This document shows positions 1 to 64,000 of a DNA stretch of 64,000 nucleotides, one piece after another. The notes under the pieces are model-generated. The model had not been told where the DNA came from. It saw nothing but the letters and a program-made list of their open reading frames with translations, and did no database searches. Where the stretch lies: NCBI RefSeq assembly GCF_036237275.1, contig NZ_CP108352.1, positions 3,224,001 to 3,288,000 of the forward strand, in the 5' to 3' direction. How positions within the stretch are numbered: the first letter of the stretch is position 1; each line of letters opens with the position of its first letter. The stretch comes from Streptomyces sp. NBC_01353. GTDB taxonomy: Bacteria > Actinomycetota > Actinomycetes > Streptomycetales > Streptomycetaceae. The position numbers were made by a program, and so were the translations under genes.

Positions 1-1
1 C

Positions 2-1159
2 GACGAGATCATCAGACGCTGCGGCGAGGCCGACATCCGCCTCGACGCGGAGTCCGAGGACTTCGACCGGCTGCGGGCCCTTGAGCGCAACGCCCCCGAG
101 GCGCTGGCCACCGTGGAGGCCGCATTCCGCGAGCAGACCGGGCGGGTGGGCACAACGGAGGCGGCGCTGGCCGCGATGCGGGAGCGGTACGCCGATTCGG
201 CGGTCTCGCCCGTCGCGAGCGCCGTCGAGCAGGCCAAGGACCGGCTGGTGTTCGCCACGACCAACCTGGACCACGCCCGACAGAAGATGGAGGCCGGCGA
301 CAACGGCGCCGCCGCGGTGCGCATCCGGGCCGCCGAGGGAGCCGTCGACCAGGCGGCGCGGCTCATCGAGGCCGTGGACCGGCGGGCCCAGGAACTCGCG
401 GAGGCCGTGGGCAAGCTGCCGACCGCGCTGGCCGAGACGGAGGCCGACCTCGCCGATGCCCATGGTCTGCTTCAGGGCACGACGGAGGGGGTCCCCACCG
501 CCGATCTCCAGGGCCGCATCGCCCGTGCGGAGTCCGTCGTCGCCGATGTGCGGCGGTTGGTGGAGGCGGGCCGCTACGACCCGCTCGACGCGCTGCGCCG
601 CGTCGAGGAGGCCGATGCCGTCCTCGACGAGGCGCTGGAGGGCGCGCGGGAGCGCGAGTCGGGAACGCGGCGCGCCCGCGCGCTCCTCGATCAGGCGATG
701 CTGACCGCCCGTTCCGCGATCGGGGCGGCGGCCGACTACGTCACGACGCATCGCGGGGCGGTCGGCAGCGAGGCCCGTACGCGACTGGCCGAGGCCCAGC
801 GGCGGCTGGAGAAGGCCAGGGAGCTCGCGGCCGCCGACGACCCGCAGGCCGCGCTCGCCGAGGCCCAGCAGGCGGACGCGCTGGCACGCCGGGCTCAGGA
901 CCTCGCCGAGCAGGACGTCCGCACGTATGGGAACCCGAACGGTCTGGGCGGTGTAACAGGGGTGGGAGGTGGCGGCGGCGGGCTCGGCGGTGCGGTGCTC
1001 GGCGGCATCATCCTCGGCGGATTGTTCGGCGGAGGTTCCGGCAGAGGCGGAGGCGGTTTCGGTGGTGGCGGCTTCGGGGGTGGAGGTTTCGGCGGCGTGC
1101 CCGGCAGCTTCGGCGGCGGGGGCACACGCGGCCGGCTGGGCGGCGGCGGCCGTTTCTGA
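2..1159 (+). CDS. TPM-domain protein, C-terminal part (5' end outside window)
   Basis: The reading frame is open from base 2, so the gene starts upstream; 385 residues are visible. The visible part is mostly long alanine-, glutamate- and arginine-rich helices, likely coiled coil. It ends in a glycine-rich tail of about 70 residues with a short hydrophobic stretch (GGAVLGGIILGGLFGGG) and repeated GGGGFGG units. This matches the C-terminal half of large actinobacterial TPM-domain (YgcG-like) membrane proteins, whose N-terminal TPM domain would lie outside the window. A PspA gene follows after 35 bp, as is common for this pair, which suggests a shared envelope-stress role. The family call rests on the tail and the neighbour, since the diagnostic domain is not visible. 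Confidence 0.75.
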   Translation, partial: DEIIRRCGEADIRLDAESEDFDRLRALERNAPEALATVEAAFREQTGRVGTTEAALAAMRERYADSAVSPVASAVEQAKDRLVFATTNLDHARQKMEAGDNGAAAVRIRAAEGAVDQAARLIEAVDRRAQELAEAVGKLPTALAETEADLADAHGLLQGTTEGVPTADLQGRIARAESVVADVRRLVEAGRYDPLDALRRVEEADAVLDEALEGARERESGTRRARALLDQAMLTARSAIGAAADYVTTHRGAVGSEARTRLAEAQRRLEKARELAAADDPQAALAEAQQADALARRAQDLAEQDVRTYGNPNGLGGVTGVGGGGGGLGGAVLGGIILGGLFGGGSGRGGGGFGGGGFGGGGFGGVPGSFGGGGTRGRLGGGGRF

Positions 1160-1194
1160 CCCTGTCACGCTCATCGCGTTCAAGGAGATCAAGC

Positions 1195-1902
1195 ATGTCG
1201 AAGCAGACGATCCTCGGCCGTGTCGCCCAGCTGGCGAAGGCCAACATCAACGCCCTTCTGGACCAGGCCGAGGACCCGCAGAAGATGCTGGACCAGCTGA
1301 TCCGCGACTACACGAGCAACATCGCGGAGGCGGAGGAGGCGGTGGCGGCGACGATCGGGAATCTGCGGCTGATGGAGCAGGACCACCAGGAGGACGTCGG
1401 CGCGGCGAAGGAGTGGGGCGAGAAGGCCCTGGCCGCGAGCAGGAAGGGGGACGAGCTGCGGGCCGGCGGACAGCCGGCGGAGGCGGACAGGTTCGACAAC
1501 CTGGCGAAGGTCGCGTTGGGACGCCAGCTGCAGTCCGAGAAGGAGGCGAGGACGGCGGAGCCGACGATCGCCTCGCAGACCGAGGTGGTGGACACGCTCA
1601 AGTCCGGCCTGGGCCAGATGAAGACCAAGCTGAACGAGCTCCAGGCGAAGCGGGACGAGCTGGTGGCGCGGGCCAAGTCCGCGCAGGCGCAGAACCGGAT
1701 GATGGACGCGGTGAAGAGCATCGACGTCCTGGACCCGACGAGCGAGCTGAGCCGGTTCGAGGACAAGGTGCGGCGCGAGGAGGCGAAGGCGATGGGGAAG
1801 CAGGAGCTGGCCGCCTCCTCGCTGGACGCCCAGTTCGAGCAGCTGGACGCCCTCGGCGACAGCGCGGAGATCGAGGCCCGGCTCGCCGCGCTCAAGGGGT
1901 AG
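1195..1902 (+). CDS. pspA: PspA/IM30 family envelope-stress protein
   Basis: This 235-residue protein is almost entirely charged alpha helix. It begins MSKQTILGRVAQLAKANIN, followed by the DPQKMLDQLIRDY segment typical of PspA/IM30 proteins, which bind and stabilise the inner face of the cytoplasmic membrane under stress. An AAGGAG ribosome-binding site lies 6 bases before the ATG. Length is normal for the family. It lies 35 bp after the TPM-domain gene and is probably co-transcribed with it. Confidence 0.93.
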   Translation: MSKQTILGRVAQLAKANINALLDQAEDPQKMLDQLIRDYTSNIAEAEEAVAATIGNLRLMEQDHQEDVGAAKEWGEKALAASRKGDELRAGGQPAEADRFDNLAKVALGRQLQSEKEARTAEPTIASQTEVVDTLKSGLGQMKTKLNELQAKRDELVARAKSAQAQNRMMDAVKSIDVLDPTSELSRFEDKVRREEAKAMGKQELAASSLDAQFEQLDALGDSAEIEARLAALKG

Positions 1903-1967
1903 CGCCCGCCCTGCGGGCCCGGTGCGGGGTGGTGCTCGGCCGGGCCCTCGGGGCGGTCCGACGCTGG

Positions 1968-4547
1968 TCAGAACATGCTCAGCAGCTGCTCCACGGTCGG
2001 CTCCGCGGCGTCGCCGCCGTCCGGCAGGGGCAGTTCGAACCAGACCGTCTTGCCGCGCGGGGTGCGGCGCGAGCCCCAGGCCGCGCTGAGGAGTCCGACC
2101 AGCTGCAGTCCGCGCCCGCCCTCGTCGGTGTCCTTGGCCCGGCGACGCCTCGGCTGGACCAGGCCGGCGTCCCAGACCTCGCAGACCAGGGTGCGGTCGC
2201 GCAGCAGCCGCAGCCGGATCTCGCCCTCGCCGTAGCGCAGGGCGTTGGTGACCAGCTCGCTGACGAGCAGTTCGACGGTGTCCACCAGCGGCTCGAGGTC
2301 CCACGCGGTGAGCTGCGCCCGGGCCAGCTCGCGGGCGCGGCCGACCGAGCGGGGTTCTCTGGGCAGCCGCCAGTCCCCCACCGCGTCGCACGGCAGTCCC
2401 TGGATACGGGCCATGAGGAGGGCGATGTCGTCCTCGCCGTGCCCGGTGTCGAGGGTGGTCAGGACCCGGTCGCAGACGTCCTCGAGGGGGCGTGCCGCAT
2501 CGGTGAGGGCGTTGCGGAACGCGCTCAGGCCCTCGTCGAGGGGATGGTCGCGGGACTCGACGAGCCCGTCGGTGTAGAGGGCGAGCAGCGAACCCTCGGG
2601 CAGTTCGACCTCCACCTCCTCGAAGGGTTCGCCGCCGACGCCGAGCGGCATCCCCGGGGGCACGTCGAGCAGCATGGCCTTCTCGCCGGGTTCGACGAGG
2701 ACCGGCGGCAGATGGCCGGCGTTGGCGAAGGTGCAGCGGCGGGTGACCGGGTCGTAGACGGCGTAGACGCAGGTGGCGAGGTAGACCTCGGAGAGTTCGG
2801 GTCCGCGGGCCTTGTGGGCGCGGGCGCTCTGCTGGGCCCCGGCGGGGGCTCCGAGGCCGCGGGCGATCTCGTCGAGGTGGGAGAGGACCTCGGCGGGTTC
2901 GAGGTCGAGCTGGGCCAGGGTGCGGACGGCGGTGCGCAGTTCGCCCATGGCGACGGCGGCGCGCAGGCCGCGGCCCATGACGTCGCCGATGACCAGTGCG
3001 GTGCGGTGGCCAGGGAGTTCGATCACGTCGAACCAGTCGCCACCGACTTCGGTGGCCGTGGTGCCGGGGAGGTAGCGGCAGGCGATGTCCAGGCCGGCGG
3101 CCTCGGGGTCGCCGGGCGGGAGGAGGCTGCGCTGGAGGATCAGGGCCCGCTCGTGCTCGCGGCGGTAGAGGCGGGCGTTGTCGATGCAGACCGCGGCTCG
3201 GGCGGCCAACTCGACGGCGAGGGCCCGGTCCCGTTCGCCGAAGGGCTCGCTGCCCTTGGCGCGGGAGAACTGCGCGAGGCCGACGACGGTGTCGTGGGCG
3301 ACCATCGGGACCACGAGGGTGGAGTGGACGAGGCTGCCGTCGACCCCCGGCACCGTTCTCACCCGTCGGGTGCGCAGCGCCCCGGCGCAGGGCGAGTTGA
3401 AGGGGTAGTGGTGGACGGAGCCGACCTCGACGGGGCCTGTGCCGCAACAGCCTTCGTCCGCCCCGGCGCCGGCGGTCGCCTCGGGGTTCCTGAGCGGGGT
3501 GTCGGCGACGGCGCTGGCGAAGGCCACGCGGCGCAGTTCGGCGCTGCCCGCCCCATAGCCCACGTCGTGGGAGCTGCCCCATCGTCCGGGCGGTGCCTCG
3601 TCCCCGGTCAGCAGCCCCTGGTAGAGGTCGACGGAGGCAAGGTCGCAGAAGCCGGGGACGGCGACGTCGAGCAGCTCGCGGGCGGTGGCCTCCAGGTCGA
3701 GGGAGTTGCCTATGCGGGCGCCGGCCTCGTTGAGCAGGGCGAGGTTGCGGCGGGCGCTCGCCGCCTCGCGGGCGGCGTTGTGGCGGCGGGTCACGTCGAT
3801 GCCGAGGCCGGCGACGCCGACGGGCCGCCCGGTGCCGCCGTGTACGCGGTAGAGGTTGATCGACCAGTGGCGCCGGTCGGTGGAGCCCGGGGGCGCTCCG
3901 ACGATCTGGAGCTCGGTGACGGCCTCGCCGGTCTCCAGGACCCGCTGGAGCGCGGCGGTCATCCGCTCGGCCTCGGGGCGCGAGAGGTAGTCGTGGACGG
4001 TACGGCCCCGGTGGTCGTCGGCCGAGCCGCCGAAGACGGCCGCGAAGCGCTGGTTGGCACGCTTCACGGTGAGGTCGGTACCGAAGAGAAGGAAACCGAA
4101 GGGCGATTGGCCGAAAATGGCCTGCGAAGCGGCGAGGTCGGTCTCGATGTGCCGCAGGGCCCGCACATCGACGACGATGCACAGCGCGGCCCGCTCACCG
4201 GTCGTTGTCTCGCTCGGCATGACGTACATCTCGGCGATTCCGTCACGGCGGTTCTGCCCCGGTATGCGGAACGGGACGAGGCCCGTCCACTCCTTGCCGT
4301 CGAGGATCTCCGCGACCCGGCGCCGACCACGCTCCCGCAGGTCGGGCGGCATGAACGCCTCGACCGGGTCCCTGCCCATCGCCTCTTCGGCGGGCACGCC
4401 GAAGAGGTCGACGGCCCGGCGGCTCCACTGGTCGACGAGCCCGTCGGGCCCTATCGAGAAGGAGGCGACCCGGATGTAGTCATAGATCGAGCCGGGCGGG
4501 CTGCTCTGCCACACGACGCCGCTCGCCGTCTCAGGTATCTCGCTCAC
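1968..4547 (-). CDS. PAS-GAF-SpoIIE (PP2C) serine phosphatase with C-terminal ATPase domain
   Basis: An 859-residue multidomain signalling protein. Two PAS-like sensor regions lie at about 20-130 and 140-255, then a GAF-like region at about 270-440. The SpoIIE/PP2C phosphatase domain (about 460-690) carries GGDWFDVI, GDVMGRG, NAGHLPP and YTDGLVE. A GHKL ATPase domain at about 710-845 carries LLVSELVTNALRYG and DEGGRGLQLV. In Streptomyces such proteins act in anti-sigma/anti-anti-sigma partner-switching: the phosphatase dephosphorylates an anti-sigma antagonist and the kinase-like domain phosphorylates it. The signal sensed is unknown. The next gene upstream on the same strand encodes a stand-alone version of the C-terminal ATPase domain. 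Confidence 0.93.
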   Translation of the reverse strand: MSEIPETASGVVWQSSPPGSIYDYIRVASFSIGPDGLVDQWSRRAVDLFGVPAEEAMGRDPVEAFMPPDLRERGRRRVAEILDGKEWTGLVPFRIPGQNRRDGIAEMYVMPSETTTGERAALCIVVDVRALRHIETDLAASQAIFGQSPFGFLLFGTDLTVKRANQRFAAVFGGSADDHRGRTVHDYLSRPEAERMTAALQRVLETGEAVTELQIVGAPPGSTDRRHWSINLYRVHGGTGRPVGVAGLGIDVTRRHNAAREAASARRNLALLNEAGARIGNSLDLEATARELLDVAVPGFCDLASVDLYQGLLTGDEAPPGRWGSSHDVGYGAGSAELRRVAFASAVADTPLRNPEATAGAGADEGCCGTGPVEVGSVHHYPFNSPCAGALRTRRVRTVPGVDGSLVHSTLVVPMVAHDTVVGLAQFSRAKGSEPFGERDRALAVELAARAAVCIDNARLYRREHERALILQRSLLPPGDPEAAGLDIACRYLPGTTATEVGGDWFDVIELPGHRTALVIGDVMGRGLRAAVAMGELRTAVRTLAQLDLEPAEVLSHLDEIARGLGAPAGAQQSARAHKARGPELSEVYLATCVYAVYDPVTRRCTFANAGHLPPVLVEPGEKAMLLDVPPGMPLGVGGEPFEEVEVELPEGSLLALYTDGLVESRDHPLDEGLSAFRNALTDAARPLEDVCDRVLTTLDTGHGEDDIALLMARIQGLPCDAVGDWRLPREPRSVGRARELARAQLTAWDLEPLVDTVELLVSELVTNALRYGEGEIRLRLLRDRTLVCEVWDAGLVQPRRRRAKDTDEGGRGLQLVGLLSAAWGSRRTPRGKTVWFELPLPDGGDAAEPTVEQLLSMF

Positions 4548-4694
4548 GCGACCGTCCCCTCCAGCTCACCGCACCGGACCGGCCATGCCCGCAGTATTCA
4601 GCACTACGGCCCCCGACGGCACGACGTTCACGATCACAGGGTGGTCTCGTTCATTTCCGGCCGAGCCCTGGTGATCGTTGTCCCTCCCCGTCTT

Positions 4695-5114
4695 CTAACC
4701 CGGCAGGGCCAGCTCGAACCACACTGTCTTGCCCGTCCTGCCCTTGCGGGTGCCCCAGCGCCGAGCAGAACAAGCCACGAGCTGCAGCCCGCGGCCGCCC
4801 TCGTCATCGGGGCCGGCGGGGCGTTCGGTGGGCGCGTCCGGAAGGGGATCGGAGACTTCCACGAGAAGGGCGGGATGACGAGCGGGGTCGCCGCCGTCCG
4901 GTTGGACGTGTACGAGGCGGACGCCGATGGGGCCGGAGGCGTAGCGCAGGGAATTGGTCACCAGCTCGCTCACCAGCAGGACGGTGACGTCACCCACGGC
5001 GGGGTCGATCTTCCAGGCCCGGAGCGTGTCGCGCACGGCGTGGCGCGCGGTGCGCACGGCGTTGGCCTCCGCTGGGAAGTACCACTCGGCGCAGTCGCCT
5101 TCGGTGTCGATCAC
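4695..5114 (-). CDS. ATP-binding protein, anti-sigma-factor (RsbW/GHKL) type
   Basis: This 139-residue protein is essentially a single GHKL ATPase domain. It has the N-box VLLVSELVTNSLRYASG and the G-box DEGGRGLQLV, and ends in a KTVWFELALPG strand. It closely resembles the C-terminal domain of the adjacent phosphatase gene, down to that last strand. GTG start. Streptomycetes carry dozens of such regulators, thought to be serine kinases controlling sigma-factor antagonists. Its target cannot be read from the sequence. Confidence 0.88.
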   Translation of the reverse strand: MIDTEGDCAEWYFPAEANAVRTARHAVRDTLRAWKIDPAVGDVTVLLVSELVTNSLRYASGPIGVRLVHVQPDGGDPARHPALLVEVSDPLPDAPTERPAGPDDEGGRGLQLVACSARRWGTRKGRTGKTVWFELALPG

Positions 5115-5257
5115 GCCTGATCACTTCCCCAGCCCATCACCAGAAGGAAGGCCCACGCCCTATTTCGGGGGGTTAATCAGGACATACCCGATATTCAGGG
5201 CGAGATATCGCGGGGAGTGGACCGGCAGGCGCATGGTGGCACGAACGGCGTAGAGCC

Positions 5258-5701
5258 TCAGCCGCACACTCCGTCAGCCGGGGCGACCGGCAGTCGCCGT
5301 CCGGCCTCGGCGACGGCGGGCCGGTCCTGGTCGAGCCAGTCGACGGAGTCCAGCTCGTGGCGGGCCAGCCAGCGCAGCTCGTCGTGGTCCTCCAGCGGGC
5401 GCGGTTCGCCGGAGAGCAGCCGGACGGTCCACACCTGGAGGACGTAACCGGGCTTCAGCGGCCACTCGCCGGGGATGCGCTCCCCGGGCTCGGTCTCGAC
5501 GCCGAGCTCCTCGCGCAATTCGCGGACCAGGGCTTCTTCGGCACTCTCCCCCGGCTCCAGCTTGCCGCCGGGAAGCTCCCATCGGCCTGCGAGCTCGGCG
5601 GGGGCGCTGCGGCGCGCGGCCAGCAGGCGCCCCCTGTCGTACACGGCTCCGGCAACCACGACCACGTGGTCGGCCACGTGGTCGGCACGGCGATCTGTCA
5701 T
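5258..5701 (-). CDS. NUDIX hydrolase, MutT-like
   Basis: A 147-residue protein with a full Nudix box. It reads GKLEPGESAEEALVREL followed by REELGV, giving the GX5EX7REUXEEXGU pattern. The LAARRSAP-to-WELPGGKLEPGE segment is typical of MutT-type 8-oxo-dGTP or CTP pyrophosphohydrolases. I chose the start at MTDRRADH; the frame stays open further upstream but there it crosses a repeated intergenic hairpin. Likely role: nucleotide-pool sanitation. The substrate is inferred only from family similarity. Confidence 0.88.
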   Translation of the reverse strand: MTDRRADHVADHVVVVAGAVYDRGRLLAARRSAPAELAGRWELPGGKLEPGESAEEALVRELREELGVETEPGERIPGEWPLKPGYVLQVWTVRLLSGEPRPLEDHDELRWLARHELDSVDWLDQDRPAVAEAGRRLPVAPADGVCG

Positions 5702-5721
5702 GGTCCGGAGCGTATCCCGCG

Positions 5722-5756
5722 TGGGGGTACCCCCAGGCCGAAGGCTCTGGGGGAGG
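5722..5756. repeat. Dispersed Streptomyces-type intergenic hairpin element, copy 1
   Basis: A GC-rich hairpin (arms 5730-5739 and 5743-5753, with one bulged T) lies between the NUDIX start and the SPOR-like stop codon. A related sequence occurs at 59909-59940; both share GGGGGT, then a C-run, then GAAG/GGAG and CTGGGGGAGG. Elements like this are scattered between genes in Streptomyces genomes. It could act as a terminator for the upstream minus-strand gene. Confidence 0.6.
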
Positions 5757-5936
5757 TCAGACCGCGGGCTGGCCGATGCGCTCGACCGAGTAGAGCTGCT
5801 TGTGTCCACGGTCGTCGAGACTGTCGGCGACCTTCTGGGCTTCGTCCTGCGTTGCGTATCGCCCGACGCGATAGCGGTTCCCGTTGTCGTCCTGCCGTAT
5901 GACCAGCCAGGCCAGGACAGGGCCACTGTCGGTCAT
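5757..5936 (-). CDS. Small SPOR-like hypothetical protein
   Basis: A 59-residue protein starting MTDSGPVLAWLVIRQDDNG and ending VERIGQPAV. It contains the YRVGRY-to-QDEAQKVADSL pattern of sporulation-related (SPOR-type) repeat folds: strand, then a helix bearing A-x-x-x-A. GGAGGGAG precedes the ATG by 6 bases. Acidic, with no signal peptide or membrane segment, so it does not look like a cell-wall-binding SPOR lipoprotein. Small proteins of this kind are common in Streptomyces; function unknown. Confidence 0.72.
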   Translation of the reverse strand: MTDSGPVLAWLVIRQDDNGNRYRVGRYATQDEAQKVADSLDDRGHKQLYSVERIGQPAV

Positions 5937-6202
5937 CGGGCTTCTCCCTCCGCCGGTCCGGTCGTCTCTAAGGATCTCCCTGAAATGGCAATCCGCATAT
6001 GCCCGACCCTACGCCTGACCTTTACACAGCGGATACGGGTTTTCACAAAGAGGTACGGATCCGGCCGGGAATTGACGAAGGGAGGCCGAAGATCAGGCCC
6101 CGGAGGCGGCCTGGAGGACGGTCGGCACGGGCGCCAGGACGGGGGCGGCCGCCGCGGGATCCTTACGGCAGACGTCGCCCACGCACCGAAGCGCGGGCCG
6201 GG

Positions 6203-6955
6203 TCAGCGCACCGGCAGGTGGTAGGCGATCCGGTACCGGTCGGCCGGGACGACGACGTCGGCCGTCTCCACCGCCCGCCCCGAGGCGTAGTAGGTCCGCT
6301 CGACCACCATCACCACATGACCCGGCACGCCGCCCAGCGCCAGGAGCTCCTCCGCGAGGCCGGGGCGCGCGCCGACCTCCTCCACCACGTTGTCGACGAC
6401 CACATCGATCGCCGCCATCCGCTCGACGACCCCGCAGCCGCCCAGCGGCCCCTCCTCGGGAAGCATGACGGGCGTCCGGCCGGTGACCGCGAGCGGCTCC
6501 CAGGAGGTGGAGAGCATCATCGACTCGCCCGCGTCCCGGTACACGTACCGCGTGCGCATCACCCGCTCCCCCGGCTCGATGCCGAGCCGTGCGGCCACGA
6601 CGGCGCTCGCCTGCTCCTGCTCACTGCTGGATTCCCAGGTCCCCCGCGCGCCGTCGGCCGCCTGCTCCTGCCGGAAGGGGTTGGCGCCGGACGGCGGCCG
6701 GTACCCGGAGCGGGCGATCCGGCGCGGCACCGGCCGCTCCCGTACGTACGTCCCCGAGCCCGAGCGGCCTTCGACCAGCCCCTCGGCCATGAGCACCTTG
6801 CGGGCCTCCAGCGCCACGGTGTCAGAGACCCCGTACTCCTCGCGGATACGCGCCTGCGAGGGGAGTCGGGTGTGCGGCGGCAGCGAGCCGTTGGCGATCT
6901 TCTCCCGGAGATCGCTCGCCACACGCAGATAGGCGGGCTGCTCACCGAACGTCAC
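6203..6955 (-). CDS. GntR/HutC family transcriptional regulator
   Basis: A 250-residue regulator. The N-terminal winged helix-turn-helix (about 8-75) carries LREKIANGSLPPHTRLPSQ and VLMAEGLVEGRSGSGTYV. A HutC/UTRA ligand-binding domain occupies about 100-245, with MRTRYVYRDAG and VMVVERTYYASGRAVETADV. UTRA domains often sense sugars, sugar phosphates or related metabolites. It is divergent from the chitinase gene across a 224-bp gap. The dasR-type operator in that gap does not imply that this protein is DasR; its N-terminus differs from the DasR sequence I know. Ligand unknown. Confidence 0.9.
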   Translation of the reverse strand: MTFGEQPAYLRVASDLREKIANGSLPPHTRLPSQARIREEYGVSDTVALEARKVLMAEGLVEGRSGSGTYVRERPVPRRIARSGYRPPSGANPFRQEQAADGARGTWESSSEQEQASAVVAARLGIEPGERVMRTRYVYRDAGESMMLSTSWEPLAVTGRTPVMLPEEGPLGGCGVVERMAAIDVVVDNVVEEVGARPGLAEELLALGGVPGHVVMVVERTYYASGRAVETADVVVPADRYRIAYHLPVR

Positions 6956-7111
6956 TGGACACTCCCCTCAGGTTGACGGACAGCTACAGAGTGACAACCC
7001 TCGGTGTCCACCCGCAACCATGGGCCAAAGTTTCACCCGAAGTGATGACTTGCCTTTACGCCTGCGCTTACCGCAGGTATAGCAGTCGATCTCCACCGAA
7101 GCCTTGACCTC

Positions 7112-7127
7112 AATGGTCCAGACCAAT
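7112..7127. promoter_or_regulatory. DasR-responsive (dre-like) operator upstream of chitinase
   Basis: The sequence AATGGTCCAGACCAAT, with dyad core TGGTCCAGACCA (7114-7125), lies 53-68 bp before the chitinase ATG. The published Streptomyces dre consensus is close to ACTGGTCTAGACCACT and this site matches 13 of 16 positions. Direct-repeat or dyad boxes of this type are known in front of Streptomyces chitinase genes and mediate control by the N-acetylglucosamine regulator DasR. Confidence 0.75.
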
Positions 7128-7179
7128 ACTTTCCTGTGAGCACAGCTCCCTTCCGGCACACGCACAGGAAACGAGCCTC

Positions 7180-8538
7180 ATGCGTCGTAGAACCCTTTCC
7201 CGGCTGACGATCGCCGCCCTCTCCCTCGGTCTCGTGGCCACTCTCGCGCCCTCCGCCGGCGCCGACTCCGCGTCACGCACCGACTCCGCCTCGTACGGCG
7301 ACAGCCGACCCGCCCACAAGCGCGTCGGCTACTTCACCCAATGGGGCGTCTACGGACGGAACTTCCAGGTCAAGGACCTGGAGACCAGCGGCACTGCCGC
7401 CAAGCTCAGCCACATCAACTACGCCTTCGGCAACGTGAGTTCCGGCGGCAAGTGCTTCACCGGCAACATCCCCGGCGAGGCCGACGCCTGGGCCGACTAC
7501 GTCCGCCCGCTCGACGCGGCGGGCTCGGTGGACGGCGTCGCCGACACCGCCGACCAGCCGCTCGCCGGCAACTTCAACCAGCTGCGCGAGCTCAAGGCCA
7601 AGCACCCCGGCCTCAAAGTCATGATCTCGCTGGGTGGTTGGAGCTGGTCCACCCACTTCTCCGACGCGGCCCGCACCCCCGCCTCGCGCAAGGCGTTCGT
7701 CTCCTCCTGCATCGATCTCTACATCAAGGGCAACCTGCCCACGGATGGCACCCGTGGCGGCGCGGGAGCCGCCGCGGGTCTCTTCGACGGCATCGACCTC
7801 GACTGGGAGTGGCCCGGCTCGGCCGGCGACGTCGACACCGTCTTCCGCCCGGAGGACAAGCAGAACTTCACCGCGCTCGTACGGGAGTTCCGCACCCAGC
7901 TCGACGCGTACGCGAAGACGCGGAAGAGCCACGGCAAGCGCAAGCACTACGAGCTGACCGCGTTCGTCCCCACCGCCCCCGCCAAGATCGACGCGGGCTT
8001 CGAGGTCCGCACGATCATGCGCGACCTGGACTTCGTCAATCTCCAGGGCTACGACTTCCACGGCCCCTGGGAGTCCACCACCGCCCAGCAGTCCGCGCTC
8101 TTCGCGAAGAACGACTTCAGCGTCGACCAGACCGTGAACGACTGGCTGCGACGCGGTGCGCCCGCCCGCAAGCTCGTGGTGGGGATGCCGTTCTACGGCC
8201 AGGGCTGGACGGGCGTCACGGGCGGCGGCAACGGCCTCGGCCGACCGGCGACCGGCCCCGCGCCGGCCACCTGGGCGAACGGCTACGAGGACTACAAGGC
8301 GCTCAAGAAGCTCGCGGACTCGGGCTCGTACACCGTCCACCGCGACTGGAGGAACGGCCACGCCTGGCTGTTCGACGGGACGACCCTGTGGACGTACGAC
8401 GACCCGCAGGTGCTGCGCACCAAGTCGGCCTACGTACGGGCCAAGGGGCTCGGCGGCGCGATGTTCTGGTCGCTGGACGGGGACACCCCCGACGGCGAGC
8501 TGATCACGGCGGTCGACGGGGTTCTCGGCCGCCGGTAG
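7180..8538 (+). CDS. Secreted GH18 chitinase
   Basis: A 452-residue protein with a Sec-type signal peptide (MRRRTLSRLTIAALSLGLVA, cleavage near AGA-DS). A single glycoside hydrolase family 18 barrel follows. The catalytic signature DGIDLDWEW lies at 203-211, with Glu210 as the expected proton donor. The substrate-binding strands KVMISLGGWSWS and MRDLDFVNLQGYDFHGPWES are present, and it ends with GAMFWSLDGDTPDGEL. No chitin-binding or fibronectin domain is seen, so it is a catalytic-domain-only enzyme. It hydrolyses beta-1,4 N-acetylglucosamine polymers outside the cell. A dre-like site lies upstream and a strong bidirectional hairpin downstream. Confidence 0.95.
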   Translation: MRRRTLSRLTIAALSLGLVATLAPSAGADSASRTDSASYGDSRPAHKRVGYFTQWGVYGRNFQVKDLETSGTAAKLSHINYAFGNVSSGGKCFTGNIPGEADAWADYVRPLDAAGSVDGVADTADQPLAGNFNQLRELKAKHPGLKVMISLGGWSWSTHFSDAARTPASRKAFVSSCIDLYIKGNLPTDGTRGGAGAAAGLFDGIDLDWEWPGSAGDVDTVFRPEDKQNFTALVREFRTQLDAYAKTRKSHGKRKHYELTAFVPTAPAKIDAGFEVRTIMRDLDFVNLQGYDFHGPWESTTAQQSALFAKNDFSVDQTVNDWLRRGAPARKLVVGMPFYGQGWTGVTGGGNGLGRPATGPAPATWANGYEDYKALKKLADSGSYTVHRDWRNGHAWLFDGTTLWTYDDPQVLRTKSAYVRAKGLGGAMFWSLDGDTPDGELITAVDGVLGRR

Positions 8539-8662
8539 GCCGCCGGCTCCGGCCGGGACCGCACGCCCACGGACCGCGGGTCGACCCGCCACCGACGGTG
8601 TGTCGGGGAGCGACGGCAGGTCACGGGCCGCCCTCCCGGCACGCCGTCCCGGCCCGCACAAC

Positions 8663-8700
8663 GGTGGGGCCGGGTCTCCCGAAGGAGGCCCGGCCCCACC
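8663..8700. terminator. Bidirectional terminator between chitinase and septum-formation-type gene
   Basis: A 17-bp stem (8663-8679 with 8684-8700) has one G-T pair and a CGAA loop. It sits between the converging ends of the chitinase gene and the minus-strand gene ending at 8749. The T-run is poor, as usual in Streptomyces. Confidence 0.8.
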
Positions 8701-8748
8701 GACGTACGCGCGATCGGCCCGCCGACGTACGCCCGCCCGGCCCAAGGG

Positions 8749-9942
8749 TCAGGCGGACCGGCTGTTCCCCGCGGGACCGGCGAGCCCCAGGGCCGCCCGC
8801 GCGTCCGTGCCGATGTCCTCGGGCAGGGCCTCGAAGGCCACCTCGTACGTCTCCCAGTAGGCGTCCGCGTCCGCGGACCTGGCCAGCTTGTCCCACTGCT
8901 TCGCGGCCGCGTCGAGCTCCTTGCCGAGGTCGGCGACCGGCTTCACGGCCGTACCGGACCAGCGGTGACTCCTGAGCCCCCGGCTCGCGTCCACGATCGA
9001 CGTGTGGACCCGTGCCGCCCACGCCTTGTTGGCCGCGAGGTCGGCGTCGGCGTCCTCGTCCGGCTCCTCGAAGACGGCGTTCTCGACGGGGTTGAGGTTC
9101 CGCAGGTAGTGCAGCTGGTCGGGGTCCAGGGTGGTCTCGTCCGCGCGCAGGGAGCCCTTGAGCGGCTCGCCTTCGTCGACGGCGAGCGTGCACGTCACGG
9201 CGCGGTCGCCGGTGCGCCAGCTCTGCCGGCTCGGCATGTAGTAGTAGTCCCAGACGTGCTCGGGGATCGCCCAGTTGTCCATGGAGTACGCGCTGCTGAT
9301 CTCCGCGCAGCGCTCCTCCGCGAGCTTGTCGATCGGGTCCTCGCCCGGCCACGTGTCGAAGCCGGTGACCAGGAAGCTGCCGGCGACTTCGCCGTCGTGC
9401 GGCTTCGCGCAGTTCACGATCTCGACGTCCGTGGTGTACGACTCCAGCTTGCCGTCGACCTCGAAGCACTCGCCCGTGCGCAGCGAGAGCGCGGACTTCG
9501 ACCTCGCCGCCTCGTCCATGCCGGACTTGAAGCCGTGCCACATCTCACCGAAGCCGCCGGTGAGCAGAGCGACGGTCACCAGGACGCTGCTGATCGAGGA
9601 CAGGATGATGCCCGCGAGCGCGAACCCCTTGCCCGTCTGGTTCTTCTTCCTGATCTGCGGGAGGGCGATCAGGCCGAAGATCAGGCCGAGGGGCGGGAGG
9701 CAGCAGACGATGCCGGTGACCAGGGAGGCTACGGCCATCCCGTTGGTGCCGAACGGGACCTCCGCGGCGCCGGGTCCCTGGGGCCCGTACGGGGAGTAGG
9801 GGCCAGGGCCGTACGGACCCGGAGCCGTGTACGGGGACCCGGCCAGGGGCGCCGGCGGAGTGGCCATCGGGTTCGACTGCTCAGGGGCAGGCCAGCCCTG
9901 GCGGGGCGGCTGGGAATCCTGGGGCGGCTGGGAGGGCTCCAC
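8749..9942 (-). CDS. DUF4190 / septum-formation-family membrane protein
   Basis: A 397-residue protein. It has a proline-, glutamine- and glycine-rich cytoplasmic N-terminus (about 1-70), then a two-helix DUF4190-type membrane region (about 75-150) with GMAVASLVTGIVCCLPPLGL and GFALAGIILSSISSVLVTVA. A large extracytoplasmic domain follows, beginning LRTGECFEVDG and containing VNCAKPHDGEVAGSF, the cysteine-containing pattern of septum-formation-family domains. I chose the GTG at 9942 because AGGAG lies 10 bases upstream; the longer open frame upstream has no such site. Probable role in cell envelope or division; biochemical function unknown. Confidence 0.82.
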   Translation of the reverse strand: MEPSQPPQDSQPPRQGWPAPEQSNPMATPPAPLAGSPYTAPGPYGPGPYSPYGPQGPGAAEVPFGTNGMAVASLVTGIVCCLPPLGLIFGLIALPQIRKKNQTGKGFALAGIILSSISSVLVTVALLTGGFGEMWHGFKSGMDEAARSKSALSLRTGECFEVDGKLESYTTDVEIVNCAKPHDGEVAGSFLVTGFDTWPGEDPIDKLAEERCAEISSAYSMDNWAIPEHVWDYYYMPSRQSWRTGDRAVTCTLAVDEGEPLKGSLRADETTLDPDQLHYLRNLNPVENAVFEEPDEDADADLAANKAWAARVHTSIVDASRGLRSHRWSGTAVKPVADLGKELDAAAKQWDKLARSADADAYWETYEVAFEALPEDIGTDARAALGLAGPAGNSRSA

Positions 9943-10036
9943 GAGTACGGTGCTCCTGTTGGGGCGGGCGATACGACAACCCGTACGAATGTGCGACGGG
10001 CGCGCGCATCGTACGTGGTCCAGGGGCGGGGGCGGT

Positions 10037-11299
10037 ATGGGAGTACGCGCGGCAGCCACGGCGATCGGGACACCGACGCTCCGGGCCGAGACGGTACGAG
10101 CGGTCAACCGGCTCACGTCACGGTGGGCGGGCACGCTCGGCGCCGAGGGCGGTGTCCTGTCCGCGGCGGGTGTCTGGCCGCTGCTGGCCTTCCTGGCGGA
10201 CGGCGCGGACGGCGCGGCGCGCGAGGAACTGGAGGACGCCCTCGGCATCCGCGCGGACAACGCGGCGGACGCGGCACGGGGACTGCTCGGCGCCCTGAGT
10301 GCGATGCGCGGGTCGGCTGCGGCCGTCGGGCTCTGGACACGTCCCGAACTGGAGCTGCGCGAGCGGTGGGTGAGGGGCCTTCCGGAGGCCACGCTCGGCC
10401 GCTTCACCGGTGACGACAGCGCGGACCGTGCGGCGCTGGACGCCTGGGCGAAGGAGCGTACGGGCGGGCTGATCCCGACCATGCCGGTCACCGTGGACAA
10501 GGGGGCCCAGCTGGTCCTCGCCGCCGCCCAGGCCGTACGGACACGATGGCTCCAGCCCTTCGACGACGGTGAACTGGCGCCCGAGTCCGGCCCCTGGGCC
10601 GGGCGGTACCTGAACGGCCTGCACCGCCGCACCTCGCTCCTCGACCGGGTCGGGGTGGCGCAGACGGCCTGCGGTCCGCTGACGGTCCTCAAGGTGCTCG
10701 GCGACACCGGGGTCGATGTCCACCTCCTCCTCGGAGAGGAGGAGACGGAGCCGGGCGCGGTCCTCAAGGCCGGGATCGAGGTCCTGTCGGGCGCGTTCAG
10801 GGCCGTGCCGGGCGACCTGCTCCCCCTCGGGGCGCGGGGACCTGGCCTGAACGTCCGCAACGTGCGCAGCTACGGCCGCGCGCCGACGCTGTCCGTCGCG
10901 ACGTCCCCGTTCTCCCTCGCCGCCGACCACGACCTGCTGAAGTCCCCCGAGTTGTTCGGCCTCACGTCGGCGACGGACCGCCGGCACGGTCACTTCCCGG
11001 GCATCAGCGACGTCCCGCTCGCGATCGCCGGCGCCCGCCAGGCGGCCATGGCCCGTTTCGACGCGGAGGGCTTCGAGGCTGCGTCGGTCTCGGCGATGGT
11101 CGCGGTCGCGGGCGGGATCGCTCCGCCCCCGCCGTACGTGGTCCGGCGCATCGACGTCGACTTCGACCGCCCCTTCGGCTTCCTGACCGTGCACCGCACC
11201 TCGCGGCTGGTCCTGACGGCGGGCTGGGTCGCCGAGCCGGTGGACCACGTCTTCGAGGAGTTCGAGGAGGACGAGGAGTTCGAGGAGGACGAGGCGTGA
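10037..11299 (+). CDS. Serpin-family proteinase inhibitor
   Basis: A 420-residue serpin-fold protein without a signal peptide. The serpin signatures lie toward the C-terminus. The reactive-loop hinge reads EGFEAASVSAMVAVAGG (compare the eukaryotic GTEAAAAT pattern), and the closing strands read FDRPFGFLTVHRTSRLVLTAGWV. It ends in an acidic EEFEEDEEFEEDEA tail. The small-residue hinge suggests it may be inhibitory, trapping serine or cysteine proteases. The next gene overlaps it by 4 bases (GTGA), so the two are translationally coupled. I chose the ATG at 10037 because it begins the first serpin-like helix and avoids overlap with the divergent gene. Confidence 0.85.
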   Translation: MGVRAAATAIGTPTLRAETVRAVNRLTSRWAGTLGAEGGVLSAAGVWPLLAFLADGADGAAREELEDALGIRADNAADAARGLLGALSAMRGSAAAVGLWTRPELELRERWVRGLPEATLGRFTGDDSADRAALDAWAKERTGGLIPTMPVTVDKGAQLVLAAAQAVRTRWLQPFDDGELAPESGPWAGRYLNGLHRRTSLLDRVGVAQTACGPLTVLKVLGDTGVDVHLLLGEEETEPGAVLKAGIEVLSGAFRAVPGDLLPLGARGPGLNVRNVRSYGRAPTLSVATSPFSLAADHDLLKSPELFGLTSATDRRHGHFPGISDVPLAIAGARQAAMARFDAEGFEAASVSAMVAVAGGIAPPPPYVVRRIDVDFDRPFGFLTVHRTSRLVLTAGWVAEPVDHVFEEFEEDEEFEEDEA

Positions 11300-12732
11300 G
11301 CGCGATCCTCCAGGGACTGGCCGTCAACCCTGCCGCGCCCGCAGACGTACTCCTGCGACTCCTCGACTCGGGGGACGGGCCGGTCCATTCGTCCTTGTGC
11401 CGCGGCCGGCGTGAGATCCCCGAGGAGGTCGTGGCGGCGGTCCTCGCACACCCGCACCCCCGCACACGCGGGGGACTGGCACGCAACCCGTACGTCTCCG
11501 GGGAGTTGCGGGGCCGGGTCGTGGACGACGAGTTCTGGCTCGTACGGTCGTGCCTGGCGAGCGGCCCGGGCGAGGACGCGTGGCCGCGGCAGCTGCCGGA
11601 CCATGTGATCGACCGGATGTACACGACGTACAGCGGTCAGGAGATGGATCAGCTGATCGTCTCGCGCCAGGTGCCGAACCGTGTCCGCATCGGGTACGCC
11701 ACCCACCCCTCGCCGACCCTCCGCCGGTACAGCACCGGCATGTGGCGGTGGCTCTCCGAGGAGCACAGGGCTGCCCTGCTCGCCGACCCGGACCCGGACA
11801 TCCGCGCGTCCGCCGCGAGGCAGCTGGGGGAGGACGACGCGGCGGAGATGGAGCGGCAGTTGCGCGCGCTGCCCGGGACCCGTTCGCACGCCCACAGCCA
11901 CATCCTCGTGAACTGCCGCCTCTCGCGGGCGGTCGTCGACGAGCTGCTGCTCGAACGCGAGGACGACGACCTGTGGTGCCTCGCGCACAACTACAGCACT
12001 CCCCCGGACGTCGTCGCCCACGTCGCCCGTGTCGGCAACCCCAAGGTCCGGCTGGAGGTCGCCAGACGTGAGGACCTCCCCCGCGACCTGTGCAACCTCC
12101 TCGCGCGCGACACCGACCCGGAGGTCCGTACCGCCGTCTCCGTGCGCCCCGAACTGACCGAGGACGAGCGCGCGGCCGTCGACTACGTCGTTCCCCCGCT
12201 CAGAGACCTCTGGCTGGTCGAGGACCCCTACCGTGCGCCGCTCTCCCACGCCCGGTCCGCCCATCCCCTGCTGCGCCGCCGCGTCGCCCACAACCCGGAC
12301 CTCCCCGCCGATCTCGTCGCCCTCCTCGCGGCCGACGACGACCTTGGCGTACGGGTCCTCCTGGCGCAGTTCCACCCCGGCGCGCCGCCGGAGCTCCTGC
12401 TGCGCTGCTACCTGGAGTACACGGGGCGGTACCGCGACCGGCTGCTCGGGCTGCCGCAGTTCCCGACCGTCGGCCTCGGCCTCCGTTTCGCGTCCGCCGA
12501 GGACCCCGCCGTACGCCTGCCGGCCGCACGCGACCCGGAGCTGGACCCGGCCGTCGCCGATGCGCTCACTCGGGACGAGGATCCGCGGATCCGTTCTGCG
12601 GCGGCCCGGAACCCGGCTCTTCCGCCGGCACGGCTTCATCAACTCCTTGAAGACAAGGAACTGATGCAGGACGCGGCCGCCAACCCGGCGCTTCCGCCGG
12701 AGACGATGTACCGGCTTCTCGACGAGGCATGA
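11296..12732 (+). CDS. Leucine-rich-repeat-variant (LRV/HEAT-like) repeat protein
   Basis: A 478-residue protein built from repeated helical units of about 24-28 residues. Examples of the unit are NPAAPADVLLRLLDSGD, NPDLPADLVALLAADDD, NPALPPARLHQLLEDKE and NPALPPETMYRLLDEA. The recurrent N-P-x-x-P-x-x-x-x-x-x-L-L pattern is that of leucine-rich-repeat-variant proteins. No catalytic motif or signal peptide. It starts inside the serpin stop codon (GTGA), so expression is coupled, and it may bind the serpin or a serpin target. Function otherwise unknown. Confidence 0.83.
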   Translation: MSAILQGLAVNPAAPADVLLRLLDSGDGPVHSSLCRGRREIPEEVVAAVLAHPHPRTRGGLARNPYVSGELRGRVVDDEFWLVRSCLASGPGEDAWPRQLPDHVIDRMYTTYSGQEMDQLIVSRQVPNRVRIGYATHPSPTLRRYSTGMWRWLSEEHRAALLADPDPDIRASAARQLGEDDAAEMERQLRALPGTRSHAHSHILVNCRLSRAVVDELLLEREDDDLWCLAHNYSTPPDVVAHVARVGNPKVRLEVARREDLPRDLCNLLARDTDPEVRTAVSVRPELTEDERAAVDYVVPPLRDLWLVEDPYRAPLSHARSAHPLLRRRVAHNPDLPADLVALLAADDDLGVRVLLAQFHPGAPPELLLRCYLEYTGRYRDRLLGLPQFPTVGLGLRFASAEDPAVRLPAARDPELDPAVADALTRDEDPRIRSAAARNPALPPARLHQLLEDKELMQDAAANPALPPETMYRLLDEA

Positions 12733-12735
12733 CGA

Positions 12736-12764
12736 AGGGGCGGCCGCCGCCGGCGACCGCCCCT
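12736..12764. terminator. Convergent terminator
   Basis: An 8-bp GC stem (AGGGGCGG with CCGCCCCT, 12736-12743 and 12757-12764) sits between the converging repeat-protein and subtilase genes. Confidence 0.55.
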
Positions 12765-12800
12765 CACTGCTCACGTCCTACTGTGCGGATGCGCTGCCGC

Positions 12801-14375
12801 TCAGAACTGCAGCGCCCAGGAGTCGATCTTCCCGGTGTCGTAGCGCGCGTTGTCGCTGACCCGGAGCTTCCACGTGCCGTTGGCGACCTCGGAGGAGGCG
12901 TTCACCGTGTACGTGGTGTTGATGTTGTCGGAGCTGCCGCCGGTGCCGTAGCCCTTCAGCGTGTACGCGGTGCCGTCGGGAGCGATCAGCTGGACCTGAA
13001 GGTCACCGATGTAGGTGTGAACGATGTTCACAGGCACCTGGAGGGCGGAGGGCGCGTTGCCCGTGACGCCGCTGACGGTGACCGGGGACTCGACGGTCGT
13101 GTTGTCGGCGATGGCGAAGTCCGCGGTGTTCTCGAACTTCTTGCCGGGCGGCGGGGTCGTGCCGCCGCCACCGACGAAGAGGAGACGGTTCGGCGAGCCG
13201 GTGCCGGGGCTGCCGACGACGTTCGGCGTGGCGGCGTTGGTCAGCGCCGTCGACACCTGGGCCGGGGTGGACGACGGGTTGTCCGCGAGGTAGACCGCGG
13301 CCGCGCCCGCGACGTGCGGGGTCGCCATCGACGTGCCGGAGATGGTGTTGGTGGCGGTGTCGTTCGTGTTCCAGGCCGAGGTGATCGACGAGCCCGGGGC
13401 GAATATGTCCAGCACGCTGCCGTAGTTGGAGAAGCTGGAGCGGGCGTCGGTGTTGGTCGTGGAGCCGACCGTGATCGCCTCGGCGACGCGCGCCGGCGAG
13501 TAGTTGGAGGCGTTGGAGTTGTCGTTGCCCGCGGCGACGGCGTAGGTGACGCCGGACGCGATCGAGTTGCGCACGGCCTGGTCGAGGGCGGTGTCGACCC
13601 CGCCGCCCAGGCTCATGTTGGCGACGGCGGGCTTCACGGCGTTCTGCGTGACCCAGTCGATGCCGGCGACGACCTGCGCGGTCGTGCCGGAGCCCTGGTT
13701 GTTGAGCACGCGGACGCCGACGATCTTGGCCTTCTTGGCGACACCGTAGGAGGATCCCGCGACGGTGCCCGCGACGTGCGTGCCGTGACCGTGGCCGTCC
13801 TGGGCGACGTTGTCGTTGTCGATGGCGTCGTAGCCGTTGAAGGCCCGGCCGCCGAAGTCGCTGTGGGAGATGCGTACGCCGGTGTCGATGATGTACGCCG
13901 TCACACCCTGGCCCGCGCTGTCCGGGTAGGTGTAGCTCTGGTTCAGCGGAAGGGCCCGCTGGTCGACCCGGTCCAGGCCCCAGGAGGGCGGGTTGGGCTG
14001 TGTGCCGCTGACCTTGAAGACGCGGTTCTGCACGACGGACTCGACGGCGGGGTCGGCGGCGAGCTTCTTCGCCTGCGCCTCCGTGAGTTCGACGTTGTAG
14101 CCGTTCAGCGCCGAGGTGTACGTCTTCTTGATCGCCGCGCCGTGCTTGGCCGCGATCGCCCGGCCCTTCGAGGTCTCCGCCTGGGCGGACTCGTCGAGGG
14201 TGACGATGTAGCTGCCCTCGATCGTCCCGGGGGCGCCGGCGTTGAGGATCACGCCTTCGGCGGCGGCCTCGGCCGCGGTGGCCGGGAGGGTGGAGGCGGT
14301 GCCGAGGGCCAGGGCGGCGACGGCTATGGCGCTGGCGGCGACGAGTCTGCGCCGCGAGTCACGCATCACTGACAT
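12801..14375 (-). CDS. Secreted S8 subtilisin-like protease with inhibitor I9 and P/homB-type domains
   Basis: A 524-residue secreted protease. It has a signal peptide (MSVMRDSRRRLVAASAIAVA...), then an I9 propeptide (about 53-122: SYIVTLDES to VVQNRVF). The S8 catalytic domain (about 130-410) carries the triad Asp164 (YIIDTGV), His200 (DGHGHGTHVAG) and Ser349 (ISGTSMATPHVAG). A C-terminal beta-sandwich P/homB-type domain of about 115 residues starts near FENTADFAIAD. AGGAGG lies 9 bases before the chosen ATG at 14375; the upstream Met lacks a site. It is an extracellular broad-specificity serine endopeptidase of the Streptomyces aqualysin-like type. It converges on the serpin operon. Confidence 0.94.
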   Translation of the reverse strand: MSVMRDSRRRLVAASAIAVAALALGTASTLPATAAEAAAEGVILNAGAPGTIEGSYIVTLDESAQAETSKGRAIAAKHGAAIKKTYTSALNGYNVELTEAQAKKLAADPAVESVVQNRVFKVSGTQPNPPSWGLDRVDQRALPLNQSYTYPDSAGQGVTAYIIDTGVRISHSDFGGRAFNGYDAIDNDNVAQDGHGHGTHVAGTVAGSSYGVAKKAKIVGVRVLNNQGSGTTAQVVAGIDWVTQNAVKPAVANMSLGGGVDTALDQAVRNSIASGVTYAVAAGNDNSNASNYSPARVAEAITVGSTTNTDARSSFSNYGSVLDIFAPGSSITSAWNTNDTATNTISGTSMATPHVAGAAAVYLADNPSSTPAQVSTALTNAATPNVVGSPGTGSPNRLLFVGGGGTTPPPGKKFENTADFAIADNTTVESPVTVSGVTGNAPSALQVPVNIVHTYIGDLQVQLIAPDGTAYTLKGYGTGGSSDNINTTYTVNASSEVANGTWKLRVSDNARYDTGKIDSWALQF

Positions 14376-14552
14376 GTGAGGGATCCTCCTCATTGGTGGT
14401 GCGTTGCTGTGGGGGTAGGCAGGGACATGTCAAAGCGACGCGAAGCGTCCACGCCGTTTCGAACGTCCGGCTGCCGAGCGAAAGATTGACGGATCCATAG
14501 GAATCCCACAAGGCCTGCGAGCGCCCCGTCACACGCGCGACACACCGCTGCC

Positions 14553-15695
14553 ATGCTGATGACCATGACCACCTATCTCTGTCCCCGATGCCGCGTCCAG
14601 GCCCCCGCCGATGCCCTCACCTGGTGTTGTCCACAGTGCCGGGGCCCCTGGGACCTGGAGTTCGCCAGTGCGCCCGTTTCACTCAAGTCCCTGGCGTCAC
14701 GCGTGAATTCATTGTGGCGTTACGAAGAGGCGCTGCCGTTGGCGACCGAGATCCCGCATGTGACCCTCGGCGAGGGCCGCACGCCCCTGGTCCCGCTCAC
14801 CGACGCGGTTTCGGCCAAACTCGACTTCCTCATGCCGACGTTGTCCTTCAAGGACCGGGGCGCGGTCATGCTCGCCGAGCTCGCCCGGCGCCTCGCGCAG
14901 GGTGGCGGCCTGCGCCGCGTCCTCGCCGACAGCAGCGGCAACGCCGGCACGGCGATCGCCGCGTACTGCGCGCGGGCGGGCCTCGACTGTGTGGTCTACG
15001 TGCCGGACGGCACGTCCCCCAAGAAGCTCGAGCAGATCCGGGCGCACGGCGCGCGGCTGACCGTCGTCCCCGGCGACCGCGAGGCGACGGCGCGGGCGGC
15101 GCGCGAGGCCGCCGACGAGCCGGGCACGTTCTACGCCTCGCACGTCTACAACCCGCACTTCCTGCACGGCACCAAGACGTACGTGTACGAGCTCTGGGAG
15201 GAGCTCGGCGGCGTGCTCCCGGACACGCTCGTGGTCCCGGTCGGCAACGGCACCCTGCTCCTGGGCGCGGCGCTGGCCGTCGAGGAGCTGTACGGTCACG
15301 GGCTCGTCGACACCCGCCCGACCCTGGTCGCCGTACAGGCCGAGGCGGTGTCCCCGCTGGCCGCGGCGTTCCACGCGGGGGCGGACGAGCTGACGGAGCC
15401 GGCGCCCGTGCGCCCCACCCTTGCCGAGGGCATCGCGATCCCGAACCCGCCCCGGGCCCGCCAGATCCTGCGGGCGGTCCGCGAGACGGGCGGGACGTTC
15501 CTCACCGTGTCGGAAGATCAGATCCACGCGGCCCAGCTGGACCTGGCGCGCCGGGGCCTCTTCGTGGAGTCGACGGGTGTGGCCTGCTGGGCGGCCGTAC
15601 GCGCGACGGCCCCGCGCCCGGGCCTGACCGTCGTACCGCTGTGCGGGGCGGGCGCGAAGACGGGGCTCAGTCCGTCCGGTACGCATCGTGCGTGA
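14553..15695 (+). CDS. Threonine-synthase-like PLP-dependent enzyme
   Basis: A protein of up to 380 residues. It starts with a zinc-ribbon-like CPRC...CPQC motif, then a fold-type II PLP domain. The Schiff-base lysine is in PTLSFKDRGAVM and the phosphate-binding loop is ADSSGNAGTAIAAYC. Both are hallmarks of threonine synthase (O-phosphohomoserine to threonine) and its close relatives. Three ATGs (14553, 14559, 14565) are possible; no ribosome-binding site is visible, so the mRNA may be leaderless. No thr operon neighbours are present, so this may be an accessory paralogue rather than the main thrC. Confidence 0.85.
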   Translation: MLMTMTTYLCPRCRVQAPADALTWCCPQCRGPWDLEFASAPVSLKSLASRVNSLWRYEEALPLATEIPHVTLGEGRTPLVPLTDAVSAKLDFLMPTLSFKDRGAVMLAELARRLAQGGGLRRVLADSSGNAGTAIAAYCARAGLDCVVYVPDGTSPKKLEQIRAHGARLTVVPGDREATARAAREAADEPGTFYASHVYNPHFLHGTKTYVYELWEELGGVLPDTLVVPVGNGTLLLGAALAVEELYGHGLVDTRPTLVAVQAEAVSPLAAAFHAGADELTEPAPVRPTLAEGIAIPNPPRARQILRAVRETGGTFLTVSEDQIHAAQLDLARRGLFVESTGVACWAAVRATAPRPGLTVVPLCGAGAKTGLSPSGTHRA

Positions 15696-15793
15696 GGAAG
15701 AAACCGGCCCGCTCGTCACCCATGGCGCGACGGTGAGAAAATAGAGGAACCGGACAGAGCAGATCACCAGGATCCGAACCGCGGAGGTGGATC

Positions 15794-16225
15794 ATGGGAG
15801 AGGCGCGGGCGGTCATGGACCGGCTGACCGAGGCACTGACCACGAAGAATCCGGACCTCAAGGTCGTCGCGGACCTGTACGCGGAGGATGTGGTGGCGTA
15901 CTTCCCGGACGTGGGAGAGGTGCGGGGACGCGAGGCCGTCATCGAGCAGTGGCGCACGATGACCGACTCGATACCGGAGGCCACGTACACCACGCTGAAC
16001 AAGTACGAGATCGGCGACACCGCCATCGACGAGGGCACCTTCAGCGGCCGGAACACGGGCCCGATCCTGCTCCCCACCGGGGAGACGCTGCCGCCGACGG
16101 GCAAGGACGTGACGATGCGCGGCATCGACCTGGCGACGGTCAAGGACGGCCGGATCCAGAGCTACCGGCTCTACTTCGACCAGATGCAGTTCCTGGACCA
16201 GCTGGGCCTGCTCCCGGAGGCCTGA
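15794..16225 (+). CDS. NTF2-like (SnoaL-type) protein
   Basis: A 143-residue protein with the cone-shaped NTF2/SnoaL fold pattern: VMDRLTEALTTKNPDL helix, then LYAEDVVAYFPD, RGREAVIEQW and DGRIQSYRLYFDQMQFL. Members include polyketide cyclases, isomerases and ligand-binding proteins of unknown function. AGGTGG lies before the ATG. It stands alone between the PLP enzyme and the quinone oxidoreductase, and nothing ties it firmly to the cluster starting at 17.4 kb. Confidence 0.8.
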   Translation: MGEARAVMDRLTEALTTKNPDLKVVADLYAEDVVAYFPDVGEVRGREAVIEQWRTMTDSIPEATYTTLNKYEIGDTAIDEGTFSGRNTGPILLPTGETLPPTGKDVTMRGIDLATVKDGRIQSYRLYFDQMQFLDQLGLLPEA

Positions 16226-16293
16226 ACGATCTGAGATGACACAGTGACCCGGCGACCCATGCGGCCGGCACGCGGCCCATGCACGATCGAGGC

Positions 16294-17274
16294 ATGCATG
16301 CCGCCTACATAGAGCAGTTCGGGCCACCTGATGTGATCCGGTACGGCGAACTGCCCGCTCCGCGCCCGGGGCCGACCGACGTGCTCGTGGACGTCGCGGT
16401 CACCGCTGTCAACCATGTGGACACGTTCGTACGTTCCGGGGCCTGGCGCACACCGGTGCCGCTGCCGTTCGTGGTGGGCCGCGACCTCGTCGGCACGGTG
16501 ACGGCGACCGGCCCCGAGGCGACCGGCTTCTCCGTCGGTGACCGGGTGTGGTGCAACAGCCTGGGGTACGAGGGCCGGCAGGGGGCCGCCGCCGAGCAGG
16601 CCGTGGTCGCCGCGGAACGGCTGTACCGGCTGCCGGACGGTGTCGAGCCTTCCGACGCGGTGGCCGTGGCTCACCCCGCGGCGACGGCGTACCTCGCGCT
16701 GTTCACCCATGGGCGGCTGCGCACGGGCGAGACCGTCGTGGTCGTCGGCGCGGCCGGCAACGTCGGGAGCGCGGTGGTGCTGATGGCCGCACAGGCCGGG
16801 GCGCGCGTCATCGCCGTCGCGAGCACCGAGACCGCCGAGTACGTCCGCGGCCTGGGGGCCGCGGAGGTCGTCGACTACCGGCGGGGCCACGTGGCCGAGG
16901 ACATCCGCGAGGTGGCACCGCGCGGAGTCGACATGTACGTGGACACCTCGGCCCGCAACGAGCTGACGACCGCCGTCGAGCTGCTGGCCCGACGCGGCCG
17001 CATCGTCGTGCTGTCCGGCCTGACGACCCGTCCCGTACTGCCCGTGGGGTCGCTGTACGTCAAGGACTGCTCCGTCGTCGGCTTCGCCATCTCCCAGGCG
17101 TCGAGCGGCGAACTCGCCGAAGCGGCAACCAGGATCAACGGCCTCCTGGCCGACGGCCTGCTGCGCCCCCGCGCCGTCGAACCGCTCCCCCTGAGTGACG
17201 CGGCGGAAGGCCACCGGCTCGTCGAATCCGGAAAGGTGACCGGCAAGGTGGTACTCCACACCCAACAGACCTGA
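16294..17274 (+). CDS. NADPH:quinone reductase-like (MDR superfamily) oxidoreductase
   Basis: A 326-residue zinc-independent medium-chain dehydrogenase. The N-terminal GroES-like part reads GELPAPRPGPTDVLVDV and VVGRDLVGTVTATGPE. The Rossmann part reads VVVVGAAGNVGSAVV (AxxGxxG-type NADPH site), and it ends with the usual EGHRLVESGKVTGKVVL. The catalytic zinc cysteines of alcohol dehydrogenases are absent. The chosen start is the ATG giving MHAAYIEQF, the standard beginning of the family. It lies 140 bp before the cluster's first gene, separated by a repeat array, so membership of the cluster is uncertain. Confidence 0.88.
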   Translation: MHAAYIEQFGPPDVIRYGELPAPRPGPTDVLVDVAVTAVNHVDTFVRSGAWRTPVPLPFVVGRDLVGTVTATGPEATGFSVGDRVWCNSLGYEGRQGAAAEQAVVAAERLYRLPDGVEPSDAVAVAHPAATAYLALFTHGRLRTGETVVVVGAAGNVGSAVVLMAAQAGARVIAVASTETAEYVRGLGAAEVVDYRRGHVAEDIREVAPRGVDMYVDTSARNELTTAVELLARRGRIVVLSGLTTRPVLPVGSLYVKDCSVVGFAISQASSGELAEAATRINGLLADGLLRPRAVEPLPLSDAAEGHRLVESGKVTGKVVLHTQQT

Positions 17275-17309
17275 TCCGCCCTCGGCTGATCCCCCTCGAC
17301 CCGACCAAG

Positions 17310-17364
17310 GGAACCCGGCCAGGGAACCGGGCCGACGGAACCCGGCCAACGGAACCTGACCAAC
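17310..17364. repeat. Four imperfect GGAACC tandem repeats before the cluster's first gene
   Basis: GGAACC recurs at 17310, 17323, 17337 and 17351, embedded in an approximately 14-base unit close to GGAACCCGGCCAAC. The array ends 50 bp before the ATG of the SRPBCC gene. The period is not the 11 bp typical of SARP sites, but the location fits an iterated operator. Confidence 0.55.
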
Positions 17365-17414
17365 CCTGAACCGATCTCTGACAGCCCTGCGCCGGCCGCT
17401 GCGATGCTTTCGCA

Positions 17415-17954
17415 ATGACCTCCATCATCGAGAACTCTCCCCTTTTCGAACTCCGGGCCGACATTCACGTCGCGGCCTCACCGTCCGAGATCTACACCGT
17501 GGTGAGCGACCTCCCCCGCAGCGGCGAGTGGAGTACGGAATGCCAGGGCGGGGAATGGGTGTCCGGCGAGCCTTCGGCCGTTGGTTCGGTATTCCGCGGC
17601 GAGAATCTGCGCAGCGAGGAAGTCGTCGCCTGGGCTCCGCTGGTCCGAGGGGTCTGGCACACCGAATGCAGGATCACCGCCGCCGAACCGGGCCGGACGT
17701 TCCGCTGGATGATGCTCTCGCACGCGGGTGACGACCAGGAGAGCATCTGGGGCTTCGACATCGAGCCCGCGGAGGGCGGCGCCGTACTGGTGCACCACTT
17801 CCGTATGACCACGGCGACAGCGGGAATTCACAAGATCGCCGAGGACCTCGACGAGACGGAACGCGTGAAGTTCGTCGACGAATGGACTTCCAAGATCGCG
17901 CAGGACCTGGACTCCACGCTGAGTCGCATCAAGAACATCATCGAAACGGCCTGA
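17415..17954 (+). CDS. SRPBCC (START/Bet v1-like) family protein
   Basis: A 179-residue protein with the helix-grip ligand-binding fold seen in polyketide cyclases and lipid carriers. The N-terminal strand reads LRADIHVAASPSEIYTVVSDLPRSGEW, a mid segment reads FRGENLRSEEVVAWAP, and a C-terminal helix is rich in acidic residues. It starts block A of the cluster and is followed after 84 bp by the ligase gene. Likely a cyclase, a dehydratase or a binder of a hydrophobic intermediate; the sequence alone does not separate these. No strong ribosome-binding site is visible. Confidence 0.78.
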   Translation: MTSIIENSPLFELRADIHVAASPSEIYTVVSDLPRSGEWSTECQGGEWVSGEPSAVGSVFRGENLRSEEVVAWAPLVRGVWHTECRITAAEPGRTFRWMMLSHAGDDQESIWGFDIEPAEGGAVLVHHFRMTTATAGIHKIAEDLDETERVKFVDEWTSKIAQDLDSTLSRIKNIIETA

Positions 17955-18038
17955 ATACCGTCCGAAGCCGATACGAAGTCCCGACGTCGTGATTTCTGAC
18001 CCGGGTTGACGGACACCACGCAGACGAGGGATGTGTGT

Positions 18039-19607
18039 ATGTTTCTGCAACGCATCGGAAACAAGGGCATTGGCCTGGGAACACTCTTCGAGAGGGCAGC
18101 CGCGAAGCACCCCGCGAGCCCGGTGATTCTCGATCACGATCTGGATATCGCACCGCAACTGGGCCGTCGCCTCACCCTGACGGAAGTGGCCGATCTGGTC
18201 GACGACTTCGCGTCCCGGCTCTGGGCCGCCGGTGTCCGCACCAGTGACCGCGTGGTCATCCACAAGACCAACGGCTTCGACATCACCCTGCTCGCCTGCG
18301 CAATCGCTCGGATCGGGGCCGTACCCGTCCTGCTGTCACCGAAGCTGGACGGCGCGACGGTCGCCGAACTGCTGCGCCGGGTGGATCAGCCCTACCTCGT
18401 CACCGACCAGGACAAGCTCGACAACCACCTGCCTGCCGAGGTGTTCGAACTCTCCCGGAAGCTGCTGCTCACCACCGGCAGCCACGAGGGAGCCGTCGAG
18501 CTCGCCTCCCTGGCGGGCGCCGTCCGCGTCGCGTCGGCACGGGTCTCCCCGGACCACCCCACGCTGATCACGCACACCTCCGGCACCACGGGTGTCCCGA
18601 AGCTGGCCGTGCACACCGGACGGACCTTCCAGTCCCGCTACCGCCCGCAGGGGACGGTGGCCAGGCTGGTGGGACGGGACGAGCCGGTGGCGATCCATGT
18701 GTCCTTCGTGCACTCCCGGATGTTCACGGCGATGCCCATCTCCATCCTTCAGGGGCACCCGCTGCTCATCCTCGCCGAGGACGACCCGGAGAGCGTCGCC
18801 GAGCTGTTCACCCAGGTACCGCCCGGTCTGATCGAGGCACACCCGAACTCGTTCATGCGGTGGGAGGAGCTGGTGGACGACCCGCGTGCGCCACTGGCTC
18901 GGGTGAAGTACTTCAGCAGCACCTTCGACGCCATCCACCCGCGTACGGTGCACAGCCTGCTCGGCGCGTCCCGCCGCAAGGGCGCCCTGTTCATCCAGAT
19001 GTACGGGCAGAGCGAAGTGGGACCGATCGCCGGCCGTACGTACAGCCACAAGCGCGGGGCCGAGGCCGAGGGCCGGTGCGTCGGATCGCCGTTCCCGGGC
19101 ATGACCGGGGTGCGGGTCGTCAGCCGCGACGGCAACCCGCCCAGCAAGTCCTCGCCCGGCTTCATCGAGGTCCGCAGCGACGGACGGATCGTCACCTACC
19201 TCGGCGAGCACGAGCGCTGGAAGAAGCAGGTCAACGACGGCTGGTGGCGGATGGGCGACGTCGGCTACCGCACCAAGTGGGGCTGTCTGCACCTGCTGGA
19301 CCGCGAGGTGGACGAGATTCCCGGCATCGACAGCACGCTGGAGGTCGAGGACAAGCTCTTCGGCCGCTTGCGGGAGCTCACCGAGGTCATCATCGTGCCG
19401 GGCCCCGACGGGCTGCCTGTACCCGTGGTGTCCACCCGGGACGACAAGCCCATCGACACCATCGCCTGGCGGTCCGCCGTCGCCGACCTGCCGCCGATGG
19501 CCGAGCCCGTCCTGTGGCGCATCGAAGACCTGCCGCAGACCGCCACGACGAAGATCAAGCGACTGGAACTGATCAAGCAGTTGCGGGCCCAGGAACCGTC
19601 GGCGTGA
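18039..19607 (+). CDS. AMP-forming acyl/aryl ligase (ANL superfamily)
   Basis: A 522-residue adenylating enzyme. The phosphate-binding A3 loop reads THTSGTTGVPKLAVH, the A5 region QMYGQSEVGP, the A7 region WWRMGDVGYR, the A8 hinge LLDREVDEIPG, and the A10 lysine lies in TATTKIKRLEL. It would activate a carboxylic acid as acyl-AMP and pass it to CoA, an amine or a carrier. No carrier-protein domain or separate carrier gene is nearby. I chose the ATG at 18039 because GAGGG lies 7 bases upstream; an in-frame TTG at 18006 has no site. The next gene starts within the stop codon. Substrate unknown; a cluster-made aromatic acid is an attractive candidate. Confidence 0.88.
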   Translation: MFLQRIGNKGIGLGTLFERAAAKHPASPVILDHDLDIAPQLGRRLTLTEVADLVDDFASRLWAAGVRTSDRVVIHKTNGFDITLLACAIARIGAVPVLLSPKLDGATVAELLRRVDQPYLVTDQDKLDNHLPAEVFELSRKLLLTTGSHEGAVELASLAGAVRVASARVSPDHPTLITHTSGTTGVPKLAVHTGRTFQSRYRPQGTVARLVGRDEPVAIHVSFVHSRMFTAMPISILQGHPLLILAEDDPESVAELFTQVPPGLIEAHPNSFMRWEELVDDPRAPLARVKYFSSTFDAIHPRTVHSLLGASRRKGALFIQMYGQSEVGPIAGRTYSHKRGAEAEGRCVGSPFPGMTGVRVVSRDGNPPSKSSPGFIEVRSDGRIVTYLGEHERWKKQVNDGWWRMGDVGYRTKWGCLHLLDREVDEIPGIDSTLEVEDKLFGRLRELTEVIIVPGPDGLPVPVVSTRDDKPIDTIAWRSAVADLPPMAEPVLWRIEDLPQTATTKIKRLELIKQLRAQEPSA

Positions 19608-21598
19608 TCGACAGTCACGTCGAGATCGCGATCGTCGGCGTCGGGCCGCGCGGACTGTCCGTACTCGAACGCCTCTGTGCGAACGAGCGGGCACGGCGCA
19701 CGCACCGCACCGTCACCATCCATGTGGTGGACCGGTCGGACCCCGGCGCCGGCGCGGTCTGGCGCACCGAGCAGTCCCGGCACCTGCTGATGAACACGGT
19801 GGCCTCGCAGATCACCGTGTACACCGACACCAGCTCGGAGATCGCGGGGCCGATCGAGCAGGGACCGACCCTCTACGAATGGGCCACCGGCCTGCGCGCG
19901 CTCGGCGGACCGGAGAGCCACGTGTGGGAGGTCGACGCGCAGGAGGTCCTCGACGAGGCCGGCAGGCTGGGTCCGGACACCTACCCGTCCCGTGCGTTCT
20001 ACGGGTGCTACCTCAACGACTGCTTCCAGCGGGTCGCGGCCGCCGCTCCGGAGCACATGACCGTCAGGGTGCACCGCTCACGAGCGGTCGCCATGGCCGA
20101 TACGCACGGCGTGCCCGGCGGCCCGCAAGGACTCCGTCTCGAGGACGGCACCCGGCTGAACCAATTGGACGCCGTCGTCCTCGCGCAGGGACACGTGCCG
20201 ACCCGCCCGACCGCCAGGGAGGAGCGGGCGGCCAGCCTCGCGCGCATCCACCACCTCCGGTACATCAGTCCGGGCAATCCGGCAGACCTCGACCTGAGCG
20301 ACATCGAGGCCGGCCGACCGGTGCTGCTGCGCGGCCTGGGCCTCTGCTTCTTCGACTACATGGCGCTGTTCAGCGTCGGGCGGGGAGGCCGGTTCGTCCG
20401 CGAGAGCGGCAGGCTGGTCTACCACCCGTCGGGGGACGAGCCCCTGATGTACGCGTTCTCCCGCCGCGGAGTGCCCTACCAGGCACGCGGTGAGAACGAG
20501 AAGGGCGCGTCCGGCAGGTACTTCCCGAGGCTGCTCACCCCCGAGGTGATCGGGCGGATGCGTGCGCGGTCGCGGGGCGGTGACCGCGTGAACTTCGGCC
20601 GGGACCTGTGGCCGCTCATCCGGCGCGAGGTGGAGAGCGTCTACTACGGCACTCTGCTGGACGCTACGGGGCGCGGCCCGGAGCGGGAGGCGCTGGTCGA
20701 GGCGTACCTGGGCCTTGCCGACGGCGAGGATCCGGGCCCTCTGCTGGACTCGGCCGGTGTCCCACCCGCCGACCGGTGGGACTGGGAGCGGATCTCCAAG
20801 CCGTGCGGCGACCGGGAGTTCACCGACCGCGGTGACTTCCGCGACTGGCTGCTGACCTACCTGGAACGCGATGTCGCCGAGGCCCGCAGAGGCAATGTGA
20901 GCGGCCCGCTCAAGGCGGCCCTCGACGTCCTGCGGGACCTGCGCAACGAGATCCGGCTCGCGGTCGACCACAGTGGGCTCGAAGGCAACTCCCACCGGGA
21001 CGACCTGCAGGGCTGGTACACGCCCCTCAACGCCTTCCTGTCCATCGGGCCGCCCGCCTCCCGGGTCGAGGAGCTGATCGCGCTGATCGAGGCGGGTCTC
21101 CTGGAGATCACCGGCCCCGGTACGCACGTCAGGCTCAACACGGCCACGCCGGAGTTCGTCGCCTCCTCGGCCCTGGTGCCGGGCCCGTCGGTACGGGCGA
21201 GCGTCCTCATCGAGGCGCGGCTGCCGGAACCGGACCTGCGCCGCACCGAGGACCCGCTTCTGCGGCATCTGCTCGACACCGACCAGGCCATGCCGTACCG
21301 CATCCCCGGTTCGCACGGCACCACCTTCGAGACGGGCGGGCTCGCGGTCACGGAGCGGCCATACCGGCTGCTCGACGGGCGTGGTCAGGCCCATCCGCGC
21401 CGGTACGCCTACGGAGTCCCCACCGAGTCCGTGCACTGGGTGACCGCGGCGGGCATCCGCCCCGGGGTCGACTCGGTGACCGTGGCCGACTCCGACGCGA
21501 TCGCCCGCGCCGTGCTCGCGCTGCCGCCGGTGGCCCATGTGCCGGCCGCGGTCCGGCCGGAGATGTCCGAGTTCGAAGTCGACGGCGTGATCGTTTGA
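19604..21598 (+). CDS. FAD/NAD(P)-binding protein (PF13454-like)
   Basis: A 664-residue protein with an N-terminal dinucleotide-binding fold, VEIAIVGVGPRGLSVLERL. It has the long insertions and the ALAQGH-type second nucleotide site (LDAVVLAQGHVPTRP) typical of the FAD-NAD(P)-binding (NAD_binding_9) family found in many actinobacterial gene clusters. Biochemistry of the family is poorly known. The GTG start overlaps the ligase stop codon (GTGA), so ligase and flavoprotein are translationally coupled and probably act on the same intermediate. A role in oxidising or reducing the ligase product is inference. Confidence 0.78.
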   Translation: MIDSHVEIAIVGVGPRGLSVLERLCANERARRTHRTVTIHVVDRSDPGAGAVWRTEQSRHLLMNTVASQITVYTDTSSEIAGPIEQGPTLYEWATGLRALGGPESHVWEVDAQEVLDEAGRLGPDTYPSRAFYGCYLNDCFQRVAAAAPEHMTVRVHRSRAVAMADTHGVPGGPQGLRLEDGTRLNQLDAVVLAQGHVPTRPTAREERAASLARIHHLRYISPGNPADLDLSDIEAGRPVLLRGLGLCFFDYMALFSVGRGGRFVRESGRLVYHPSGDEPLMYAFSRRGVPYQARGENEKGASGRYFPRLLTPEVIGRMRARSRGGDRVNFGRDLWPLIRREVESVYYGTLLDATGRGPEREALVEAYLGLADGEDPGPLLDSAGVPPADRWDWERISKPCGDREFTDRGDFRDWLLTYLERDVAEARRGNVSGPLKAALDVLRDLRNEIRLAVDHSGLEGNSHRDDLQGWYTPLNAFLSIGPPASRVEELIALIEAGLLEITGPGTHVRLNTATPEFVASSALVPGPSVRASVLIEARLPEPDLRRTEDPLLRHLLDTDQAMPYRIPGSHGTTFETGGLAVTERPYRLLDGRGQAHPRRYAYGVPTESVHWVTAAGIRPGVDSVTVADSDAIARAVLALPPVAHVPAAVRPEMSEFEVDGVIV

Positions 21599-21622
21599 CG
21601 GAACGAACGGAGAAAGCGCTAC

Positions 21623-22579
21623 ATGATCACCGGTAACCGCACCAAGAGCCGCTACGAGAAGAAGTACGCGCGCCTGCAGGAAATGCGGCGCATGGATGTC
21701 CAGGAGGAGTACAGCCGCATCTGGTGGATGTCCGTCGATTACGAATTCCCCTGGGACTTCAGCGTCGCGGGCTCGCTGGCCTTCTACAACAGTGTCGCCC
21801 CGGCGCATATGGCTGCCCTGCTGGTGGAGACGGGTGAGCTGACGGAGAACACGCACCGCAGGCTGGAGCATTTCGGTCTGATCAGTCTGGAGATCGCGCG
21901 GCGTGGCTTCAAGGACCCGCGGGGCAGGGCGGCAGTCCGGCAGCTGAACCGCATCCACAAGAATGCGGTCAAGAGCATCAGCGACGAGAACCGCCAGTGG
22001 TCGATCAGCAACGACGACTACCTGTTCGTGCTGGGTACGAGCATGGTCATACCGGCCCGCTGGGTGGACCGTTACGCCTGGCGCCCGCTGAGCCGGCACG
22101 AGCGGACGGCCCTCTTCCTGCACATCAGGAAGCAGGGCGAGCTCATGGGAATCAAGGAGATCCCTGATTCCTACGAGGAGTTGGCCAAGTTCCACGACGA
22201 CTACGTGGAGAAGCATTTTCAGTACTCGCCCGATGCGGCGAAGCTCTGGCAGGTCCTGCAAGGCATGATCATCGATCCGATGGTCGGCTGGCTGCCGGAG
22301 AAGGCACGGCCGCTCGGTCGCCGGGTTGCCAAGGTCGCCGTGCCCGCGCTCCTGACTCCGCACATGCGAAAGGCCTTCGGTGTCCGCGAGCCCTCACGCC
22401 TGCTCAGCCTGACCGTCGACACCGCCATCAAGGCGCGCTCCGCCTATGTGCGCCGGCAGCCACCGCGCACCGGGCCCTCCGTTCCCGACCCCCTTCCGAC
22501 CCCGAACTTCCCCACGGGTGAATTCGATATCGAGAAGCTCGGCCCCGCGCACACCACGGGCGTGAAAGACACTGACTGA
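21623..22579 (+). CDS. MpaB / rubber-oxygenase catalytic-domain (DUF2236) protein
   Basis: A 318-residue all-helical protein. It carries the landmarks of the MpaB-like branch of PF09995: MDVQEEYSRIWWMSVDYEFP (24-43), a QLNRIHKN segment with Asn109 and His112, SISNDDYLFVLGTSMVIP, then RWVDRYAWRPLSRHERTALF and GELMGIKEIP (172-181). Fungal MpaB-type proteins cleave a prenyl side chain oxidatively, and the related Lcp cleaves polyisoprene using haem. The W-V-H-A-T-L motif of the common bacterial DUF2236 subgroup is replaced here by FVLGTS, as I recall for the MpaB-like subgroup. It lies 24 bp after the flavoprotein gene, ending block A. In a cluster with a UbiA prenyltransferase and a polyprenyl synthase, prenyl-chain oxidation or cleavage is the leading hypothesis. 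Confidence 0.8.
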   Translation: MITGNRTKSRYEKKYARLQEMRRMDVQEEYSRIWWMSVDYEFPWDFSVAGSLAFYNSVAPAHMAALLVETGELTENTHRRLEHFGLISLEIARRGFKDPRGRAAVRQLNRIHKNAVKSISDENRQWSISNDDYLFVLGTSMVIPARWVDRYAWRPLSRHERTALFLHIRKQGELMGIKEIPDSYEELAKFHDDYVEKHFQYSPDAAKLWQVLQGMIIDPMVGWLPEKARPLGRRVAKVAVPALLTPHMRKAFGVREPSRLLSLTVDTAIKARSAYVRRQPPRTGPSVPDPLPTPNFPTGEFDIEKLGPAHTTGVKDTD

Positions 22580-22594
22580 AGCCGCACGGCACAG

Positions 22595-22642
22595 AGAAGC
22601 CCGTGGCCACTTCCCCACAGGGGTGAAGGGCCACGGGCTTCT
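22595..22642. terminator. Bidirectional terminator between blocks A and B
   Basis: A 14-bp perfect stem (AGAAGCCCGTGGCC, 22595-22608, with 22629-22642) is followed by TTCTCCC on the plus strand and preceded by A-rich sequence. It separates converging transcripts. Confidence 0.85.
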
Positions 22643-22660
22643 TTCTCCCGGGCGCCCGGC

Positions 22661-23632
22661 TCAGTTCCCAGCCGGGGCCGCGTGCCGCAGCACCGCGTCC
22701 AGCAGGTGAGCTTGCCGGACGCTGTCCTGGTACGGAGCTGAGCCCGCCCGTACGGCATCGACGAACGCGGCCACCGTGTTGGCGACCTGGTCGGCGGGGC
22801 GCAGCGGGATCTCCCTGACACCGGAGCGTTCCTCGAGTACGGCCACCGGAAGCCTGTCGGCCGGCGAGGTGAAGGCCCGGTCGAGCGTGATCCGCCCCGT
22901 ACTGCCGCACAGCTCATAGGAGTCGCGATAGGCGTGGTCGAGCCCGAAGGCGAGCTGCGCACCGACCCCGCCCGGGGTGCGCAGCAGCACAGCACCGCCG
23001 GTGTCCACGGTGAACCCCGGCCCGGAGGTGAGCGAGGCGCCGAGGACCGTCAAGTCGGGCCCGAGCAGGTGCAGCGCCGCGCGGAGGGGGTACACGCCGG
23101 TGTCCCACACCGCGCCGCCACCGAGCTCGGGGCGGTAGCGGATGTCGTCCGGGGAACGCCGGGGAACCGCGAACTCGGCCCGGAAGGAGCGCAGTTCGCC
23201 AATTGCGCCATCGGCGACGAGTCGACTCACCTCGGCGTGCTGGCCATGGTGGACGAACATGACGTTCTCCATCAGCGCCAGTCCGCGGCGCTTCGCCAGC
23301 TCGCCGAGTGCGGCCGTCCTGGCCGGCTCCATGGTCACCGGCTTCTCCGCCAGTACGTGCTTGCCCTGTAGGAGCGCCGCCTCGATCCACTCGGCATGCA
23401 GGGCGAGCGGCACCGGCACGTACACCGCGTCCACCGCATCGTCCGCCAGCAGCTCGGCGTAGCCGTGAACGGGCCGGGCTCCGTACTCCGAGGCGAGCGA
23501 CCGTGCCCTGTCCGGGTCCCGGCTCGCCACGGCGGCCACCTCGATGTCGGGGCAGGCGGCGAACGCGGGGAGCATCCGCCGCCTGGCGATGTCGGCACAG
23601 CCGAGCACACCGACCCTGACCGTTTCCCTCAC
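22661..23632 (-). CDS. NDP-sugar 3-ketoreductase, Gfo/Idh/MocA family
   Basis: A 323-residue NAD(P)-dependent oxidoreductase. The N-terminal Rossmann motif reads VRVGVLGCADIARRRML, and the family signature with its conserved lysine is LAEKPVTMEP. In deoxysugar pathways, members of this family (OleW, SpnN type) reduce the 3-keto group formed after 2,3-dehydration. The GTG start overlaps the epimerase stop by 4 bases. It is the last gene of block B. The matching 2,3-dehydratase is encoded at 39160-40602, so the sugar genes are split between two blocks. Confidence 0.85.
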   Translation of the reverse strand: MRETVRVGVLGCADIARRRMLPAFAACPDIEVAAVASRDPDRARSLASEYGARPVHGYAELLADDAVDAVYVPVPLALHAEWIEAALLQGKHVLAEKPVTMEPARTAALGELAKRRGLALMENVMFVHHGQHAEVSRLVADGAIGELRSFRAEFAVPRRSPDDIRYRPELGGGAVWDTGVYPLRAALHLLGPDLTVLGASLTSGPGFTVDTGGAVLLRTPGGVGAQLAFGLDHAYRDSYELCGSTGRITLDRAFTSPADRLPVAVLEERSGVREIPLRPADQVANTVAAFVDAVRAGSAPYQDSVRQAHLLDAVLRHAAPAGN

Positions 23633-24207
23633 GCCTCCGCCTTCCGCCAGTCGGGCAGCAGACCGGCGGCCAGGGTCTCGGCCAGGCTGCGCGCCTCGGT
23701 GTCCTTCTGCGACATCAGGGGTGGCTCGGAGTACGCCCAGGGCAGTCCGAGTTCGGGATCCAGTGGATTGATGTCGATCTGCGTACCGGGCGCGTACACG
23801 GTCGACATGGCGTAGCAGATACGCGTGTCGTCGGCCAGCGCGAGGAATCCATGACCCACACCGTCCGGGATGTAGAGGGCGCGCCCGGACTCCGCGTCGA
23901 GGGTGCAGACGTGGTACCGCCCGAACGCGGGTGATCCCACCCGCAGGTCGACGATGATGTCCCGCAGTGCCCCTCGTACGCAGGTCACGTACTTGGCCTG
24001 TCCCGGAGGCTGGGCGACCATGTGGATACCGCGCAGCGTGCCCCGGCAGGACACGGAGTAGCTGATCTGCCGGGTCACGAAGGGCTCTCCCAGTACACGC
24101 TCCAACGTGTCGGCGCGCAGGCTTTCGTGAAAGCTGCCGCGCTCGTCGGCCAAGAGCCGAGGGGTGACTGCAAAGGCCCCAGGGATCGCCGTCTCGGCGA
24201 TACGCAC
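23629..24207 (-). CDS. dTDP-4-keto-hexose 3,5- (or 5-) epimerase, RmlC family
   Basis: A 192-residue cupin enzyme. RmlC landmarks are visible: RGSFHES, the catalytic-histidine strand GTLRGIHMVAQPPGQAK, RVGSPAFGRY, PDGVGHGFLAL and INPLDPELGLPW. It inverts C5, and possibly C3, of a dTDP-4-keto-6-deoxyhexose, giving an L-configured sugar. I chose the GTG at 24207 because GAGGAGAC lies just upstream. Coupled with the ketoreductase gene. In pathways with prior 2,3-dehydration, members usually act only at C5; that is inference here. Confidence 0.88.
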   Translation of the reverse strand: MRIAETAIPGAFAVTPRLLADERGSFHESLRADTLERVLGEPFVTRQISYSVSCRGTLRGIHMVAQPPGQAKYVTCVRGALRDIIVDLRVGSPAFGRYHVCTLDAESGRALYIPDGVGHGFLALADDTRICYAMSTVYAPGTQIDINPLDPELGLPWAYSEPPLMSQKDTEARSLAETLAAGLLPDWRKAEA

Positions 24208-24270
24208 CGCGTTGTCTCCTCTCTTGCCGGTGTTCCGACCGGTGTTCCGGCAGGTGGACCGGAGCACCGG

Positions 24271-25377
24271 TCAGCCCCGGGCTGCGACCAGCTTCTCCAT
24301 CTCGACCACGATCTCGCCGGCCAACGGGAGTTGGGCGATCTCCTGCGACACCCTTTCGGCCCGCTCGCGGTAGCCGGGGTCGCTGAGCAGCTTCTGGCAC
24401 GCCTCGGTGATCTCCTGCGGCCCGCCGGACTCGATGAAGATCGCGGCACCGAATTCGGCCACCTTCCGCACCGCCTCCGTGGGGAACTCCGGGTTCGCGA
24501 TCAGCTGAGGTACGCCCGCGTTCAGCGACGTCATATCGGTGCCGCCGCCACCGTGGTGCACGATCACGTCGCAGGTGGGGGCCAGGATGTCCAGCGGTAC
24601 CCAGCCGATCCGTACGCCCGGCAGCGCGTCCCGCAGCTCCGCGGCGACGTTCTCCGGGGCCCCGACGATGACCTCCACGCCCAGGCTGCCGATGTTCTCG
24701 GCCAGGCCCTTCAAGGCGTCACCGCTGAACAGCCGGGTCCCCGCGGTGATGTAGACCCGGGGCCGGTCGCCCTTGGTGTACATCCAGCGCTCCAGCGGCT
24801 TCTGCGGATTGCCCGGCACCCATCGCATCGGCCGGGCCGGCAGCGGGTTCTCGGGCCGGAGGCTGGGCGGACACACGTCCAGCCACAGGTCGGGCTCCGG
24901 GACCCGGTCCAGGCCCAGTTCGTGGAGCACGGGCGCCAGCACCTCATCGGCTCCCGGGTCGTACATGCGGGTGTCGATCCGGTCCCACTCCAGGCGTACC
25001 GAGGGGATGTCGAGGTGATGGGCCAGGAGGGGGGCGGTGTAGAACATTCCCCCGCCGACCACGATGTCGGGACGCCAGTGCTCCGCCAGCTCCAGCAGCC
25101 GTTCCAGGCTGTTGACGCCGATCTCGGCGTAGGCCCGGCCCACCGTCTTGGCCCACTCCATCGGATCGTCCGGCATCGCACCCATGAAGGCGCTGACCTC
25201 TTCCACCGTCAGCGGAGTGATCTCGACCGGTGGCAGACCGACACTCGCGATATTGGGCAGAACCCAGTTGATCCCGCCCATGAGGACCTGGTGACCCGCA
25301 TTGCGGGCGGCCGTGGCGAGCGGCGCGTGCGAGAAAATGGGATACGGGCTGTTGCCCGGAATGAACAGGACCTTCAT
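24271..25377 (-). CDS. GT-B glycosyltransferase (GT1-like)
   Basis: A 368-residue glycosyltransferase of the natural-product type. The N-terminus reads MKVLFIPGNSPYPIFSHAPL, with the acceptor-side histidine region. The C-terminal nucleotide-sugar site reads CDVIVHHGGGGTDMTSLNAGVPQL, a compact form of the HxGGxGT signature. It would transfer the cluster's TDP-deoxysugar to the aglycone. It is about 40-50 residues shorter than EryCIII/DesVII-type enzymes, and no helper (P450-like activator) gene is present, so activator-independent action is likely. TAGGAG lies before the ATG. Confidence 0.88.
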   Translation of the reverse strand: MKVLFIPGNSPYPIFSHAPLATAARNAGHQVLMGGINWVLPNIASVGLPPVEITPLTVEEVSAFMGAMPDDPMEWAKTVGRAYAEIGVNSLERLLELAEHWRPDIVVGGGMFYTAPLLAHHLDIPSVRLEWDRIDTRMYDPGADEVLAPVLHELGLDRVPEPDLWLDVCPPSLRPENPLPARPMRWVPGNPQKPLERWMYTKGDRPRVYITAGTRLFSGDALKGLAENIGSLGVEVIVGAPENVAAELRDALPGVRIGWVPLDILAPTCDVIVHHGGGGTDMTSLNAGVPQLIANPEFPTEAVRKVAEFGAAIFIESGGPQEITEACQKLLSDPGYRERAERVSQEIAQLPLAGEIVVEMEKLVAARG

Positions 25378-25415
25378 CGTCTCTCCTAGGGGTACGGGCA
25401 GTGGGCCGGTATCGG

Positions 25416-26765
25416 TCAGTCCGTCTGCGTCAGCGCCTCGGCGGCCCGGAAGCCGGAGAGAAGCGCGGCCTCCGTGGTGGGCGAGTTGAAGTAGTCGCCC
25501 GCGAGCACGACCGGGGCGCCCTGCTGCTCCATGACCTGGACGGCCTGGCGATAGCGTCCCGGCGCCGGGATGGGGAACCCGTACGGGCGCTCGGCGATCT
25601 GGAACGGCTCGGCCCTGCCCGAGAAGTCCGACCAGAGGGTCTTGAGCCACGGGGCGACCGCGGCGAACTGCTCCGCCTGCGGCAGACCCAGCAGGCGCTT
25701 GGTGTTCGCCCGGCCCGGATAGGCGAAGACGAGGAGCTTGTCGACCAGCCGGCCCTGCTCGTCCCGCACCTTGCGGGGGTAGGTGATCATGTTGCGCAGC
25801 GGCTGGTCGCCGGGCCCTCCGGCCACGATGTGCGCCTCGGACGGCAGCGTCCCGACATCCACCAAGTAGGAGACGGACAGGGCGGGTTCGTACCGCTGGG
25901 ACTCCATGAAGCGCCGCGCATCGTCACCCACGACCTCCGGCGGGAGCGCGGCGGTGAGCTTCGCGGCGATCGGCGCAGGGGTGGCGAGCACCAACTCGTC
26001 GAACGTCTCGGTCACGGGATCACCGCCCTCCCGGGCCGCCGTGACCCGCAGCCCGGTCCCCGCCATCTGCACATCGGTCACCTCGTGCGCCAGGCGCAGT
26101 TCGGCGCCCTCCGCGTTCTTCTCGGCAATGATCTGCATGCCGTTGCGGAAGACGTAGAAGCCGGAACCGCCCATCCACGCCAGGAGTCCCTTGGCGTGCA
26201 CCGCGGACACGTCTTCGGACGCGAAGTTCCAGAACCCTTCGACCTGCGGCCGCAGCATGAAGTCGAAGCCGCGCCGCCCCAGCTGCTGGTAGCCCCACTG
26301 GGCGGCACTCAGCCCGTCGTCGAGCGGGGCGGACTTGATCGGGTCGAAGAAATCGATCTGGCTCTTGTTGCGCACCTGCTTGATGGTGGTGCTCAGGAAG
26401 GCGAGGCGGTCGCGCAGGCTGACGTGCTTGTAGGTGAGCGGGCTGAACACGGAGTCCGGGGACAGGGCGATGGCCTTGCCCTTGTCGGAGATGTAGATGT
26501 TGCTGGAGAGCTTCTGGAGCTCGCTCTCCAGGCCGTACTCGCTGATGAGCTCCGTCATCAGCGAGTAGAAGCTGACATACATCAGGTTGATGCCGACATT
26601 GGGTTCGATCTCCGGCCGGTGCCAGGAGCGGGCCCGTCCGCCGAGCCCGTCCGCCGATTCGTAGATCACGACTTCGCGCCCGGACGCGATGAGTTTCTTG
26701 GCAGCGGCGCTGCCGGCCATGCCGCCGCCGATCACCGCGGTTCGCTTGCCTGTGCGTGTGCTCAT
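25416..26765 (-). CDS. FAD-dependent amine-oxidase/desaturase-superfamily oxidoreductase
   Basis: A 449-residue flavoprotein. The N-terminal FAD site TAVIGGGMAGSAAAKKLIASG is followed by YESADGLGGRARSW, the R-rich GG doublet typical of protoporphyrinogen oxidases, phytoene desaturases and amine oxidases. A C-terminal GDYFNSPTTEAALLSGFRAAEAL contacts FAD. No signal peptide. It lies between the glycosyltransferase and the C-methyltransferase in block B. Plausible roles are desaturation of a prenyl chain, oxidation of the aromatic ring or sugar oxidation; the sequence does not choose between them. Confidence 0.85.
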   Translation of the reverse strand: MSTRTGKRTAVIGGGMAGSAAAKKLIASGREVVIYESADGLGGRARSWHRPEIEPNVGINLMYVSFYSLMTELISEYGLESELQKLSSNIYISDKGKAIALSPDSVFSPLTYKHVSLRDRLAFLSTTIKQVRNKSQIDFFDPIKSAPLDDGLSAAQWGYQQLGRRGFDFMLRPQVEGFWNFASEDVSAVHAKGLLAWMGGSGFYVFRNGMQIIAEKNAEGAELRLAHEVTDVQMAGTGLRVTAAREGGDPVTETFDELVLATPAPIAAKLTAALPPEVVGDDARRFMESQRYEPALSVSYLVDVGTLPSEAHIVAGGPGDQPLRNMITYPRKVRDEQGRLVDKLLVFAYPGRANTKRLLGLPQAEQFAAVAPWLKTLWSDFSGRAEPFQIAERPYGFPIPAPGRYRQAVQVMEQQGAPVVLAGDYFNSPTTEAALLSGFRAAEALTQTD

Positions 26766-26814
26766 GACGCCCTTCTTGGAATCTGGAGGAGTGTGCGGTG
26801 CGGCCTTGTGAGGG

Positions 26815-28032
26815 TCAGGCCAGGTGGACCTCCGGGACGTAGAGGATCCATTTGCCACCCGCATCGCGGAACCCCTGCTCCTTCGCCATGATTTCCTCCG
26901 CGTGGTTCCAGGCGAAGAGCAGCGCGTACTCCGGGTAGGGCTCGGAGAAGGCTTCGGACGGCCGGACGGGAATGTGCATTCCCGGTGTCAGCCGGCCCTG
27001 CTTGGCGAGTGTGCTGTCACAGATGTACGGCAGGAGTTCCGGCCCGATACCGCAGTAGTTGATGACCGTGGCGCTTTTCGCGGTCGCGCCGTAACCGACG
27101 ACCGTGCGGCCCTGGGCGTGCAGATCCTTGAGCAGATCCGTCAGCTCCTTGCAGCTCTTCAGCACCCCGGCCGAGAACTGCTTGTACGTTTCCGGGCTGG
27201 CCAGGCCTTGGGTCCGTTCCCGGTCCACGAACTCGGTGACCGCAGCCGACGGCGTACGCTTCCCCGGCCGCGCGATGGAGTAACGCATCGACCCGCCGTG
27301 CACCGTGAGCGGTTCGACATCGACCAGCTCGAAGCCGAAGATCTCGGCCATCTTCTGTACCGAGGAGACCGAGAACAGGTAGAAGTGCTCGTCGTAGATC
27401 TGGTCGAACGCCCGCTGCTCCATGATCGAGCCCAGATAGCGGTCTTCGAGCACGAGCACTCCGTCGGCTGCCAGCAGTGCGTCGACACCCCGGAAGATGG
27501 AGTCCATGTACGGGATGTGGCTCGTGGTGTTCGCGGAGAAGATGACATCCGCAGCACCGTCGGCGGCGGCGATCTCACGCGCCGTCGAGTCCTCGAAGAA
27601 GGCGGTGCGCACCCGCACCCCGTCGGCCCTGGCGAAGTCGGCGACCTGTGCGGACGGGTCGACGCCCAGGTGCCGTACATCTGCCTTCTGAATCGTCTTG
27701 AGCATGGTTCCGTCGTTGGAGCCGATCTCCACGATGAACGGGTCGGCACCGGAGAGCTCGGTCGCCAGCAGTCGGTTGGCGTAGTCCTCGAAATGACGGT
27801 GCATCACGGCGGAACCATTGGAGCGGTAGGGATAGTCCTCGTGGAACATCTGCTCCCTGGGGACTTCCTCCATCAGCTGCACCATGGTGCAGCTGGTGCA
27901 GATTCCGGCGGCCAGTCGGAAGTAGAACTCGCTGCCGGCCGTTTCCGGGGTCACGAAAGAATCGGATACCGGCTGCCGTCCAAAATCAAAGAATTCATCA
28001 ACAGCGCCACCGCAGATCCGGCACTCAGCCAC
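26815..28032 (-). CDS. NDP-hexose C-methyltransferase (TylC3/NovU type)
   Basis: A 405-residue SAM-dependent enzyme with the three-part layout of sugar C-methyltransferases. The N-terminal zinc site has CRICGGAVDEF and a second CTSCT pair; LPVSDSF-like RQPVSDSFVTPE lies between them. The SAM loop reads FIVEIGSNDGTML. The C-terminal domain reads VVGYGATAKSATVINYCGIG. Relatives methylate C3 of dTDP-4-keto-2,6-dideoxyhexoses (mycarose-type) or C5 (noviose-type). With a 2,3-dehydratase and 3-ketoreductase in the cluster, C3 methylation is more likely. GTG start; AAAGGAG lies 7 bases upstream. First gene of block B. Confidence 0.9.
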   Translation of the reverse strand: MAECRICGGAVDEFFDFGRQPVSDSFVTPETAGSEFYFRLAAGICTSCTMVQLMEEVPREQMFHEDYPYRSNGSAVMHRHFEDYANRLLATELSGADPFIVEIGSNDGTMLKTIQKADVRHLGVDPSAQVADFARADGVRVRTAFFEDSTAREIAAADGAADVIFSANTTSHIPYMDSIFRGVDALLAADGVLVLEDRYLGSIMEQRAFDQIYDEHFYLFSVSSVQKMAEIFGFELVDVEPLTVHGGSMRYSIARPGKRTPSAAVTEFVDRERTQGLASPETYKQFSAGVLKSCKELTDLLKDLHAQGRTVVGYGATAKSATVINYCGIGPELLPYICDSTLAKQGRLTPGMHIPVRPSEAFSEPYPEYALLFAWNHAEEIMAKEQGFRDAGGKWILYVPEVHLA

Positions 28033-28138
28033 AGTTATACTCCTTTGAGGGGTCTTTGGCGGTCGAGAGTTCACCGAAGCTCTCATAGCGGAGTCTGCGG
28101 CCACGGGGGTTTCGCCCTCAAGAAGAGGCCGAACCATG

Positions 28139-28144
28139 TGTCAA
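28139..28144 (-). promoter_or_regulatory. Candidate -35 box for block B
   Basis: On the minus strand a perfect TTGACA lies 107 bp before the C-methyltransferase GTG and just after the hairpin ending the flavoprotein gene. The hexamer 17 bases further (TTGAGG) is a poor -10, so activator dependence is possible. Low certainty. Confidence 0.35.
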
Positions 28145-28161
28145 GTCGGCGCCCGGAAAAC

Positions 28162-28200
28162 GAATCCGGCCCTTCGCGGTGATCGCGAAGGGCCGGATTC
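28162..28200 (-). terminator. Strong terminator after the berberine-bridge-type gene
   Basis: A 17-bp perfect stem (28162-28178 with 28184-28200) has a 5-base loop. On the minus strand it is followed by CGTTTTCC, a T-run. It lies 17 bp after the stop codon and isolates that gene from block B. Confidence 0.9.
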
Positions 28201-28216
28201 TGTTCACCTCAGACCA

Positions 28217-29845
28217 TCACTCCGGCAGCCGGATCGACAGTCGGTGGTTGAAGAAGTTGGTCGGATCCCACTTGGCCTTGGCTCGCTGCAGTTTCGGGTA
28301 GTTGCCCCCGTAGTACAGCTCGGACCACGGCGTGTCGGACTTGTTGAACCGAGGGTCGGCGACGTCGCTGTCCGGGTAGTTGATGTAGCAGCCGGCGTTG
28401 ACCCTGTTCGGTACGGGGACGCCGCCGGTCTCCGCGTACATGTCGGAGTAGATCTTGCGGGTCCAGGTGACGTGCTTGTCGTCGTCCTTCTCGTCCATCC
28501 AGTGAATCTCCCAGAGCAGCTGGAAGATGGAGTCGCGCTGGGGGAAGGCCGTCGCGTCACTGGCCACGTCGTTGACCTTCCCGCCCAGGGAGGTCAACAC
28601 CAGCCAGGCCAGGTCGAATTCATTCTGGTAGTCGGTCTCGGCCATGTTCCGGTAGAGCGCATCGATCTGGAAATCGTTGAACGGCTTGCGCAGGTAGGCC
28701 GATCGGTGCTCACCGCGGAGGGTCGGATTCATGAAGACGTCTCCGCGCCCCGCGTTGAGGTTGTAGGCGCGCAGGAAGGACAGCTTCTGGACATCCGGCG
28801 GCCCGTCGGCGGCGGCGCCCACCGCCTTGTTCATGTCGTCCATGTAGGCCCGCACCAGCTTCTCGCTGTGCGCGTCCGACCCGTCCATGTACGCCCAGAG
28901 CTCGATGCGCCCCTTCGGCCCGGGGAAGAACGACAGGTAACTGCCGATTCGGCGGTTCTCGTTCCCCTTGCCGCTGTTGTCCAGGTGCCACTGGCCGTGC
29001 TTGGCGAGGAGATTGCCGAGGTCCTTACGGCTGACCTTGTCCCACGGCCACTTGTAATGGGCGGTGATGACCTGCTCCGACGGGACCGGCAGCAGTTCCT
29101 TCGGGGCGTTTCCGGTCGCCTGCGGTGCCCGCATCCAGTAGCGGGTGATGATTCCGAAATTGCCGCCTCCGCCGCCGGCGACTGCCCACCACAGATCGCG
29201 GTTCGGATCGTCCTTCTCGCGGGTGGCTACGACGCTTCGGACTTTCCCGTCCTTGCCGACCACGACGACCTCGGCGGCATACATGTTGTCAATGGTGAGA
29301 CCGAAGCTCCTGGCGTACATTCCAGTCCCGCCACCGGTGACCTGGCCACCCACCCCGACCAGCGGGCAATAGCCGGAGGGGAGAGTGACTCCCCAGCCGC
29401 GATAGAGCTGTTCGTACATCTCGCGCAGCTTGATCCCCGGCTCGATCATGAAGGCGCGACGCTTCTCGTCGAAGGAGACCTCATTCATGAGGCTCATATC
29501 GACGATGACCTCGACTTCAGCGTTGTAGACGAAGTCCTCGTAACAATGCCCGCCGCTGCGCACGGTGAGCTTCTTCTTCTCGTTGACGGCCTTCTGGACG
29601 GCGGCCACCACCTGTGCCGTCGAGGTGGGGAACAGCACCTGCTCCGGCTGGGCGCTCCATCGGTTGTTGTACCCGGATGTCACGTCTCCGTATTGCGGGT
29701 CGTTCGGGCCGGCGGACAGAATTTTGGAGCCGTCATCGGCATGCGCAACGGAATTGGAGGTCCCGAGACCGGCGGCAGCGCCCACGGCGACGGCCGAGCC
29801 CGCGCCCACGGCGGAGATGAATTTCCTTCTGCTGTGATCTGACAT
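28217..29845 (-). CDS. Tat-exported berberine-bridge-type FAD oxidase (AknOx-like)
   Basis: A 542-residue secreted flavoprotein. The twin-arginine signal reads SRRKFISAVGAGSAVAVGAA, with cleavage near AHA-DD. The PCMH FAD domain carries RSGGHCYEDF with His100 and LPSGYCPLVGVGG with Cys160. These are 60 residues apart, the same spacing as the bicovalent FAD anchors His70 and Cys130 of aclacinomycin oxidoreductase AknOx. The C-terminal BBE motif includes CYINYPDSDVADPRFN and YYGGNYPKLQRAKAKWDP. AknOx oxidises a terminal deoxysugar; plant relatives oxidatively cyclise prenylated phenols. Either fits this cluster. Export implies a late step. It is divergent from the imine-reductase-like gene. Confidence 0.92.
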   Translation of the reverse strand: MSDHSRRKFISAVGAGSAVAVGAAAGLGTSNSVAHADDGSKILSAGPNDPQYGDVTSGYNNRWSAQPEQVLFPTSTAQVVAAVQKAVNEKKKLTVRSGGHCYEDFVYNAEVEVIVDMSLMNEVSFDEKRRAFMIEPGIKLREMYEQLYRGWGVTLPSGYCPLVGVGGQVTGGGTGMYARSFGLTIDNMYAAEVVVVGKDGKVRSVVATREKDDPNRDLWWAVAGGGGGNFGIITRYWMRAPQATGNAPKELLPVPSEQVITAHYKWPWDKVSRKDLGNLLAKHGQWHLDNSGKGNENRRIGSYLSFFPGPKGRIELWAYMDGSDAHSEKLVRAYMDDMNKAVGAAADGPPDVQKLSFLRAYNLNAGRGDVFMNPTLRGEHRSAYLRKPFNDFQIDALYRNMAETDYQNEFDLAWLVLTSLGGKVNDVASDATAFPQRDSIFQLLWEIHWMDEKDDDKHVTWTRKIYSDMYAETGGVPVPNRVNAGCYINYPDSDVADPRFNKSDTPWSELYYGGNYPKLQRAKAKWDPTNFFNHRLSIRLPE

Positions 29846-29997
29846 GATTCCTTACCGATTTCTCGGGAACGGGTGGGTACACGTGGGGCCGTTGGTCGGC
29901 GACAGTCAGCTGCCGGGCCGCGCTCTGCTCGAGTCGTTCGACAGTAGGTCGTCAGCCTCTCCGAGGTGTCAACTTCTCCAGACGATTGAGAGTCGAC

Positions 29998-30023
29998 TTT
30001 GTCAGGTTCGGGAACCTGACAAA
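29998..30023. promoter_or_regulatory. Perfect 26-bp palindromic operator in a divergent promoter
   Basis: TTTGTCAGGTTC (29998-30009), a 2-base GG spacer, and GAACCTGACAAA (30012-30023) form a perfect inverted repeat. It sits 101 bp before the imine-reductase-like ATG and 152 bp before the flavoprotein ATG. The form fits a dimeric TetR-, MarR- or similar-type repressor, but no such regulator is encoded in this window. Confidence 0.8.
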
Positions 30024-30124
30024 CTACGTCGAGCTCCGCTGGGGCGGAATCGGCGTATCGGCTGTCGTGACCGGGTAATCTGCAGCCGCAGTAGCTGTTT
30101 TCGTTCGGTACGGAAAGGAACAAC

Positions 30125-31018
30125 ATGACGACAACGACAACCGGCGGCTCAACTGGTGCGGTCAGTCAGGTCACCGTGCTCGGTCTCGGTGAAATGGGAT
30201 CGGCGATTGCCAAGACGTTCGTCGACCGCGGATACCGCACGACCGTCTGGAACCGGACCGCGAGCAAGAGCGCGCCGTTAGCCGAAGTCGGTGCCACGGT
30301 GGCGGCGACGGCCGCGGAGGCGGTGGCGGCGAGCCCGCTCGTCGTGGTCTGTCTGCTCGACGGCCCGGCGGTCGACGCGGTACTGGGCTCCGTCGATGCC
30401 GCGGTCGCGGGCAAGGTGCTGGTGAACCTCACGAGCGGCTCCCCCGCCCAGGCGCGGACGAACGAGAGCTGGGCGCGTGAGCGCGGGGCCGAGTACGTCG
30501 ACGGCAAGATCATGGGAGATCCGCCGTACGTGGGCACGCCGAACATCATGTTCCCGTTCAGCGGCTCTCCCAGCGCGTTCAAGGCCCACGAGCCGACGCT
30601 GCAGGTGCTGGGCACCATCGCGTACCACGGCGAGGACGCCGGCTTGGCCGCCGTGGAGTTCATGGGCCAGGTCGCGGTGGCCTACGAGTTGCTCATCGGC
30701 TTCCTGCACACGCTCAAGCTGGTTCAGGCCGAAGGCGTCGACGTGGCGGAGTTCGCCGAGCGCATCGCCGGCTCGATCGGAGCCTTCCCTCCCTTGCTGT
30801 CCTCGATGGGCAAGGCGGTCAAGAGCGGCGACTTCCCGCCGGATCTCGGTTCGCTCGACGTCCAGGCGGCGCTGATGGACGACATGATCAGTCATCGGGA
30901 ATCCGTCGGCGTGGAAGCCGTGCGGATGCGCGAGGTCAAGAAGCTGATGGACCGGCGGATCGCCGAAGGCCACGGCGATCAGGGATTCTCGAGTCTGTTC
31001 GCGTTGCTGGCGAAGTGA
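30125..31018 (+). CDS. Imine-reductase-like NAD(P)-dependent dehydrogenase
   Basis: A 297-residue protein with an N-terminal Rossmann fold (VTVLGLGEMGSAIAKTFVDRG). The long C-terminal helical domain is typical of imine reductases and 6-phosphogluconate/3-hydroxyisobutyrate-type dehydrogenases. Segments such as GKIMGDPPYVGTPNIMFPFSG and GFLHTLKLVQAEGV fit the imine reductase branch. The Asp/Tyr expected at the imine-reductase catalytic position appears, by eye, to be Phe or Glu within AAVEFMGQVAVAYELL, and the dehydrogenase lysine is absent. Codon 52 (30278-30280) is TTA, so translation may need the bldA tRNA. A 26-bp operator lies upstream and a 22-bp hairpin downstream: a single-gene unit. 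Confidence 0.83.
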   Translation: MTTTTTGGSTGAVSQVTVLGLGEMGSAIAKTFVDRGYRTTVWNRTASKSAPLAEVGATVAATAAEAVAASPLVVVCLLDGPAVDAVLGSVDAAVAGKVLVNLTSGSPAQARTNESWARERGAEYVDGKIMGDPPYVGTPNIMFPFSGSPSAFKAHEPTLQVLGTIAYHGEDAGLAAVEFMGQVAVAYELLIGFLHTLKLVQAEGVDVAEFAERIAGSIGAFPPLLSSMGKAVKSGDFPPDLGSLDVQAALMDDMISHRESVGVEAVRMREVKKLMDRRIAEGHGDQGFSSLFALLAK

Positions 31019-31129
31019 CAGTGATGCGTGTCCAGCGTCGGTGACGTGTGCCGGTCGCACCTGCGGACCCATGGCCCGCGGCTGCTCGACCGGCGCTGAA
31101 CCGTCACGGGCCCACGACGGGCCTGCTGC

Positions 31130-31178
31130 GGGGTGCGGGTGCCCGGGATCGATTCACGATCCCGGGCACCCGCACCCC
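31130..31178. terminator. Very strong terminator after the imine-reductase-like gene
   Basis: A 22-bp perfect stem (31130-31151 with 31157-31178) with an ATTCA loop is followed by GTTTCGCG. It lies 112 bp past the stop codon. One of the two longest perfect hairpins in the cluster. Confidence 0.85.
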
Positions 31179-31207
31179 GTTTCGCGTTGCACGGCATCGC
31201 GGGTGGC

Positions 31208-31235
31208 GAGAGCGGACCGAGAGCGGACCGAGAGA
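31208..31235 (+). promoter_or_regulatory. 11-bp direct repeats (GAGAGCGGACC) upstream of the FMN reductase gene
   Basis: GAGAGCGGACC is repeated exactly at 31208 and 31219, with a partial third copy (GAGAGA) at 31230. The 11-bp period places repeats on the same helix face, as in SARP-family binding sites. The repeats lie 64-91 bp before the start codon, and an AfsR/SARP-type regulator is encoded 2.5 kb downstream. No clear -10 lies at the usual distance. Confidence 0.5.
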
Positions 31236-31298
31236 GCACCACGAGGGGCGCGGCGCACCGTATGAGGTGCACGAACCGAGCCCGAGGGGGGAAGCGTG

Positions 31299-31883
31299 AT
31301 GCTGGAACGCAGACTGAACGTGGCCGTGATCATCGGCAGCACCCGTACGGGCCGCTTCGGCCCCGTCCCCGCCAAGTGGATCGCCGCCGAGGCGGCCAAG
31401 CGGGACGACTTCGACGTCGACGTGATCGACCTGGCCCAGGTGTGGCTGCCCGACATGCTGCCGGAGAGCCTCGACGGTCCGTTGCCGCAGGCCGTGACCG
31501 ACCTCGCCCCCTGGCTCGCCAGGGCCGACGCGTTCGTGATCGTCACGCCGGAGTACAACCACAGCTTCCCCGCCTCACTGAAGAACGCCATCGACTGGTA
31601 CGTCGACGAGTGGAAGGCGAAGCCGGTCGCCTTCGTCTCCTACGGCGGCATCGCCGGCGGGCTGCGCGCGGTGGCCGACCTGCGCGGGATCTTCCCCGGG
31701 CTGCACGCCGTCACCGTCCGGGACACCGTCTGCTTCCCCAACTACCAGGGCTACTTCGACGACGAGGGTCGGCCCTTGGACCCCGAGGGCTGCGGGACTG
31801 CGGCCAAGACCATGTTCGACCAACTCGCCTGGTGGGGGCACGCCTTGTGCGACGCCCGCGCCAGGCAGCCGTATCCGGGCTAG
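31299..31883 (+). CDS. NADPH-dependent FMN reductase
   Basis: A 194-residue flavodoxin-fold protein. The FMN-phosphate loop reads VIIGSTRTGRFGP and the family signature reads VTPEYNHSFPASLKNAIDW; further on is SYGGIAGGLRA. It reduces FMN or quinones with NAD(P)H and could supply reduced flavin to cluster enzymes. AGGGGGGAA precedes both a GTG at 31296 and an ATG at 31299; spacing favours the ATG. The exporter gene follows after 85 bp, probably in the same transcript. Confidence 0.88.
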   Translation: MLERRLNVAVIIGSTRTGRFGPVPAKWIAAEAAKRDDFDVDVIDLAQVWLPDMLPESLDGPLPQAVTDLAPWLARADAFVIVTPEYNHSFPASLKNAIDWYVDEWKAKPVAFVSYGGIAGGLRAVADLRGIFPGLHAVTVRDTVCFPNYQGYFDDEGRPLDPEGCGTAAKTMFDQLAWWGHALCDARARQPYPG

Positions 31884-31968
31884 GGCCGCCTCGGCCGAGC
31901 GCCCACGCACCCCACACCACGCCGGATCACTCTCCAGGCTCATGTGCCAGGCTCAAGGAAGGAATTCC

Positions 31969-33540
31969 ATGTCATCGAACGCCCCCGAGGCCCCTGTCCG
32001 GAAGGCCGGGACCCGGGAATGGCTGGGGCTCGCCGTGCTGGCCCTGCCCACCCTGCTCATCTCCCTCGATCAGAGCGTGCTGTACCTGGCCCTGCCCCAC
32101 CTCGCCGAGGGGCTGAACCCGACCGGCACGCAGACGCTGTGGATCATGGACATCTACGGCTTCCTGATCGCCGGCTTCCTCATCACCATGGGCACGCTGG
32201 GCGACCGGGTCGGCCGCCGCAAACTGCTGATGATCGGCGCGACGGCCGTCGGCATCACCTCGGTCGCGGCCGCCTACTCCACCAGCGCCGAGGCCCTGAT
32301 CGTCACCCGCGCCCTGCTCGGCATCGCCGCCGCAACGCTGATGCCGTCCACCCTCGCCCTCATCAGCAACATGTTCCAGGACCCGTACCAGCGCGGCCGC
32401 GCCATCGCGGTGTGGGCCAGCTGCTTCATGGGGGGCACCGCGCTCGGCCCGGTCATCGGCGGCACGATGCTGGAGTACTTCTGGTGGGGATCGGTGTTCC
32501 TGCTCGGGGTGCCCGTCATGGTGGTGCTGCTGATCGTCGCCCCCTTCCTGCTGCCGGAGTACAAGGACGCCAACGCCGGCAAGATCGACCTGGTCAGCGT
32601 CGTCCTGTCGCTGCTGTCGATCCTGTCGGTCATCTACGGGCTGAAGGAACTCGCGCGCTACGGCTTCGAGTTGGTGCCGGTCGCCGCGATCGTCTTCGGT
32701 GTGGCCGTCGGCGCGGTGTTCGTGTCACGGCAGGGCAAGCTGGCCGCTCCGCTGCTGGACCTGAAGCTCTTCAAGGTCGGTGCGTTCACCGCCGCGCTGC
32801 TGATCCTGATGGTCTCGATGCTCGGCACGGGTGGCGGCTACCTCTTCATCACCGGGTTCGTCCAGATGGTGGAGGGCTACTCGCCGATGGAGGCGGGTCT
32901 GTGGATGGTGCCCGCGGCCGTCGCGTCGATCATCGCCGCGCAGCTGGCCCCGAGGTTCGCCAAGACGCACCAGCTCAGCACGGTCATCGGGGTGAGCCTG
33001 CTCATCGGCATGATCGGATACGTGCTGCTCGTCTTCGTCGGCCCGGTCGGCGGGATGCCGCTGCTGGTGGCCGGCTTCGTGATCACGTTCATCGGCGTCG
33101 GCACCTTGGGGGCGCTCGGCACCAACCTGGTCGTCGGGTCGGTTCCGCCGGAGCGGGGCGGCTCCGCTGCGGCCCTCTCCTCCATCTGCGGTGACCTGGG
33201 CACCGCGCTCGGCATCGCCACGCTCGGCAGCCTGGGCACCGCCTTCTACCGCGGCTCGCTCGATGTGCCCGACGGCACCCCGGCGGCCGCCGCCGACTCC
33301 GCCGAGGGAAGCATGGAGGGCGCCATCGCGGCCGCCAGGGACCTGCCGGCCGAGGCATCCGACAACCTGCTGACCGCCGCAGGGGAGGCCTACACCAGCG
33401 GGCTGAACGCGATCGGCGTCGCCTGCGCCGTCGTCACCGCGATCAGCGCGACCATCGCGTTCACCTTGCTGCGCAAGAAGTCCGGCGATGCTCCGACGCA
33501 GCAGGAGGAGAAGGCCGAGGACTCGCTCTCGACCACCTGA
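31969..33540 (+). CDS. MFS multidrug exporter, DHA2 (EmrB/QacA) family
   Basis: A 523-residue membrane protein with about 14 hydrophobic segments. It has the DHA2 motif A loop GDRVGRRKLLMIGA and a TM1 stretch with LDQSVLYLALPHL. A proline- and glycine-rich TM5 region (GGTALGPVIGGTMLEYFWW) matches antiporter motif C. The C-terminus is cytoplasmic and charged. Best read as the self-resistance and export pump of the cluster product. AAGGAAGGAA precedes the chosen ATG. A hairpin terminator follows 49 bp after the stop. Confidence 0.92.
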   Translation: MSSNAPEAPVRKAGTREWLGLAVLALPTLLISLDQSVLYLALPHLAEGLNPTGTQTLWIMDIYGFLIAGFLITMGTLGDRVGRRKLLMIGATAVGITSVAAAYSTSAEALIVTRALLGIAAATLMPSTLALISNMFQDPYQRGRAIAVWASCFMGGTALGPVIGGTMLEYFWWGSVFLLGVPVMVVLLIVAPFLLPEYKDANAGKIDLVSVVLSLLSILSVIYGLKELARYGFELVPVAAIVFGVAVGAVFVSRQGKLAAPLLDLKLFKVGAFTAALLILMVSMLGTGGGYLFITGFVQMVEGYSPMEAGLWMVPAAVASIIAAQLAPRFAKTHQLSTVIGVSLLIGMIGYVLLVFVGPVGGMPLLVAGFVITFIGVGTLGALGTNLVVGSVPPERGGSAAALSSICGDLGTALGIATLGSLGTAFYRGSLDVPDGTPAAAADSAEGSMEGAIAAARDLPAEASDNLLTAAGEAYTSGLNAIGVACAVVTAISATIAFTLLRKKSGDAPTQQEEKAEDSLSTT

Positions 33541-33588
33541 CACCCTTCCGACCGACAACCCTCCCGCAGGAATGCGGGAATGAGGGGG

Positions 33589-33630
33589 AGAACGCCGGCT
33601 CCGGGCCTCGCGGCCCGGGCCCGGCGTTCT
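33589..33630 (+). terminator. Terminator after the exporter gene
   Basis: The outer stem AGAACGCCGG (33589-33598) pairs with CCGGCGTTCT (33621-33630). The enclosed sequence adds a second GC stem (CCGGGCC with GGCCCGG). Confidence 0.8.
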
Positions 33631-33718
33631 TCCGTGTTCTTCGGGTCCTTCCGCGCGCGTGGCTCCTTGCCGACATACCGCTCTGTCATTGCCCGCTGCG
33701 CTGGGTTAGCGTGATCAC

Positions 33719-36700
33719 ATGCGTTTCGGGGTTCTTGGTTCGTTGGGGGTGTGGACAGCCGATGGGCGGCCGGTCCGGGTCCCGGAACTCAAGGTCCGCG
33801 CTCTGCTGGCCGCCCTTCTGGTGCACCGGGGACGACCGGTCTCCGCCGACAGGCTGATCGACGACCTGTGGGGTACGAAGCTGCCGAACAACCCGGCCGG
33901 CGTACTGCAGAACAAGGTGTGGCAGCTGCGGCGCGCCCTCGAGGCCGCCGAGCCGGGCGGCCGGGACCTCGTGGTCTCGCTCTCGCCGGGATACCAACTG
34001 CGGGCCGGGCCCGACGCGGTGGACGCGGACCGGTTCCACGACCTCACGACACGGGCGCGGGCGACCGGCGACCCCCGGGGGCGAGCCGCCCTGTTGGCGG
34101 ACGCGCTGGCGGTGTGGCGCGGGCCCGCGTTCGCCGACTTCGCCGACGAGGAGTTCACCCGCGCCGCGCGGGACCTGCTGGAGGAACAGCGGCTGACCGC
34201 GCTGGAGGAGCAGGCCGAGGCGCGGCTGGAGCTGGGCGAGCATGCTCTGGTGGCCGACGAACTCGGTGACCTGGTCGCCCTGCACCCGCTGCGGGAACGG
34301 CTGCGCACCGCTCATGTACGCGCTCTCTACCTCGCGGGCCGCCAGAGCGCCGCGCTGAGCAGCTACACCGACCTGCGCGAGCGGCTGGCCGAGAGCCTGG
34401 GCCTGGACCCCAGCCCCGAACTCGCGGCTCTGCACCAGGCGATCCTCACCCAGGATCCGGCCCTGACCGCCGTCCCCTCTCCCGTCACCACCGCGGTCCG
34501 CCCGCCGACGAACGTGCCGGCCGCGCTCACCGGCCTGATCGGCCGGGCCGAGGCGATCGGCGAGCTCCGCTCGCTGCTCGACGCGAACAGGCTGGTGACG
34601 CTCACCGGCTCGGGCGGGGTCGGCAAGACCCAACTGGCGCTCGCGACCGCCGCGCAGGTCGGTGAGGTGTTCCCGGGCGGAGTGCGGCTGGCCGAGTTCG
34701 CCGCGCTCGACCCGGCCCCGGGGGCACGGGCACACGCCCCGGGCCGGCGGACCATGGCTTCGGCGACCGAGGTGCACGAGATCGTCGGCGCGGTCCTCGG
34801 AGTGCGGGACGACACGACTCCGAGCCCGGGGGCCGGGGGCGAGCCGCTCTCGCTGACCGCCCGTGTCGCCCACGCACTGGGCGACAGACCGACCCTGCTG
34901 ATCTTCGACAACTGCGAGCATGTGATCGAGCCGGTCGCCGAGCTGGCCGAGCTGTTGCTCAAAGCGGCTCCGGGCCTACGAATCCTGGCGACCAGTCAGA
35001 CACCGCTCGGAATCACCGGGGAGCACCTCCAGGAGGTACCCCCGCTGCGCCGGCCCGAGCCCAGGACCGAGCTCAGCCCCGCGGCCGTGCGCCGCTTCAG
35101 CGCGGTGGAGCTGTTCGTGGCGCGGGCCACCGCGGCGGCACCCCACTTCGTACTCGACGAGACCAACGTCGACGCGGTCGTCTCGATCTGCCGGCGCCTC
35201 GACGGCATTCCGCTCGCCCTGGAGATGGCCGCCACCCGGGTACGGGCACTGGGCGTACGCGAGCTGGCCGCGCGCCTCGACGACCGGTTCCACCTCCTCG
35301 CGGGGGGAACGCGCAGCGCCCCGGCCCGCCAGCGCACCCTGCGGGCGGTGATCGACTGGAGCTGGGAGCTGCTCGGCGCCCAGGAGCAGGCGGTGCTCGG
35401 GCGGCTGGCCGTGCACGCCGACGGCTGTACGCTCGGCGCCGCCGAAGAGATCTGCGCCGCTGAGGACGTGGACCGTACGGAAGTGCTCGACGTGCTCTCC
35501 CGGCTGGTGGACGCTTCGCTGGTGGTCATGACCGACGGCACGGACGGACCCCGGTACCAGCTGCTCGAATCGGTCACCGCCTACTGCGTCGAACGCCTCC
35601 GTGAGACGGGCGAGTTCGATGACGTCCGGCGCAGGCACCGCGATTACTACACCGGCCTGGCGGAGCAGGCCGAGCCGCATCTGCGGGGTCACGGCCAGCG
35701 GCAGTGGCTGCACCGCCTGGACGCCGAGACCGCGAATCTGCGGACGGCGCTGGACTGCGCGGTGCAGCTCGGCGACGCCGACTGCGCGCTGCGCCTCGCG
35801 AACGCGCTCAGCTGGTACTGGTACCTGCGCGGCCGGAACAACGAGGCCAAGCGGTCGCTGACCGCGGCGCTGTCGATCGGCGGCGCGCCGCTCGCCGCCA
35901 CAGCCAGGGCCACCGCCCTGCTGGGCGGCTTCAAGCTGGTGCTCGGCGGCATCGCCGACCCGGTGACGGAGTACCGCACCGCCCTGCAGCCGTACGAACA
36001 GGTCGACGACCCGCAGGGAAAGGCTCGTGCCCAGTGGTTCCTCGCATCCATGCTCTACGGCATCGGCGATCCGACGCCGAGCGAGAATCTGGTCCATCAG
36101 GCACTGACGACGTTCCGGTCACTCGGCGACCGGTGGGGCATGGCAGCGGCCCTGAACAGCCGGACCTTCCACGCGAACCTGAGGGGAGATTTCGCCGCGC
36201 TGCGGCGGGACGGTGAGCAGAGCCTCGAACTGTTCCGGGAACTGGGCGACCAGTGGGGGCAGCTTCAGGCCATGGTGCCGCTCGGGACGCTGGCCACCGT
36301 CATCGGCGACTACCAGCAGGCCGGGCGGTTGTACCGGGACGGACTGCGGATGGCCGAGGACCTGGGGCTCTGGCTCCACGTGTCCTTCCATCTCTCCAAT
36401 CTCGGCCGGGTCGCGCTGCTGACCGGTGACCTGCCGCAGGCCGACGAGTTCCACGAGCGCGCGAGACGGCTCGCTGCCGAGCAGTCGGACACGTTCGGGG
36501 AGCAGTTCGCCGAGATCGGGCTCGCCCTCGGGGCGCGCAGGGCGGGCAGGCTCGACGCGGCCGAGACGCATCTGTACCGCGTGGTCGACCTGCACCGTCG
36601 GATGGGCTACGAGCCGGCCAAGCCCTCGCTGATCCTGGCCGAGCTGGGGTTCGTCGCGGAGTGCCGCGGCGACGCGCAGGCAGCTCTGGCGCTCCAGCTC

Positions 36701-36997
36701 GACTGCTACGCCGCCGCCTGCGACGCGGGCGATCCACGGGCGGTCGCGCTGGCCCTGGAGGGTCTGGCCGGGGCGCAGTCCCTGGCCGGTCACCACGAGC
36801 ACGCCGCCCGGTTGCTGGGGGCGGCCACCGCGGCCAGGCAGTCCGTCCGGACACCGCTGCAGGCCGGTGAACGCTTCGATGTGGACCGCATCGCGACCCG
36901 GGTCAGGGACGCGCTGGGCGAGGCGCGCTACGACGCCGAGTTCGGGCGGGGCGGCGTACTGACGCCGGAAGAGCATCTGCGTAACCCGCTTCCTTGA
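33719..36997 (+). CDS. AfsR-like large SARP transcriptional activator
   Basis: A 1092-residue regulator. An OmpR-type winged helix (about 1-95: FGVLGSLGVWTADGRPV, LIDDLWG, LQNKVWQLRRAL) and a BTAD region (about 96-245) form the SARP part. An NB-ARC/AAA ATPase follows, with P-loop GSGGVGKTQL near 297 and LIFDNCEHV as Walker B. The C-terminal 450 residues are tetratricopeptide-like helices. SARPs activate clusters by binding direct repeats overlapping -35 boxes. The ATG has no Shine-Dalgarno, and TAGCGT ending 7 bases before it could be a -10 of a leaderless message. Likely the pathway-specific activator. Confidence 0.93.
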   Translation: MRFGVLGSLGVWTADGRPVRVPELKVRALLAALLVHRGRPVSADRLIDDLWGTKLPNNPAGVLQNKVWQLRRALEAAEPGGRDLVVSLSPGYQLRAGPDAVDADRFHDLTTRARATGDPRGRAALLADALAVWRGPAFADFADEEFTRAARDLLEEQRLTALEEQAEARLELGEHALVADELGDLVALHPLRERLRTAHVRALYLAGRQSAALSSYTDLRERLAESLGLDPSPELAALHQAILTQDPALTAVPSPVTTAVRPPTNVPAALTGLIGRAEAIGELRSLLDANRLVTLTGSGGVGKTQLALATAAQVGEVFPGGVRLAEFAALDPAPGARAHAPGRRTMASATEVHEIVGAVLGVRDDTTPSPGAGGEPLSLTARVAHALGDRPTLLIFDNCEHVIEPVAELAELLLKAAPGLRILATSQTPLGITGEHLQEVPPLRRPEPRTELSPAAVRRFSAVELFVARATAAAPHFVLDETNVDAVVSICRRLDGIPLALEMAATRVRALGVRELAARLDDRFHLLAGGTRSAPARQRTLRAVIDWSWELLGAQEQAVLGRLAVHADGCTLGAAEEICAAEDVDRTEVLDVLSRLVDASLVVMTDGTDGPRYQLLESVTAYCVERLRETGEFDDVRRRHRDYYTGLAEQAEPHLRGHGQRQWLHRLDAETANLRTALDCAVQLGDADCALRLANALSWYWYLRGRNNEAKRSLTAALSIGGAPLAATARATALLGGFKLVLGGIADPVTEYRTALQPYEQVDDPQGKARAQWFLASMLYGIGDPTPSENLVHQALTTFRSLGDRWGMAAALNSRTFHANLRGDFAALRRDGEQSLELFRELGDQWGQLQAMVPLGTLATVIGDYQQAGRLYRDGLRMAEDLGLWLHVSFHLSNLGRVALLTGDLPQADEFHERARRLAAEQSDTFGEQFAEIGLALGARRAGRLDAAETHLYRVVDLHRRMGYEPAKPSLILAELGFVAECRGDAQAALALQLDCYAAACDAGDPRAVALALEGLAGAQSLAGHHEHAARLLGAATAARQSVRTPLQAGERFDVDRIATRVRDALGEARYDAEFGRGGVLTPEEHLRNPLP

Positions 36998-37130
36998 TCT
37001 CTCTGGGCCCGCAAGCCGGAATGCATCTGTGACATGACAGACTCCAGCGAACTCGCGGCCAATGCGTTCCGGGTGCTCGATACATTGCTTTCGAGAGTGA
37101 CCGGATAAATATGCGCTCCGAGAGGACCCA

Positions 37131-38186
37131 GTGAAGGCTCTAGTGCTATCCGGCGGGACAGGGGCCCGGCTCCGGCCTTTCACCCATTCCACGCCGAAGC
37201 AGCTCCTTCCGATTGCCGGCAAGGCAGTTCTGGAACATGTGCTGAACAACATCCTGGACGCGGGCATCACCGATATCGGGATCATCGTCGGAGATCAGGC
37301 CGACAAGATCAGCGAGATAATCGGCGACGGCAGCCGGTTCGGTGTCCGCATCACCTATATACGCCAGACCCAGCCGCTGGGACTGGCCCACTGCGTGGTC
37401 ATCGCCCGCGAGTTCCTGGGCGAGGACGACTTCCTGATGTACCTCGGCGACAACATGCTGCCCGAGGGGATCGCCGAACTCACCCGGACGTTCGCGAGAG
37501 AGCGGCCGACCGCGCAGATCGCCGTGCAAAAGGTCCCCGACCCCAGCGCGTTCGGTGTCGCCGAAATCGATGCGACGGGAACCGTGCAGCGCCTGGTGGA
37601 GAAGCCGGCCGACCCCCGCAGTGATCTCGCCCTCATCGGCGTCTATTTCTTTACTCCGGCCATTCATGAGGCAGTCGCCGCCATCACGCCCAGTGCGCGC
37701 GGCGAACTGGAGATCACCGACGCAATTCAGTGGCTGGTGGCCCAGGACACCCTGGTCAAGGCTGTCGAATATCTCGGCTATTGGCAGGACACCGGGCAGG
37801 TCGACGCCGTCCTGGAATGCAATCGGCGAATGCTGGACGCAATCCGGTCCGAGCGCTCCGGCGAGGTCGACGGAGCGAGCCGGCTCACCGGCGAGGTCAT
37901 CGTCGAGTCGGGCGCGCGCGTGGTGCGTTCGACGATCGAGGGACCGGCGTTCATCGGCGTCGGCACGGTAGTGGAGGACAGCCACATCGGCCGGCACACC
38001 TCGATCGGCCGGAACTGCGCGCTGCGGGACACCCGGATCGCCGACTCCATCGTGCTCGACGGTGCGACGGTGTCGGGCCTGGACCACCTCAGCCGCTCCC
38101 TGATAGGCAAGTCGGCCTCGGTCCGTACCGCCGGACACCACCACCTGGTGGTCGGGGACGACTCCGTGGTGGAGGTAGCACAATGA
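37131..38186 (+). CDS. rmlA: Glucose-1-phosphate thymidylyltransferase (StrD-type, long form)
   Basis: A 351-residue nucleotidyltransferase. The N-terminal active-site loop reads LVLSGGTGARLRPFTHSTPKQ, followed by MYLGDNMLPEG and LVEKPADPRSD. The C-terminal about 100 residues form hexapeptide-like repeats (VVEDSHIGRHTSIGRNC), the left-handed helix of the long StrD/RmlA-long class. It makes dTDP-glucose from glucose-1-phosphate and dTTP, the entry step of the deoxysugar branch. GTG start with GAGAGGA upstream; the stop overlaps the next ATG (ATGA). First gene of block C. Confidence 0.95.
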   Translation: MKALVLSGGTGARLRPFTHSTPKQLLPIAGKAVLEHVLNNILDAGITDIGIIVGDQADKISEIIGDGSRFGVRITYIRQTQPLGLAHCVVIAREFLGEDDFLMYLGDNMLPEGIAELTRTFARERPTAQIAVQKVPDPSAFGVAEIDATGTVQRLVEKPADPRSDLALIGVYFFTPAIHEAVAAITPSARGELEITDAIQWLVAQDTLVKAVEYLGYWQDTGQVDAVLECNRRMLDAIRSERSGEVDGASRLTGEVIVESGARVVRSTIEGPAFIGVGTVVEDSHIGRHTSIGRNCALRDTRIADSIVLDGATVSGLDHLSRSLIGKSASVRTAGHHHLVVGDDSVVEVAQ

Positions 38187-39163
38187 AGATCCTGGTCACC
38201 GGTGGCGCCGGTTTCATCGGCTCCCACTACGTGCGCACCCTGCTCGACGGCGGTTATCCGGGGATGGAGAACCCCGACGTCACCGTCCTCGACAAGTTGA
38301 CCTACTCGGGCAACCGCGACAACCTGCCGTTCCGCGCCGCGAATCTGGAATTCGTCGAGGGCGACATCTGCGACGCCGCGCTGGTGCGCGAGCTGTTGCC
38401 GGGACACGACGCCCTGGTGCACTTCGCCGCCGAGTCGCACGTCGACCGCTCGATCGACGCCGCGGGAGTCTTCTTCCGTACGAACGTGCTCGGCACCCAG
38501 GTCCTGCTGGAGGCCGCCGTGGACAGCGGGGTCGAGCGGGTGGTGCACGTCTCGACCGACGAGGTGTACGGGTCGATCGCCGAGGGCGCGTGGACCGAGG
38601 ACTGGCCGCTGGCCCCCAACTCGCCGTACGCCGCCTCCAAGGCCGCGTCCGACATGGTGGCGCGCTCGTACGCCCGGACCCACGGACTCGACGTCTCGGT
38701 CACGCGCTGCTCCAACAACTACGGCCCGTACCAGCACATCGAGAAGCTCATTCCGCTGTTCACCACCCGGCTTCTGGAGGGCAAGCAGGTCCCCCTCTAC
38801 GGAGACGGACACAACATCCGCGAGTGGCTGCACGTCGACGACCACTGCCGCGCCCTTCAGCTCGTTCTCACCAAGGGCAGGGCGGGCGAGATCTACAACG
38901 TCGCCGGCGGCACGGAGCTCCCCAACACCGCCATCACCGAACGCCTGCTGGCGCTGTGCGGTGCGGACTCCTCGTCGATCCGCCTGGTGGCCGACCGGCT
39001 GGGGCACGACGACCGCTACGCGCTGGACGACACCAAGATCCGCGAGGAGCTCGGCTACGAACCGAGGATCCCGTTCGACCGGGGACTGCACGACACCGTC
39101 GCCTGGTACCGGGACAACCCCGGCTGGTGGAAGGCGTCCGCACCCGAGATGGCCGCACGGTGA
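38183..39163 (+). CDS. rmlB: dTDP-glucose 4,6-dehydratase
   Basis: A 326-residue extended short-chain dehydrogenase. NAD site VTGGAGFIGSHYVRTL; HFAAESHVDRSID; catalytic STDEVYG and YAASKAASD (Tyr and Lys of YxxxK); SNNYGPYQHIEKLIP. It converts dTDP-glucose to dTDP-4-keto-6-deoxyglucose. Length and motifs are normal. It overlaps rmlA by 4 bases at its start and the 2,3-dehydratase by 4 bases at its end, so all three are translationally coupled. Confidence 0.96.
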   Translation: MKILVTGGAGFIGSHYVRTLLDGGYPGMENPDVTVLDKLTYSGNRDNLPFRAANLEFVEGDICDAALVRELLPGHDALVHFAAESHVDRSIDAAGVFFRTNVLGTQVLLEAAVDSGVERVVHVSTDEVYGSIAEGAWTEDWPLAPNSPYAASKAASDMVARSYARTHGLDVSVTRCSNNYGPYQHIEKLIPLFTTRLLEGKQVPLYGDGHNIREWLHVDDHCRALQLVLTKGRAGEIYNVAGGTELPNTAITERLLALCGADSSSIRLVADRLGHDDRYALDDTKIREELGYEPRIPFDRGLHDTVAWYRDNPGWWKASAPEMAAR

Positions 39164-40602
39164 CCGCGCCGCTCTCCCCCGCGACGCCGCCGTACGATCC
39201 GGCCGGCCGGCAGTGGCTCCAACGCCGCGAGGACGCGGGGCAGGCCGACCGGATGGCGCTGTCCGCCCGTACGCTGCGGGGCAGTGGGATGCCCACCGAG
39301 AGCGTCACCGACTGGCTCGCCGCGCGTGCCGCCGCGAACCGCTTCCGGGTCGACCGGATCCCGTTCGACGAACTCGACGGCTGGTCGTTCGAGGAGGTCA
39401 CCGGGAACCTGGTGCACCGCAGCGGACGGTTCTTCTCCGTCGAGGGACTGCATGTGACACACGCGGACGGCCCCTTCCCCGAGTGGCAGCAGCCGATCAT
39501 CAACCAGCCGGAAGTCGGCATCCTCGGCATCCTGGCCAAGGAATTCGACGGCGTACTGCACTTCCTCATGCAGGCCAAGATGGAACCCGGAAACCCCAAT
39601 CTGCTGCAGCTGTCCCCGACGGTCCAGGCCACCCGCAGCAACTACACCAAGGTCCACCAGGGCGCGGACGTGAAGTACCTCGACTACTTCCTGCCGCCCG
39701 GAGCGGGGGGTCGGCCGGTCCGGGTGCTCGCCGACGTACTCCAGTCCGAGCACGGCGCCTGGTTCCTCCAGAAGTCCAACCGCAACATGATCGTCGAGAC
39801 GCGGGAAGACGTGGCGCTGGAAGACGACTTCTGCTGGCTCACCCTGGGGCAACTCGGTGAACTGCTGCGCCGCGACAACACCGTCAACATGGACGCCCGG
39901 ACCGTCCTGGCCTGCGCTCCCCTCACCCACGCCGAGGACGGCTTCGCACTCCATTCGGACACCCAACTGCGCTCCTGGATCACCTCGGAACGCTCCCGGC
40001 ACGACGTACGGGTGCACCGCATCCCCCTCGCCCAGGTGAGGGACTGGACCCGAGGCGACGCCACCGTCGACCACGCGCCGGAGCGGTACTTCCGGTTGAT
40101 GGCGGTGGCGGTGCAGGCGGAGAACCGGGAGGTCACGAGCTGGACGCAGCCGCTGATCGAGCCTGTCGGGCTCGGTGTCACCGCGTTCGTGACCCGCACC
40201 TTCGGCGGGGTGCCGCACGTGCTGGTCCACGCCCGGTGCGAAGGCGGGTTCCTGGACACCGTCGAGCTGGCTCCGACCGTCCAGCACACGCCGGAGAACT
40301 ACAGTCATCTGAGTGGTCCGGACCGCCCGCCCTTCCTCGATTTCGTACGCGGTGCCTCCCGGGACCGGGTGCGTTACGAGGCGGTGCACTCGGAGGAGGG
40401 CGGCCGTTTCTACCACGCCGAGAGCCGGTATCTGATCGTCGAGGCCGACGAGGACGAGGCTCCCGCGCAGCCGCCGCCCGGATATCTCTGGGCCACCCCC
40501 GGCCAGCTCAACTCCCTTGTGCGGCACGGACATTACGTCAACGTGCAGGCGCGCTCCCTGCTCGCCTGCCTCAACACCGCCGCGGCGACTCTCGACCGTT
40601 AG
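39160..40602 (+). CDS. NDP-hexose 2,3-dehydratase
   Basis: A 480-residue protein made of two homologous halves, as is usual for this family. Each half has the W-x-Q-P-(I/L)-I segment (EWQQPIINQPEVG and SWTQPLIEPVGLG). Each also has a LQLSPTVQATRSNY or VELAPTVQHTPENY strand. It removes the C2 hydroxyl of dTDP-4-keto-6-deoxyglucose, giving the 3,4-diketo intermediate that the block B 3-ketoreductase would then reduce. The GTG start overlaps the rmlB stop. It commits the sugar to a 2,6-dideoxyhexose. Confidence 0.94.
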   Translation: MTAPLSPATPPYDPAGRQWLQRREDAGQADRMALSARTLRGSGMPTESVTDWLAARAAANRFRVDRIPFDELDGWSFEEVTGNLVHRSGRFFSVEGLHVTHADGPFPEWQQPIINQPEVGILGILAKEFDGVLHFLMQAKMEPGNPNLLQLSPTVQATRSNYTKVHQGADVKYLDYFLPPGAGGRPVRVLADVLQSEHGAWFLQKSNRNMIVETREDVALEDDFCWLTLGQLGELLRRDNTVNMDARTVLACAPLTHAEDGFALHSDTQLRSWITSERSRHDVRVHRIPLAQVRDWTRGDATVDHAPERYFRLMAVAVQAENREVTSWTQPLIEPVGLGVTAFVTRTFGGVPHVLVHARCEGGFLDTVELAPTVQHTPENYSHLSGPDRPPFLDFVRGASRDRVRYEAVHSEEGGRFYHAESRYLIVEADEDEAPAQPPPGYLWATPGQLNSLVRHGHYVNVQARSLLACLNTAAATLDR

Positions 40603-40610
40603 GAATATCC

Positions 40611-41573
40611 ATGGCAGCGAGTACCCAGGTCCCGCCCGCGTCCGGAGTGCTCCGGCGGATCGGCGTCTTCGCCCGACTGGTCAAGTTCCAGTTCGTCATC
40701 GACTTCTTCCTTGCCCTCGTCATCGTGTGGACGGGAATGGAGCCCGAGACCCGGCTCGACGGCCACGTCCTGCTGACCGTCCTGCTCTTCGCGCTGGGCA
40801 AGGTCGGCGTGCTCTCCGCGGTGATGACGCTGGACGACGTCACCGGGATCAAGGACGGCAGTGACAGCGCGAACTACCTCGCCGACGACAACACGGAGCT
40901 GCGGCCGCTGAAGCGCAAGCCCCTGCTCACCGGCGACCTGACTGTTCAGCAGGCCCAGCGCTTCGGGCAGCTGAGCCTGGCCTGGGGGGCCGCGTGGTGG
41001 CTGGTGGCCGTATGGCAGGCGCCGCACACGCCCGTGTGGGCGCTCGTCGTGGCCGCCCTGCTGCTGGTCTTCAGCGTGCAGTATTCGTGGGGCCTCAAGC
41101 TCAGCTACATCGGGCTGGGGGAGCTGCTGCTGCTCTTCTCCGCCTCGGCGTTCGTGCTCGCTCCGTACGGCATCACGGTCGGCGAACTTCCGGCGCTCAT
41201 CCTGGTCGAGGCGCTGCTCTTCGGATTCGGCCAGCTGCTGATAGCCGGCTACTCCAACACCAAGGACATCAGCGGTGACGCGGCGGTCGGCCGCCGCACC
41301 GTCGCCGTCCTCACGTCGGAGCGCGGCAACAAGATCTTCCTGGGCATCCTGACGGCGTTGAACCTGCTGGTGATCGTCGTGCCGTCGGCGCTGGGCTGGA
41401 TCCCCTGGTGGTTCGCGGCGGCGCTGCTGCCGCTCATCGCCGTACGGCTGAACCAGTACGGGTCGTTCCTCCAGAACGGTCACGCGCTGCTGGCGCGCAG
41501 TCGCGGGGTCCTGGCCTTCCGCGTCACCGTCGTCTGCACCGTGGCCTTCAACGTGATCCACTTCGGCTTCTGA
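40611..41573 (+). CDS. UbiA-family aromatic prenyltransferase
   Basis: A 320-residue integral membrane protein with 8-9 hydrophobic helices. Two aspartate motifs coordinate magnesium and diphosphate in this superfamily: DDVTGIKDGSD at 75-85 and YSNTKDISGDAAVGRR at 214-229. It transfers a polyprenyl group from its diphosphate to an aromatic ring or similar acceptor. It lies 8 bp after the 2,3-dehydratase gene with AGGAATATCC before the ATG. Together with the cluster's own MEP genes and polyprenyl synthase it points to a prenylated aromatic product. Acceptor unknown. Confidence 0.9.
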   Translation: MAASTQVPPASGVLRRIGVFARLVKFQFVIDFFLALVIVWTGMEPETRLDGHVLLTVLLFALGKVGVLSAVMTLDDVTGIKDGSDSANYLADDNTELRPLKRKPLLTGDLTVQQAQRFGQLSLAWGAAWWLVAVWQAPHTPVWALVVAALLLVFSVQYSWGLKLSYIGLGELLLLFSASAFVLAPYGITVGELPALILVEALLFGFGQLLIAGYSNTKDISGDAAVGRRTVAVLTSERGNKIFLGILTALNLLVIVVPSALGWIPWWFAAALLPLIAVRLNQYGSFLQNGHALLARSRGVLAFRVTVVCTVAFNVIHFGF

Positions 41574-41602
41574 CCGGCGGCTCGTCCGCCCGGTGAACAC
41601 CG

Positions 41603-41633
41603 TGGGCCGACCCGCGACGTGCGGGTCGGCCCA
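41603..41633. terminator. Bidirectional terminator between UbiA and LuxR-type genes
   Basis: A 13-bp perfect stem (TGGGCCGACCCGC, 41603-41615, with 41621-41633) with loop GACGT lies between converging genes. Confidence 0.8.
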
Positions 41634-41694
41634 GGGTGTCGGCCCACCGTCGTGCGGCCTGGTCGGCGGCCTGGTCGACGGCCCAGTTGGCGGC

Positions 41695-44019
41695 CTAGTT
41701 GGCGGCCGCCACGGTGTTGTCGGCCGCCCTCTTGGTCATCCAGCTGGCGACCTGGACGCGTGAGGAACAGGCCAGCTTGCGCATGATCTTGCGGAGGTGG
41801 TTCACAGCTGTCCACTCCGCGATGCCGAGCCGGCGAGCGATCTCCCGGTTCGTCAGGCCCCCGGCCACCAGCTGGGCGACCTCGAACTCCCTGCGGGTCA
41901 GGGGGTGGTGGGTCCCGTCCCAGTCGGATGCGTACTTCGTGCAGTCCATCGGCGCCAGGATCGCCGCGACGGCCTCGTTCGCCGTCAGTCGCGAACCGGT
42001 GGTGGCCAGTGTCTCGGCCCCCTCGTCGCCGAGTCGCACGCGCGTCTCGGCCATGACGCTGTCGCTCTCCATCTTCGTGGCGGCCGGAGCGACGCACCGG
42101 GTGGCCGCCCGGAGTGCGGCTGCGGCGCCCAGGGCGTGCGCGGCACGTCGCCATGCTTCGGTCGACCGGCCGCAGCAGCGGGTCAGCAGGATCGCGAACC
42201 TCTCCAGCCCGATGATGCTCGCCAGCACGTGGTCGAGCTCGTTCACCTTCAACAGGGCGGACCGGTAGAGCTCGATGGCACCCGTCTGGTCGCCCAGATC
42301 GAAGGTGGCGTCGGCCCACACGTACGTGCTCAGTGCGACGTTGCGGGCGTCCCCGGTGCGCCGGAATATCTCCAGGGCATCCTCGGCAGCCCGCCCGGCA
42401 CCGTGCGCGTCTCCGGAAACCCGGCGGCACTCGGCGAGATTGCGCAGCGCCTCCGCATGTTCGCCGGCGCCGTCGATCCAGGAGAAGGCGACGCACTCCT
42501 CCAGCTGACGCTCGGCCTCCACCAGGTCACCGCGGTGGAAGGCCACCAGCCCGGCGCGCCGCATGCAGCCTGCGATGCCCGCGGAATCGCCCAGTTCCTC
42601 GTACTTGGTCCGGGCCCGCGCCAGCATGGTGTCGGCCGACGACCATTCGCCTGTGCACAGCAGGAGTTCGCCCAGTGCCCGCTCGCCCTTGGCAGCGACC
42701 TCGAGAGTCAGCCCCTCGGCGTCGACGCTCTCGCTCAGCCATCGGATCCCGTCGCGGACCATGCCGCGCGCCTGCCAGTACAGACGCAGCGCGGAGACGA
42801 TACGGACGACACGTTCGCCATCCCCCGCTTCCCTCAGGAAGCGAAGGACGTCGGTGATGCCGGGCAGCCAGTGGTCGATCTCCTGCAGCGAGTGGCCCTG
42901 GTCCGCTCCGAGCAGCCCGAGCTCGGCTCGCTCCACCACCGCAAGATAGAAGGAAGCATGGGCGGAGTAGACGTTCGCGTATTCATTGTCTTCGCGCAGC
43001 TCTTCCAGAAAGTGCTGCCGGGTCAGGCCGAGCATCGCAATGAGCATCTCGCCGTCAGGGCATTCACTTGTGCTCAGCAGACTTTTGTCCAGGAGGATTT
43101 CGAGCAATCGCTGTGTATCGGCCGAGCTGGTGGTCGAGACACCGTCGGCCGCCGCGAAATCGAACTCCCCGTGGAACAGAGCGAGCCGCGCCAGGAAGGC
43201 GCGTTCGTCCTCTCCCAGGCCGCTCAGACTCCGCTCGATCGCATCACGCATTCCGCGATTCCGGGATAGGGTGTCGAAATCGGACCCGGACAGACTGTCC
43301 AGACCCTCGTCAAGTTCGGCCAGCAGCTTGTGCGGCGACAGAAGCTTCATGCGTGCCGCGGCGAATTCGATGGCCATGGGCAGTCCGTCCGTGCGGACGC
43401 ACAGTCTGGAGACCGCTTCGTGGTTCTTCTCGGTCAGCACGAAGTTCGGTCGGACCATGCGCGTGCGCTGGACGAACAGCCGGACCGACGGGAACTCCTC
43501 CAGTGCCGCCAGATCCGTGTGGCCCCACGGCTGCGGGACGGCCAGCGGATCGAGGCGGAGCAGGTCCTCGCCGTACACGCCGAGCCGTTCCTGACCGGTG
43601 ACCAGCGCGGAGAGGCCGGCGCATTCCTTCACGAGGAATCCGATGAAAGGACCCAGCACGCTGCGCAGTTGGTCGCAGCCGTCCAGCACGAGCAGGAACT
43701 GTCGATCACGCAGATGATCGGCCAGGCGTTCGACCATCGGCTCGGGGCCGTCGGTGACAGCGATGTCGAAGAGACCGGCGAGCGTGTCTCCCAGCGCCCG
43801 CTCGGAGCGGACAGCGCTCAGGTCGACAAGGAACCCGCCGTGCGTGAATTCATTGGAAAGGTCTTCGAACACAGCCGCAGCCAGTCGGCTCTTTCCGACG
43901 CCAACAGGGCCGGTGACCGTGACAAATCTGGTCTCTGGACTCGTGAGTCGATTACGGAGGTCGACGAATTCGGATCCGCGGCCCACAAGTCCAGGGTTGT
44001 CCTGTCGTGTTGAGTGCAT
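41695..44019 (-). CDS. LuxR-family regulator with N-terminal ATPase (LAL-like)
   Basis: A 774-residue regulator. The N-terminal AAA/NB-ARC-like ATPase has P-loop GPVGVGKS at 37-44 and LLVLDGCDQLRS as Walker B. A helical tetratricopeptide-like middle region follows. The C-terminal LuxR helix-turn-helix reads LTRREFEVAQLVAGGLTNRE and WTAVNHLRKIMRKL. It probably regulates the cluster alongside the SARP. I chose the ATG at 44019, preceded by AAGGA; the frame extends 52 codons further upstream without a better site. It is followed by the convergent UbiA operon. Confidence 0.9.
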   Translation of the reverse strand: MHSTRQDNPGLVGRGSEFVDLRNRLTSPETRFVTVTGPVGVGKSRLAAAVFEDLSNEFTHGGFLVDLSAVRSERALGDTLAGLFDIAVTDGPEPMVERLADHLRDRQFLLVLDGCDQLRSVLGPFIGFLVKECAGLSALVTGQERLGVYGEDLLRLDPLAVPQPWGHTDLAALEEFPSVRLFVQRTRMVRPNFVLTEKNHEAVSRLCVRTDGLPMAIEFAAARMKLLSPHKLLAELDEGLDSLSGSDFDTLSRNRGMRDAIERSLSGLGEDERAFLARLALFHGEFDFAAADGVSTTSSADTQRLLEILLDKSLLSTSECPDGEMLIAMLGLTRQHFLEELREDNEYANVYSAHASFYLAVVERAELGLLGADQGHSLQEIDHWLPGITDVLRFLREAGDGERVVRIVSALRLYWQARGMVRDGIRWLSESVDAEGLTLEVAAKGERALGELLLCTGEWSSADTMLARARTKYEELGDSAGIAGCMRRAGLVAFHRGDLVEAERQLEECVAFSWIDGAGEHAEALRNLAECRRVSGDAHGAGRAAEDALEIFRRTGDARNVALSTYVWADATFDLGDQTGAIELYRSALLKVNELDHVLASIIGLERFAILLTRCCGRSTEAWRRAAHALGAAAALRAATRCVAPAATKMESDSVMAETRVRLGDEGAETLATTGSRLTANEAVAAILAPMDCTKYASDWDGTHHPLTRREFEVAQLVAGGLTNREIARRLGIAEWTAVNHLRKIMRKLACSSRVQVASWMTKRAADNTVAAAN

Positions 44020-44382
44020 GAACGATCCTTCCCGATGGCTGTTGAGCTGGACATGCCCCACCGCACTTTTCGCGAAAGCGATATCTGGATCATTCGGACA
44101 ACATGACAACAACTCACCCAGACATGGCCCCCGTTCGTGTTGATCTTGCACTCCCCCTCTCGGCACCAACGACACGGTACCTCGACTGCAGAGAGGGACG
44201 CGTCCGTCATTTTTGCGAGGCGGGCGTTAGTCCGCTCCCATGCAAATGAGCCTCTCAGGGGACCCGCCGATAAAAAACAACCTGGCTGAAAACTGCCGCG
44301 CACAATGTCACTTAGACACGGCGATGGCCCGCCGGATGAACGGACGGGCCATCGCACCACACACTCCCCGCAATGCGGGGTC
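44020..44382. other. Intergenic region between LuxR-type regulator and ispG
   Basis: 363 bp without a recognisable gene. It contains the upstream region of the LuxR-type gene (minus strand), including a 10-bp palindrome TTTCGCGAAA at 44068-44077, and an A-run (GATAAAAAACAAC) near 44270. The terminator of the MEP operon is at 44321-44355. The part between 44080 and 44320 is less GC-rich than the surrounding genes. Confidence 0.6.
44321..44355 (-). terminator. Terminator of the ispH-prenyl synthase-dxs-ispG operon
   Basis: An 11-bp perfect stem (GCGATGGCCCG, 44321-44331, with CGGGCCATCGC, 44345-44355) has a 13-base loop. It lies 27 bp past the ispG stop codon. Confidence 0.82.
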
Positions 44383-45564
44383 TCAGCCGGCGGAGTCCGG
44401 GGTCAGCACCACGGCACCCGGCGCACCGTCGACGGGAGTTTCGCGCTCCTCGGCGATGCGCATCGCCTCCTCCACGAGCGTCTCCACGATCTTCGACTCG
44501 GGGACGGTCTTGATGACCTCACCCTTCACGAAGATCTGGCCCTTCCCGTTTCCGGAAGCAACGCCGAGGTCGGCCTCCCGGGCCTCGCCGGGCCCGTTGA
44601 CGACACAACCCATCACGGCCACCCGCAGCGGCACGGGGAAGCCCTCCAGTGCTGCCGCCACCTTCTCCGCCAACGTGTGCACATCCACCTGGGCCCGCCC
44701 GCAGGACGGGCAGGAGACGATGTCCAGGCCGCGCTCCCGCAGGTTCAGGGATTCCAGGATCTGGTTGCCGACCTTGATCTCCTCGACCGGCGGAGCGGAC
44801 AGCGACACCCGGATCGTGTCCCCGATGCCCTCCGCGAGCAGAGCACCGAAGGCCACCGCCGACTTGATCGTGCCCTGGAACTGCGGCCCGGCCTCGGTCA
44901 CACCGAGATGCAGCGGGTAGTCGCACTGGGCCGCCAGCTGCCGGTACGCCGCGATCATGACCACGGGGTCGTTGTGCTTGACGGAGATCTTGATGTCCCG
45001 GAACCCGTGCTCCTCGAACAGCGAGCACTCCCACAGCGCCGACTCGACCAGCGCCTCCGGGGTGACCTTTCCGTACTTCACCAGCAGACGGCGGTCCAGC
45101 GAACCGGCATTGACACCGATGCGAATCGGAATCCCCGCATTCGACGCCTCCTTGGCGATCGCGCCGATCTGGTCGTCGAACTTCTTGATGTTGCCCGGGT
45201 TCACCCGGACCGCCGCACAGCCGGCCTCGATCGCCGCGAAGACGTACTTGGGCTGGAAGTGAATGTCCGCGATCACCGGGATCTGCGACTTCCGCGCGAT
45301 GACCGCCAGGGCCGCCGCGTCGTCCGCGGACGGAACCGCCACCCGCACGATCTGGCAGCCCGACGCGGTCAGCTCGGCGATCTGCTGCAAGGTGGCGTTG
45401 ACGTCCGACGTCAGTGTCGTCGTCATCGACTGCACCGACACCGGGGCGCCGCCACCCACGGGCACCGAACCCACCATGATCCGCCGCGACTTCCGCCGCT
45501 CGGCGACGGGCGGCGGCCCCTCGTCGTTCCTGATCTTCGGTATGCCAAGTCCTACGGTCGTCAC
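44383..45564 (-). CDS. ispG: 4-hydroxy-3-methylbut-2-en-1-yl diphosphate synthase
   Basis: A 393-residue GcpE enzyme of the MEP pathway. It converts the cyclic diphosphate MEcPP to HMBPP using a 4Fe-4S cluster. Cluster ligands are visible in [12 protein letters not shown] and [11 protein letters not shown]. Other landmarks are [23 protein letters not shown] and [17 protein letters not shown] start with GGGGAG upstream, overlapping the dxs stop by 4 bases. Last gene of block D. A housekeeping ispG is expected elsewhere in the chromosome, so this is probably a dedicated copy boosting prenyl supply. Confidence 0.95.
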
Positions 45565-47411
45565 CGTGTCTCCCCTCGACTTGCCTGCTCCAGCAACCGG
45601 GCCACCTCGTCGTCCAGACCGTCCGTCGGCTCCTCCCGCTCCGCGTGTGCCTCCGGACCGCTGATCTCCTCCACCACCGTGCGCGCGATGTTCTGCGCGG
45701 TCAGCCCGCACCCGGACAGCACATCGGCGCGGCTGCCGTGGTCCAGGAACCGGCGCGGGATGCCGAACTCGCGCAGCGGTGTCCGCACTTCGGAGTCCCG
45801 GAGGAACTGCGCGATGGTCGAACCCACCCCGCAGGTGCGGCTGTTGTCCTCGATCGTGATCACCAGGCGGTGCCTGCGGGCCATGTCGGCCAGCGTCGGG
45901 TTGACCGGCGTCACCCAGCGCGGATCCACCACCGTCGCCCCCACGCCTTGCGCCCAGACCACCTCGGCGACCCGCAGGGCCATCCCCGCCAGCGCGCCGA
46001 CCGAGACGATGAGGACGTCCAGCGGGCCGGCCCTGTGCAGTACGTCGATGCCGGCGAAGGTCGCCTTGGTCGGCAGGTCCTCGCCCGTCGGCCCCTTGGG
46101 GAACCGGATGAGCGTCGGGCCCTCCTCCCAGCCGACGGCCTCCTCCAGCAGTTCGGCCAGCCGGGTGCCGTCCCGCGGCGCGGCGATCCGCAGTCCCGGC
46201 ACCACCTGCAGCACCGACATGTCCCACATGCCGTTGTGGCTGGGCCCGTCGTCGCCGGTGACCCCGGAGCGGTCCAGCACGAACGTGACCGCGCGGCGGT
46301 GCAGGGCCACGTCCATCAGCAGCTGGTCGAAGGCCCGGTTGACGAACGTGGCGTAGATCGCCACGACGGGGTGCACCCCGCCGAGGGAGAGCCCGGCGGC
46401 CATCGTGACGGCGTGCTGCTCCGCGATCCCCACGTCGATGACCCGGTCGGGATAGCGCTGCTGCATCGGCAGGAGCCCGGTCGGTTCCAGCATCGCCGCG
46501 GTGACGGCGACGACGTCGGGCCGCTTCTCGGCGATCCTGACGATCTCCCGCCCGAACACCGAGGTGAACGACGGACCGGACGACCGGCCGACCGGCAGGC
46601 CGGTGACCGGGTCCATGGGCTTGATCGCATGCCCGAGGTCCAGCGCGTTGTTCTCGGTGTGTACGAAGCCGCGGCCCTTCTCGGTGACCACGTGGACGAC
46701 CACCGGACCGTCCAGGTCGCGGGCCGTGCGCAGGGCGTCCTGCACGGCCGCCACGTCGTGCCCGTCGACCGGGCCGAGGTAGGCAAGACCGAGCTGCTCG
46801 AACAGGCCGGGTCCCGGCTTGCCCTTCCGCAGGTCCCCGAGGTGATCGGCGAAGCCGCCCACGGTGGGTGCGTAGGAACGCCCGTTGTCGTTGAGCACGA
46901 TGACCAGCGGCCGGTCCGGCCCGCCTGCGATGTTGTTCAGCGCCTCCCAGGCCATACCGCCGGTCATGGCGCCGTCACCGATGACCGCGACCACCGCCCG
47001 GTCCGTGGTGCCCAGGTGGGCGTCGGCGCGGGCGAGCCCGTCGGCGTACGACAGCGCGGTGGACGCGTGCGAGTTCTCCACCAGGTCGTGTTCGGACTCC
47101 GCCGGATTCGGGTAGCCGGACAGCCCGCCGCCCTTGCGCAGCCGGTCGAAGCCGCCGGCGCGGCCGGTCAGGATCTTGTGTACGTACGACTGGTGCCCGG
47201 TGTCCCACAGCAGCCGGTCCTCGGGCGAGTGGAACACGCTGTGCAGCGCGATCGTCAGCTCCACCACGCCCAGATTGGGGCCGAGGTGGCCGCCGCTGGC
47301 GGACACCCGGTCGATCAGGAACGCACGGATCTCGCCGGCGAGTACCTCCAGTTCCGCGGTGGTCAGTTCGCGCAGCCGGTCAGGGCCTTGGACAGTCTCC
47401 AACAGTGACAT
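45561..47411 (-). CDS. dxs: 1-deoxy-D-xylulose-5-phosphate synthase
   Basis: A 616-residue thiamine-diphosphate enzyme, the first and rate-controlling MEP step (pyruvate plus glyceraldehyde-3-phosphate). Visible are [38 protein letters not shown] and the cofactor motif [16 protein letters not shown]. Also present are [17 protein letters not shown] (catalytic Glu and the transketolase C-half) and [18 protein letters not shown]. Length is normal. ATG at 47411 with GGGAG 9 bases upstream. It lies 14 bp after the prenyl synthase gene and is coupled to ispG. Presence in the cluster indicates a high demand for isoprene units. Confidence 0.96.
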
Positions 47412-47425
47412 TCGCTCGGTCTCCC

Positions 47426-48463
47426 TCACCGGTTCCGGTAAGCGACTTCGACAGCCATCTCGGCCAGCTCCCGGCGCCAGTCCTCATCCAGTCCCGCCCG
47501 GTCGATCGCACCGCAGGCGCGCTCGACGAGAAGGGTGATGTGCTGCTCGATCCGCTCCTTGCCCTCGCCCAGCCGGTCGAGGATCTCCGCGGTGTCCCAC
47601 TCCCGCGCGGAGATCAGCTTGCGGACGCTCTCGTCGCGCTCCGCCGCATCGGCCAGCAGCAGCGTCATCTTGTGCTGCTCCAGGTCCAGTCCGACCGGCT
47701 TGCCGGCGGCCGTACTGTCTCCGAACGTCCCTATGAGGTCGTCGCGCAGCTGGAACGCCTCGCCCAGCGCCTCGCCGAATTCCTCGAAGACCGGCGCGAG
47801 GTCCTGCCGGCCGGCGATCGCGGCTCCGAGCAGCAGCGGGCGGTGGATGCTGTAGCGGCCCGACTTGCAGATGGCGATCCAGCGGGACAGATCGGGATCG
47901 ACCACCCCCTCGGCGGCCACGGCGACATCCAGGTACTGGCCGATCTGGATCTCCGTGAGCATTTCGCTCCAGATGTCCCGCGCCGCCGGCGGCAGGTCAC
48001 GGGTGAGGCGGTCGGCGTACACATTGGCCAGTACGCCGGAGATGATCGCCACCCCCTCGCCGTACCGGCGCGGCTCGCCGAGCCAGCCGTGCTCGACGTG
48101 GCCCGCCGCGTGCAGGGTGTGCACCGCCGGTGTACCGCGCCGCAGTTCGGATGCGTCCAGCACATCGTCGTGGATGAGCGCCCCGGTATGGATCAACTCG
48201 ACCCCGGCCGCGGCATCCACGAGCAGTGGTTCGGCCGGATCGCCGCCTGCGGCCAGGAAGCCGGCCGCGCAGAAGGCGGGCCGCAGCCTCTTGCCGCCGG
48301 CGGCGACCAGGTCGGTCACCGCTTCGACCGGGACGGCGCCCCGGAGGTTCACACCGAGCCAGCGCTCCCGTTCCGCGGCCAGGAACTCGCTGAGCCTCCG
48401 CTCGACCCGCTCGATCACTTCGGAACGGGTCTGCCTTGCCGTGGAGACCGTGGAACTCACCAT
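47426..48463 (-). CDS. Polyprenyl (probably geranylgeranyl) diphosphate synthase
   Basis: A 345-residue trans-prenyltransferase. The first aspartate-rich motif is HDDVLD (DDxxD). The second is [12 protein letters not shown] in the form common in actinobacterial enzymes. GGKRLRP binds isopentenyl diphosphate. The residues four and five before the first motif are small (Ala and Gly, in [13 protein letters not shown]). In this family that favours C20 or longer chains over C15, so GGPP is my inference. ATG at 48463 with GAGGGAAGG upstream. Second gene of block D, 50 bp after ispH. Confidence 0.9.
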
Positions 48464-48513
48464 CTCGACCTTCCCTCGTTTCACGTGGTCCTTGGTCCTT
48501 GCTATGACTCTTG

Positions 48514-49464
48514 TCAGCCCGCCGGCGTCGAATCGGTGAGCCGAACCGGGGGGTGGAAAACGATGCTTTCCTGTGCCACCTGTTCGAGTTCGATGTCGCC
48601 GTAGCCGAATTCGGCCAGCTTCTCGAGGAGTTGTTCGACGAGGATCTCGGGGGCGCTGGCCCCCGCGCTCACCCCGATCGTCTCCACGCCTTCGAGCCAC
48701 TTCTCGTCGAATTCGCCGACATCGGGAACGAGGTAGGACGGCGTACCGAGACGCTCCGCCACCTCGACCATCCGAATCGAGTTGCTCGAATTGCGCGAGC
48801 CGACCACCAGCACCAGATCGCTGCGCGGGACGATCGCCTTGACGGCGTCCTGCCGGTTCTGGCTCGCGTAGCAGATGTCGTCGGTGCCGGGGCCGCGCAG
48901 GTCGCTGAACCGCCGGTCGAGAACCTCGAGGATGTCCTTGGTCTCGTCCACCGAGAGCGTCGTCTGGGTCAGGTACGCCACCGGGGCGTCGGACGGCAGG
49001 TCGAGCCGCTCGGCGTCCTCGGCCGTCTCGACGATCACGGTCTGGTCCGGCGCGTGCCCGTAGGTGCCCTCGACCTCCTCGTGACCCTCGTGGCCGACCA
49101 GGATCAGCGTCCGGTCCTCCCGCGCATAACGCTTGGCCGCCTGGTGCACCTTGGACACCAGCGGGCAGGTCGCGTCGATCACGTCGAGGCTGCGCGCTTG
49201 CGCGTTCTGCCGGACCTGCGGGGAGACACCGTGGGCGGAGAACACACAGATCGCGGACTCGGGTACGTCCTCCTCCGAGTCCACGAAGATCGCGCCGCGC
49301 TGCTCCAGGAGCCGCACCACATAGTGGTTGTGCACAATTTCCTTGCGCACATATATCGGGGCACCGTATTTCTCGAGCGCCAACTCGATGATTGATATGG
49401 CCCGGCGGACTCCCGCGCAAAAACTGCGAGGCTCCGCAAGGAGCACTTTCTTATTGAGCCCCAT
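48514..49464 (-). CDS. ispH: HMBPP reductase, cluster copy
   Basis: A 316-residue 4Fe-4S enzyme, the last MEP step, giving IPP and DMAPP. The three ligand cysteines are visible in [23 protein letters not shown] and DDICYASQNRQ. The active-site HGHEEV-type [14 protein letters not shown] and [12 protein letters not shown] are intact. It is clearly diverged from the housekeeping copy at 57421-58440, which is a close homologue. First gene of the MEP operon, divergent from the IS701-like gene over 266 bp. GGAG lies before the ATG. Confidence 0.95.
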   Translation of the reverse strand: MGLNKKVLLAEPRSFCAGVRRAISIIELALEKYGAPIYVRKEIVHNHYVVRLLEQRGAIFVDSEEDVPESAICVFSAHGVSPQVRQNAQARSLDVIDATCPLVSKVHQAAKRYAREDRTLILVGHEGHEEVEGTYGHAPDQTVIVETAEDAERLDLPSDAPVAYLTQTTLSVDETKDILEVLDRRFSDLRGPGTDDICYASQNRQDAVKAIVPRSDLVLVVGSRNSSNSIRMVEVAERLGTPSYLVPDVGEFDEKWLEGVETIGVSAGASAPEILVEQLLEKLAEFGYGDIELEQVAQESIVFHPPVRLTDSTPAG

Positions 49465-49730
49465 TCTCGCTCCGCTTCCCAAGCATAGGTTCGACGCCAC
49501 CCGGGGGCGCTGCCGCGGGCCGGCTTCGCCTTGATCACCGACCTATCGACTGTCGTCTTCGAGTCACCCCCCGGTCAACGCGAAAAGGCCCCTGGGCACG
49601 AAGTAGTCATGTGCACCCGCATACCCAACCGCTGAACCTTGCCATCGCATTGTTATTCAACCGGGCAAGGCGAAATTCCTAATGTGGAGCGGCAGTACAA
49701 GATCGCTGGGCACTTGACCGGAGGAGTCAC

Positions 49731-50993
49731 ATGAGCACTGTCAGCCCGCAGTTGACAGCTGACTTGCCGACGCTGATGACAGCGCGTCCGCCCGCGGCCC
49801 GGGTCAAGACCCCCGCACGGCGGCCCGAGTGGAATCTGCCGGCGGCCGCCAGTGACCCCGAAGCGGTGCTGAACGACCTCTGCGACCCGCTCTTCCGGTC
49901 GCTGCGCCGCAGCGACCAGCGCCGAAGGGGCAAGGAGTACATCCAGGGGCTGCTGTCGACCAGGGGCCGCAAGTCGATACGCAACATGGCGGCGCTGATC
50001 GGCGGCAGCGGCACCGGCCAGAGCCTGCACCACTTCATCTGCAGCTCCACCTGGGACTGGATGCCGGTGCGTCAGGCGATGTCCCAGTACGTGATCCACA
50101 ACGCTCCGCCGCAGGCGTGGGTGGCCCGCCCGATGACCATCCCCAAGGTCGGGCAGCACTCGGTGGGCGTCAGCCGGTACTTCTCCCCCGACGAGGGCCA
50201 GGCCCTCAACGCCCAGCGTGCGATCGGGGTGTGGGCGGTGTCCGACCAGGTGAGTGCACCGCTCAACTGGCAGCTGCACCTTCCGCAGACCTGGATCAAG
50301 GACGGGCTCCGCCGCAACCAGGCATCGATTCCCTGTGAGATCGAGCCCGAGACGCTCAGCGACTGTGTGCTCACCGCCTGCCGGGAGTTGCTGACCGGCT
50401 GGGGGCTGCCGTCCCGGCCGGTGGTCGTCGACATCGGCGAGGCCGACCCGCTCGACACCATCAACGGCCTGCGCGCCGAGGGGATCCCCTCGCTCGTCAA
50501 GGTCACCGGAGATCTGCCGCTCACCGTCACGGACCCCGGGCTCACCGGCCACGGCGCGCACCTGCTGCCCGCGGCCGACATCATGCGCGCCGCGCGCAAC
50601 ATGCGGCGTCCCGTCCAGTGGCGCGAGTACGACCCGCAGCCGATGCGCCGTACCAGCCTGGTCACCGCGGTACAGGTGGGCGTCGCGGGGTCGCGTACCG
50701 ACGGCCGACTGCTCCTGGTCGGCGTCGAGGAGACGGACCGGCGGCGCCCGCCCGAGCTGTGGCTGACCGACATGCCCAGGGACCGGGCCGCCTCCGTACC
50801 GCAGTTGAGCAGTTTCTCGCGCCGGGTCGAGCGGTCCTTCGACGAAGTCAGCTCGCAGGTCGGCATCCGGGACTACGTCGGCCGCTCGTACAGCGGGTGG
50901 CACCGCCACGTCACTCTCGCCTCGGCCGCACACACGGTCGCCGTCCTGTCCGCCGCCTGCGCGCAGCCGGACCGGGCGAACCAGGCCTCCTGA
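49731..50993 (+). CDS. IS701-like transposase relative, catalytically degenerate
   Basis: A 420-residue protein with the DDE_5/IS701 layout. It has a QGLLSTRGRKSIRNMA N-terminal helix region, the KVGQHSVGVSRYFSPDEGQ and NAQRAIGVW segment, LPQTWIKDGLRRNQ, and a C-terminal VERSFDEVSSQVGIRDYVGR with GWHRHVTLASAAH. In active IS701 enzymes the first catalytic Asp lies in a DDTG(F)PKKG motif; here it reads ARPMTIPKVG, so that Asp is lost. Only 10 bp separate it from the DAHP synthase gene, GGAGGAG precedes its ATG, and I see no terminal inverted repeats. It is best seen as a domesticated protein in the operon, function unknown, possibly regulatory. Confidence 0.82.
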   Translation: MSTVSPQLTADLPTLMTARPPAARVKTPARRPEWNLPAAASDPEAVLNDLCDPLFRSLRRSDQRRRGKEYIQGLLSTRGRKSIRNMAALIGGSGTGQSLHHFICSSTWDWMPVRQAMSQYVIHNAPPQAWVARPMTIPKVGQHSVGVSRYFSPDEGQALNAQRAIGVWAVSDQVSAPLNWQLHLPQTWIKDGLRRNQASIPCEIEPETLSDCVLTACRELLTGWGLPSRPVVVDIGEADPLDTINGLRAEGIPSLVKVTGDLPLTVTDPGLTGHGAHLLPAADIMRAARNMRRPVQWREYDPQPMRRTSLVTAVQVGVAGSRTDGRLLLVGVEETDRRRPPELWLTDMPRDRAASVPQLSSFSRRVERSFDEVSSQVGIRDYVGRSYSGWHRHVTLASAAHTVAVLSAACAQPDRANQAS

Positions 50994-51003
50994 AGGAAAG
51001 GTA

Positions 51004-52188
51004 GTGGACAGGGCAGTGGACAACGATCTGCTGGACATCCGATCCCGTACGGCGCTTCAGCAGCCCGGCTGGGACCACGACCCGCGGCTGGCCGCGGTCC
51101 GTGCGGAACTCGCGGGCAGGACGCCGCTGGTCCGCGCCGACGACGTGCACCGGCTCAAGGAAGCGCTGGCCAGGGTGGCCGAGGGAACCGCGCACCTGGT
51201 GCTGGCCGGCGACTGCGCCGAGGACCCGGCCGAGTGCACGCCCGGCTATGTCGCCAGGAAGGCGGGACTGCTCGACGTACTGGCCGGCACCCTGAAGATG
51301 GTCACGCACCGGCCGGTCGTGCGGGTCGGGCGCATCGCCGGCCAGTACGCCAAGCCCCGGTCGCGTGCCACCGAGTCACTGAGGGACGTCGAACTGCCGG
51401 TCTTCCGTGGGCACATGGTCAACGGACCCGAGCCCGACGCGGCGGTCCGAAGGCCGGATCCCACGCGCATCCTGGACGGCTACCAGGCCGCCGCGGCGAC
51501 GATGGAGTACCTCGGCTGGCCGGGCGCCGGAGGCCCGCCGGACATCGACGCCGACGTCTGGACCAGCCACGAGGCGCTGCTGCTCGACTACGAGATCCCC
51601 ATGCTCCGCCGGGACGCGACGGGCCGGGTGCTGCTCGGTTCCACGCACTGGCCGTGGATCGGCGAACGGACCCGGCAGGTCGACGGCGCCCATGTCGCCC
51701 TGCTCGCGGGCATCGTCAACCCGGTGGCCTGCAAGGTCGGCCCCGGCATGACGCCCGGTGAACTGGTCGCGCTGTGCGAACGGATCGACCCCGACCGGGA
51801 GCCCGGCCGGCTCACCCTCATCGCCCGGATGGGCGCCGGTGTGGTGGCCGAGGTGCTCCCCGCCCTGGTGGCGGCCGTACGCGACGCAGGGCACCCGGCC
51901 ATCTGGCTGACCGACCCCATGCACGGCAATACGGTCACCACCCCGGCCGGCCTCAAGACCCGGTTCGTGGAAACGATCGTGCGGGAGGTCCAGCAGTTCC
52001 AGACGGCCGTCCGCAGGTCGGGGGGTGTCGCGGGCGGGCTGCACCTGGAGACCACCCCCGACCACGTCACCGAGTGCGTTCCGAACGAGTCCTGCGTCGA
52101 CGAGGTCGCCGAGAAGTACACGAGCTTCTGCGACCCGCGGCTCAATCCGGAGCAGGCGACGGCCGTGGTGGCGTCCTGGCTCGGATGA
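51004..52188 (+). CDS. Class II 3-deoxy-7-phosphoheptulonate synthase (PhzC/AroF-II type)
   Basis: A 394-residue class II DAHP synthase, joining erythrose-4-phosphate and PEP, the entry to the shikimate pathway. Hallmarks are LAGDCAEDPAE (metal-ligand Cys71), RVGRIAGQYAKPRS, HEALLLDYE, STHWPWIGERTRQ, IARMGAG and LTDPMHGNT. At 394 residues it is close to the secondary-metabolism PhzC type. It is about 65 residues shorter than the regulated primary enzymes, so feedback insensitivity is a reasonable inference. GTG start with AGGAAAGG upstream. It feeds aromatic precursor supply for the cluster. Confidence 0.93.
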   Translation: MDRAVDNDLLDIRSRTALQQPGWDHDPRLAAVRAELAGRTPLVRADDVHRLKEALARVAEGTAHLVLAGDCAEDPAECTPGYVARKAGLLDVLAGTLKMVTHRPVVRVGRIAGQYAKPRSRATESLRDVELPVFRGHMVNGPEPDAAVRRPDPTRILDGYQAAAATMEYLGWPGAGGPPDIDADVWTSHEALLLDYEIPMLRRDATGRVLLGSTHWPWIGERTRQVDGAHVALLAGIVNPVACKVGPGMTPGELVALCERIDPDREPGRLTLIARMGAGVVAEVLPALVAAVRDAGHPAIWLTDPMHGNTVTTPAGLKTRFVETIVREVQQFQTAVRRSGGVAGGLHLETTPDHVTECVPNESCVDEVAEKYTSFCDPRLNPEQATAVVASWLG

Positions 52189-52245
52189 CACCGGCGGCAG
52201 CCGCAGAGAAGTCCAGTCGTCGACGACAGTGAGGAGACCCGCTCC

Positions 52246-53016
52246 ATGGAAGGCAGGACAGCACTGGTGACCGGCGCGGCCGGCGGGATCGGTGCCTCGG
52301 TGGCCGGCCAACTCGCCGGGCAGGGCGTGACGGTCGCAGCCGTGGACCGGGACTCCGAGCGGTTGCGCGAGACGACGGAGAAGCTGGCCGCCGACGGCCT
52401 GAGGGTCATCCCCTTCGCGGCCGACGTCAGCTCGGCCGCCGAGGTCGAGTCCGTCGTGGACGCGGTGGAGAAGCAGCTGGGCCCGCTGGACTTCCTGGTC
52501 AACGCGGCGGGTGTACTGCGCCTGGGCGCCGTGGGCGAACTGACCGAGGAGGACTGGCGCACCACGTTCGGCGTCAACACGACGGGCGTCTTCCTCATGT
52601 CCCAGGCGGTGGTACGCAGGATGACGGGCCGCTCGCGCGGCGCCGTCGTCACCGTGGCGTCCAACGCCGCCGGCACGCCCCGCATGGAGATGGCCGCCTA
52701 CGCGGCGTCCAAGGCCGCGGCGACGATGTTCACCAAGTGCCTGGGTGTGGAGGTGGCCAGGTACGGAATCCGCTGCAACGTGGTGGCGCCCGGCTCGACC
52801 GACACCCCCATGCTCAGGTCGATGTGGCACGACGAGAGCGGCCCGCGCAAGACCGTCGAAGGCTCGCTCGCCGCCCACCGGCTGGGCATCCCGCTGGAGA
52901 AGGTGGCCACCCCGTCGGACGTCGCCGACGCCGTCCTCTTCCTGCTCTCGGACCGGGCGTCGCACATCACGATGCACACCCTCACCGTGGACGGCGGAGC
53001 CACGCTCGGCACCTAG
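52246..53016 (+). CDS. 2,3-dihydro-2,3-dihydroxybenzoate dehydrogenase (EntA-like)
   Basis: A 256-residue short-chain dehydrogenase. NAD site [13 protein letters not shown]; catalytic Ser139, Tyr152 and Lys156 ([22 protein letters not shown] region). It has EntA-type segments [19 protein letters not shown]-like [34 protein letters not shown] and [17 protein letters not shown]. EntA oxidises 2,3-dihydro-2,3-dihydroxybenzoate to 2,3-dihydroxybenzoate; close relatives act on dihydro-hydroxyanthranilate. Isochorismate synthase and isochorismatase are not in the cluster, so they must be supplied from elsewhere or the substrate differs. GAGGAGA lies upstream. Confidence 0.88.
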
Positions 53017-53063
53017 GGGCGACGGATCCTCCCGCACGTGCTCCATCCTGCACGGTGACGACA

Positions 53064-53095
53064 AAGGGGTCGGCTCCCGGAGGAGCCGACCCCTT
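53064..53095 (+). terminator. Terminator at the right end of the cluster
   Basis: A 14-bp perfect stem (AAGGGGTCGGCTCC, 53064-53077, with 53082-53095) with a CGGA-type loop lies 47 bp after the dehydrogenase stop. Confidence 0.85.
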
Positions 53096-53221
53096 CTGGG
53101 CTCACCCGCCGGATCGGCAAGCCCGCCCACAACGGCCTAAAATGGCCTAAAAATGTAAGCAAGGCATGTCCGGCGGCTTCAAGGTGCCCCCGCGGGCCGT
53201 TCGGCTGGCCCAGGAGGCGTG

Positions 53222-53836
53222 ATGACCGTTTCCCCCGGAACGCCACCGCAGTACACGCAACGCGACCCCGAGGACGTCCTCAAGCAGCTCGGAAGCTCAT
53301 GGCACTGGGCACTCGGCTTCGCCCTTGCGACACTGATCCCAGGCATCCTGGTGCTCGTCTGGCCCGACGAGACGCTGCACGTCCTGGCCGTGATCATCGG
53401 TCTGCAACTCCTGGTGGCGGGTGGCTTCCGTTTCGTCGCTGCCTTCTCGCACAGCAGTGACCGGGGCGGCAGCAGACTGGCGGGCGTCCTGATCGCCACG
53501 CTGGCGCTCCTGGCAGGCGTCCTGGTGCTGCGGCATCCGATGCAGACCATCGGCGCGCTGTCCCTGATCGTCGGGGTGTTCTGGCTGCTGACCGGAGTGC
53601 TCACGGCGTACGTCGCGATCGCCGACCGCGCGCTCGTGCATCGCGGCCTGCTCTTCGGCATGGGCGCCCTCGGCACCGTCGCCGGAATCGTCGTGCTCTG
53701 CTTCCCGGTGGACTCTGCGGTCGCCCTGACGCGACTGTTGGGACTCTGGCTCGTCCTGCTCGGCGTATTCGAAGTGGTGATGGCCTTCGCGCTGCGCTCC
53801 GCCACCCGCCGGATCACGCCCACGCCTCCAGGGTGA
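53222..53836 (+). CDS. HdeD/DUF308 family membrane protein
   Basis: A 204-residue protein with six evenly spaced hydrophobic helices in three pairs, for example ALGFALATLIPGILVLVWP and TIGALSLIVGVFWLLTGVL. This is the DUF308 repeat layout of the acid-resistance protein HdeD. The N-terminus is soluble and charged. AGGAGG ends 4 bases before the chosen ATG; a GTG one codon earlier is too close to it. Function in Streptomyces unknown. Confidence 0.88.
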   Translation: MTVSPGTPPQYTQRDPEDVLKQLGSSWHWALGFALATLIPGILVLVWPDETLHVLAVIIGLQLLVAGGFRFVAAFSHSSDRGGSRLAGVLIATLALLAGVLVLRHPMQTIGALSLIVGVFWLLTGVLTAYVAIADRALVHRGLLFGMGALGTVAGIVVLCFPVDSAVALTRLLGLWLVLLGVFEVVMAFALRSATRRITPTPPG

Positions 53837-53901
53837 ACCCGGCGTCGACGGACCCACATCCAGCACGCGCGCGACGAAAACCCGTCCGCGACGACGACGC
53901 G

Positions 53902-53930
53902 TTGTGTACACATGAGACACTCGGTACCCT
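53902..53930 (+). promoter_or_regulatory. Toxin-antitoxin promoter with TGTACA operator
   Basis: The -35 TTGTGT (53902-53907), 17 bases, and the -10 TACCCT (53925-53930) form a good promoter whose start point would fall at or just before the antitoxin ATG (53938), so the message may be leaderless. The -35 overlaps a perfect palindrome TGTGTACACA (53903-53912) whose core TGTACA is the known recognition core of YefM-YoeB complexes. Autoregulation is inferred. Confidence 0.7.
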
Positions 53931-53937
53931 TGAGCGC

Positions 53938-54207
53938 ATGACGCAGCCGCTGCCCATAGAGTCCATCCGCGATGTGCGTGCTCACCTCGCCGAGGTCGTG
54001 GAACGCGCCGATCGCGACGACGTACCCACAGTGATCACGCGCCGGGGCAAGGAAGTCGCCGCCGTCGTGTCCATCGAGGTGCTGCGCAAGTACCAGGAAT
54101 GGGAAGAGCGCGAGATCAACCGGATCATCGACGAGCGCATGGCCAACCCCGCACGCGGCATCCCGATCGAGGACATCATGAGGGAGACGCTGGCACGCGG
54201 TGAGTGA
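53938..54207 (+). CDS. Antitoxin, Phd/YefM family
   Basis: An 89-residue protein. The N-terminal Phd/YefM DNA-binding and dimer fold reads PIESIRDVRAHLAEVVERAD and TVITRRGKEVAAVVSIEVL. The acidic C-terminal half would wrap the toxin. No Shine-Dalgarno is visible; a promoter -10 ends 7 bases before the ATG. It overlaps the toxin gene by 8 bases. Neutralises the partner RNase and represses the operon with it. Confidence 0.88.
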   Translation: MTQPLPIESIRDVRAHLAEVVERADRDDVPTVITRRGKEVAAVVSIEVLRKYQEWEEREINRIIDERMANPARGIPIEDIMRETLARGE

Positions 54208-54463
54208 GTACCGAACCGTCTTCCGCCCCGAGGCGCAGGCCGAACTCCGGAAGATCCCCCGCGACATGGCGCTGCGCATCCTGGCCAAGCTGACCGAGCT
54301 GGAGACCGACCCCCTCGGCTTCAACACCACCGCGCTGGTGTCCCAGCCCGAACGTCGCCGCCTGCGCGTCGGTGACTACCGCGTCGTCTACACGATCGAC
54401 AATGGGGAGCTGGTGATCTGGGTCGTTCACGGCGGACACCGATCCACCGTTCACGAGACCTGA
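54200..54463 (+). CDS. Toxin, RelE/ParE superfamily mRNA interferase
   Basis: An 87-residue basic protein. The RelE-fold pattern reads YRTVFRPEAQAELRKIP, an arginine-rich RRRLRVGDYRVVYTI strand and a final VIWVVHGGHRSTVHET. The Arg, Tyr and His positions near the C-terminus match those used for ribosome-dependent mRNA cleavage in RelE relatives. GTG start inside the antitoxin end. Lies at the right edge of the biosynthetic cluster and may help retain the region. Confidence 0.87.
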   Translation: MSEYRTVFRPEAQAELRKIPRDMALRILAKLTELETDPLGFNTTALVSQPERRRLRVGDYRVVYTIDNGELVIWVVHGGHRSTVHET

Positions 54464-54512
54464 CTGCCGCTGACTCCGCGTAAGAATATCCAGCACCCAT
54501 CCAGCACGGTGC

Positions 54513-54552
54513 CGACGAAGGGGCCGGACCCAACAGAGTCCGACCCCTCGTC
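54513..54552. terminator. Imperfect terminator after the toxin-antitoxin pair
   Basis: GACGAAGGGGCCGGAC pairs with GTCCGACCCCTCGTC with one bulge and one mismatch around an 8-base loop. It also lies downstream of the minus-strand ychF gene. Confidence 0.6.
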
Positions 54553-54597
54553 ACCTGCATGTTTGCCACGTCGGCGACGTGGCGCTATTTCATCCGC

Positions 54598-55686
<1,089 letters not shown>

Positions 55687-55858
55687 GGTGGCGACTTCCT
55701 GGAGTACGGATGGGGGTGCGGTGGTGGGCCGATCCCCCAGTTTACGGGGGGTCCGAACCGGCCTGTGACGCCGACCTTCGGCCGATCTCGACGGCAACGT
55801 CACCCAAAGGGCGTGTCCTGTACCGTCCCTGCGCCCCTTCCCGACCTACGTTGGTGTA

Positions 55859-56464
55859 GTGGAGCAGCAACGGACAAGTCAGCCTCAAGGCCGCCGACGG
55901 CCCCAAACGCCTCTCACGCCGCCCGGCGCGCTCGTGGAGGGCGCCGCCGTCTACCGCGTCGCCGCCCGTCCGGGCGGCCCGGGCAGCGGCCGGGTCGAGC
56001 GGGCCGTGCCCGTACGCCGGCCCGTGCCGCCCGTCGTCCTCGCGCTGCGGCGGCTGCCCAACCCGCGGCTGACCGGCCTCGGCGCCGGGCTCTTCGCCTC
56101 CGCCACCATGCTGGTGCTCGGCCTGCTCGACCAGCTGCTCCTCGACGGCTCCCCGCTCGCCTACGGCCTGCTGTTCCTGCCGGTCAGCGCCCTGACCGCG
56201 CTCTGGGTCCGCACCGCCGACCTCGTCACCGCACCGATCAGCGTGCCCATCGCCTTCGCGGTCGGTGTCGTGCCGATCGCGGGCGGCACCGGGGGCTTCG
56301 GCGGGCAGGCGATGGCCGTCGTCACGGCCCTCGCCGTGCAGGCCGGGTGGCTGTACGGCGGCACCCTCGTCGCCGGTCTGATCACCTGCGTCCGGAAGGT
56401 GCGGCACATGGCCCGCCGCCAGCGCCTCGCGGCCCGCGCGCCCCAGCGGGTCCGCCGCCCGTAG
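55859..56464 (+). CDS. DUF6542-type membrane protein
   Basis: A 201-residue protein. It has a basic, proline-rich cytoplasmic N-terminus (about 1-68), then four hydrophobic helices (LTGLGAGLFASATMLVLGLL, YGLLFLPVSALTALWV, ISVPIAFAVGVVPI, AVVTALAVQAGWLYGGTLVA) and a basic tail. This matches the DUF6542 family found beside ppgK and ispH in Streptomyces. GTG start, divergent from ychF. Function unknown. Confidence 0.8.
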   Translation: MEQQRTSQPQGRRRPQTPLTPPGALVEGAAVYRVAARPGGPGSGRVERAVPVRRPVPPVVLALRRLPNPRLTGLGAGLFASATMLVLGLLDQLLLDGSPLAYGLLFLPVSALTALWVRTADLVTAPISVPIAFAVGVVPIAGGTGGFGGQAMAVVTALAVQAGWLYGGTLVAGLITCVRKVRHMARRQRLAARAPQRVRRP

Positions 56465-56610
56465 GTCGCGGAGTCCCCGCAGGGGCCAGGCGACGCTCCG
56501 CCGCCCCGAGAGTCCCTGCACTGCCCGACCGCGCTCAGCCGCCCGTAGGTCGGAGAGACCCGCAGGCCGCCGCCGCCCCCGCCCCCCAGACGCCCCACGC
56601 GCCGAAGCCC

Positions 56611-57354
56611 CTACCGCGCCCGCGCCGCCATCGCCGCGCCCACGATCCCCGCGTTGTTCTGCAGCTCCGCCGGCACGATCTCCGCCCTGATGCCCTCGAT
56701 CAGCGGCAGGAACTTGTCCGCCTTCCGGCTCACTCCCCCGCCGATGATGAACAGCTCCGGCGAGAACAGCATCTCCACATGGGCCAGGTACTTCTGCACC
56801 CGCCGCGTCGCCCAGTGCTCCCAGCTGAGGTCCTCGTCCTCCTTGGCCTTCGTCGACGCCCGCTTCTCCGCGTCGTGGCCCTTCAGCTCCAGATGGCCCA
56901 GCTCCGTGTTCGGCACGAGCCGGCCGTCCACGAAGAGCGCCGAGCCGATGCCCGTACCGAGCGTCAGCAGGATCACCGTGCCCTTGCGTCCCCGGCCCGC
57001 GCCGAAGGTGATCTCGGCGATACCGGCCGCGTCCGCGTCGTTCAGGATCGTCACCGGGAGCCCGCCCAGGCGTTCGCCGAGCAGTCTGCCCGCGTCGACG
57101 TCGATCCAGGACTTGTCGACGTTCGCGGCGGTACGGATCGTGGAGCCCGTCACGACACCCGGGAAGGTCACCCCGACCGGGCCGGACCAGCCGAAGTTCT
57201 CGACGACCTCGACGACACATCCCGCCACACCTTCGGGTGTGGCGGGATGCGGGGTCAGTACCTTGTGGCGGGGCTCGGCCAGCTCCCCGCGCTCCAGGTC
57301 CACCGGAGCGCCCTTGATGCCCGAGCCGCCGATGTCCACTCCGAAAACGTTCAT
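56611..57354 (-). CDS. ppgK: Polyphosphate glucokinase
   Basis: A 247-residue ROK-family sugar kinase. The phosphate loop reads FGVDIGGSGIKGAPVD; catalytic-region ILNDADAAG; ATP/poly(P) site LLTLGTGIGSALFVDG; and GGGVSRKADKF. It phosphorylates glucose with polyphosphate or ATP. The chosen start gives MNVFGVDIGG. An unusual 14-bp perfect hairpin lies inside the gene (57218-57249). Confidence 0.93.
   Translation of the reverse strand: MNVFGVDIGGSGIKGAPVDLERGELAEPRHKVLTPHPATPEGVAGCVVEVVENFGWSGPVGVTFPGVVTGSTIRTAANVDKSWIDVDAGRLLGERLGGLPVTILNDADAAGIAEITFGAGRGRKGTVILLTLGTGIGSALFVDGRLVPNTELGHLELKGHDAEKRASTKAKEDEDLSWEHWATRRVQKYLAHVEMLFSPELFIIGGGVSRKADKFLPLIEGIRAEIVPAELQNNAGIVGAAMAARAR
57218..57249. 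repeat. Perfect intragenic hairpin in ppgK
   Basis: CATCCCGCCACACC (57218-57231), TTCG loop, GGTGTGGCGGGATG (57236-57249) gives a 14-bp perfect stem. It lies inside the coding sequence, in the segment encoding HPATPEGVAGCV. On the ppgK mRNA the loop is CGAA; on the opposite strand it is the extra-stable UUCG. Confidence 0.85.
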
Positions 57355-57420
57355 GGACCCCACGGTAAGGGCTGTGGCCGGGAGTTACTCCTTGAACGCC
57401 AACCCTCGGAGGCGTGTGTC

Positions 57421-58440
57421 CTACTCCTGTACGAGCTTCGCAGCCTCGGCGCGCAGGTCCTTGTTCCGGAGCTCCTTCGGGAGCGAGAAGGTCAGCGACT
57501 CGTCGGCCGTCTTGACGATCTCCACGTCCGCGTAGCCACGCTCGGTGAGCCAGGCCAGGACCTCCTGGACGAGGACGTCCGGGACGGAGGCGCCCGACGA
57601 CAGGCCGACCGAGGTGACGCCCTCCAGCCAGGCCTCGTCGATCTCGCTCGCGAAGTCGACCAGGTACGCGGCCGGCACGCCGGCCTGCTTGGCGACCTCG
57701 ACCATGCGGATCGAGTTCGAGGAGTTCTTCGAGCCGACGACGATCACCAGCTCGGCCTGGCCGGCGAGCTCCTTGATGGCCAGCTGCCGGTTCTGCGTGG
57801 CGTAGCAGATGTCGTCGGACGGCGGGGAGATCAGCTGCGGGAACTTCTCCTTCAGCGCGTCCACCGTCTCCATCGTCTCGTCGACCGAGAGCGTGGTCTG
57901 GGAGAGCCAGACGACCCTCGACGGGTCGCGGACCTCGACCTTGGCCACGTCGCCGGGGCCGTCGACGAGCTGGATGTGGTCGGGGGCCTCGCCGGAGGTG
58001 CCGATGACCTCCTCGTGGCCCTCGTGGCCGATCAGGAGGATGTCGAAGTCCTCGTTGGCGAACCGGACCGCCTCCTTGTGCACCTTCGTGACCAGCGGGC
58101 AGGTCGCGTCGATGGTCTTCAGACGACCCTCGCGGGCCTCCTCGTGCACGGTCGGGGCCACGCCGTGCGCGGAGAACATCACGATGTTGCCCGCCGGCAC
58201 CTCGGTCGCCTGGTCGACGAAGATGGCGCCCTTCCGCTCCAGGGTCTGGACGACGTACTTGTTGTGCACGATCTCGTGGCGTACGTAGATCGGCGCACCG
58301 TACTGCTCCAGGGCCTTCTCCACGGCGATCACGGCACGGTCCACGCCCGCGCAGTAGCCGCGGGGAGCGGCGAGCAGGACACGCTTCGGGCGGTTCGTCG
58401 TGGTCGCGGTCTCGGGCGTCGACGCGGGCGTAGCAGTCAT
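57421..58440 (-). CDS. ispH: HMBPP reductase, housekeeping copy
   Basis: A 339-residue IspH (LytB). The ligand cysteines lie in [24 protein letters not shown] and [17 protein letters not shown]-type [13 protein letters not shown] and [12 protein letters not shown] are also present. It sits in a conserved Streptomyces gene neighbourhood with ppgK, xseA-xseB and glpX, so it is the primary-metabolism enzyme. Its paralogue for the biosynthetic cluster is at 48514-49464. The chosen start gives MTATPAS; a longer frame upstream is open. Confidence 0.95.
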
Positions 58441-58530
58441 GCGTCCCATCGTAAGGCCGCGTGATAGCACGGCCGGCTACGGCCGCGTCGGTGCGGCGAC
58501 TGATCCAGACCGTGGCCGAGACTTGGGCGC

Positions 58531-59874
58531 ATGGCCGAGGAAGCACAGGTGGCAGCGCACACCGGACTGCGGCGGACCCTCGGGTTCCGCGACCTTGTCG
58601 TCTACGGGCTGCTCTTCATCGCGCCCATGGCCCCCGTCGGCGTCTTCGGCACCCTCGACGCCAAATCGCACGGCTCGGTGGCGCTCGTCTACGTCGTCGC
58701 CACCGTCGCGATGGCGTTCACCGCTTTCAGCTACGCGCAGATGGTGCGGGTCGTCCCGCTCGCGGGCTCCGTCTTCGCCTACGCCCGCAAAGCCCTGGGC
58801 GAGGGGCCGGGGTTCGTCGCCGGGTGGATGGCGATGCTCGACTACATGCTGATCCCGGCCGTGGCCTACCTCTTCGCGGGCATCGCGATGGAGGCTCTGG
58901 TCCCGGAGGTGGACCGGTGGGTGTGGACCGCGATCGCGGTGGTCGTCACGACGCTGCTCAACCTCTGGGGGGTACGGGCGGCTGCCCGGGTCGGCTTCGC
59001 GGTGCTCGCCATGGAGATCGTGGTGCTGCTGATCTTCGTGGTGTCGTCGGTGGTCGTCCTCGTCCAGGACGGGGCGCGGCGCGACTGGTGGTCACCGCTG
59101 GGCGGGGACGGGACGTTCTCGACGGCGGCCGTGGTGGGCGCGGTGTCGGTCGCCGTGCTCTCGTACCTCGGCTTCGACGCGATCGCCTCGTTCGCGGAGG
59201 AGGTCACCGGAGGGTCGGAGAAGGTGGCGCGGGCGGTGCTGTTCTGCCTGGCGCTGGCGGGCGTGCTCTTCGTGGCCCAGACGTACCTGGTGGCGCTGCT
59301 GGAACCGCTCTCCTCGGCGGAGCTGGCGGCGGATCCCTCGAAGCAGGGCTCGGCGTTCTACGACGCGGTGGACGTGTCCGTGGGGACGTGGCTGCACGAC
59401 CTGGTGGCGGTGTCGAAGGCGATCGGGGCGGCGTTCGCGGCGCTCGCCGGGCAGGCGGCGGCCGCCCGGCTGCTCTTCGCGATGGGCCGGGAGCGGCGGC
59501 TGCCGCGGCTGCTCGGCCGTACGGATTCGGGGGTGCCGCGGGTGGCTCTGCTGCTCGCCGCGGCCGTGACGATGGTGGCGGCGGTGTGGGCGGCGCAGCG
59601 GGACGACGGTCTCGACCACCTGGTGTCGGTGGTCGACGTCGGGGCCCTGACGGCCTTCGTGCTGCTGCACGCGAGCGTGGTGGGGTGGTTCGCGGTACGC
59701 CGCATGGAGGGGCCGCCGCACTGGCTGCGGCACGTGGTGATGCCGGTGGTGGGGGCGGCGATCCTGATCGCGGTGATCGTGGAGGCGTCGGTGTCGGCGC
59801 AGCTGGTGGGCGTGATCTGGCTGGGCGTGGGCCTGGTGGTGCTCGCGGTGCAGGGGACGACGCGGGTGCCGTGA
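58531..59874 (+). CDS. APC-superfamily amino acid/polyamine permease
   Basis: A 447-residue membrane protein with about 12 transmembrane helices. The TM1 segment reads [18 protein letters not shown]. The APC-typical [21 protein letters not shown] is present, as is [14 protein letters not shown] around TM6. The C-terminus is hydrophobic. It imports or exchanges amino acids or amines; the substrate cannot be read. Divergent from ispH over 90 bp. Confidence 0.9.
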
Positions 59875-59908
59875 CCCCCGGGGTTGTGGGCATCTGTTCC
59901 GCCGGGGC

Positions 59909-59940
59909 TGGGGGTCCCCCCGGACGGAGTCTGGGGGAGG
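59909..59940. repeat. Dispersed Streptomyces-type intergenic hairpin element, copy 2
   Basis: A GC-rich imperfect hairpin lies between the permease stop and xseA. It shares the GGGGGT, C-run and CTGGGGGAGG framework with the element at 5722-5756. Confidence 0.6.
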
Positions 59941-59984
59941 GTGGGCGCAACGGAGTGTCCGTGTCCGCCGCTAGTCTCGGCCGC

Positions 59985-61205
59985 ATGGGTCTCAATACGT
60001 CCGCCGAAGCGCCGCTGCCCGTCGGGGAGGTCTCCCGGCTGATCGGGGGGTGGATCGACCGGCTCGGTGCCGTGTGGGTCGAGGGGCAGATCACGCAGTT
60101 GTCCCGGCGGCCAGGGGCCGGGGTCGTCTTCCTGACGCTGCGGGATCCCTCGTACGACATCTCCATCGGCGTGACCTGCTACCGCCAGGTCTTCGACGCC
60201 GTCGCCGACGTCGTCTCCGAGGGCGCCCGGGTCGTCGTGCACGCGAAGCCCGAGTGGTACGCGCCGCGCGGGCAGCTGTCCCTGCGGGCCGTGGAGATCA
60301 AGCCGGTCGGCATCGGGGAGCTGCTGGCCCGACTGGAGCAGCTGAAGCGGAGCCTGGGCGCCGAGGGGCTCTTCGCGCTCGACCGCAAGAAGCCCTTGCC
60401 GTTCCTCCCCCAGCTCGTCGGCCTCGTCGTCGGCCGCGCCTCCGCCGCCGAGCGGGACGTCCTGGAGAACGCGCGGCGCCGCTGGCCCGCCGTCCGCTTC
60501 GAGGTCCGTAACGTCGCCGTGCAGGGCGTGAAGGCCGTGCCCCAGGTCGTCCAGGCGGTGAAGGAGCTCGACGCGCACGACGGGGTGGACGTGATCATCG
60601 TGGCGCGGGGCGGCGGCAGCGTGGAGGACCTGCTTCCGTTCTCGGACGAGCAGCTGATCCGGGCGGTCGCCGACTGCCGTACACCGGTGGTCTCCGCGAT
60701 CGGCCACGAGCCGGACTCGCCGCTGCTCGACCTCGTCGCCGACCTGCGCGCCTCCACGCCGACCGACGCCGCCAAGAAGGTCGTACCGGACGTCGGCGAG
60801 GAGCTGGACCGGGTGCAGGGCCTGCGGGACCGGGCGCTGCGGACCGTACGGGGGCTGCTCGACCGGGAGGAGCGCGGACTCGCGCACGCGCTGGCGCGGC
60901 CGGTCATGGAGCATCCGCAGCGGATGGTGGAGCTGCGCGAGGACGAGCTCGACGCGCTGCTCGCCCGCAGCCGCCGGACGCTCGGGCATCTGCTCGACCG
61001 GGCCGACTCGGAACTGTCGCACACCCGGGCGCGGGTCCGGGCCCTGTCGCCCGCCGCGACGATGGAGCGGGGGTACGCCGTGCTCCAGCGGGCGGACGGA
61101 TCGGTCGTGCGCTCCCCGGAGGAGGTCGCGGTGGACGAGGAGCTGCGGGCGAGGGTCGCGGCGGGCGAGTTCGCGGTGCGGCGCGTTGTCGGACCGGACG
61201 CATAG
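59985..61205 (+). CDS. xseA: Exodeoxyribonuclease VII large subunit
   Basis: A 406-residue protein. The N-terminal OB-fold domain reads [20 protein letters not shown] and the catalytic region reads [19 protein letters not shown] and [20 protein letters not shown]. Long C-terminal helices follow, and it ends with [16 protein letters not shown]. With XseB it degrades single-stranded DNA from both ends. xseB begins 10 bp after the stop. Confidence 0.96.
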
Positions 61206-61215
61206 GGTGGTTTCC

Positions 61216-61449
61216 ATGGCAGCCACCACGGAAGAGGCGCTCGGTTACGAGCAGGCACGCGACGAGCTGATCGAGGTCGTTCGGCGTCTGGAGACGGGCG
61301 GAACGACCCTGGAGGAGGCGCTCGCGCTCTGGGAGCGTGGAGAGGAATTGGCCAAGGTCTGCCGGCGTTGGCTGGAAGGCGCTCGCGCACGGCTCGACGC
61401 CGCGATCTCCTCTTCCGAGGGCGACGAGGCCAAGGACGCCGCCGAGTAG
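61216..61449 (+). CDS. xseB: Exodeoxyribonuclease VII small subunit
   Basis: A 77-residue helical protein. The family pattern reads GYEQARDELIEVVRRLETGG, TLEEALALWERGEEL and CRRWLEGARARLDAA. Binds the XseA helical region. The chosen ATG gives MAATTEEA; the frame is open for 10 codons further upstream, overlapping xseA. Confidence 0.95.
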   Translation: MAATTEEALGYEQARDELIEVVRRLETGGTTLEEALALWERGEELAKVCRRWLEGARARLDAAISSSEGDEAKDAAE

Positions 61450-61542
61450 CGGCTCCCGAAGCCGAGGCTTCGGAAGCCCGCAGCCTCGGAAATCCGGCGG
61501 CTCCGGAGACCCGACGATGTGAAGCGGATCACTATCCGAATA

Positions 61543-61565
61543 GATTAGTTGAAAGTTAACCAATC
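61543..61565. promoter_or_regulatory. Imperfect 23-bp inverted repeat upstream of the nitroreductase
   Basis: GATTAGTTGA (61543-61552), AAG, TTAACCAATC (61556-61565) match as an inverted repeat at 8 of 10 positions in an unusually AT-rich patch, 56-78 bp before the start codon. The form suits a MarR- or HxlR-type repressor, which would be encoded outside the window. Confidence 0.5.
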
Positions 61566-61620
61566 AGCGTCGTACGGTGAGGTCATCGCAAGACCCCCAG
61601 CAGTTCGGAAGGTACGCAGC

Positions 61621-62211
61621 ATGACCCTCGCCCTTGACTCCGCCGCCCAGGACCTCCTTTTCCGTGAGGCCCGTACCGCCAACACCTTCACCGACGAGCC
61701 GGTGACCGACGAGCAGGTCCAGGCGATCTACGACCTGGTCAAGTTCGGGCCGACCGCGTTCAACCAGTCGCCGCTGCGTATCACCCTGGTCCGCTCCCCC
61801 GAGGCCCGCGAGCGCCTCGTGAAGCACATGGCCGAGGGCAACCAGCCGAAGACCGCCGCCGCCCCGCTGGTCGCGATCCTCTCCGCCGACAACGAGTTCC
61901 ACGAGGAGCTCCCGGCCCTGTTCCCGCACTTCCCGCAGGCCAAGGACGTCTTCTTCTCCGAGCGCCCGGTCCGTGAAGGTGCCGCCCTGCTGAACGCCGC
62001 CCTCCAGGCCGCCTACTTCATCGTCGGCGTCCGCGCCGCCGGCCTCGCCGCCGGCCCGATGACCGGCCTCGACTTCGCCGGAGTCCAGAAGGAGTTCCTG
62101 GACGACGACCACACCCCGCTGATGGTCATCAACATCGGCAAGCCCGGCGAGGACGCCTGGTTCCCGCGCTCCCCGCGCCTGGCCTTCGACGAGGTCGTCA
62201 CCACCGTCTGA
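61621..62211 (+). CDS. Nitroreductase family protein (RutE-like)
   Basis: A 196-residue FMN-dependent reductase. It has the RutE-type start [21 protein letters not shown], then [14 protein letters not shown] for FMN binding, [16 protein letters not shown], and the C-terminal [19 protein letters not shown]. Relatives reduce malonic semialdehyde, nitroaromatics or quinones. GGAAGG lies upstream. A hairpin terminator follows. Confidence 0.92.
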
Positions 62212-62228
62212 TCCGTACGGCATACGGC

Positions 62229-62261
62229 AGAACCCCCGGACTCCATGAGTCCGGGGGTTCT
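62229..62261. terminator. Bidirectional terminator between nitroreductase and DUF4245 genes
   Basis: A 14-bp perfect stem (AGAACCCCCGGACT, 62229-62242, with 62248-62261) with loop CCATG. Confidence 0.88.
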
Positions 62262-62294
62262 CGCGTATCCGGGGGCCCTACCCGAGCGGCGCGC

Positions 62295-62828
62295 CTACAC
62301 CTTCTTCGACTGCAGCGCGCCCGCCATCTCGGCCAGCCGCTCGAAGGAGGCCGTCCCGGTCACCACCGTCGTGGCGCCGCCTTCCGTGCGGACCAGGGCG
62401 TCGTACTTCGGCCCCTCCCAGCGCTGCCAGACCTGACCGGCGACCGTCTGGGTCTTCCCGGAGTTCTCGGCCTGCTGAGTGACGTCGGGGACGTACTGCT
62501 TCGGCTCCTCCGTCGACTGGTGGATCGCCACGTACTGGGTGTCCGGGTCGAGGAAGCCCAGCTGCCAGGCGTCGTGCTGCTCGCGCTTGTACGAGACCAC
62601 GGTCGCCTTCCAGTCCTCGCCGAGCCCCTCGGGGGCCAGCACCGGGTACGGCGCCGCCCGCTGTGCCGTCAGGAGCTCGACCCGGTAGTCCTTCGCCTGG
62701 ACCGGGTTCGCATCCTCGTCGTGCGGGATGAAGAGATACATCACGCCCGCGGCGACCATGATCACGCCGAGGGACTGGAACATCCCGCGTACCGTCTGCC
62801 TGCCTCGCATACCTGCCACGCCCCCCAT
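62295..62828 (-). CDS. DUF4245-type membrane-anchored protein
   Basis: A protein of up to 177 residues. It has a short basic N-terminus, one transmembrane helix ([15 protein letters not shown]) and an extracytoplasmic domain with [31 protein letters not shown] and [16 protein letters not shown]. This is the DUF4245 pattern, conserved next to glpX in actinomycetes. Start could be the ATG at 62828 or an internal Met. Function unknown. Confidence 0.85.
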
Positions 62829-62945
62829 GGTCGCATCATGGTGTTGTGCTCATACGTGGGCCCCTCTGCTCAATTTGTCGACGTACCGATAGAGTCGCAT
62901 CACCCTCTTTATTCCGGCCGTCGCCGTACAGAAAGGTGCGCTCCG

Positions 62946-63977
62946 ATGACCGAGCATTCCCTGCCGTCCGAGCTCGAGGTCTCCCCCGAGGCCCCTGACC
63001 GCAACCTCGCCCTGGAGCTCGTCCGGGTGACCGAGGCCGCCGCCATGGCAGCCGGCCGCTGGGTCGGGCGCGGCGACAAGATCGGCGCGGACGGCGCCGC
63101 GGTCAATGCGATGCGAACGCTGATCTCGACCGTCTCGATGAACGGCGTCGTCGTCATCGGCGAGGGCGAGAAGGACGAAGCCCCCATGCTGTTCAACGGC
63201 GAGCGGGTCGGTGACGGGACCGGCGCCGAGGTGGACATCGCCGTCGACCCGATCGACGGCACCACGCTGAACGCCAAGGGCATGCCGAACGCGATCGCCG
63301 TCCTGGCCGCCGCCGACCGCGGCACCATGTTCGACCCGTCCGCGGTCTTCTACATGGACAAGCTGGTCACCGGCCCCGAGGCCGCCGACTTCGTCGACAT
63401 CAACGCCCCCGTCTCGGTCAACATCCGCCGCGTCGCCAAGGCCAAGAACATGGCCGCCGAGGACGTCACCGTCGTCATCCTGGACCGCCCCCGTCACGAG
63501 GGCATCGTCAAGGAGATCCGCGAGACCGGCGCCCGGATCAAGTTCATCTCGGACGGCGACGTCGCGGGCTCGGTCATGGCGGTGCGCGAGGGCACCGGCG
63601 TGGACCTGCTCCTCGGCGTCGGCGGTACGCCCGAGGGCATCATCTCGGCCTGCGCCATAAAGTGCCTCGGCGGCGTCATCCAGGGCAAGCTGTGGCCCAA
63701 GGACGAGGCCGAGCGTCAGAAGGCGATCGACGCGGGGCACGACCTGGACCGTGTGCTGTCCACGAACGACCTGGTCAGCGGCGAGAACGTGTTCTTCGTC
63801 GCCACCGGCATCACGGACGGCGAGCTGCTGCGCGGCGTCCGCTACCGCTCGGAGACCGCGACCACGTCGTCGCTGGTGATGCGGTCGAAGTCCGGCACGA
63901 TCCGGCAGATCGACTCCACGCACCGGCTGTCGAAGCTGCGCGCGTACAGCAAGATCGACTTCGACCGGGCGAAGTAG
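62946..63977 (+). CDS. glpX: Class II fructose-1,6-bisphosphatase
   Basis: A 343-residue GlpX. The metal and substrate motifs are [42 protein letters not shown] and [12 protein letters not shown]. It carries out the committed gluconeogenic step in actinomycetes. AGAAAGG lies 11 bases before the ATG. Divergent from the DUF4245 gene, complete within the window. Confidence 0.96.
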
Positions 63978-64000
63978 CGAAGCAGCCGCCGGAGCAAGCG

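Follow-up and report, generated by a model that had tools for sequence, protein, structure and literature searches.

The window, i.e., the whole stretch of 64,000 nucleotides from Streptomyces sp. NBC_01353 analyzed here, carries a predicted single biosynthetic cluster of 27 genes (positions 16279-53016; Table 1), which, with somewhat better than even probability, would direct the synthesis of a glycosylated, polyprenylated aromatic compound through a pathway with nitrite-dependent diazotization. Each module of the cluster is known already, while their combination appears to be new.

Extent, content and unity of the cluster

In Kibdelosporangium persicum, a single rearranged stretch contains homologues (at least 40% identity) of 22 of the 27 cluster genes, and a single rearranged stretch of G313, a genome from another family, likewise contains those of 23 of the 27; because they recur in this way, the gene set is taken to be held together beyond chance. 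The left edge had been placed at 17415 in the original prediction, which is too far right, and it is moved to about 16279, because the ADH and SRPBCC genes correspond to one fused protein both in K. persicum, at 63% and 70% identity, and in genome G504, at 62% and 67%. The original prediction had also named a split into two independent clusters as its possible undoing. That a nitrite/sugar cluster on the left and an unrelated terpenoid cluster on the right simply adjoin is very improbable, because both blocks recur jointly, rearranged, in two other genomes, even though the strand switches between them here.

Gene calling and the Pfam scan confirmed the gene set listed at that time, including prenyl-supply genes (IspG, DXS, polyprenyl diphosphate synthase, and a second IspH), seven deoxysugar genes (RmlA, RmlB, 2,3-dehydratase, RmlC, Gfo/Idh, C-methyltransferase, and glycosyltransferase), UbiA, a class II DAHP synthase, an EntA-like SDR, an MFS exporter, and two large regulators (SARP and LuxR). 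The stated absence of PKS, NRPS, and terpene cyclase holds as well: ketosynthase, condensation-domain, and class I/II terpene-synthase models gave no match at E <= 1e-3 among the 40 window proteins scanned (27 from the cluster and 13 flanking), and the matches to general models were those of superfamilies, namely SDR to the KR model and ligase to the AMP-binding model. Moreover, an AMP-binding ligase, an IRED-type reductase, an FMN reductase, and a DDE_5 transposase-like gene, which had not been listed, are present. The unusual oxidases (DUF2236/MpaB, BBE, amine-oxidase-type, and a 664-aa FAD protein) are all there, while the last had gone unrecognized as a CreE-type enzyme. Taken together, these comparisons support the proposal that a single unassigned cluster combines polyprenyl supply, UbiA, an aromatic unit derived from shikimate, and genes for a C-methyl deoxysugar.

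Table 1. Predicted genes of the cluster, with window positions; "sister clusters" are those of K. persicum and G313.
Predicted product	Position	Strand	Basis
Zn-ADH/quinone-reductase-type oxidoreductase (kind of pzm13 by annotation and length)	16279..17274	+	Pfam ADH_zinc_N
SRPBCC/polyketide_cyc2 protein (kind of pzm19 by annotation and length)	17415..17954	+	PF10604; 70% in K. persicum, 73% in G313
AMP-binding (ANL) enzyme, N-N-forming/diazotase group	18006..19607	+	PDB matches, tree
CreE-type L-aspartate N-hydroxylase (nitrosuccinate synthase), 664 aa	19604..21598	+	8cp2 match, kept residues
MpaB/Lcp-type (DUF2236) oxygenase	21623..22579	+	PF09995; 52% in both sister clusters
Gfo/Idh sugar oxidoreductase (probable ketoreductase)	22661..23632	-	PF01408
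dTDP-sugar 3,5-epimerase (RmlC-like)	23629..24267	-	PF00908
EryCIII-type glycosyltransferase	24271..25377	-	PF06722/PF21036; 60% and 59% in sister clusters
FAD amine-oxidase/phytoene-desaturase-like enzyme	25416..26735	-	PF01593; 58% and 60% in sister clusters
Sugar C-methyltransferase	26815..28137	-	PDB 5t64, then TcaB9; 63% and 62% in sister clusters
BBE-type flavin oxidase	28217..29845	-	Group of hexose oxidase 2wdw/TamL/CrmK/AknOx
IRED/6-PGDH-like reductase	30125..31018	+	PF21761
NADPH-dependent FMN reductase	31296..31883	+	PF03358
MFS exporter	31942..33540	+	MFS_1; NCBIfam LfrA/QepA-like below cut-offs
Large SARP regulator, 1092-aa ORF	33719..36997	+	BTAD/Trans_reg_C; 57% in both sister clusters
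Glucose-1-phosphate thymidylyltransferase (RmlA)	37131..38186	+	TIGR01208 above cut-off
dTDP-glucose 4,6-dehydratase (RmlB)	38183..39163	+	TIGR01181 above cut-off
NDP-hexose 2,3-dehydratase	39160..40602	+	PF03559
UbiA-family membrane prenyltransferase	40647..41573	+	PF01040; motifs; UbiA fold
LuxR-type large regulator	41695..43872	-	Pfam GerE
IspG (GcpE)	44383..45564	-	PF04551
DXS	45561..47429	-	PF13292
Polyprenyl diphosphate synthase	47426..48418	-	PF00348; motif
IspH, second copy	48514..49500	-	Pfam LYTB
DDE_5 transposase-like protein (kind of pzm10 by annotation and length)	49731..50993	+	PF13546, alignment, Foldseek
Class II DAHP synthase, short form (kind of pzm9)	51004..52188	+	PF01474
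EntA-like dihydroaromatic dehydrogenase (kind of pzm8)	52246..53016	+	TIGR04316 above cut-off

Probable nitrite supply, the ANL ligase and the second locus

Judged from its sequence, the 664-aa protein is a CreE-type L-aspartate N-hydroxylase. Its sole PDB match at E <= 0.01 is 8cp2 (E = 2e-196), an L-aspartate N-hydroxylase (PMC10404684), with which it shares 57.4% identity over 592 residues and 12 of the 13 published named residues. The predicted start of this gene overlaps the stop of the ligase gene by 4 bases. The best PDB matches of the ligase are 9xb8, which is itself matched by the AvaA6 equivalog model at 9e-93, and 9bq0 and 8tf7, which are both Tri17, with 4-chlorobenzoate CoA ligase as a close runner-up to Tri17 (E = 7e-23 and 7e-25, respectively). 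Counting against a diazotase, it scored 80.9 bits with the AvaA6 model (cut-off 975 bits), and its top NCBIfam match, at 120 bits and below cut-off, was to a subfamily of long-chain-fatty-acid CoA ligases.

Phylogenetic analysis started from 69 ligase sequences (that of the window and 68 matches), nine of which were dropped as duplicates or fragments, and the outgroup was drawn from 50 AMP-binding matches in the genome, 30 of which were obtained as loci; the 18 of these with an ORF of 420-700 aa were used. The tree separated the window ligase and 32 Ava-type sequences from the 18 other ANL enzymes of the same genome and three others with a UFBoot of 100, where "Ava-type" covers orthologues above the AvaA6 cut-off, weaker matches, and four ligases adjoining CreE/CreD genes (CreE neighborhoods comprised 19 loci taken from matches in 65 of 394 genomes). 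Of the three others, which grouped with the outgroup, two came from the UbiA loci L100 and L104 and one from L201. Unlike the avenalumic-type diazotases, the window ligase lies outside the Ava-type clade (UFBoot 73 only), as its sister group, and a position inside the AvaA6 clade was therefore discarded. The tree and the PDB matches to 9xb8 and Tri17 speak against an ordinary CoA ligase for fatty or aryl acids, and the comparisons favor membership in the N-N-bond-forming diazotase group.

Some of the functions that such a pathway would need are missing from the cluster, which counts against this main reading. No CreD nitrosuccinate lyase was found among the 40 window proteins by Pfam scan, and the cluster also lacks ADIC synthase and isochorismatase, its genes for the 3-hydroxyanthranilate route being only the EntA-like one (355.5 bits against the NCBIfam dhbA equivalog, cut-off 300) and that for DAHP synthase. 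All three, including a CreD relative, are present elsewhere in this genome, at a second locus (5.615-5.655 Mb), which carries all 10 gene kinds of the cassette. The K. persicum cluster has a lyase with CreD 5xny as top PDB match (E = 6e-139), and isochorismatase and ADIC-synthase-type genes occur in both the K. persicum and the G313 clusters. Also counted against the main reading, G313 and G504 carry a ligase 73% identical to that of the window, but no CreE relative was detected at E <= 1e-20 in G313, G504, or G472. According to Kawai et al., 72 of 134 ava-related clusters are without nitrite genes.

It might be speculated that the window cluster is a decayed, silent remnant that has lost CreD, ADIC synthase, isochorismatase, and a sugar aminotransferase, all four functions being found in K. 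persicum. The aminotransferase, present in the K. persicum and G313 clusters, is missing from the 27 window cluster proteins (Pfam), and a search of the same genome with the K. persicum protein, run without a positive control, gave no homologue at E <= 1e-15. This scenario is nevertheless improbable, as all 27 ORFs are open and coding by score in gene calling, three of the four missing functions reside in the second locus, and in place of the missing genes the cluster carries others, namely the Gfo/Idh, BBE-type, and IRED-type genes, which have no homologues in the K. persicum and G313 sister clusters.

Predicted prenylation, glycosylation and pathway

The UbiA protein has an ordinary UbiA fold with both Asp-rich motifs (DDVTGxxDGSD and YSNxxDxxGD) and may polyprenylate an aromatic acid. 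UbiA-type terpene cyclases exist as well, and the first motif is unusual beside the customary NDxxDxxxD. We consider it rather unlikely that UbiA is such a cyclase and that a glycosylated cyclic terpenoid is joined to a 3-hydroxyanthranilate-derived acid through acyl activation by the ANL enzyme, in the way that 3-hydroxybenzoate is reportedly joined to a terpenoid in brasilicardin. The lack of CreE relatives in ligase-bearing G313 would fit such a product, as would the amine-oxidase-type enzyme, which is nearest to HpnE and carotenoid desaturases (below their cut-offs), while the two motifs and the ordinary fold speak for a prenyltransferase but are compatible with a cyclase too. An acyl-activating role, however, agrees poorly with the grouping of the ligase with N-N-forming enzymes and with the overlap of its stop with the CreE-type start.

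Of 150 genomes of the genus, 17, including the one studied here, have a member of the UbiA group. Within the stretches examined (mostly 20 kb, with some loci extended), 16 of the 20 non-window UbiA loci have a diazotase-group ligase, which favors the main reading, and only three of the 20 have CreE- and/or CreD-type genes nearby, which counts against it. The polyprenyl diphosphate synthase probably makes a product longer than C20, because it has Gly at position -5 of the first DDxxD. Another IspH gene is located at 57421-58470. As for the sugar, the best PDB match of the C-methyltransferase, 5t64, is named "Sugar 3-C-methyl transferase".

In the pathway that we favor, DAHP synthase would raise the shikimate flux, and the EntA-like dehydrogenase, together with ADIC synthase and isochorismatase from the second locus, would make 3-hydroxyanthranilate. 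The CreE-type enzyme would convert aspartate to nitrosuccinate, from which a CreD-type lyase of the second locus would release nitrous acid, and the coupled ANL enzyme would activate nitrite with ATP and then diazotize an aryl amine. This amine might belong to 3-hydroxyanthranilate itself or be introduced at a later step; either is possible, because the penzonemycin proposal (PMC9323291) has the amine of 3-hydroxyanthranilate N-acylated and a second amine diazotized. UbiA would attach a polyprenyl chain supplied by the MEP genes and prenyl-diphosphate synthase of the cluster, and the MpaB-type, amine-oxidase-type, and BBE flavin enzymes may oxidize the scaffold or the sugar. RmlA, RmlB, 2,3-dehydratase, C-methyltransferase, RmlC, Gfo/Idh, and glycosyltransferase would make and attach a 3-C-methyl-2,6-dideoxyhexose, and the MFS protein would export the product. 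Of this scheme, the gene identities, the unity of the cluster, the kept CreE residues, and the grouping of the ligase come from comparison, whereas the substrates, the order of steps, the use of second-locus genes, and the chain length are predictions.

Relation to known systems

The earlier statement that the gene set matches no known product stands for the whole set, but part of it corresponds to the published 3-hydroxyanthranilate/diazo module of penzonemycin, because the CreE-type enzyme, diazotase-family ligase, DAHP synthase, and EntA-like enzyme belong to that cassette. Compared with the penzonemycin (pzm) cluster of Streptomyces sp. SCSIO 40020 (PMC9323291), the window has seven of the 10 cassette genes, matched by family and length, not by sequence: DAHP synthase, EntA-like SDR, "transposase", CreE, quinone reductase, CreM-like AMP-binding protein, and SRPBCC. 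An anthranilate-synthase-type enzyme, isochorismatase, CreD, acetolactate synthase, and N-acetyltransferase are found in pzm only, and Pfam gave no match to the acetolactate synthase or acetyltransferase families among the 27 cluster proteins. Conversely, the UbiA, MEP, and deoxysugar genes are found in the window only, none being in the pzm gene table.

Furaquinocin, as cited in other papers, and napyradiomycin-azamerone are likewise meroterpenoids, and an ANL-type enzyme that forms a diazo group is part of their assembly (NapB4 being a homologue of CreM), but their aromatic core is PKS-made. Similarly, cremeomycin, avenalumic acid, and p-coumaric acid combine CreE-type nitrite supply with an ANL diazotase, but involve other aromatic amines, with no mention of prenyl or sugar genes in the accessible text. 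It is possible, though we think it unlikely, that the amino group leaves as N2 here too and that the final meroterpenoid has no N-N bond. Such traceless deamination has been published for avenalumic and p-coumaric acids, and a reductive deamination for furaquinocin is cited in PMC12670698. A quinone-reductase-type ADH, which occurs in the cassettes of the window, the second locus, K. persicum, and G313, could serve the same end, but an ADH and an SRPBCC gene of these kinds are also listed for the penzonemycin cluster, whose products keep the N-N bond, and no AvaA7-type reductase was recognized in the window cluster. On balance, retention of the N-N unit is somewhat favored over its loss.

Diazepinomicin and brasilicardin were also considered as candidates and not adopted. 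The aromatic unit of 1,6-dihydroxyphenazine is chorismate-derived, and to our knowledge its cluster has no nitrite or deoxysugar module. This actinomycete cluster resembles the present one in isoprenoid supply and a membrane-bound prenyltransferase but differs in its phenazine core (PMC4044012). The persicamidines are glycosylated terpenoids from K. persicum, the holder of a sister cluster, but have a C35 core, an isourea, oleandrose, and no aromatic unit in the available part of PMC10107436, which describes no gene cluster, and persicamidine was set aside as the product on gene content. In turn, the sister cluster is probably not that of the persicamidines, because it encodes sugar C-methylation, an aminotransferase, and 3-hydroxyanthranilate genes.

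Searches of open-licence PMC papers, judged by title and the beginning of the abstract, gave no described product that unites UbiA prenylation with nitrite/diazotase chemistry and a C-methyl deoxysugar in the absence of a PKS. If the main reading is true, at least three genomes, including one outside the family of the window, would share a new scaffold class, the UbiA group offers a hook for genome mining, and the system allows a test of why many diazotase-type clusters are without nitrite genes of their own. A search for the product is feasible, because the K. persicum sister cluster resides in a named, cultured strain. More tentatively, and with less than even confidence, we suggest that this cluster typifies a family of glycosylated meroterpenoids with a diazo or azo group, in which the CreE/diazotase cassette acts on a 3-hydroxyanthranilate-derived ring prenylated by a distinct UbiA subfamily, and that the UbiA group points to a wide and so far unexplored range of prenylated natural products that depend on nitrite.

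Finally, the DDE_5 transposase-like gene, whose partners are arranged tail to tail, is a recurring gene whose protein has Tn5 transposase as best Foldseek match and has lost the first catalytic Asp, as judged from an alignment that covered 21 of the 42 listed places and the K. persicum copy. Among 19 DDE_5 proteins aligned as a control, one was a copy from the same genome already counted and one was of the same degenerate type, while the other 17 kept the acidic pair in 12 cases and had a gap there in five.

Gene content and extent of the cluster

Judged from its sequence, the window cluster would combine known modules in a new way: a 3-hydroxyanthranilate cassette that depends on nitrite, prenylation by UbiA and a C-methyl deoxysugar. 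The original prediction, which proposed polyprenylation of a shikimate-derived aromatic acid, oxidation and attachment of a C-methyl dideoxyhexose, is partly supported; it missed the predicted nitrite module of a CreE-type enzyme and a ligase, and the place of the DAHP synthase and EntA-like genes in a published cassette. All gene classes it named were recovered by a GC-frame gene caller with Pfam and NCBIfam scans, including isoprenoid genes (IspG, DXS, polyprenyl diphosphate synthase and a second IspH) and UbiA, a class II DAHP synthase and an EntA-like dehydrogenase for aromatic supply, seven deoxysugar genes, redox enzymes (MpaB-type, BBE, amine-oxidase-type and others), an MFS exporter, one SARP and one LuxR regulator. 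The scans also identified two reductases absent from its list, one of IRED type and one for FMN.

One UbiA scan of genome contigs returned two loci, in Kibdelosporangium persicum (Pseudonocardiaceae; 68% identity) and in a Prevotellaceae MAG (27%). Around the K. persicum UbiA (contig 448.5-488.1 kb), homologues of at least 40% identity were found for 22 of the 27 window genes (16279-53016), with RmlA and RmlB below 40%. A second full sister cluster, in genome G313, which shares the class but not the family of the window's genome, carries homologues of 23/27. The Gfo/Idh, BBE and IRED-type genes had no homologue at E <= 1e-8 in either stretch, and no CreE homologue was found in the G313 stretch at this threshold. 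With 22 and 23 genes each lying in one stretch, the earlier claim of a single cluster held; since gene order differs among the three clusters, the set seems to be held together by function. Moreover, ADH and SRPBCC are one fused gene in K. persicum (63% and 70% identity to the window proteins) and likewise in genome G504 (62% and 67%), so the ADH gene belongs inside the cluster and the left border was corrected. The flanks carry a serpin gene and an LRV/HEAT-like repeat-protein gene, adjoined on the opposite strand by a P-domain subtilase, and a Phd/YefM-ParE type toxin-antitoxin pair immediately beyond the right border.

Coordinates of features in the window and elsewhere in its genome (G000, 8.57 Mb)
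Feature	Position	Remark
Window	G000:C1:3224001-3288000	
Serpin and repeat-protein genes	10037-14375	
ADH	16279-17274	
AMP-binding ligase	18006-19607	absent from original prediction
Transposase-like gene	49731-50993	absent from original prediction
Toxin-antitoxin pair	53938-54463	
Further IspH	57421-58470	
ADIC-synthase set (L098)	G000:C1:2965000-2984999	
Second cassette locus (L078, L079)	G000:C1:5615000-5654999	10/10 cassette genes
Same-group ligase locus (L191)	G000:C1:6069000-6088999	ligase 66%

The CreE-type enzyme and its ligase

The sole PDB match of the 664-aa protein at E <= 0.01 was 8cp2 (E 2e-196; 57.4% identity across 592 residues), according to PMC10404684 an aspartate-bound structure of the L-aspartate N-hydroxylase from Streptomyces sp. 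V2. Twelve of the 13 residues named in the available text of that paper are conserved, the exception being R597 at the alignment edge. A lyase of the type in the K. persicum cluster is present in the stretch at 13 of 19 loci fetched around relatives of the 664-aa protein; the K. persicum lyase itself has CreD (5xny, E 6e-139) as top PDB match, followed by a cycloisomerase (4e-82). Such enzymes make up the aspartate-nitrosuccinate nitrous-acid pathway, according to passages of PMC11705231 and PMC10777205, and the window is predicted to carry its CreE-type module.

The ligase gene shares four bases at its stop with the predicted start of the CreE gene. The top PDB matches of the ligase are 9xb8, termed FadD by its depositors and matched by an AvaA6 equivalog at 9e-93, then 9bq0/8tf7, which is Tri17, an N-N-bond-forming enzyme reported also to convert anilines to diazo compounds (PMC11705231), with a 4-chlorobenzoate CoA ligase close behind. 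In a tree of 78 sequences, with 18 other ANL enzymes of the window's genome as outgroup, window-type and UbiA-locus ligases grouped together (UFBoot 98), the Ava type formed a group of 32 (UFBoot 73), and the three types were split from these 18 and three further sequences at UFBoot 100. Among the rows listed, these types carry H[ST]SGTTG, with Y, F or L for H in 18/18 outgroup sequences. The window ligase was rejected as AvaA6 itself (80.9 against a 975-bit cut-off) and is, by this grouping, a putative sister type. The corresponding 527-aa Pzm18 was reported as a CreM homologue (48% identity; PMC9323291).

Some observations count against the nitrite reading. Twenty non-window UbiA loci include 16 with a ligase of the N-N/diazotase group in the fetched stretch, but only three with CreE- and/or CreD-type genes, and genomes G313, G504 and G472 yielded no CreE relative at E <= 1e-20; the G313 and G504 ligases are 73% identical to that of the window. 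Kawai et al. found nitrite genes missing from 72 of 134 ava-related clusters and suggested unlinked genes, an alternative route or outside nitrite; the absence of CreE from the three genomes therefore weakens a nitrite role without eliminating it.

The 3-hydroxyanthranilate cassette and the transposase-like protein

Table 3 of PMC9323291 gives, for the penzonemycin (pzm) 3-hydroxyanthranilate-hydrazone cluster, an anthranilate-synthase-type enzyme, isochorismatase, EntA-like dehydrogenase, DAHP synthase, 432-aa 'transposase', CreD, CreE, 334-aa quinone reductase, 527-aa AMP-binding protein and 180-aa SRPBCC protein. Matched by family and length only, 10/10 occur in K. persicum, 8/10 in G313 (without CreD and CreE) and 7/10 in the window, which lacks the anthranilate-synthase-type enzyme, isochorismatase and CreD. 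Because the second cassette locus is complete, these three functions exist in trans, and its genes may serve the window cluster. This locus also has a multicopper oxidase, a GAF-PucR regulator and a luciferase-like monooxygenase, and no UbiA relative. The pzm proposal has the 3-hydroxyanthranilate amine N-acylated and a later-introduced second amine diazotised (PMC9323291), so that the reacting amine in the window pathway may be either one. L191 pairs its ligase with a GAF-PucR regulator and a transposase-like gene, and L098 holds an additional ADIC-synthase, isochorismatase and EntA-like set.

The DDE_5/IS701-type transposase-like protein and its relatives (22 aligned, including L034:4756-6003, L079:11862-13106, L173:9153-10148 and 18 more besides the window) have all lost the first catalytic acidic pair, with an RPMxIPK-type motif instead; independent DDE_5 controls have the D[DE] pair in 12/17 and a gap there in 5/17. 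The top Foldseek match of its model was Tn5 transposase (E 2e-10, TM 0.55). DAHPS, EntA, isochorismatase and/or ADIC-synthase genes lie in the stretch at 9/22 loci; a GAF-PucR regulator stands tail to tail with the gene at two, and at nine further loci a gene of similar length (631-667 aa, identified by length alone) takes that place. The pzm 'transposase', pzm10, occupies the equivalent place. The window protein and its relatives seem to descend from a transposase that was domesticated, lost catalysis and was kept by these clusters, perhaps for a regulatory role through DNA binding.

Predicted prenylation and sugar

Within the genus, 17 of 150 genomes, the window's own among them, encode a UbiA relative. 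D63 and D64 are unchanged across 20 aligned sequences, and DDVTGxxDGSD or a near form appears in 17/25 rows; the eight misses are three partial pieces and five divergent sequences (L107, L111-L114). Of the three loci that carry CreE- and/or CreD-type genes, L111 and L112 belong to this divergent set. The UbiA model (mean pLDDT 93) shows the usual fold of the family, and its top PDB match is 6m31, from an archaeal lipid synthase; such a fold would fit an aromatic prenyltransferase and a cyclase alike. L111 (G096:C6:7190000-7209999) carries on one strand CreD-type, CreE-type, 268-aa, ligase, UbiA-relative, 402-aa, IspG, DXS, prenyl synthase and IspH genes, and eight loci in genomes of the genus (L029, L030, L100-L102, L104, L105, L109) repeat a block of two DegT aminotransferases, a UbiA relative, an amine-oxidase-type enzyme and a ligase.

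The residue at -5 of the first DDxxD is a guide to prenyl chain length, with Gly indicating chains beyond C20. It is Gly in the window and G313, Ala in K. persicum and Phe in three of the remaining relatives, which points to a product longer than C20 for the window synthase.

The C-methyltransferase is nearest to the solved 'Sugar 3-C-methyl transferase' 5t64 (508 bits) and TcaB9 (497 bits), well above the mycarose enzyme (222 bits). The K. persicum and G313 clusters have an aminotransferase and an additional methyltransferase, in place of which the window has a Gfo/Idh reductase; no homologue of the K. persicum aminotransferase was found in the window's genome (E <= 1e-15, a search run without a positive control). 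Accordingly, a neutral 3-C-methyl-2,6-dideoxyhexose is expected in the window, and an aminosugar in the sister clusters.
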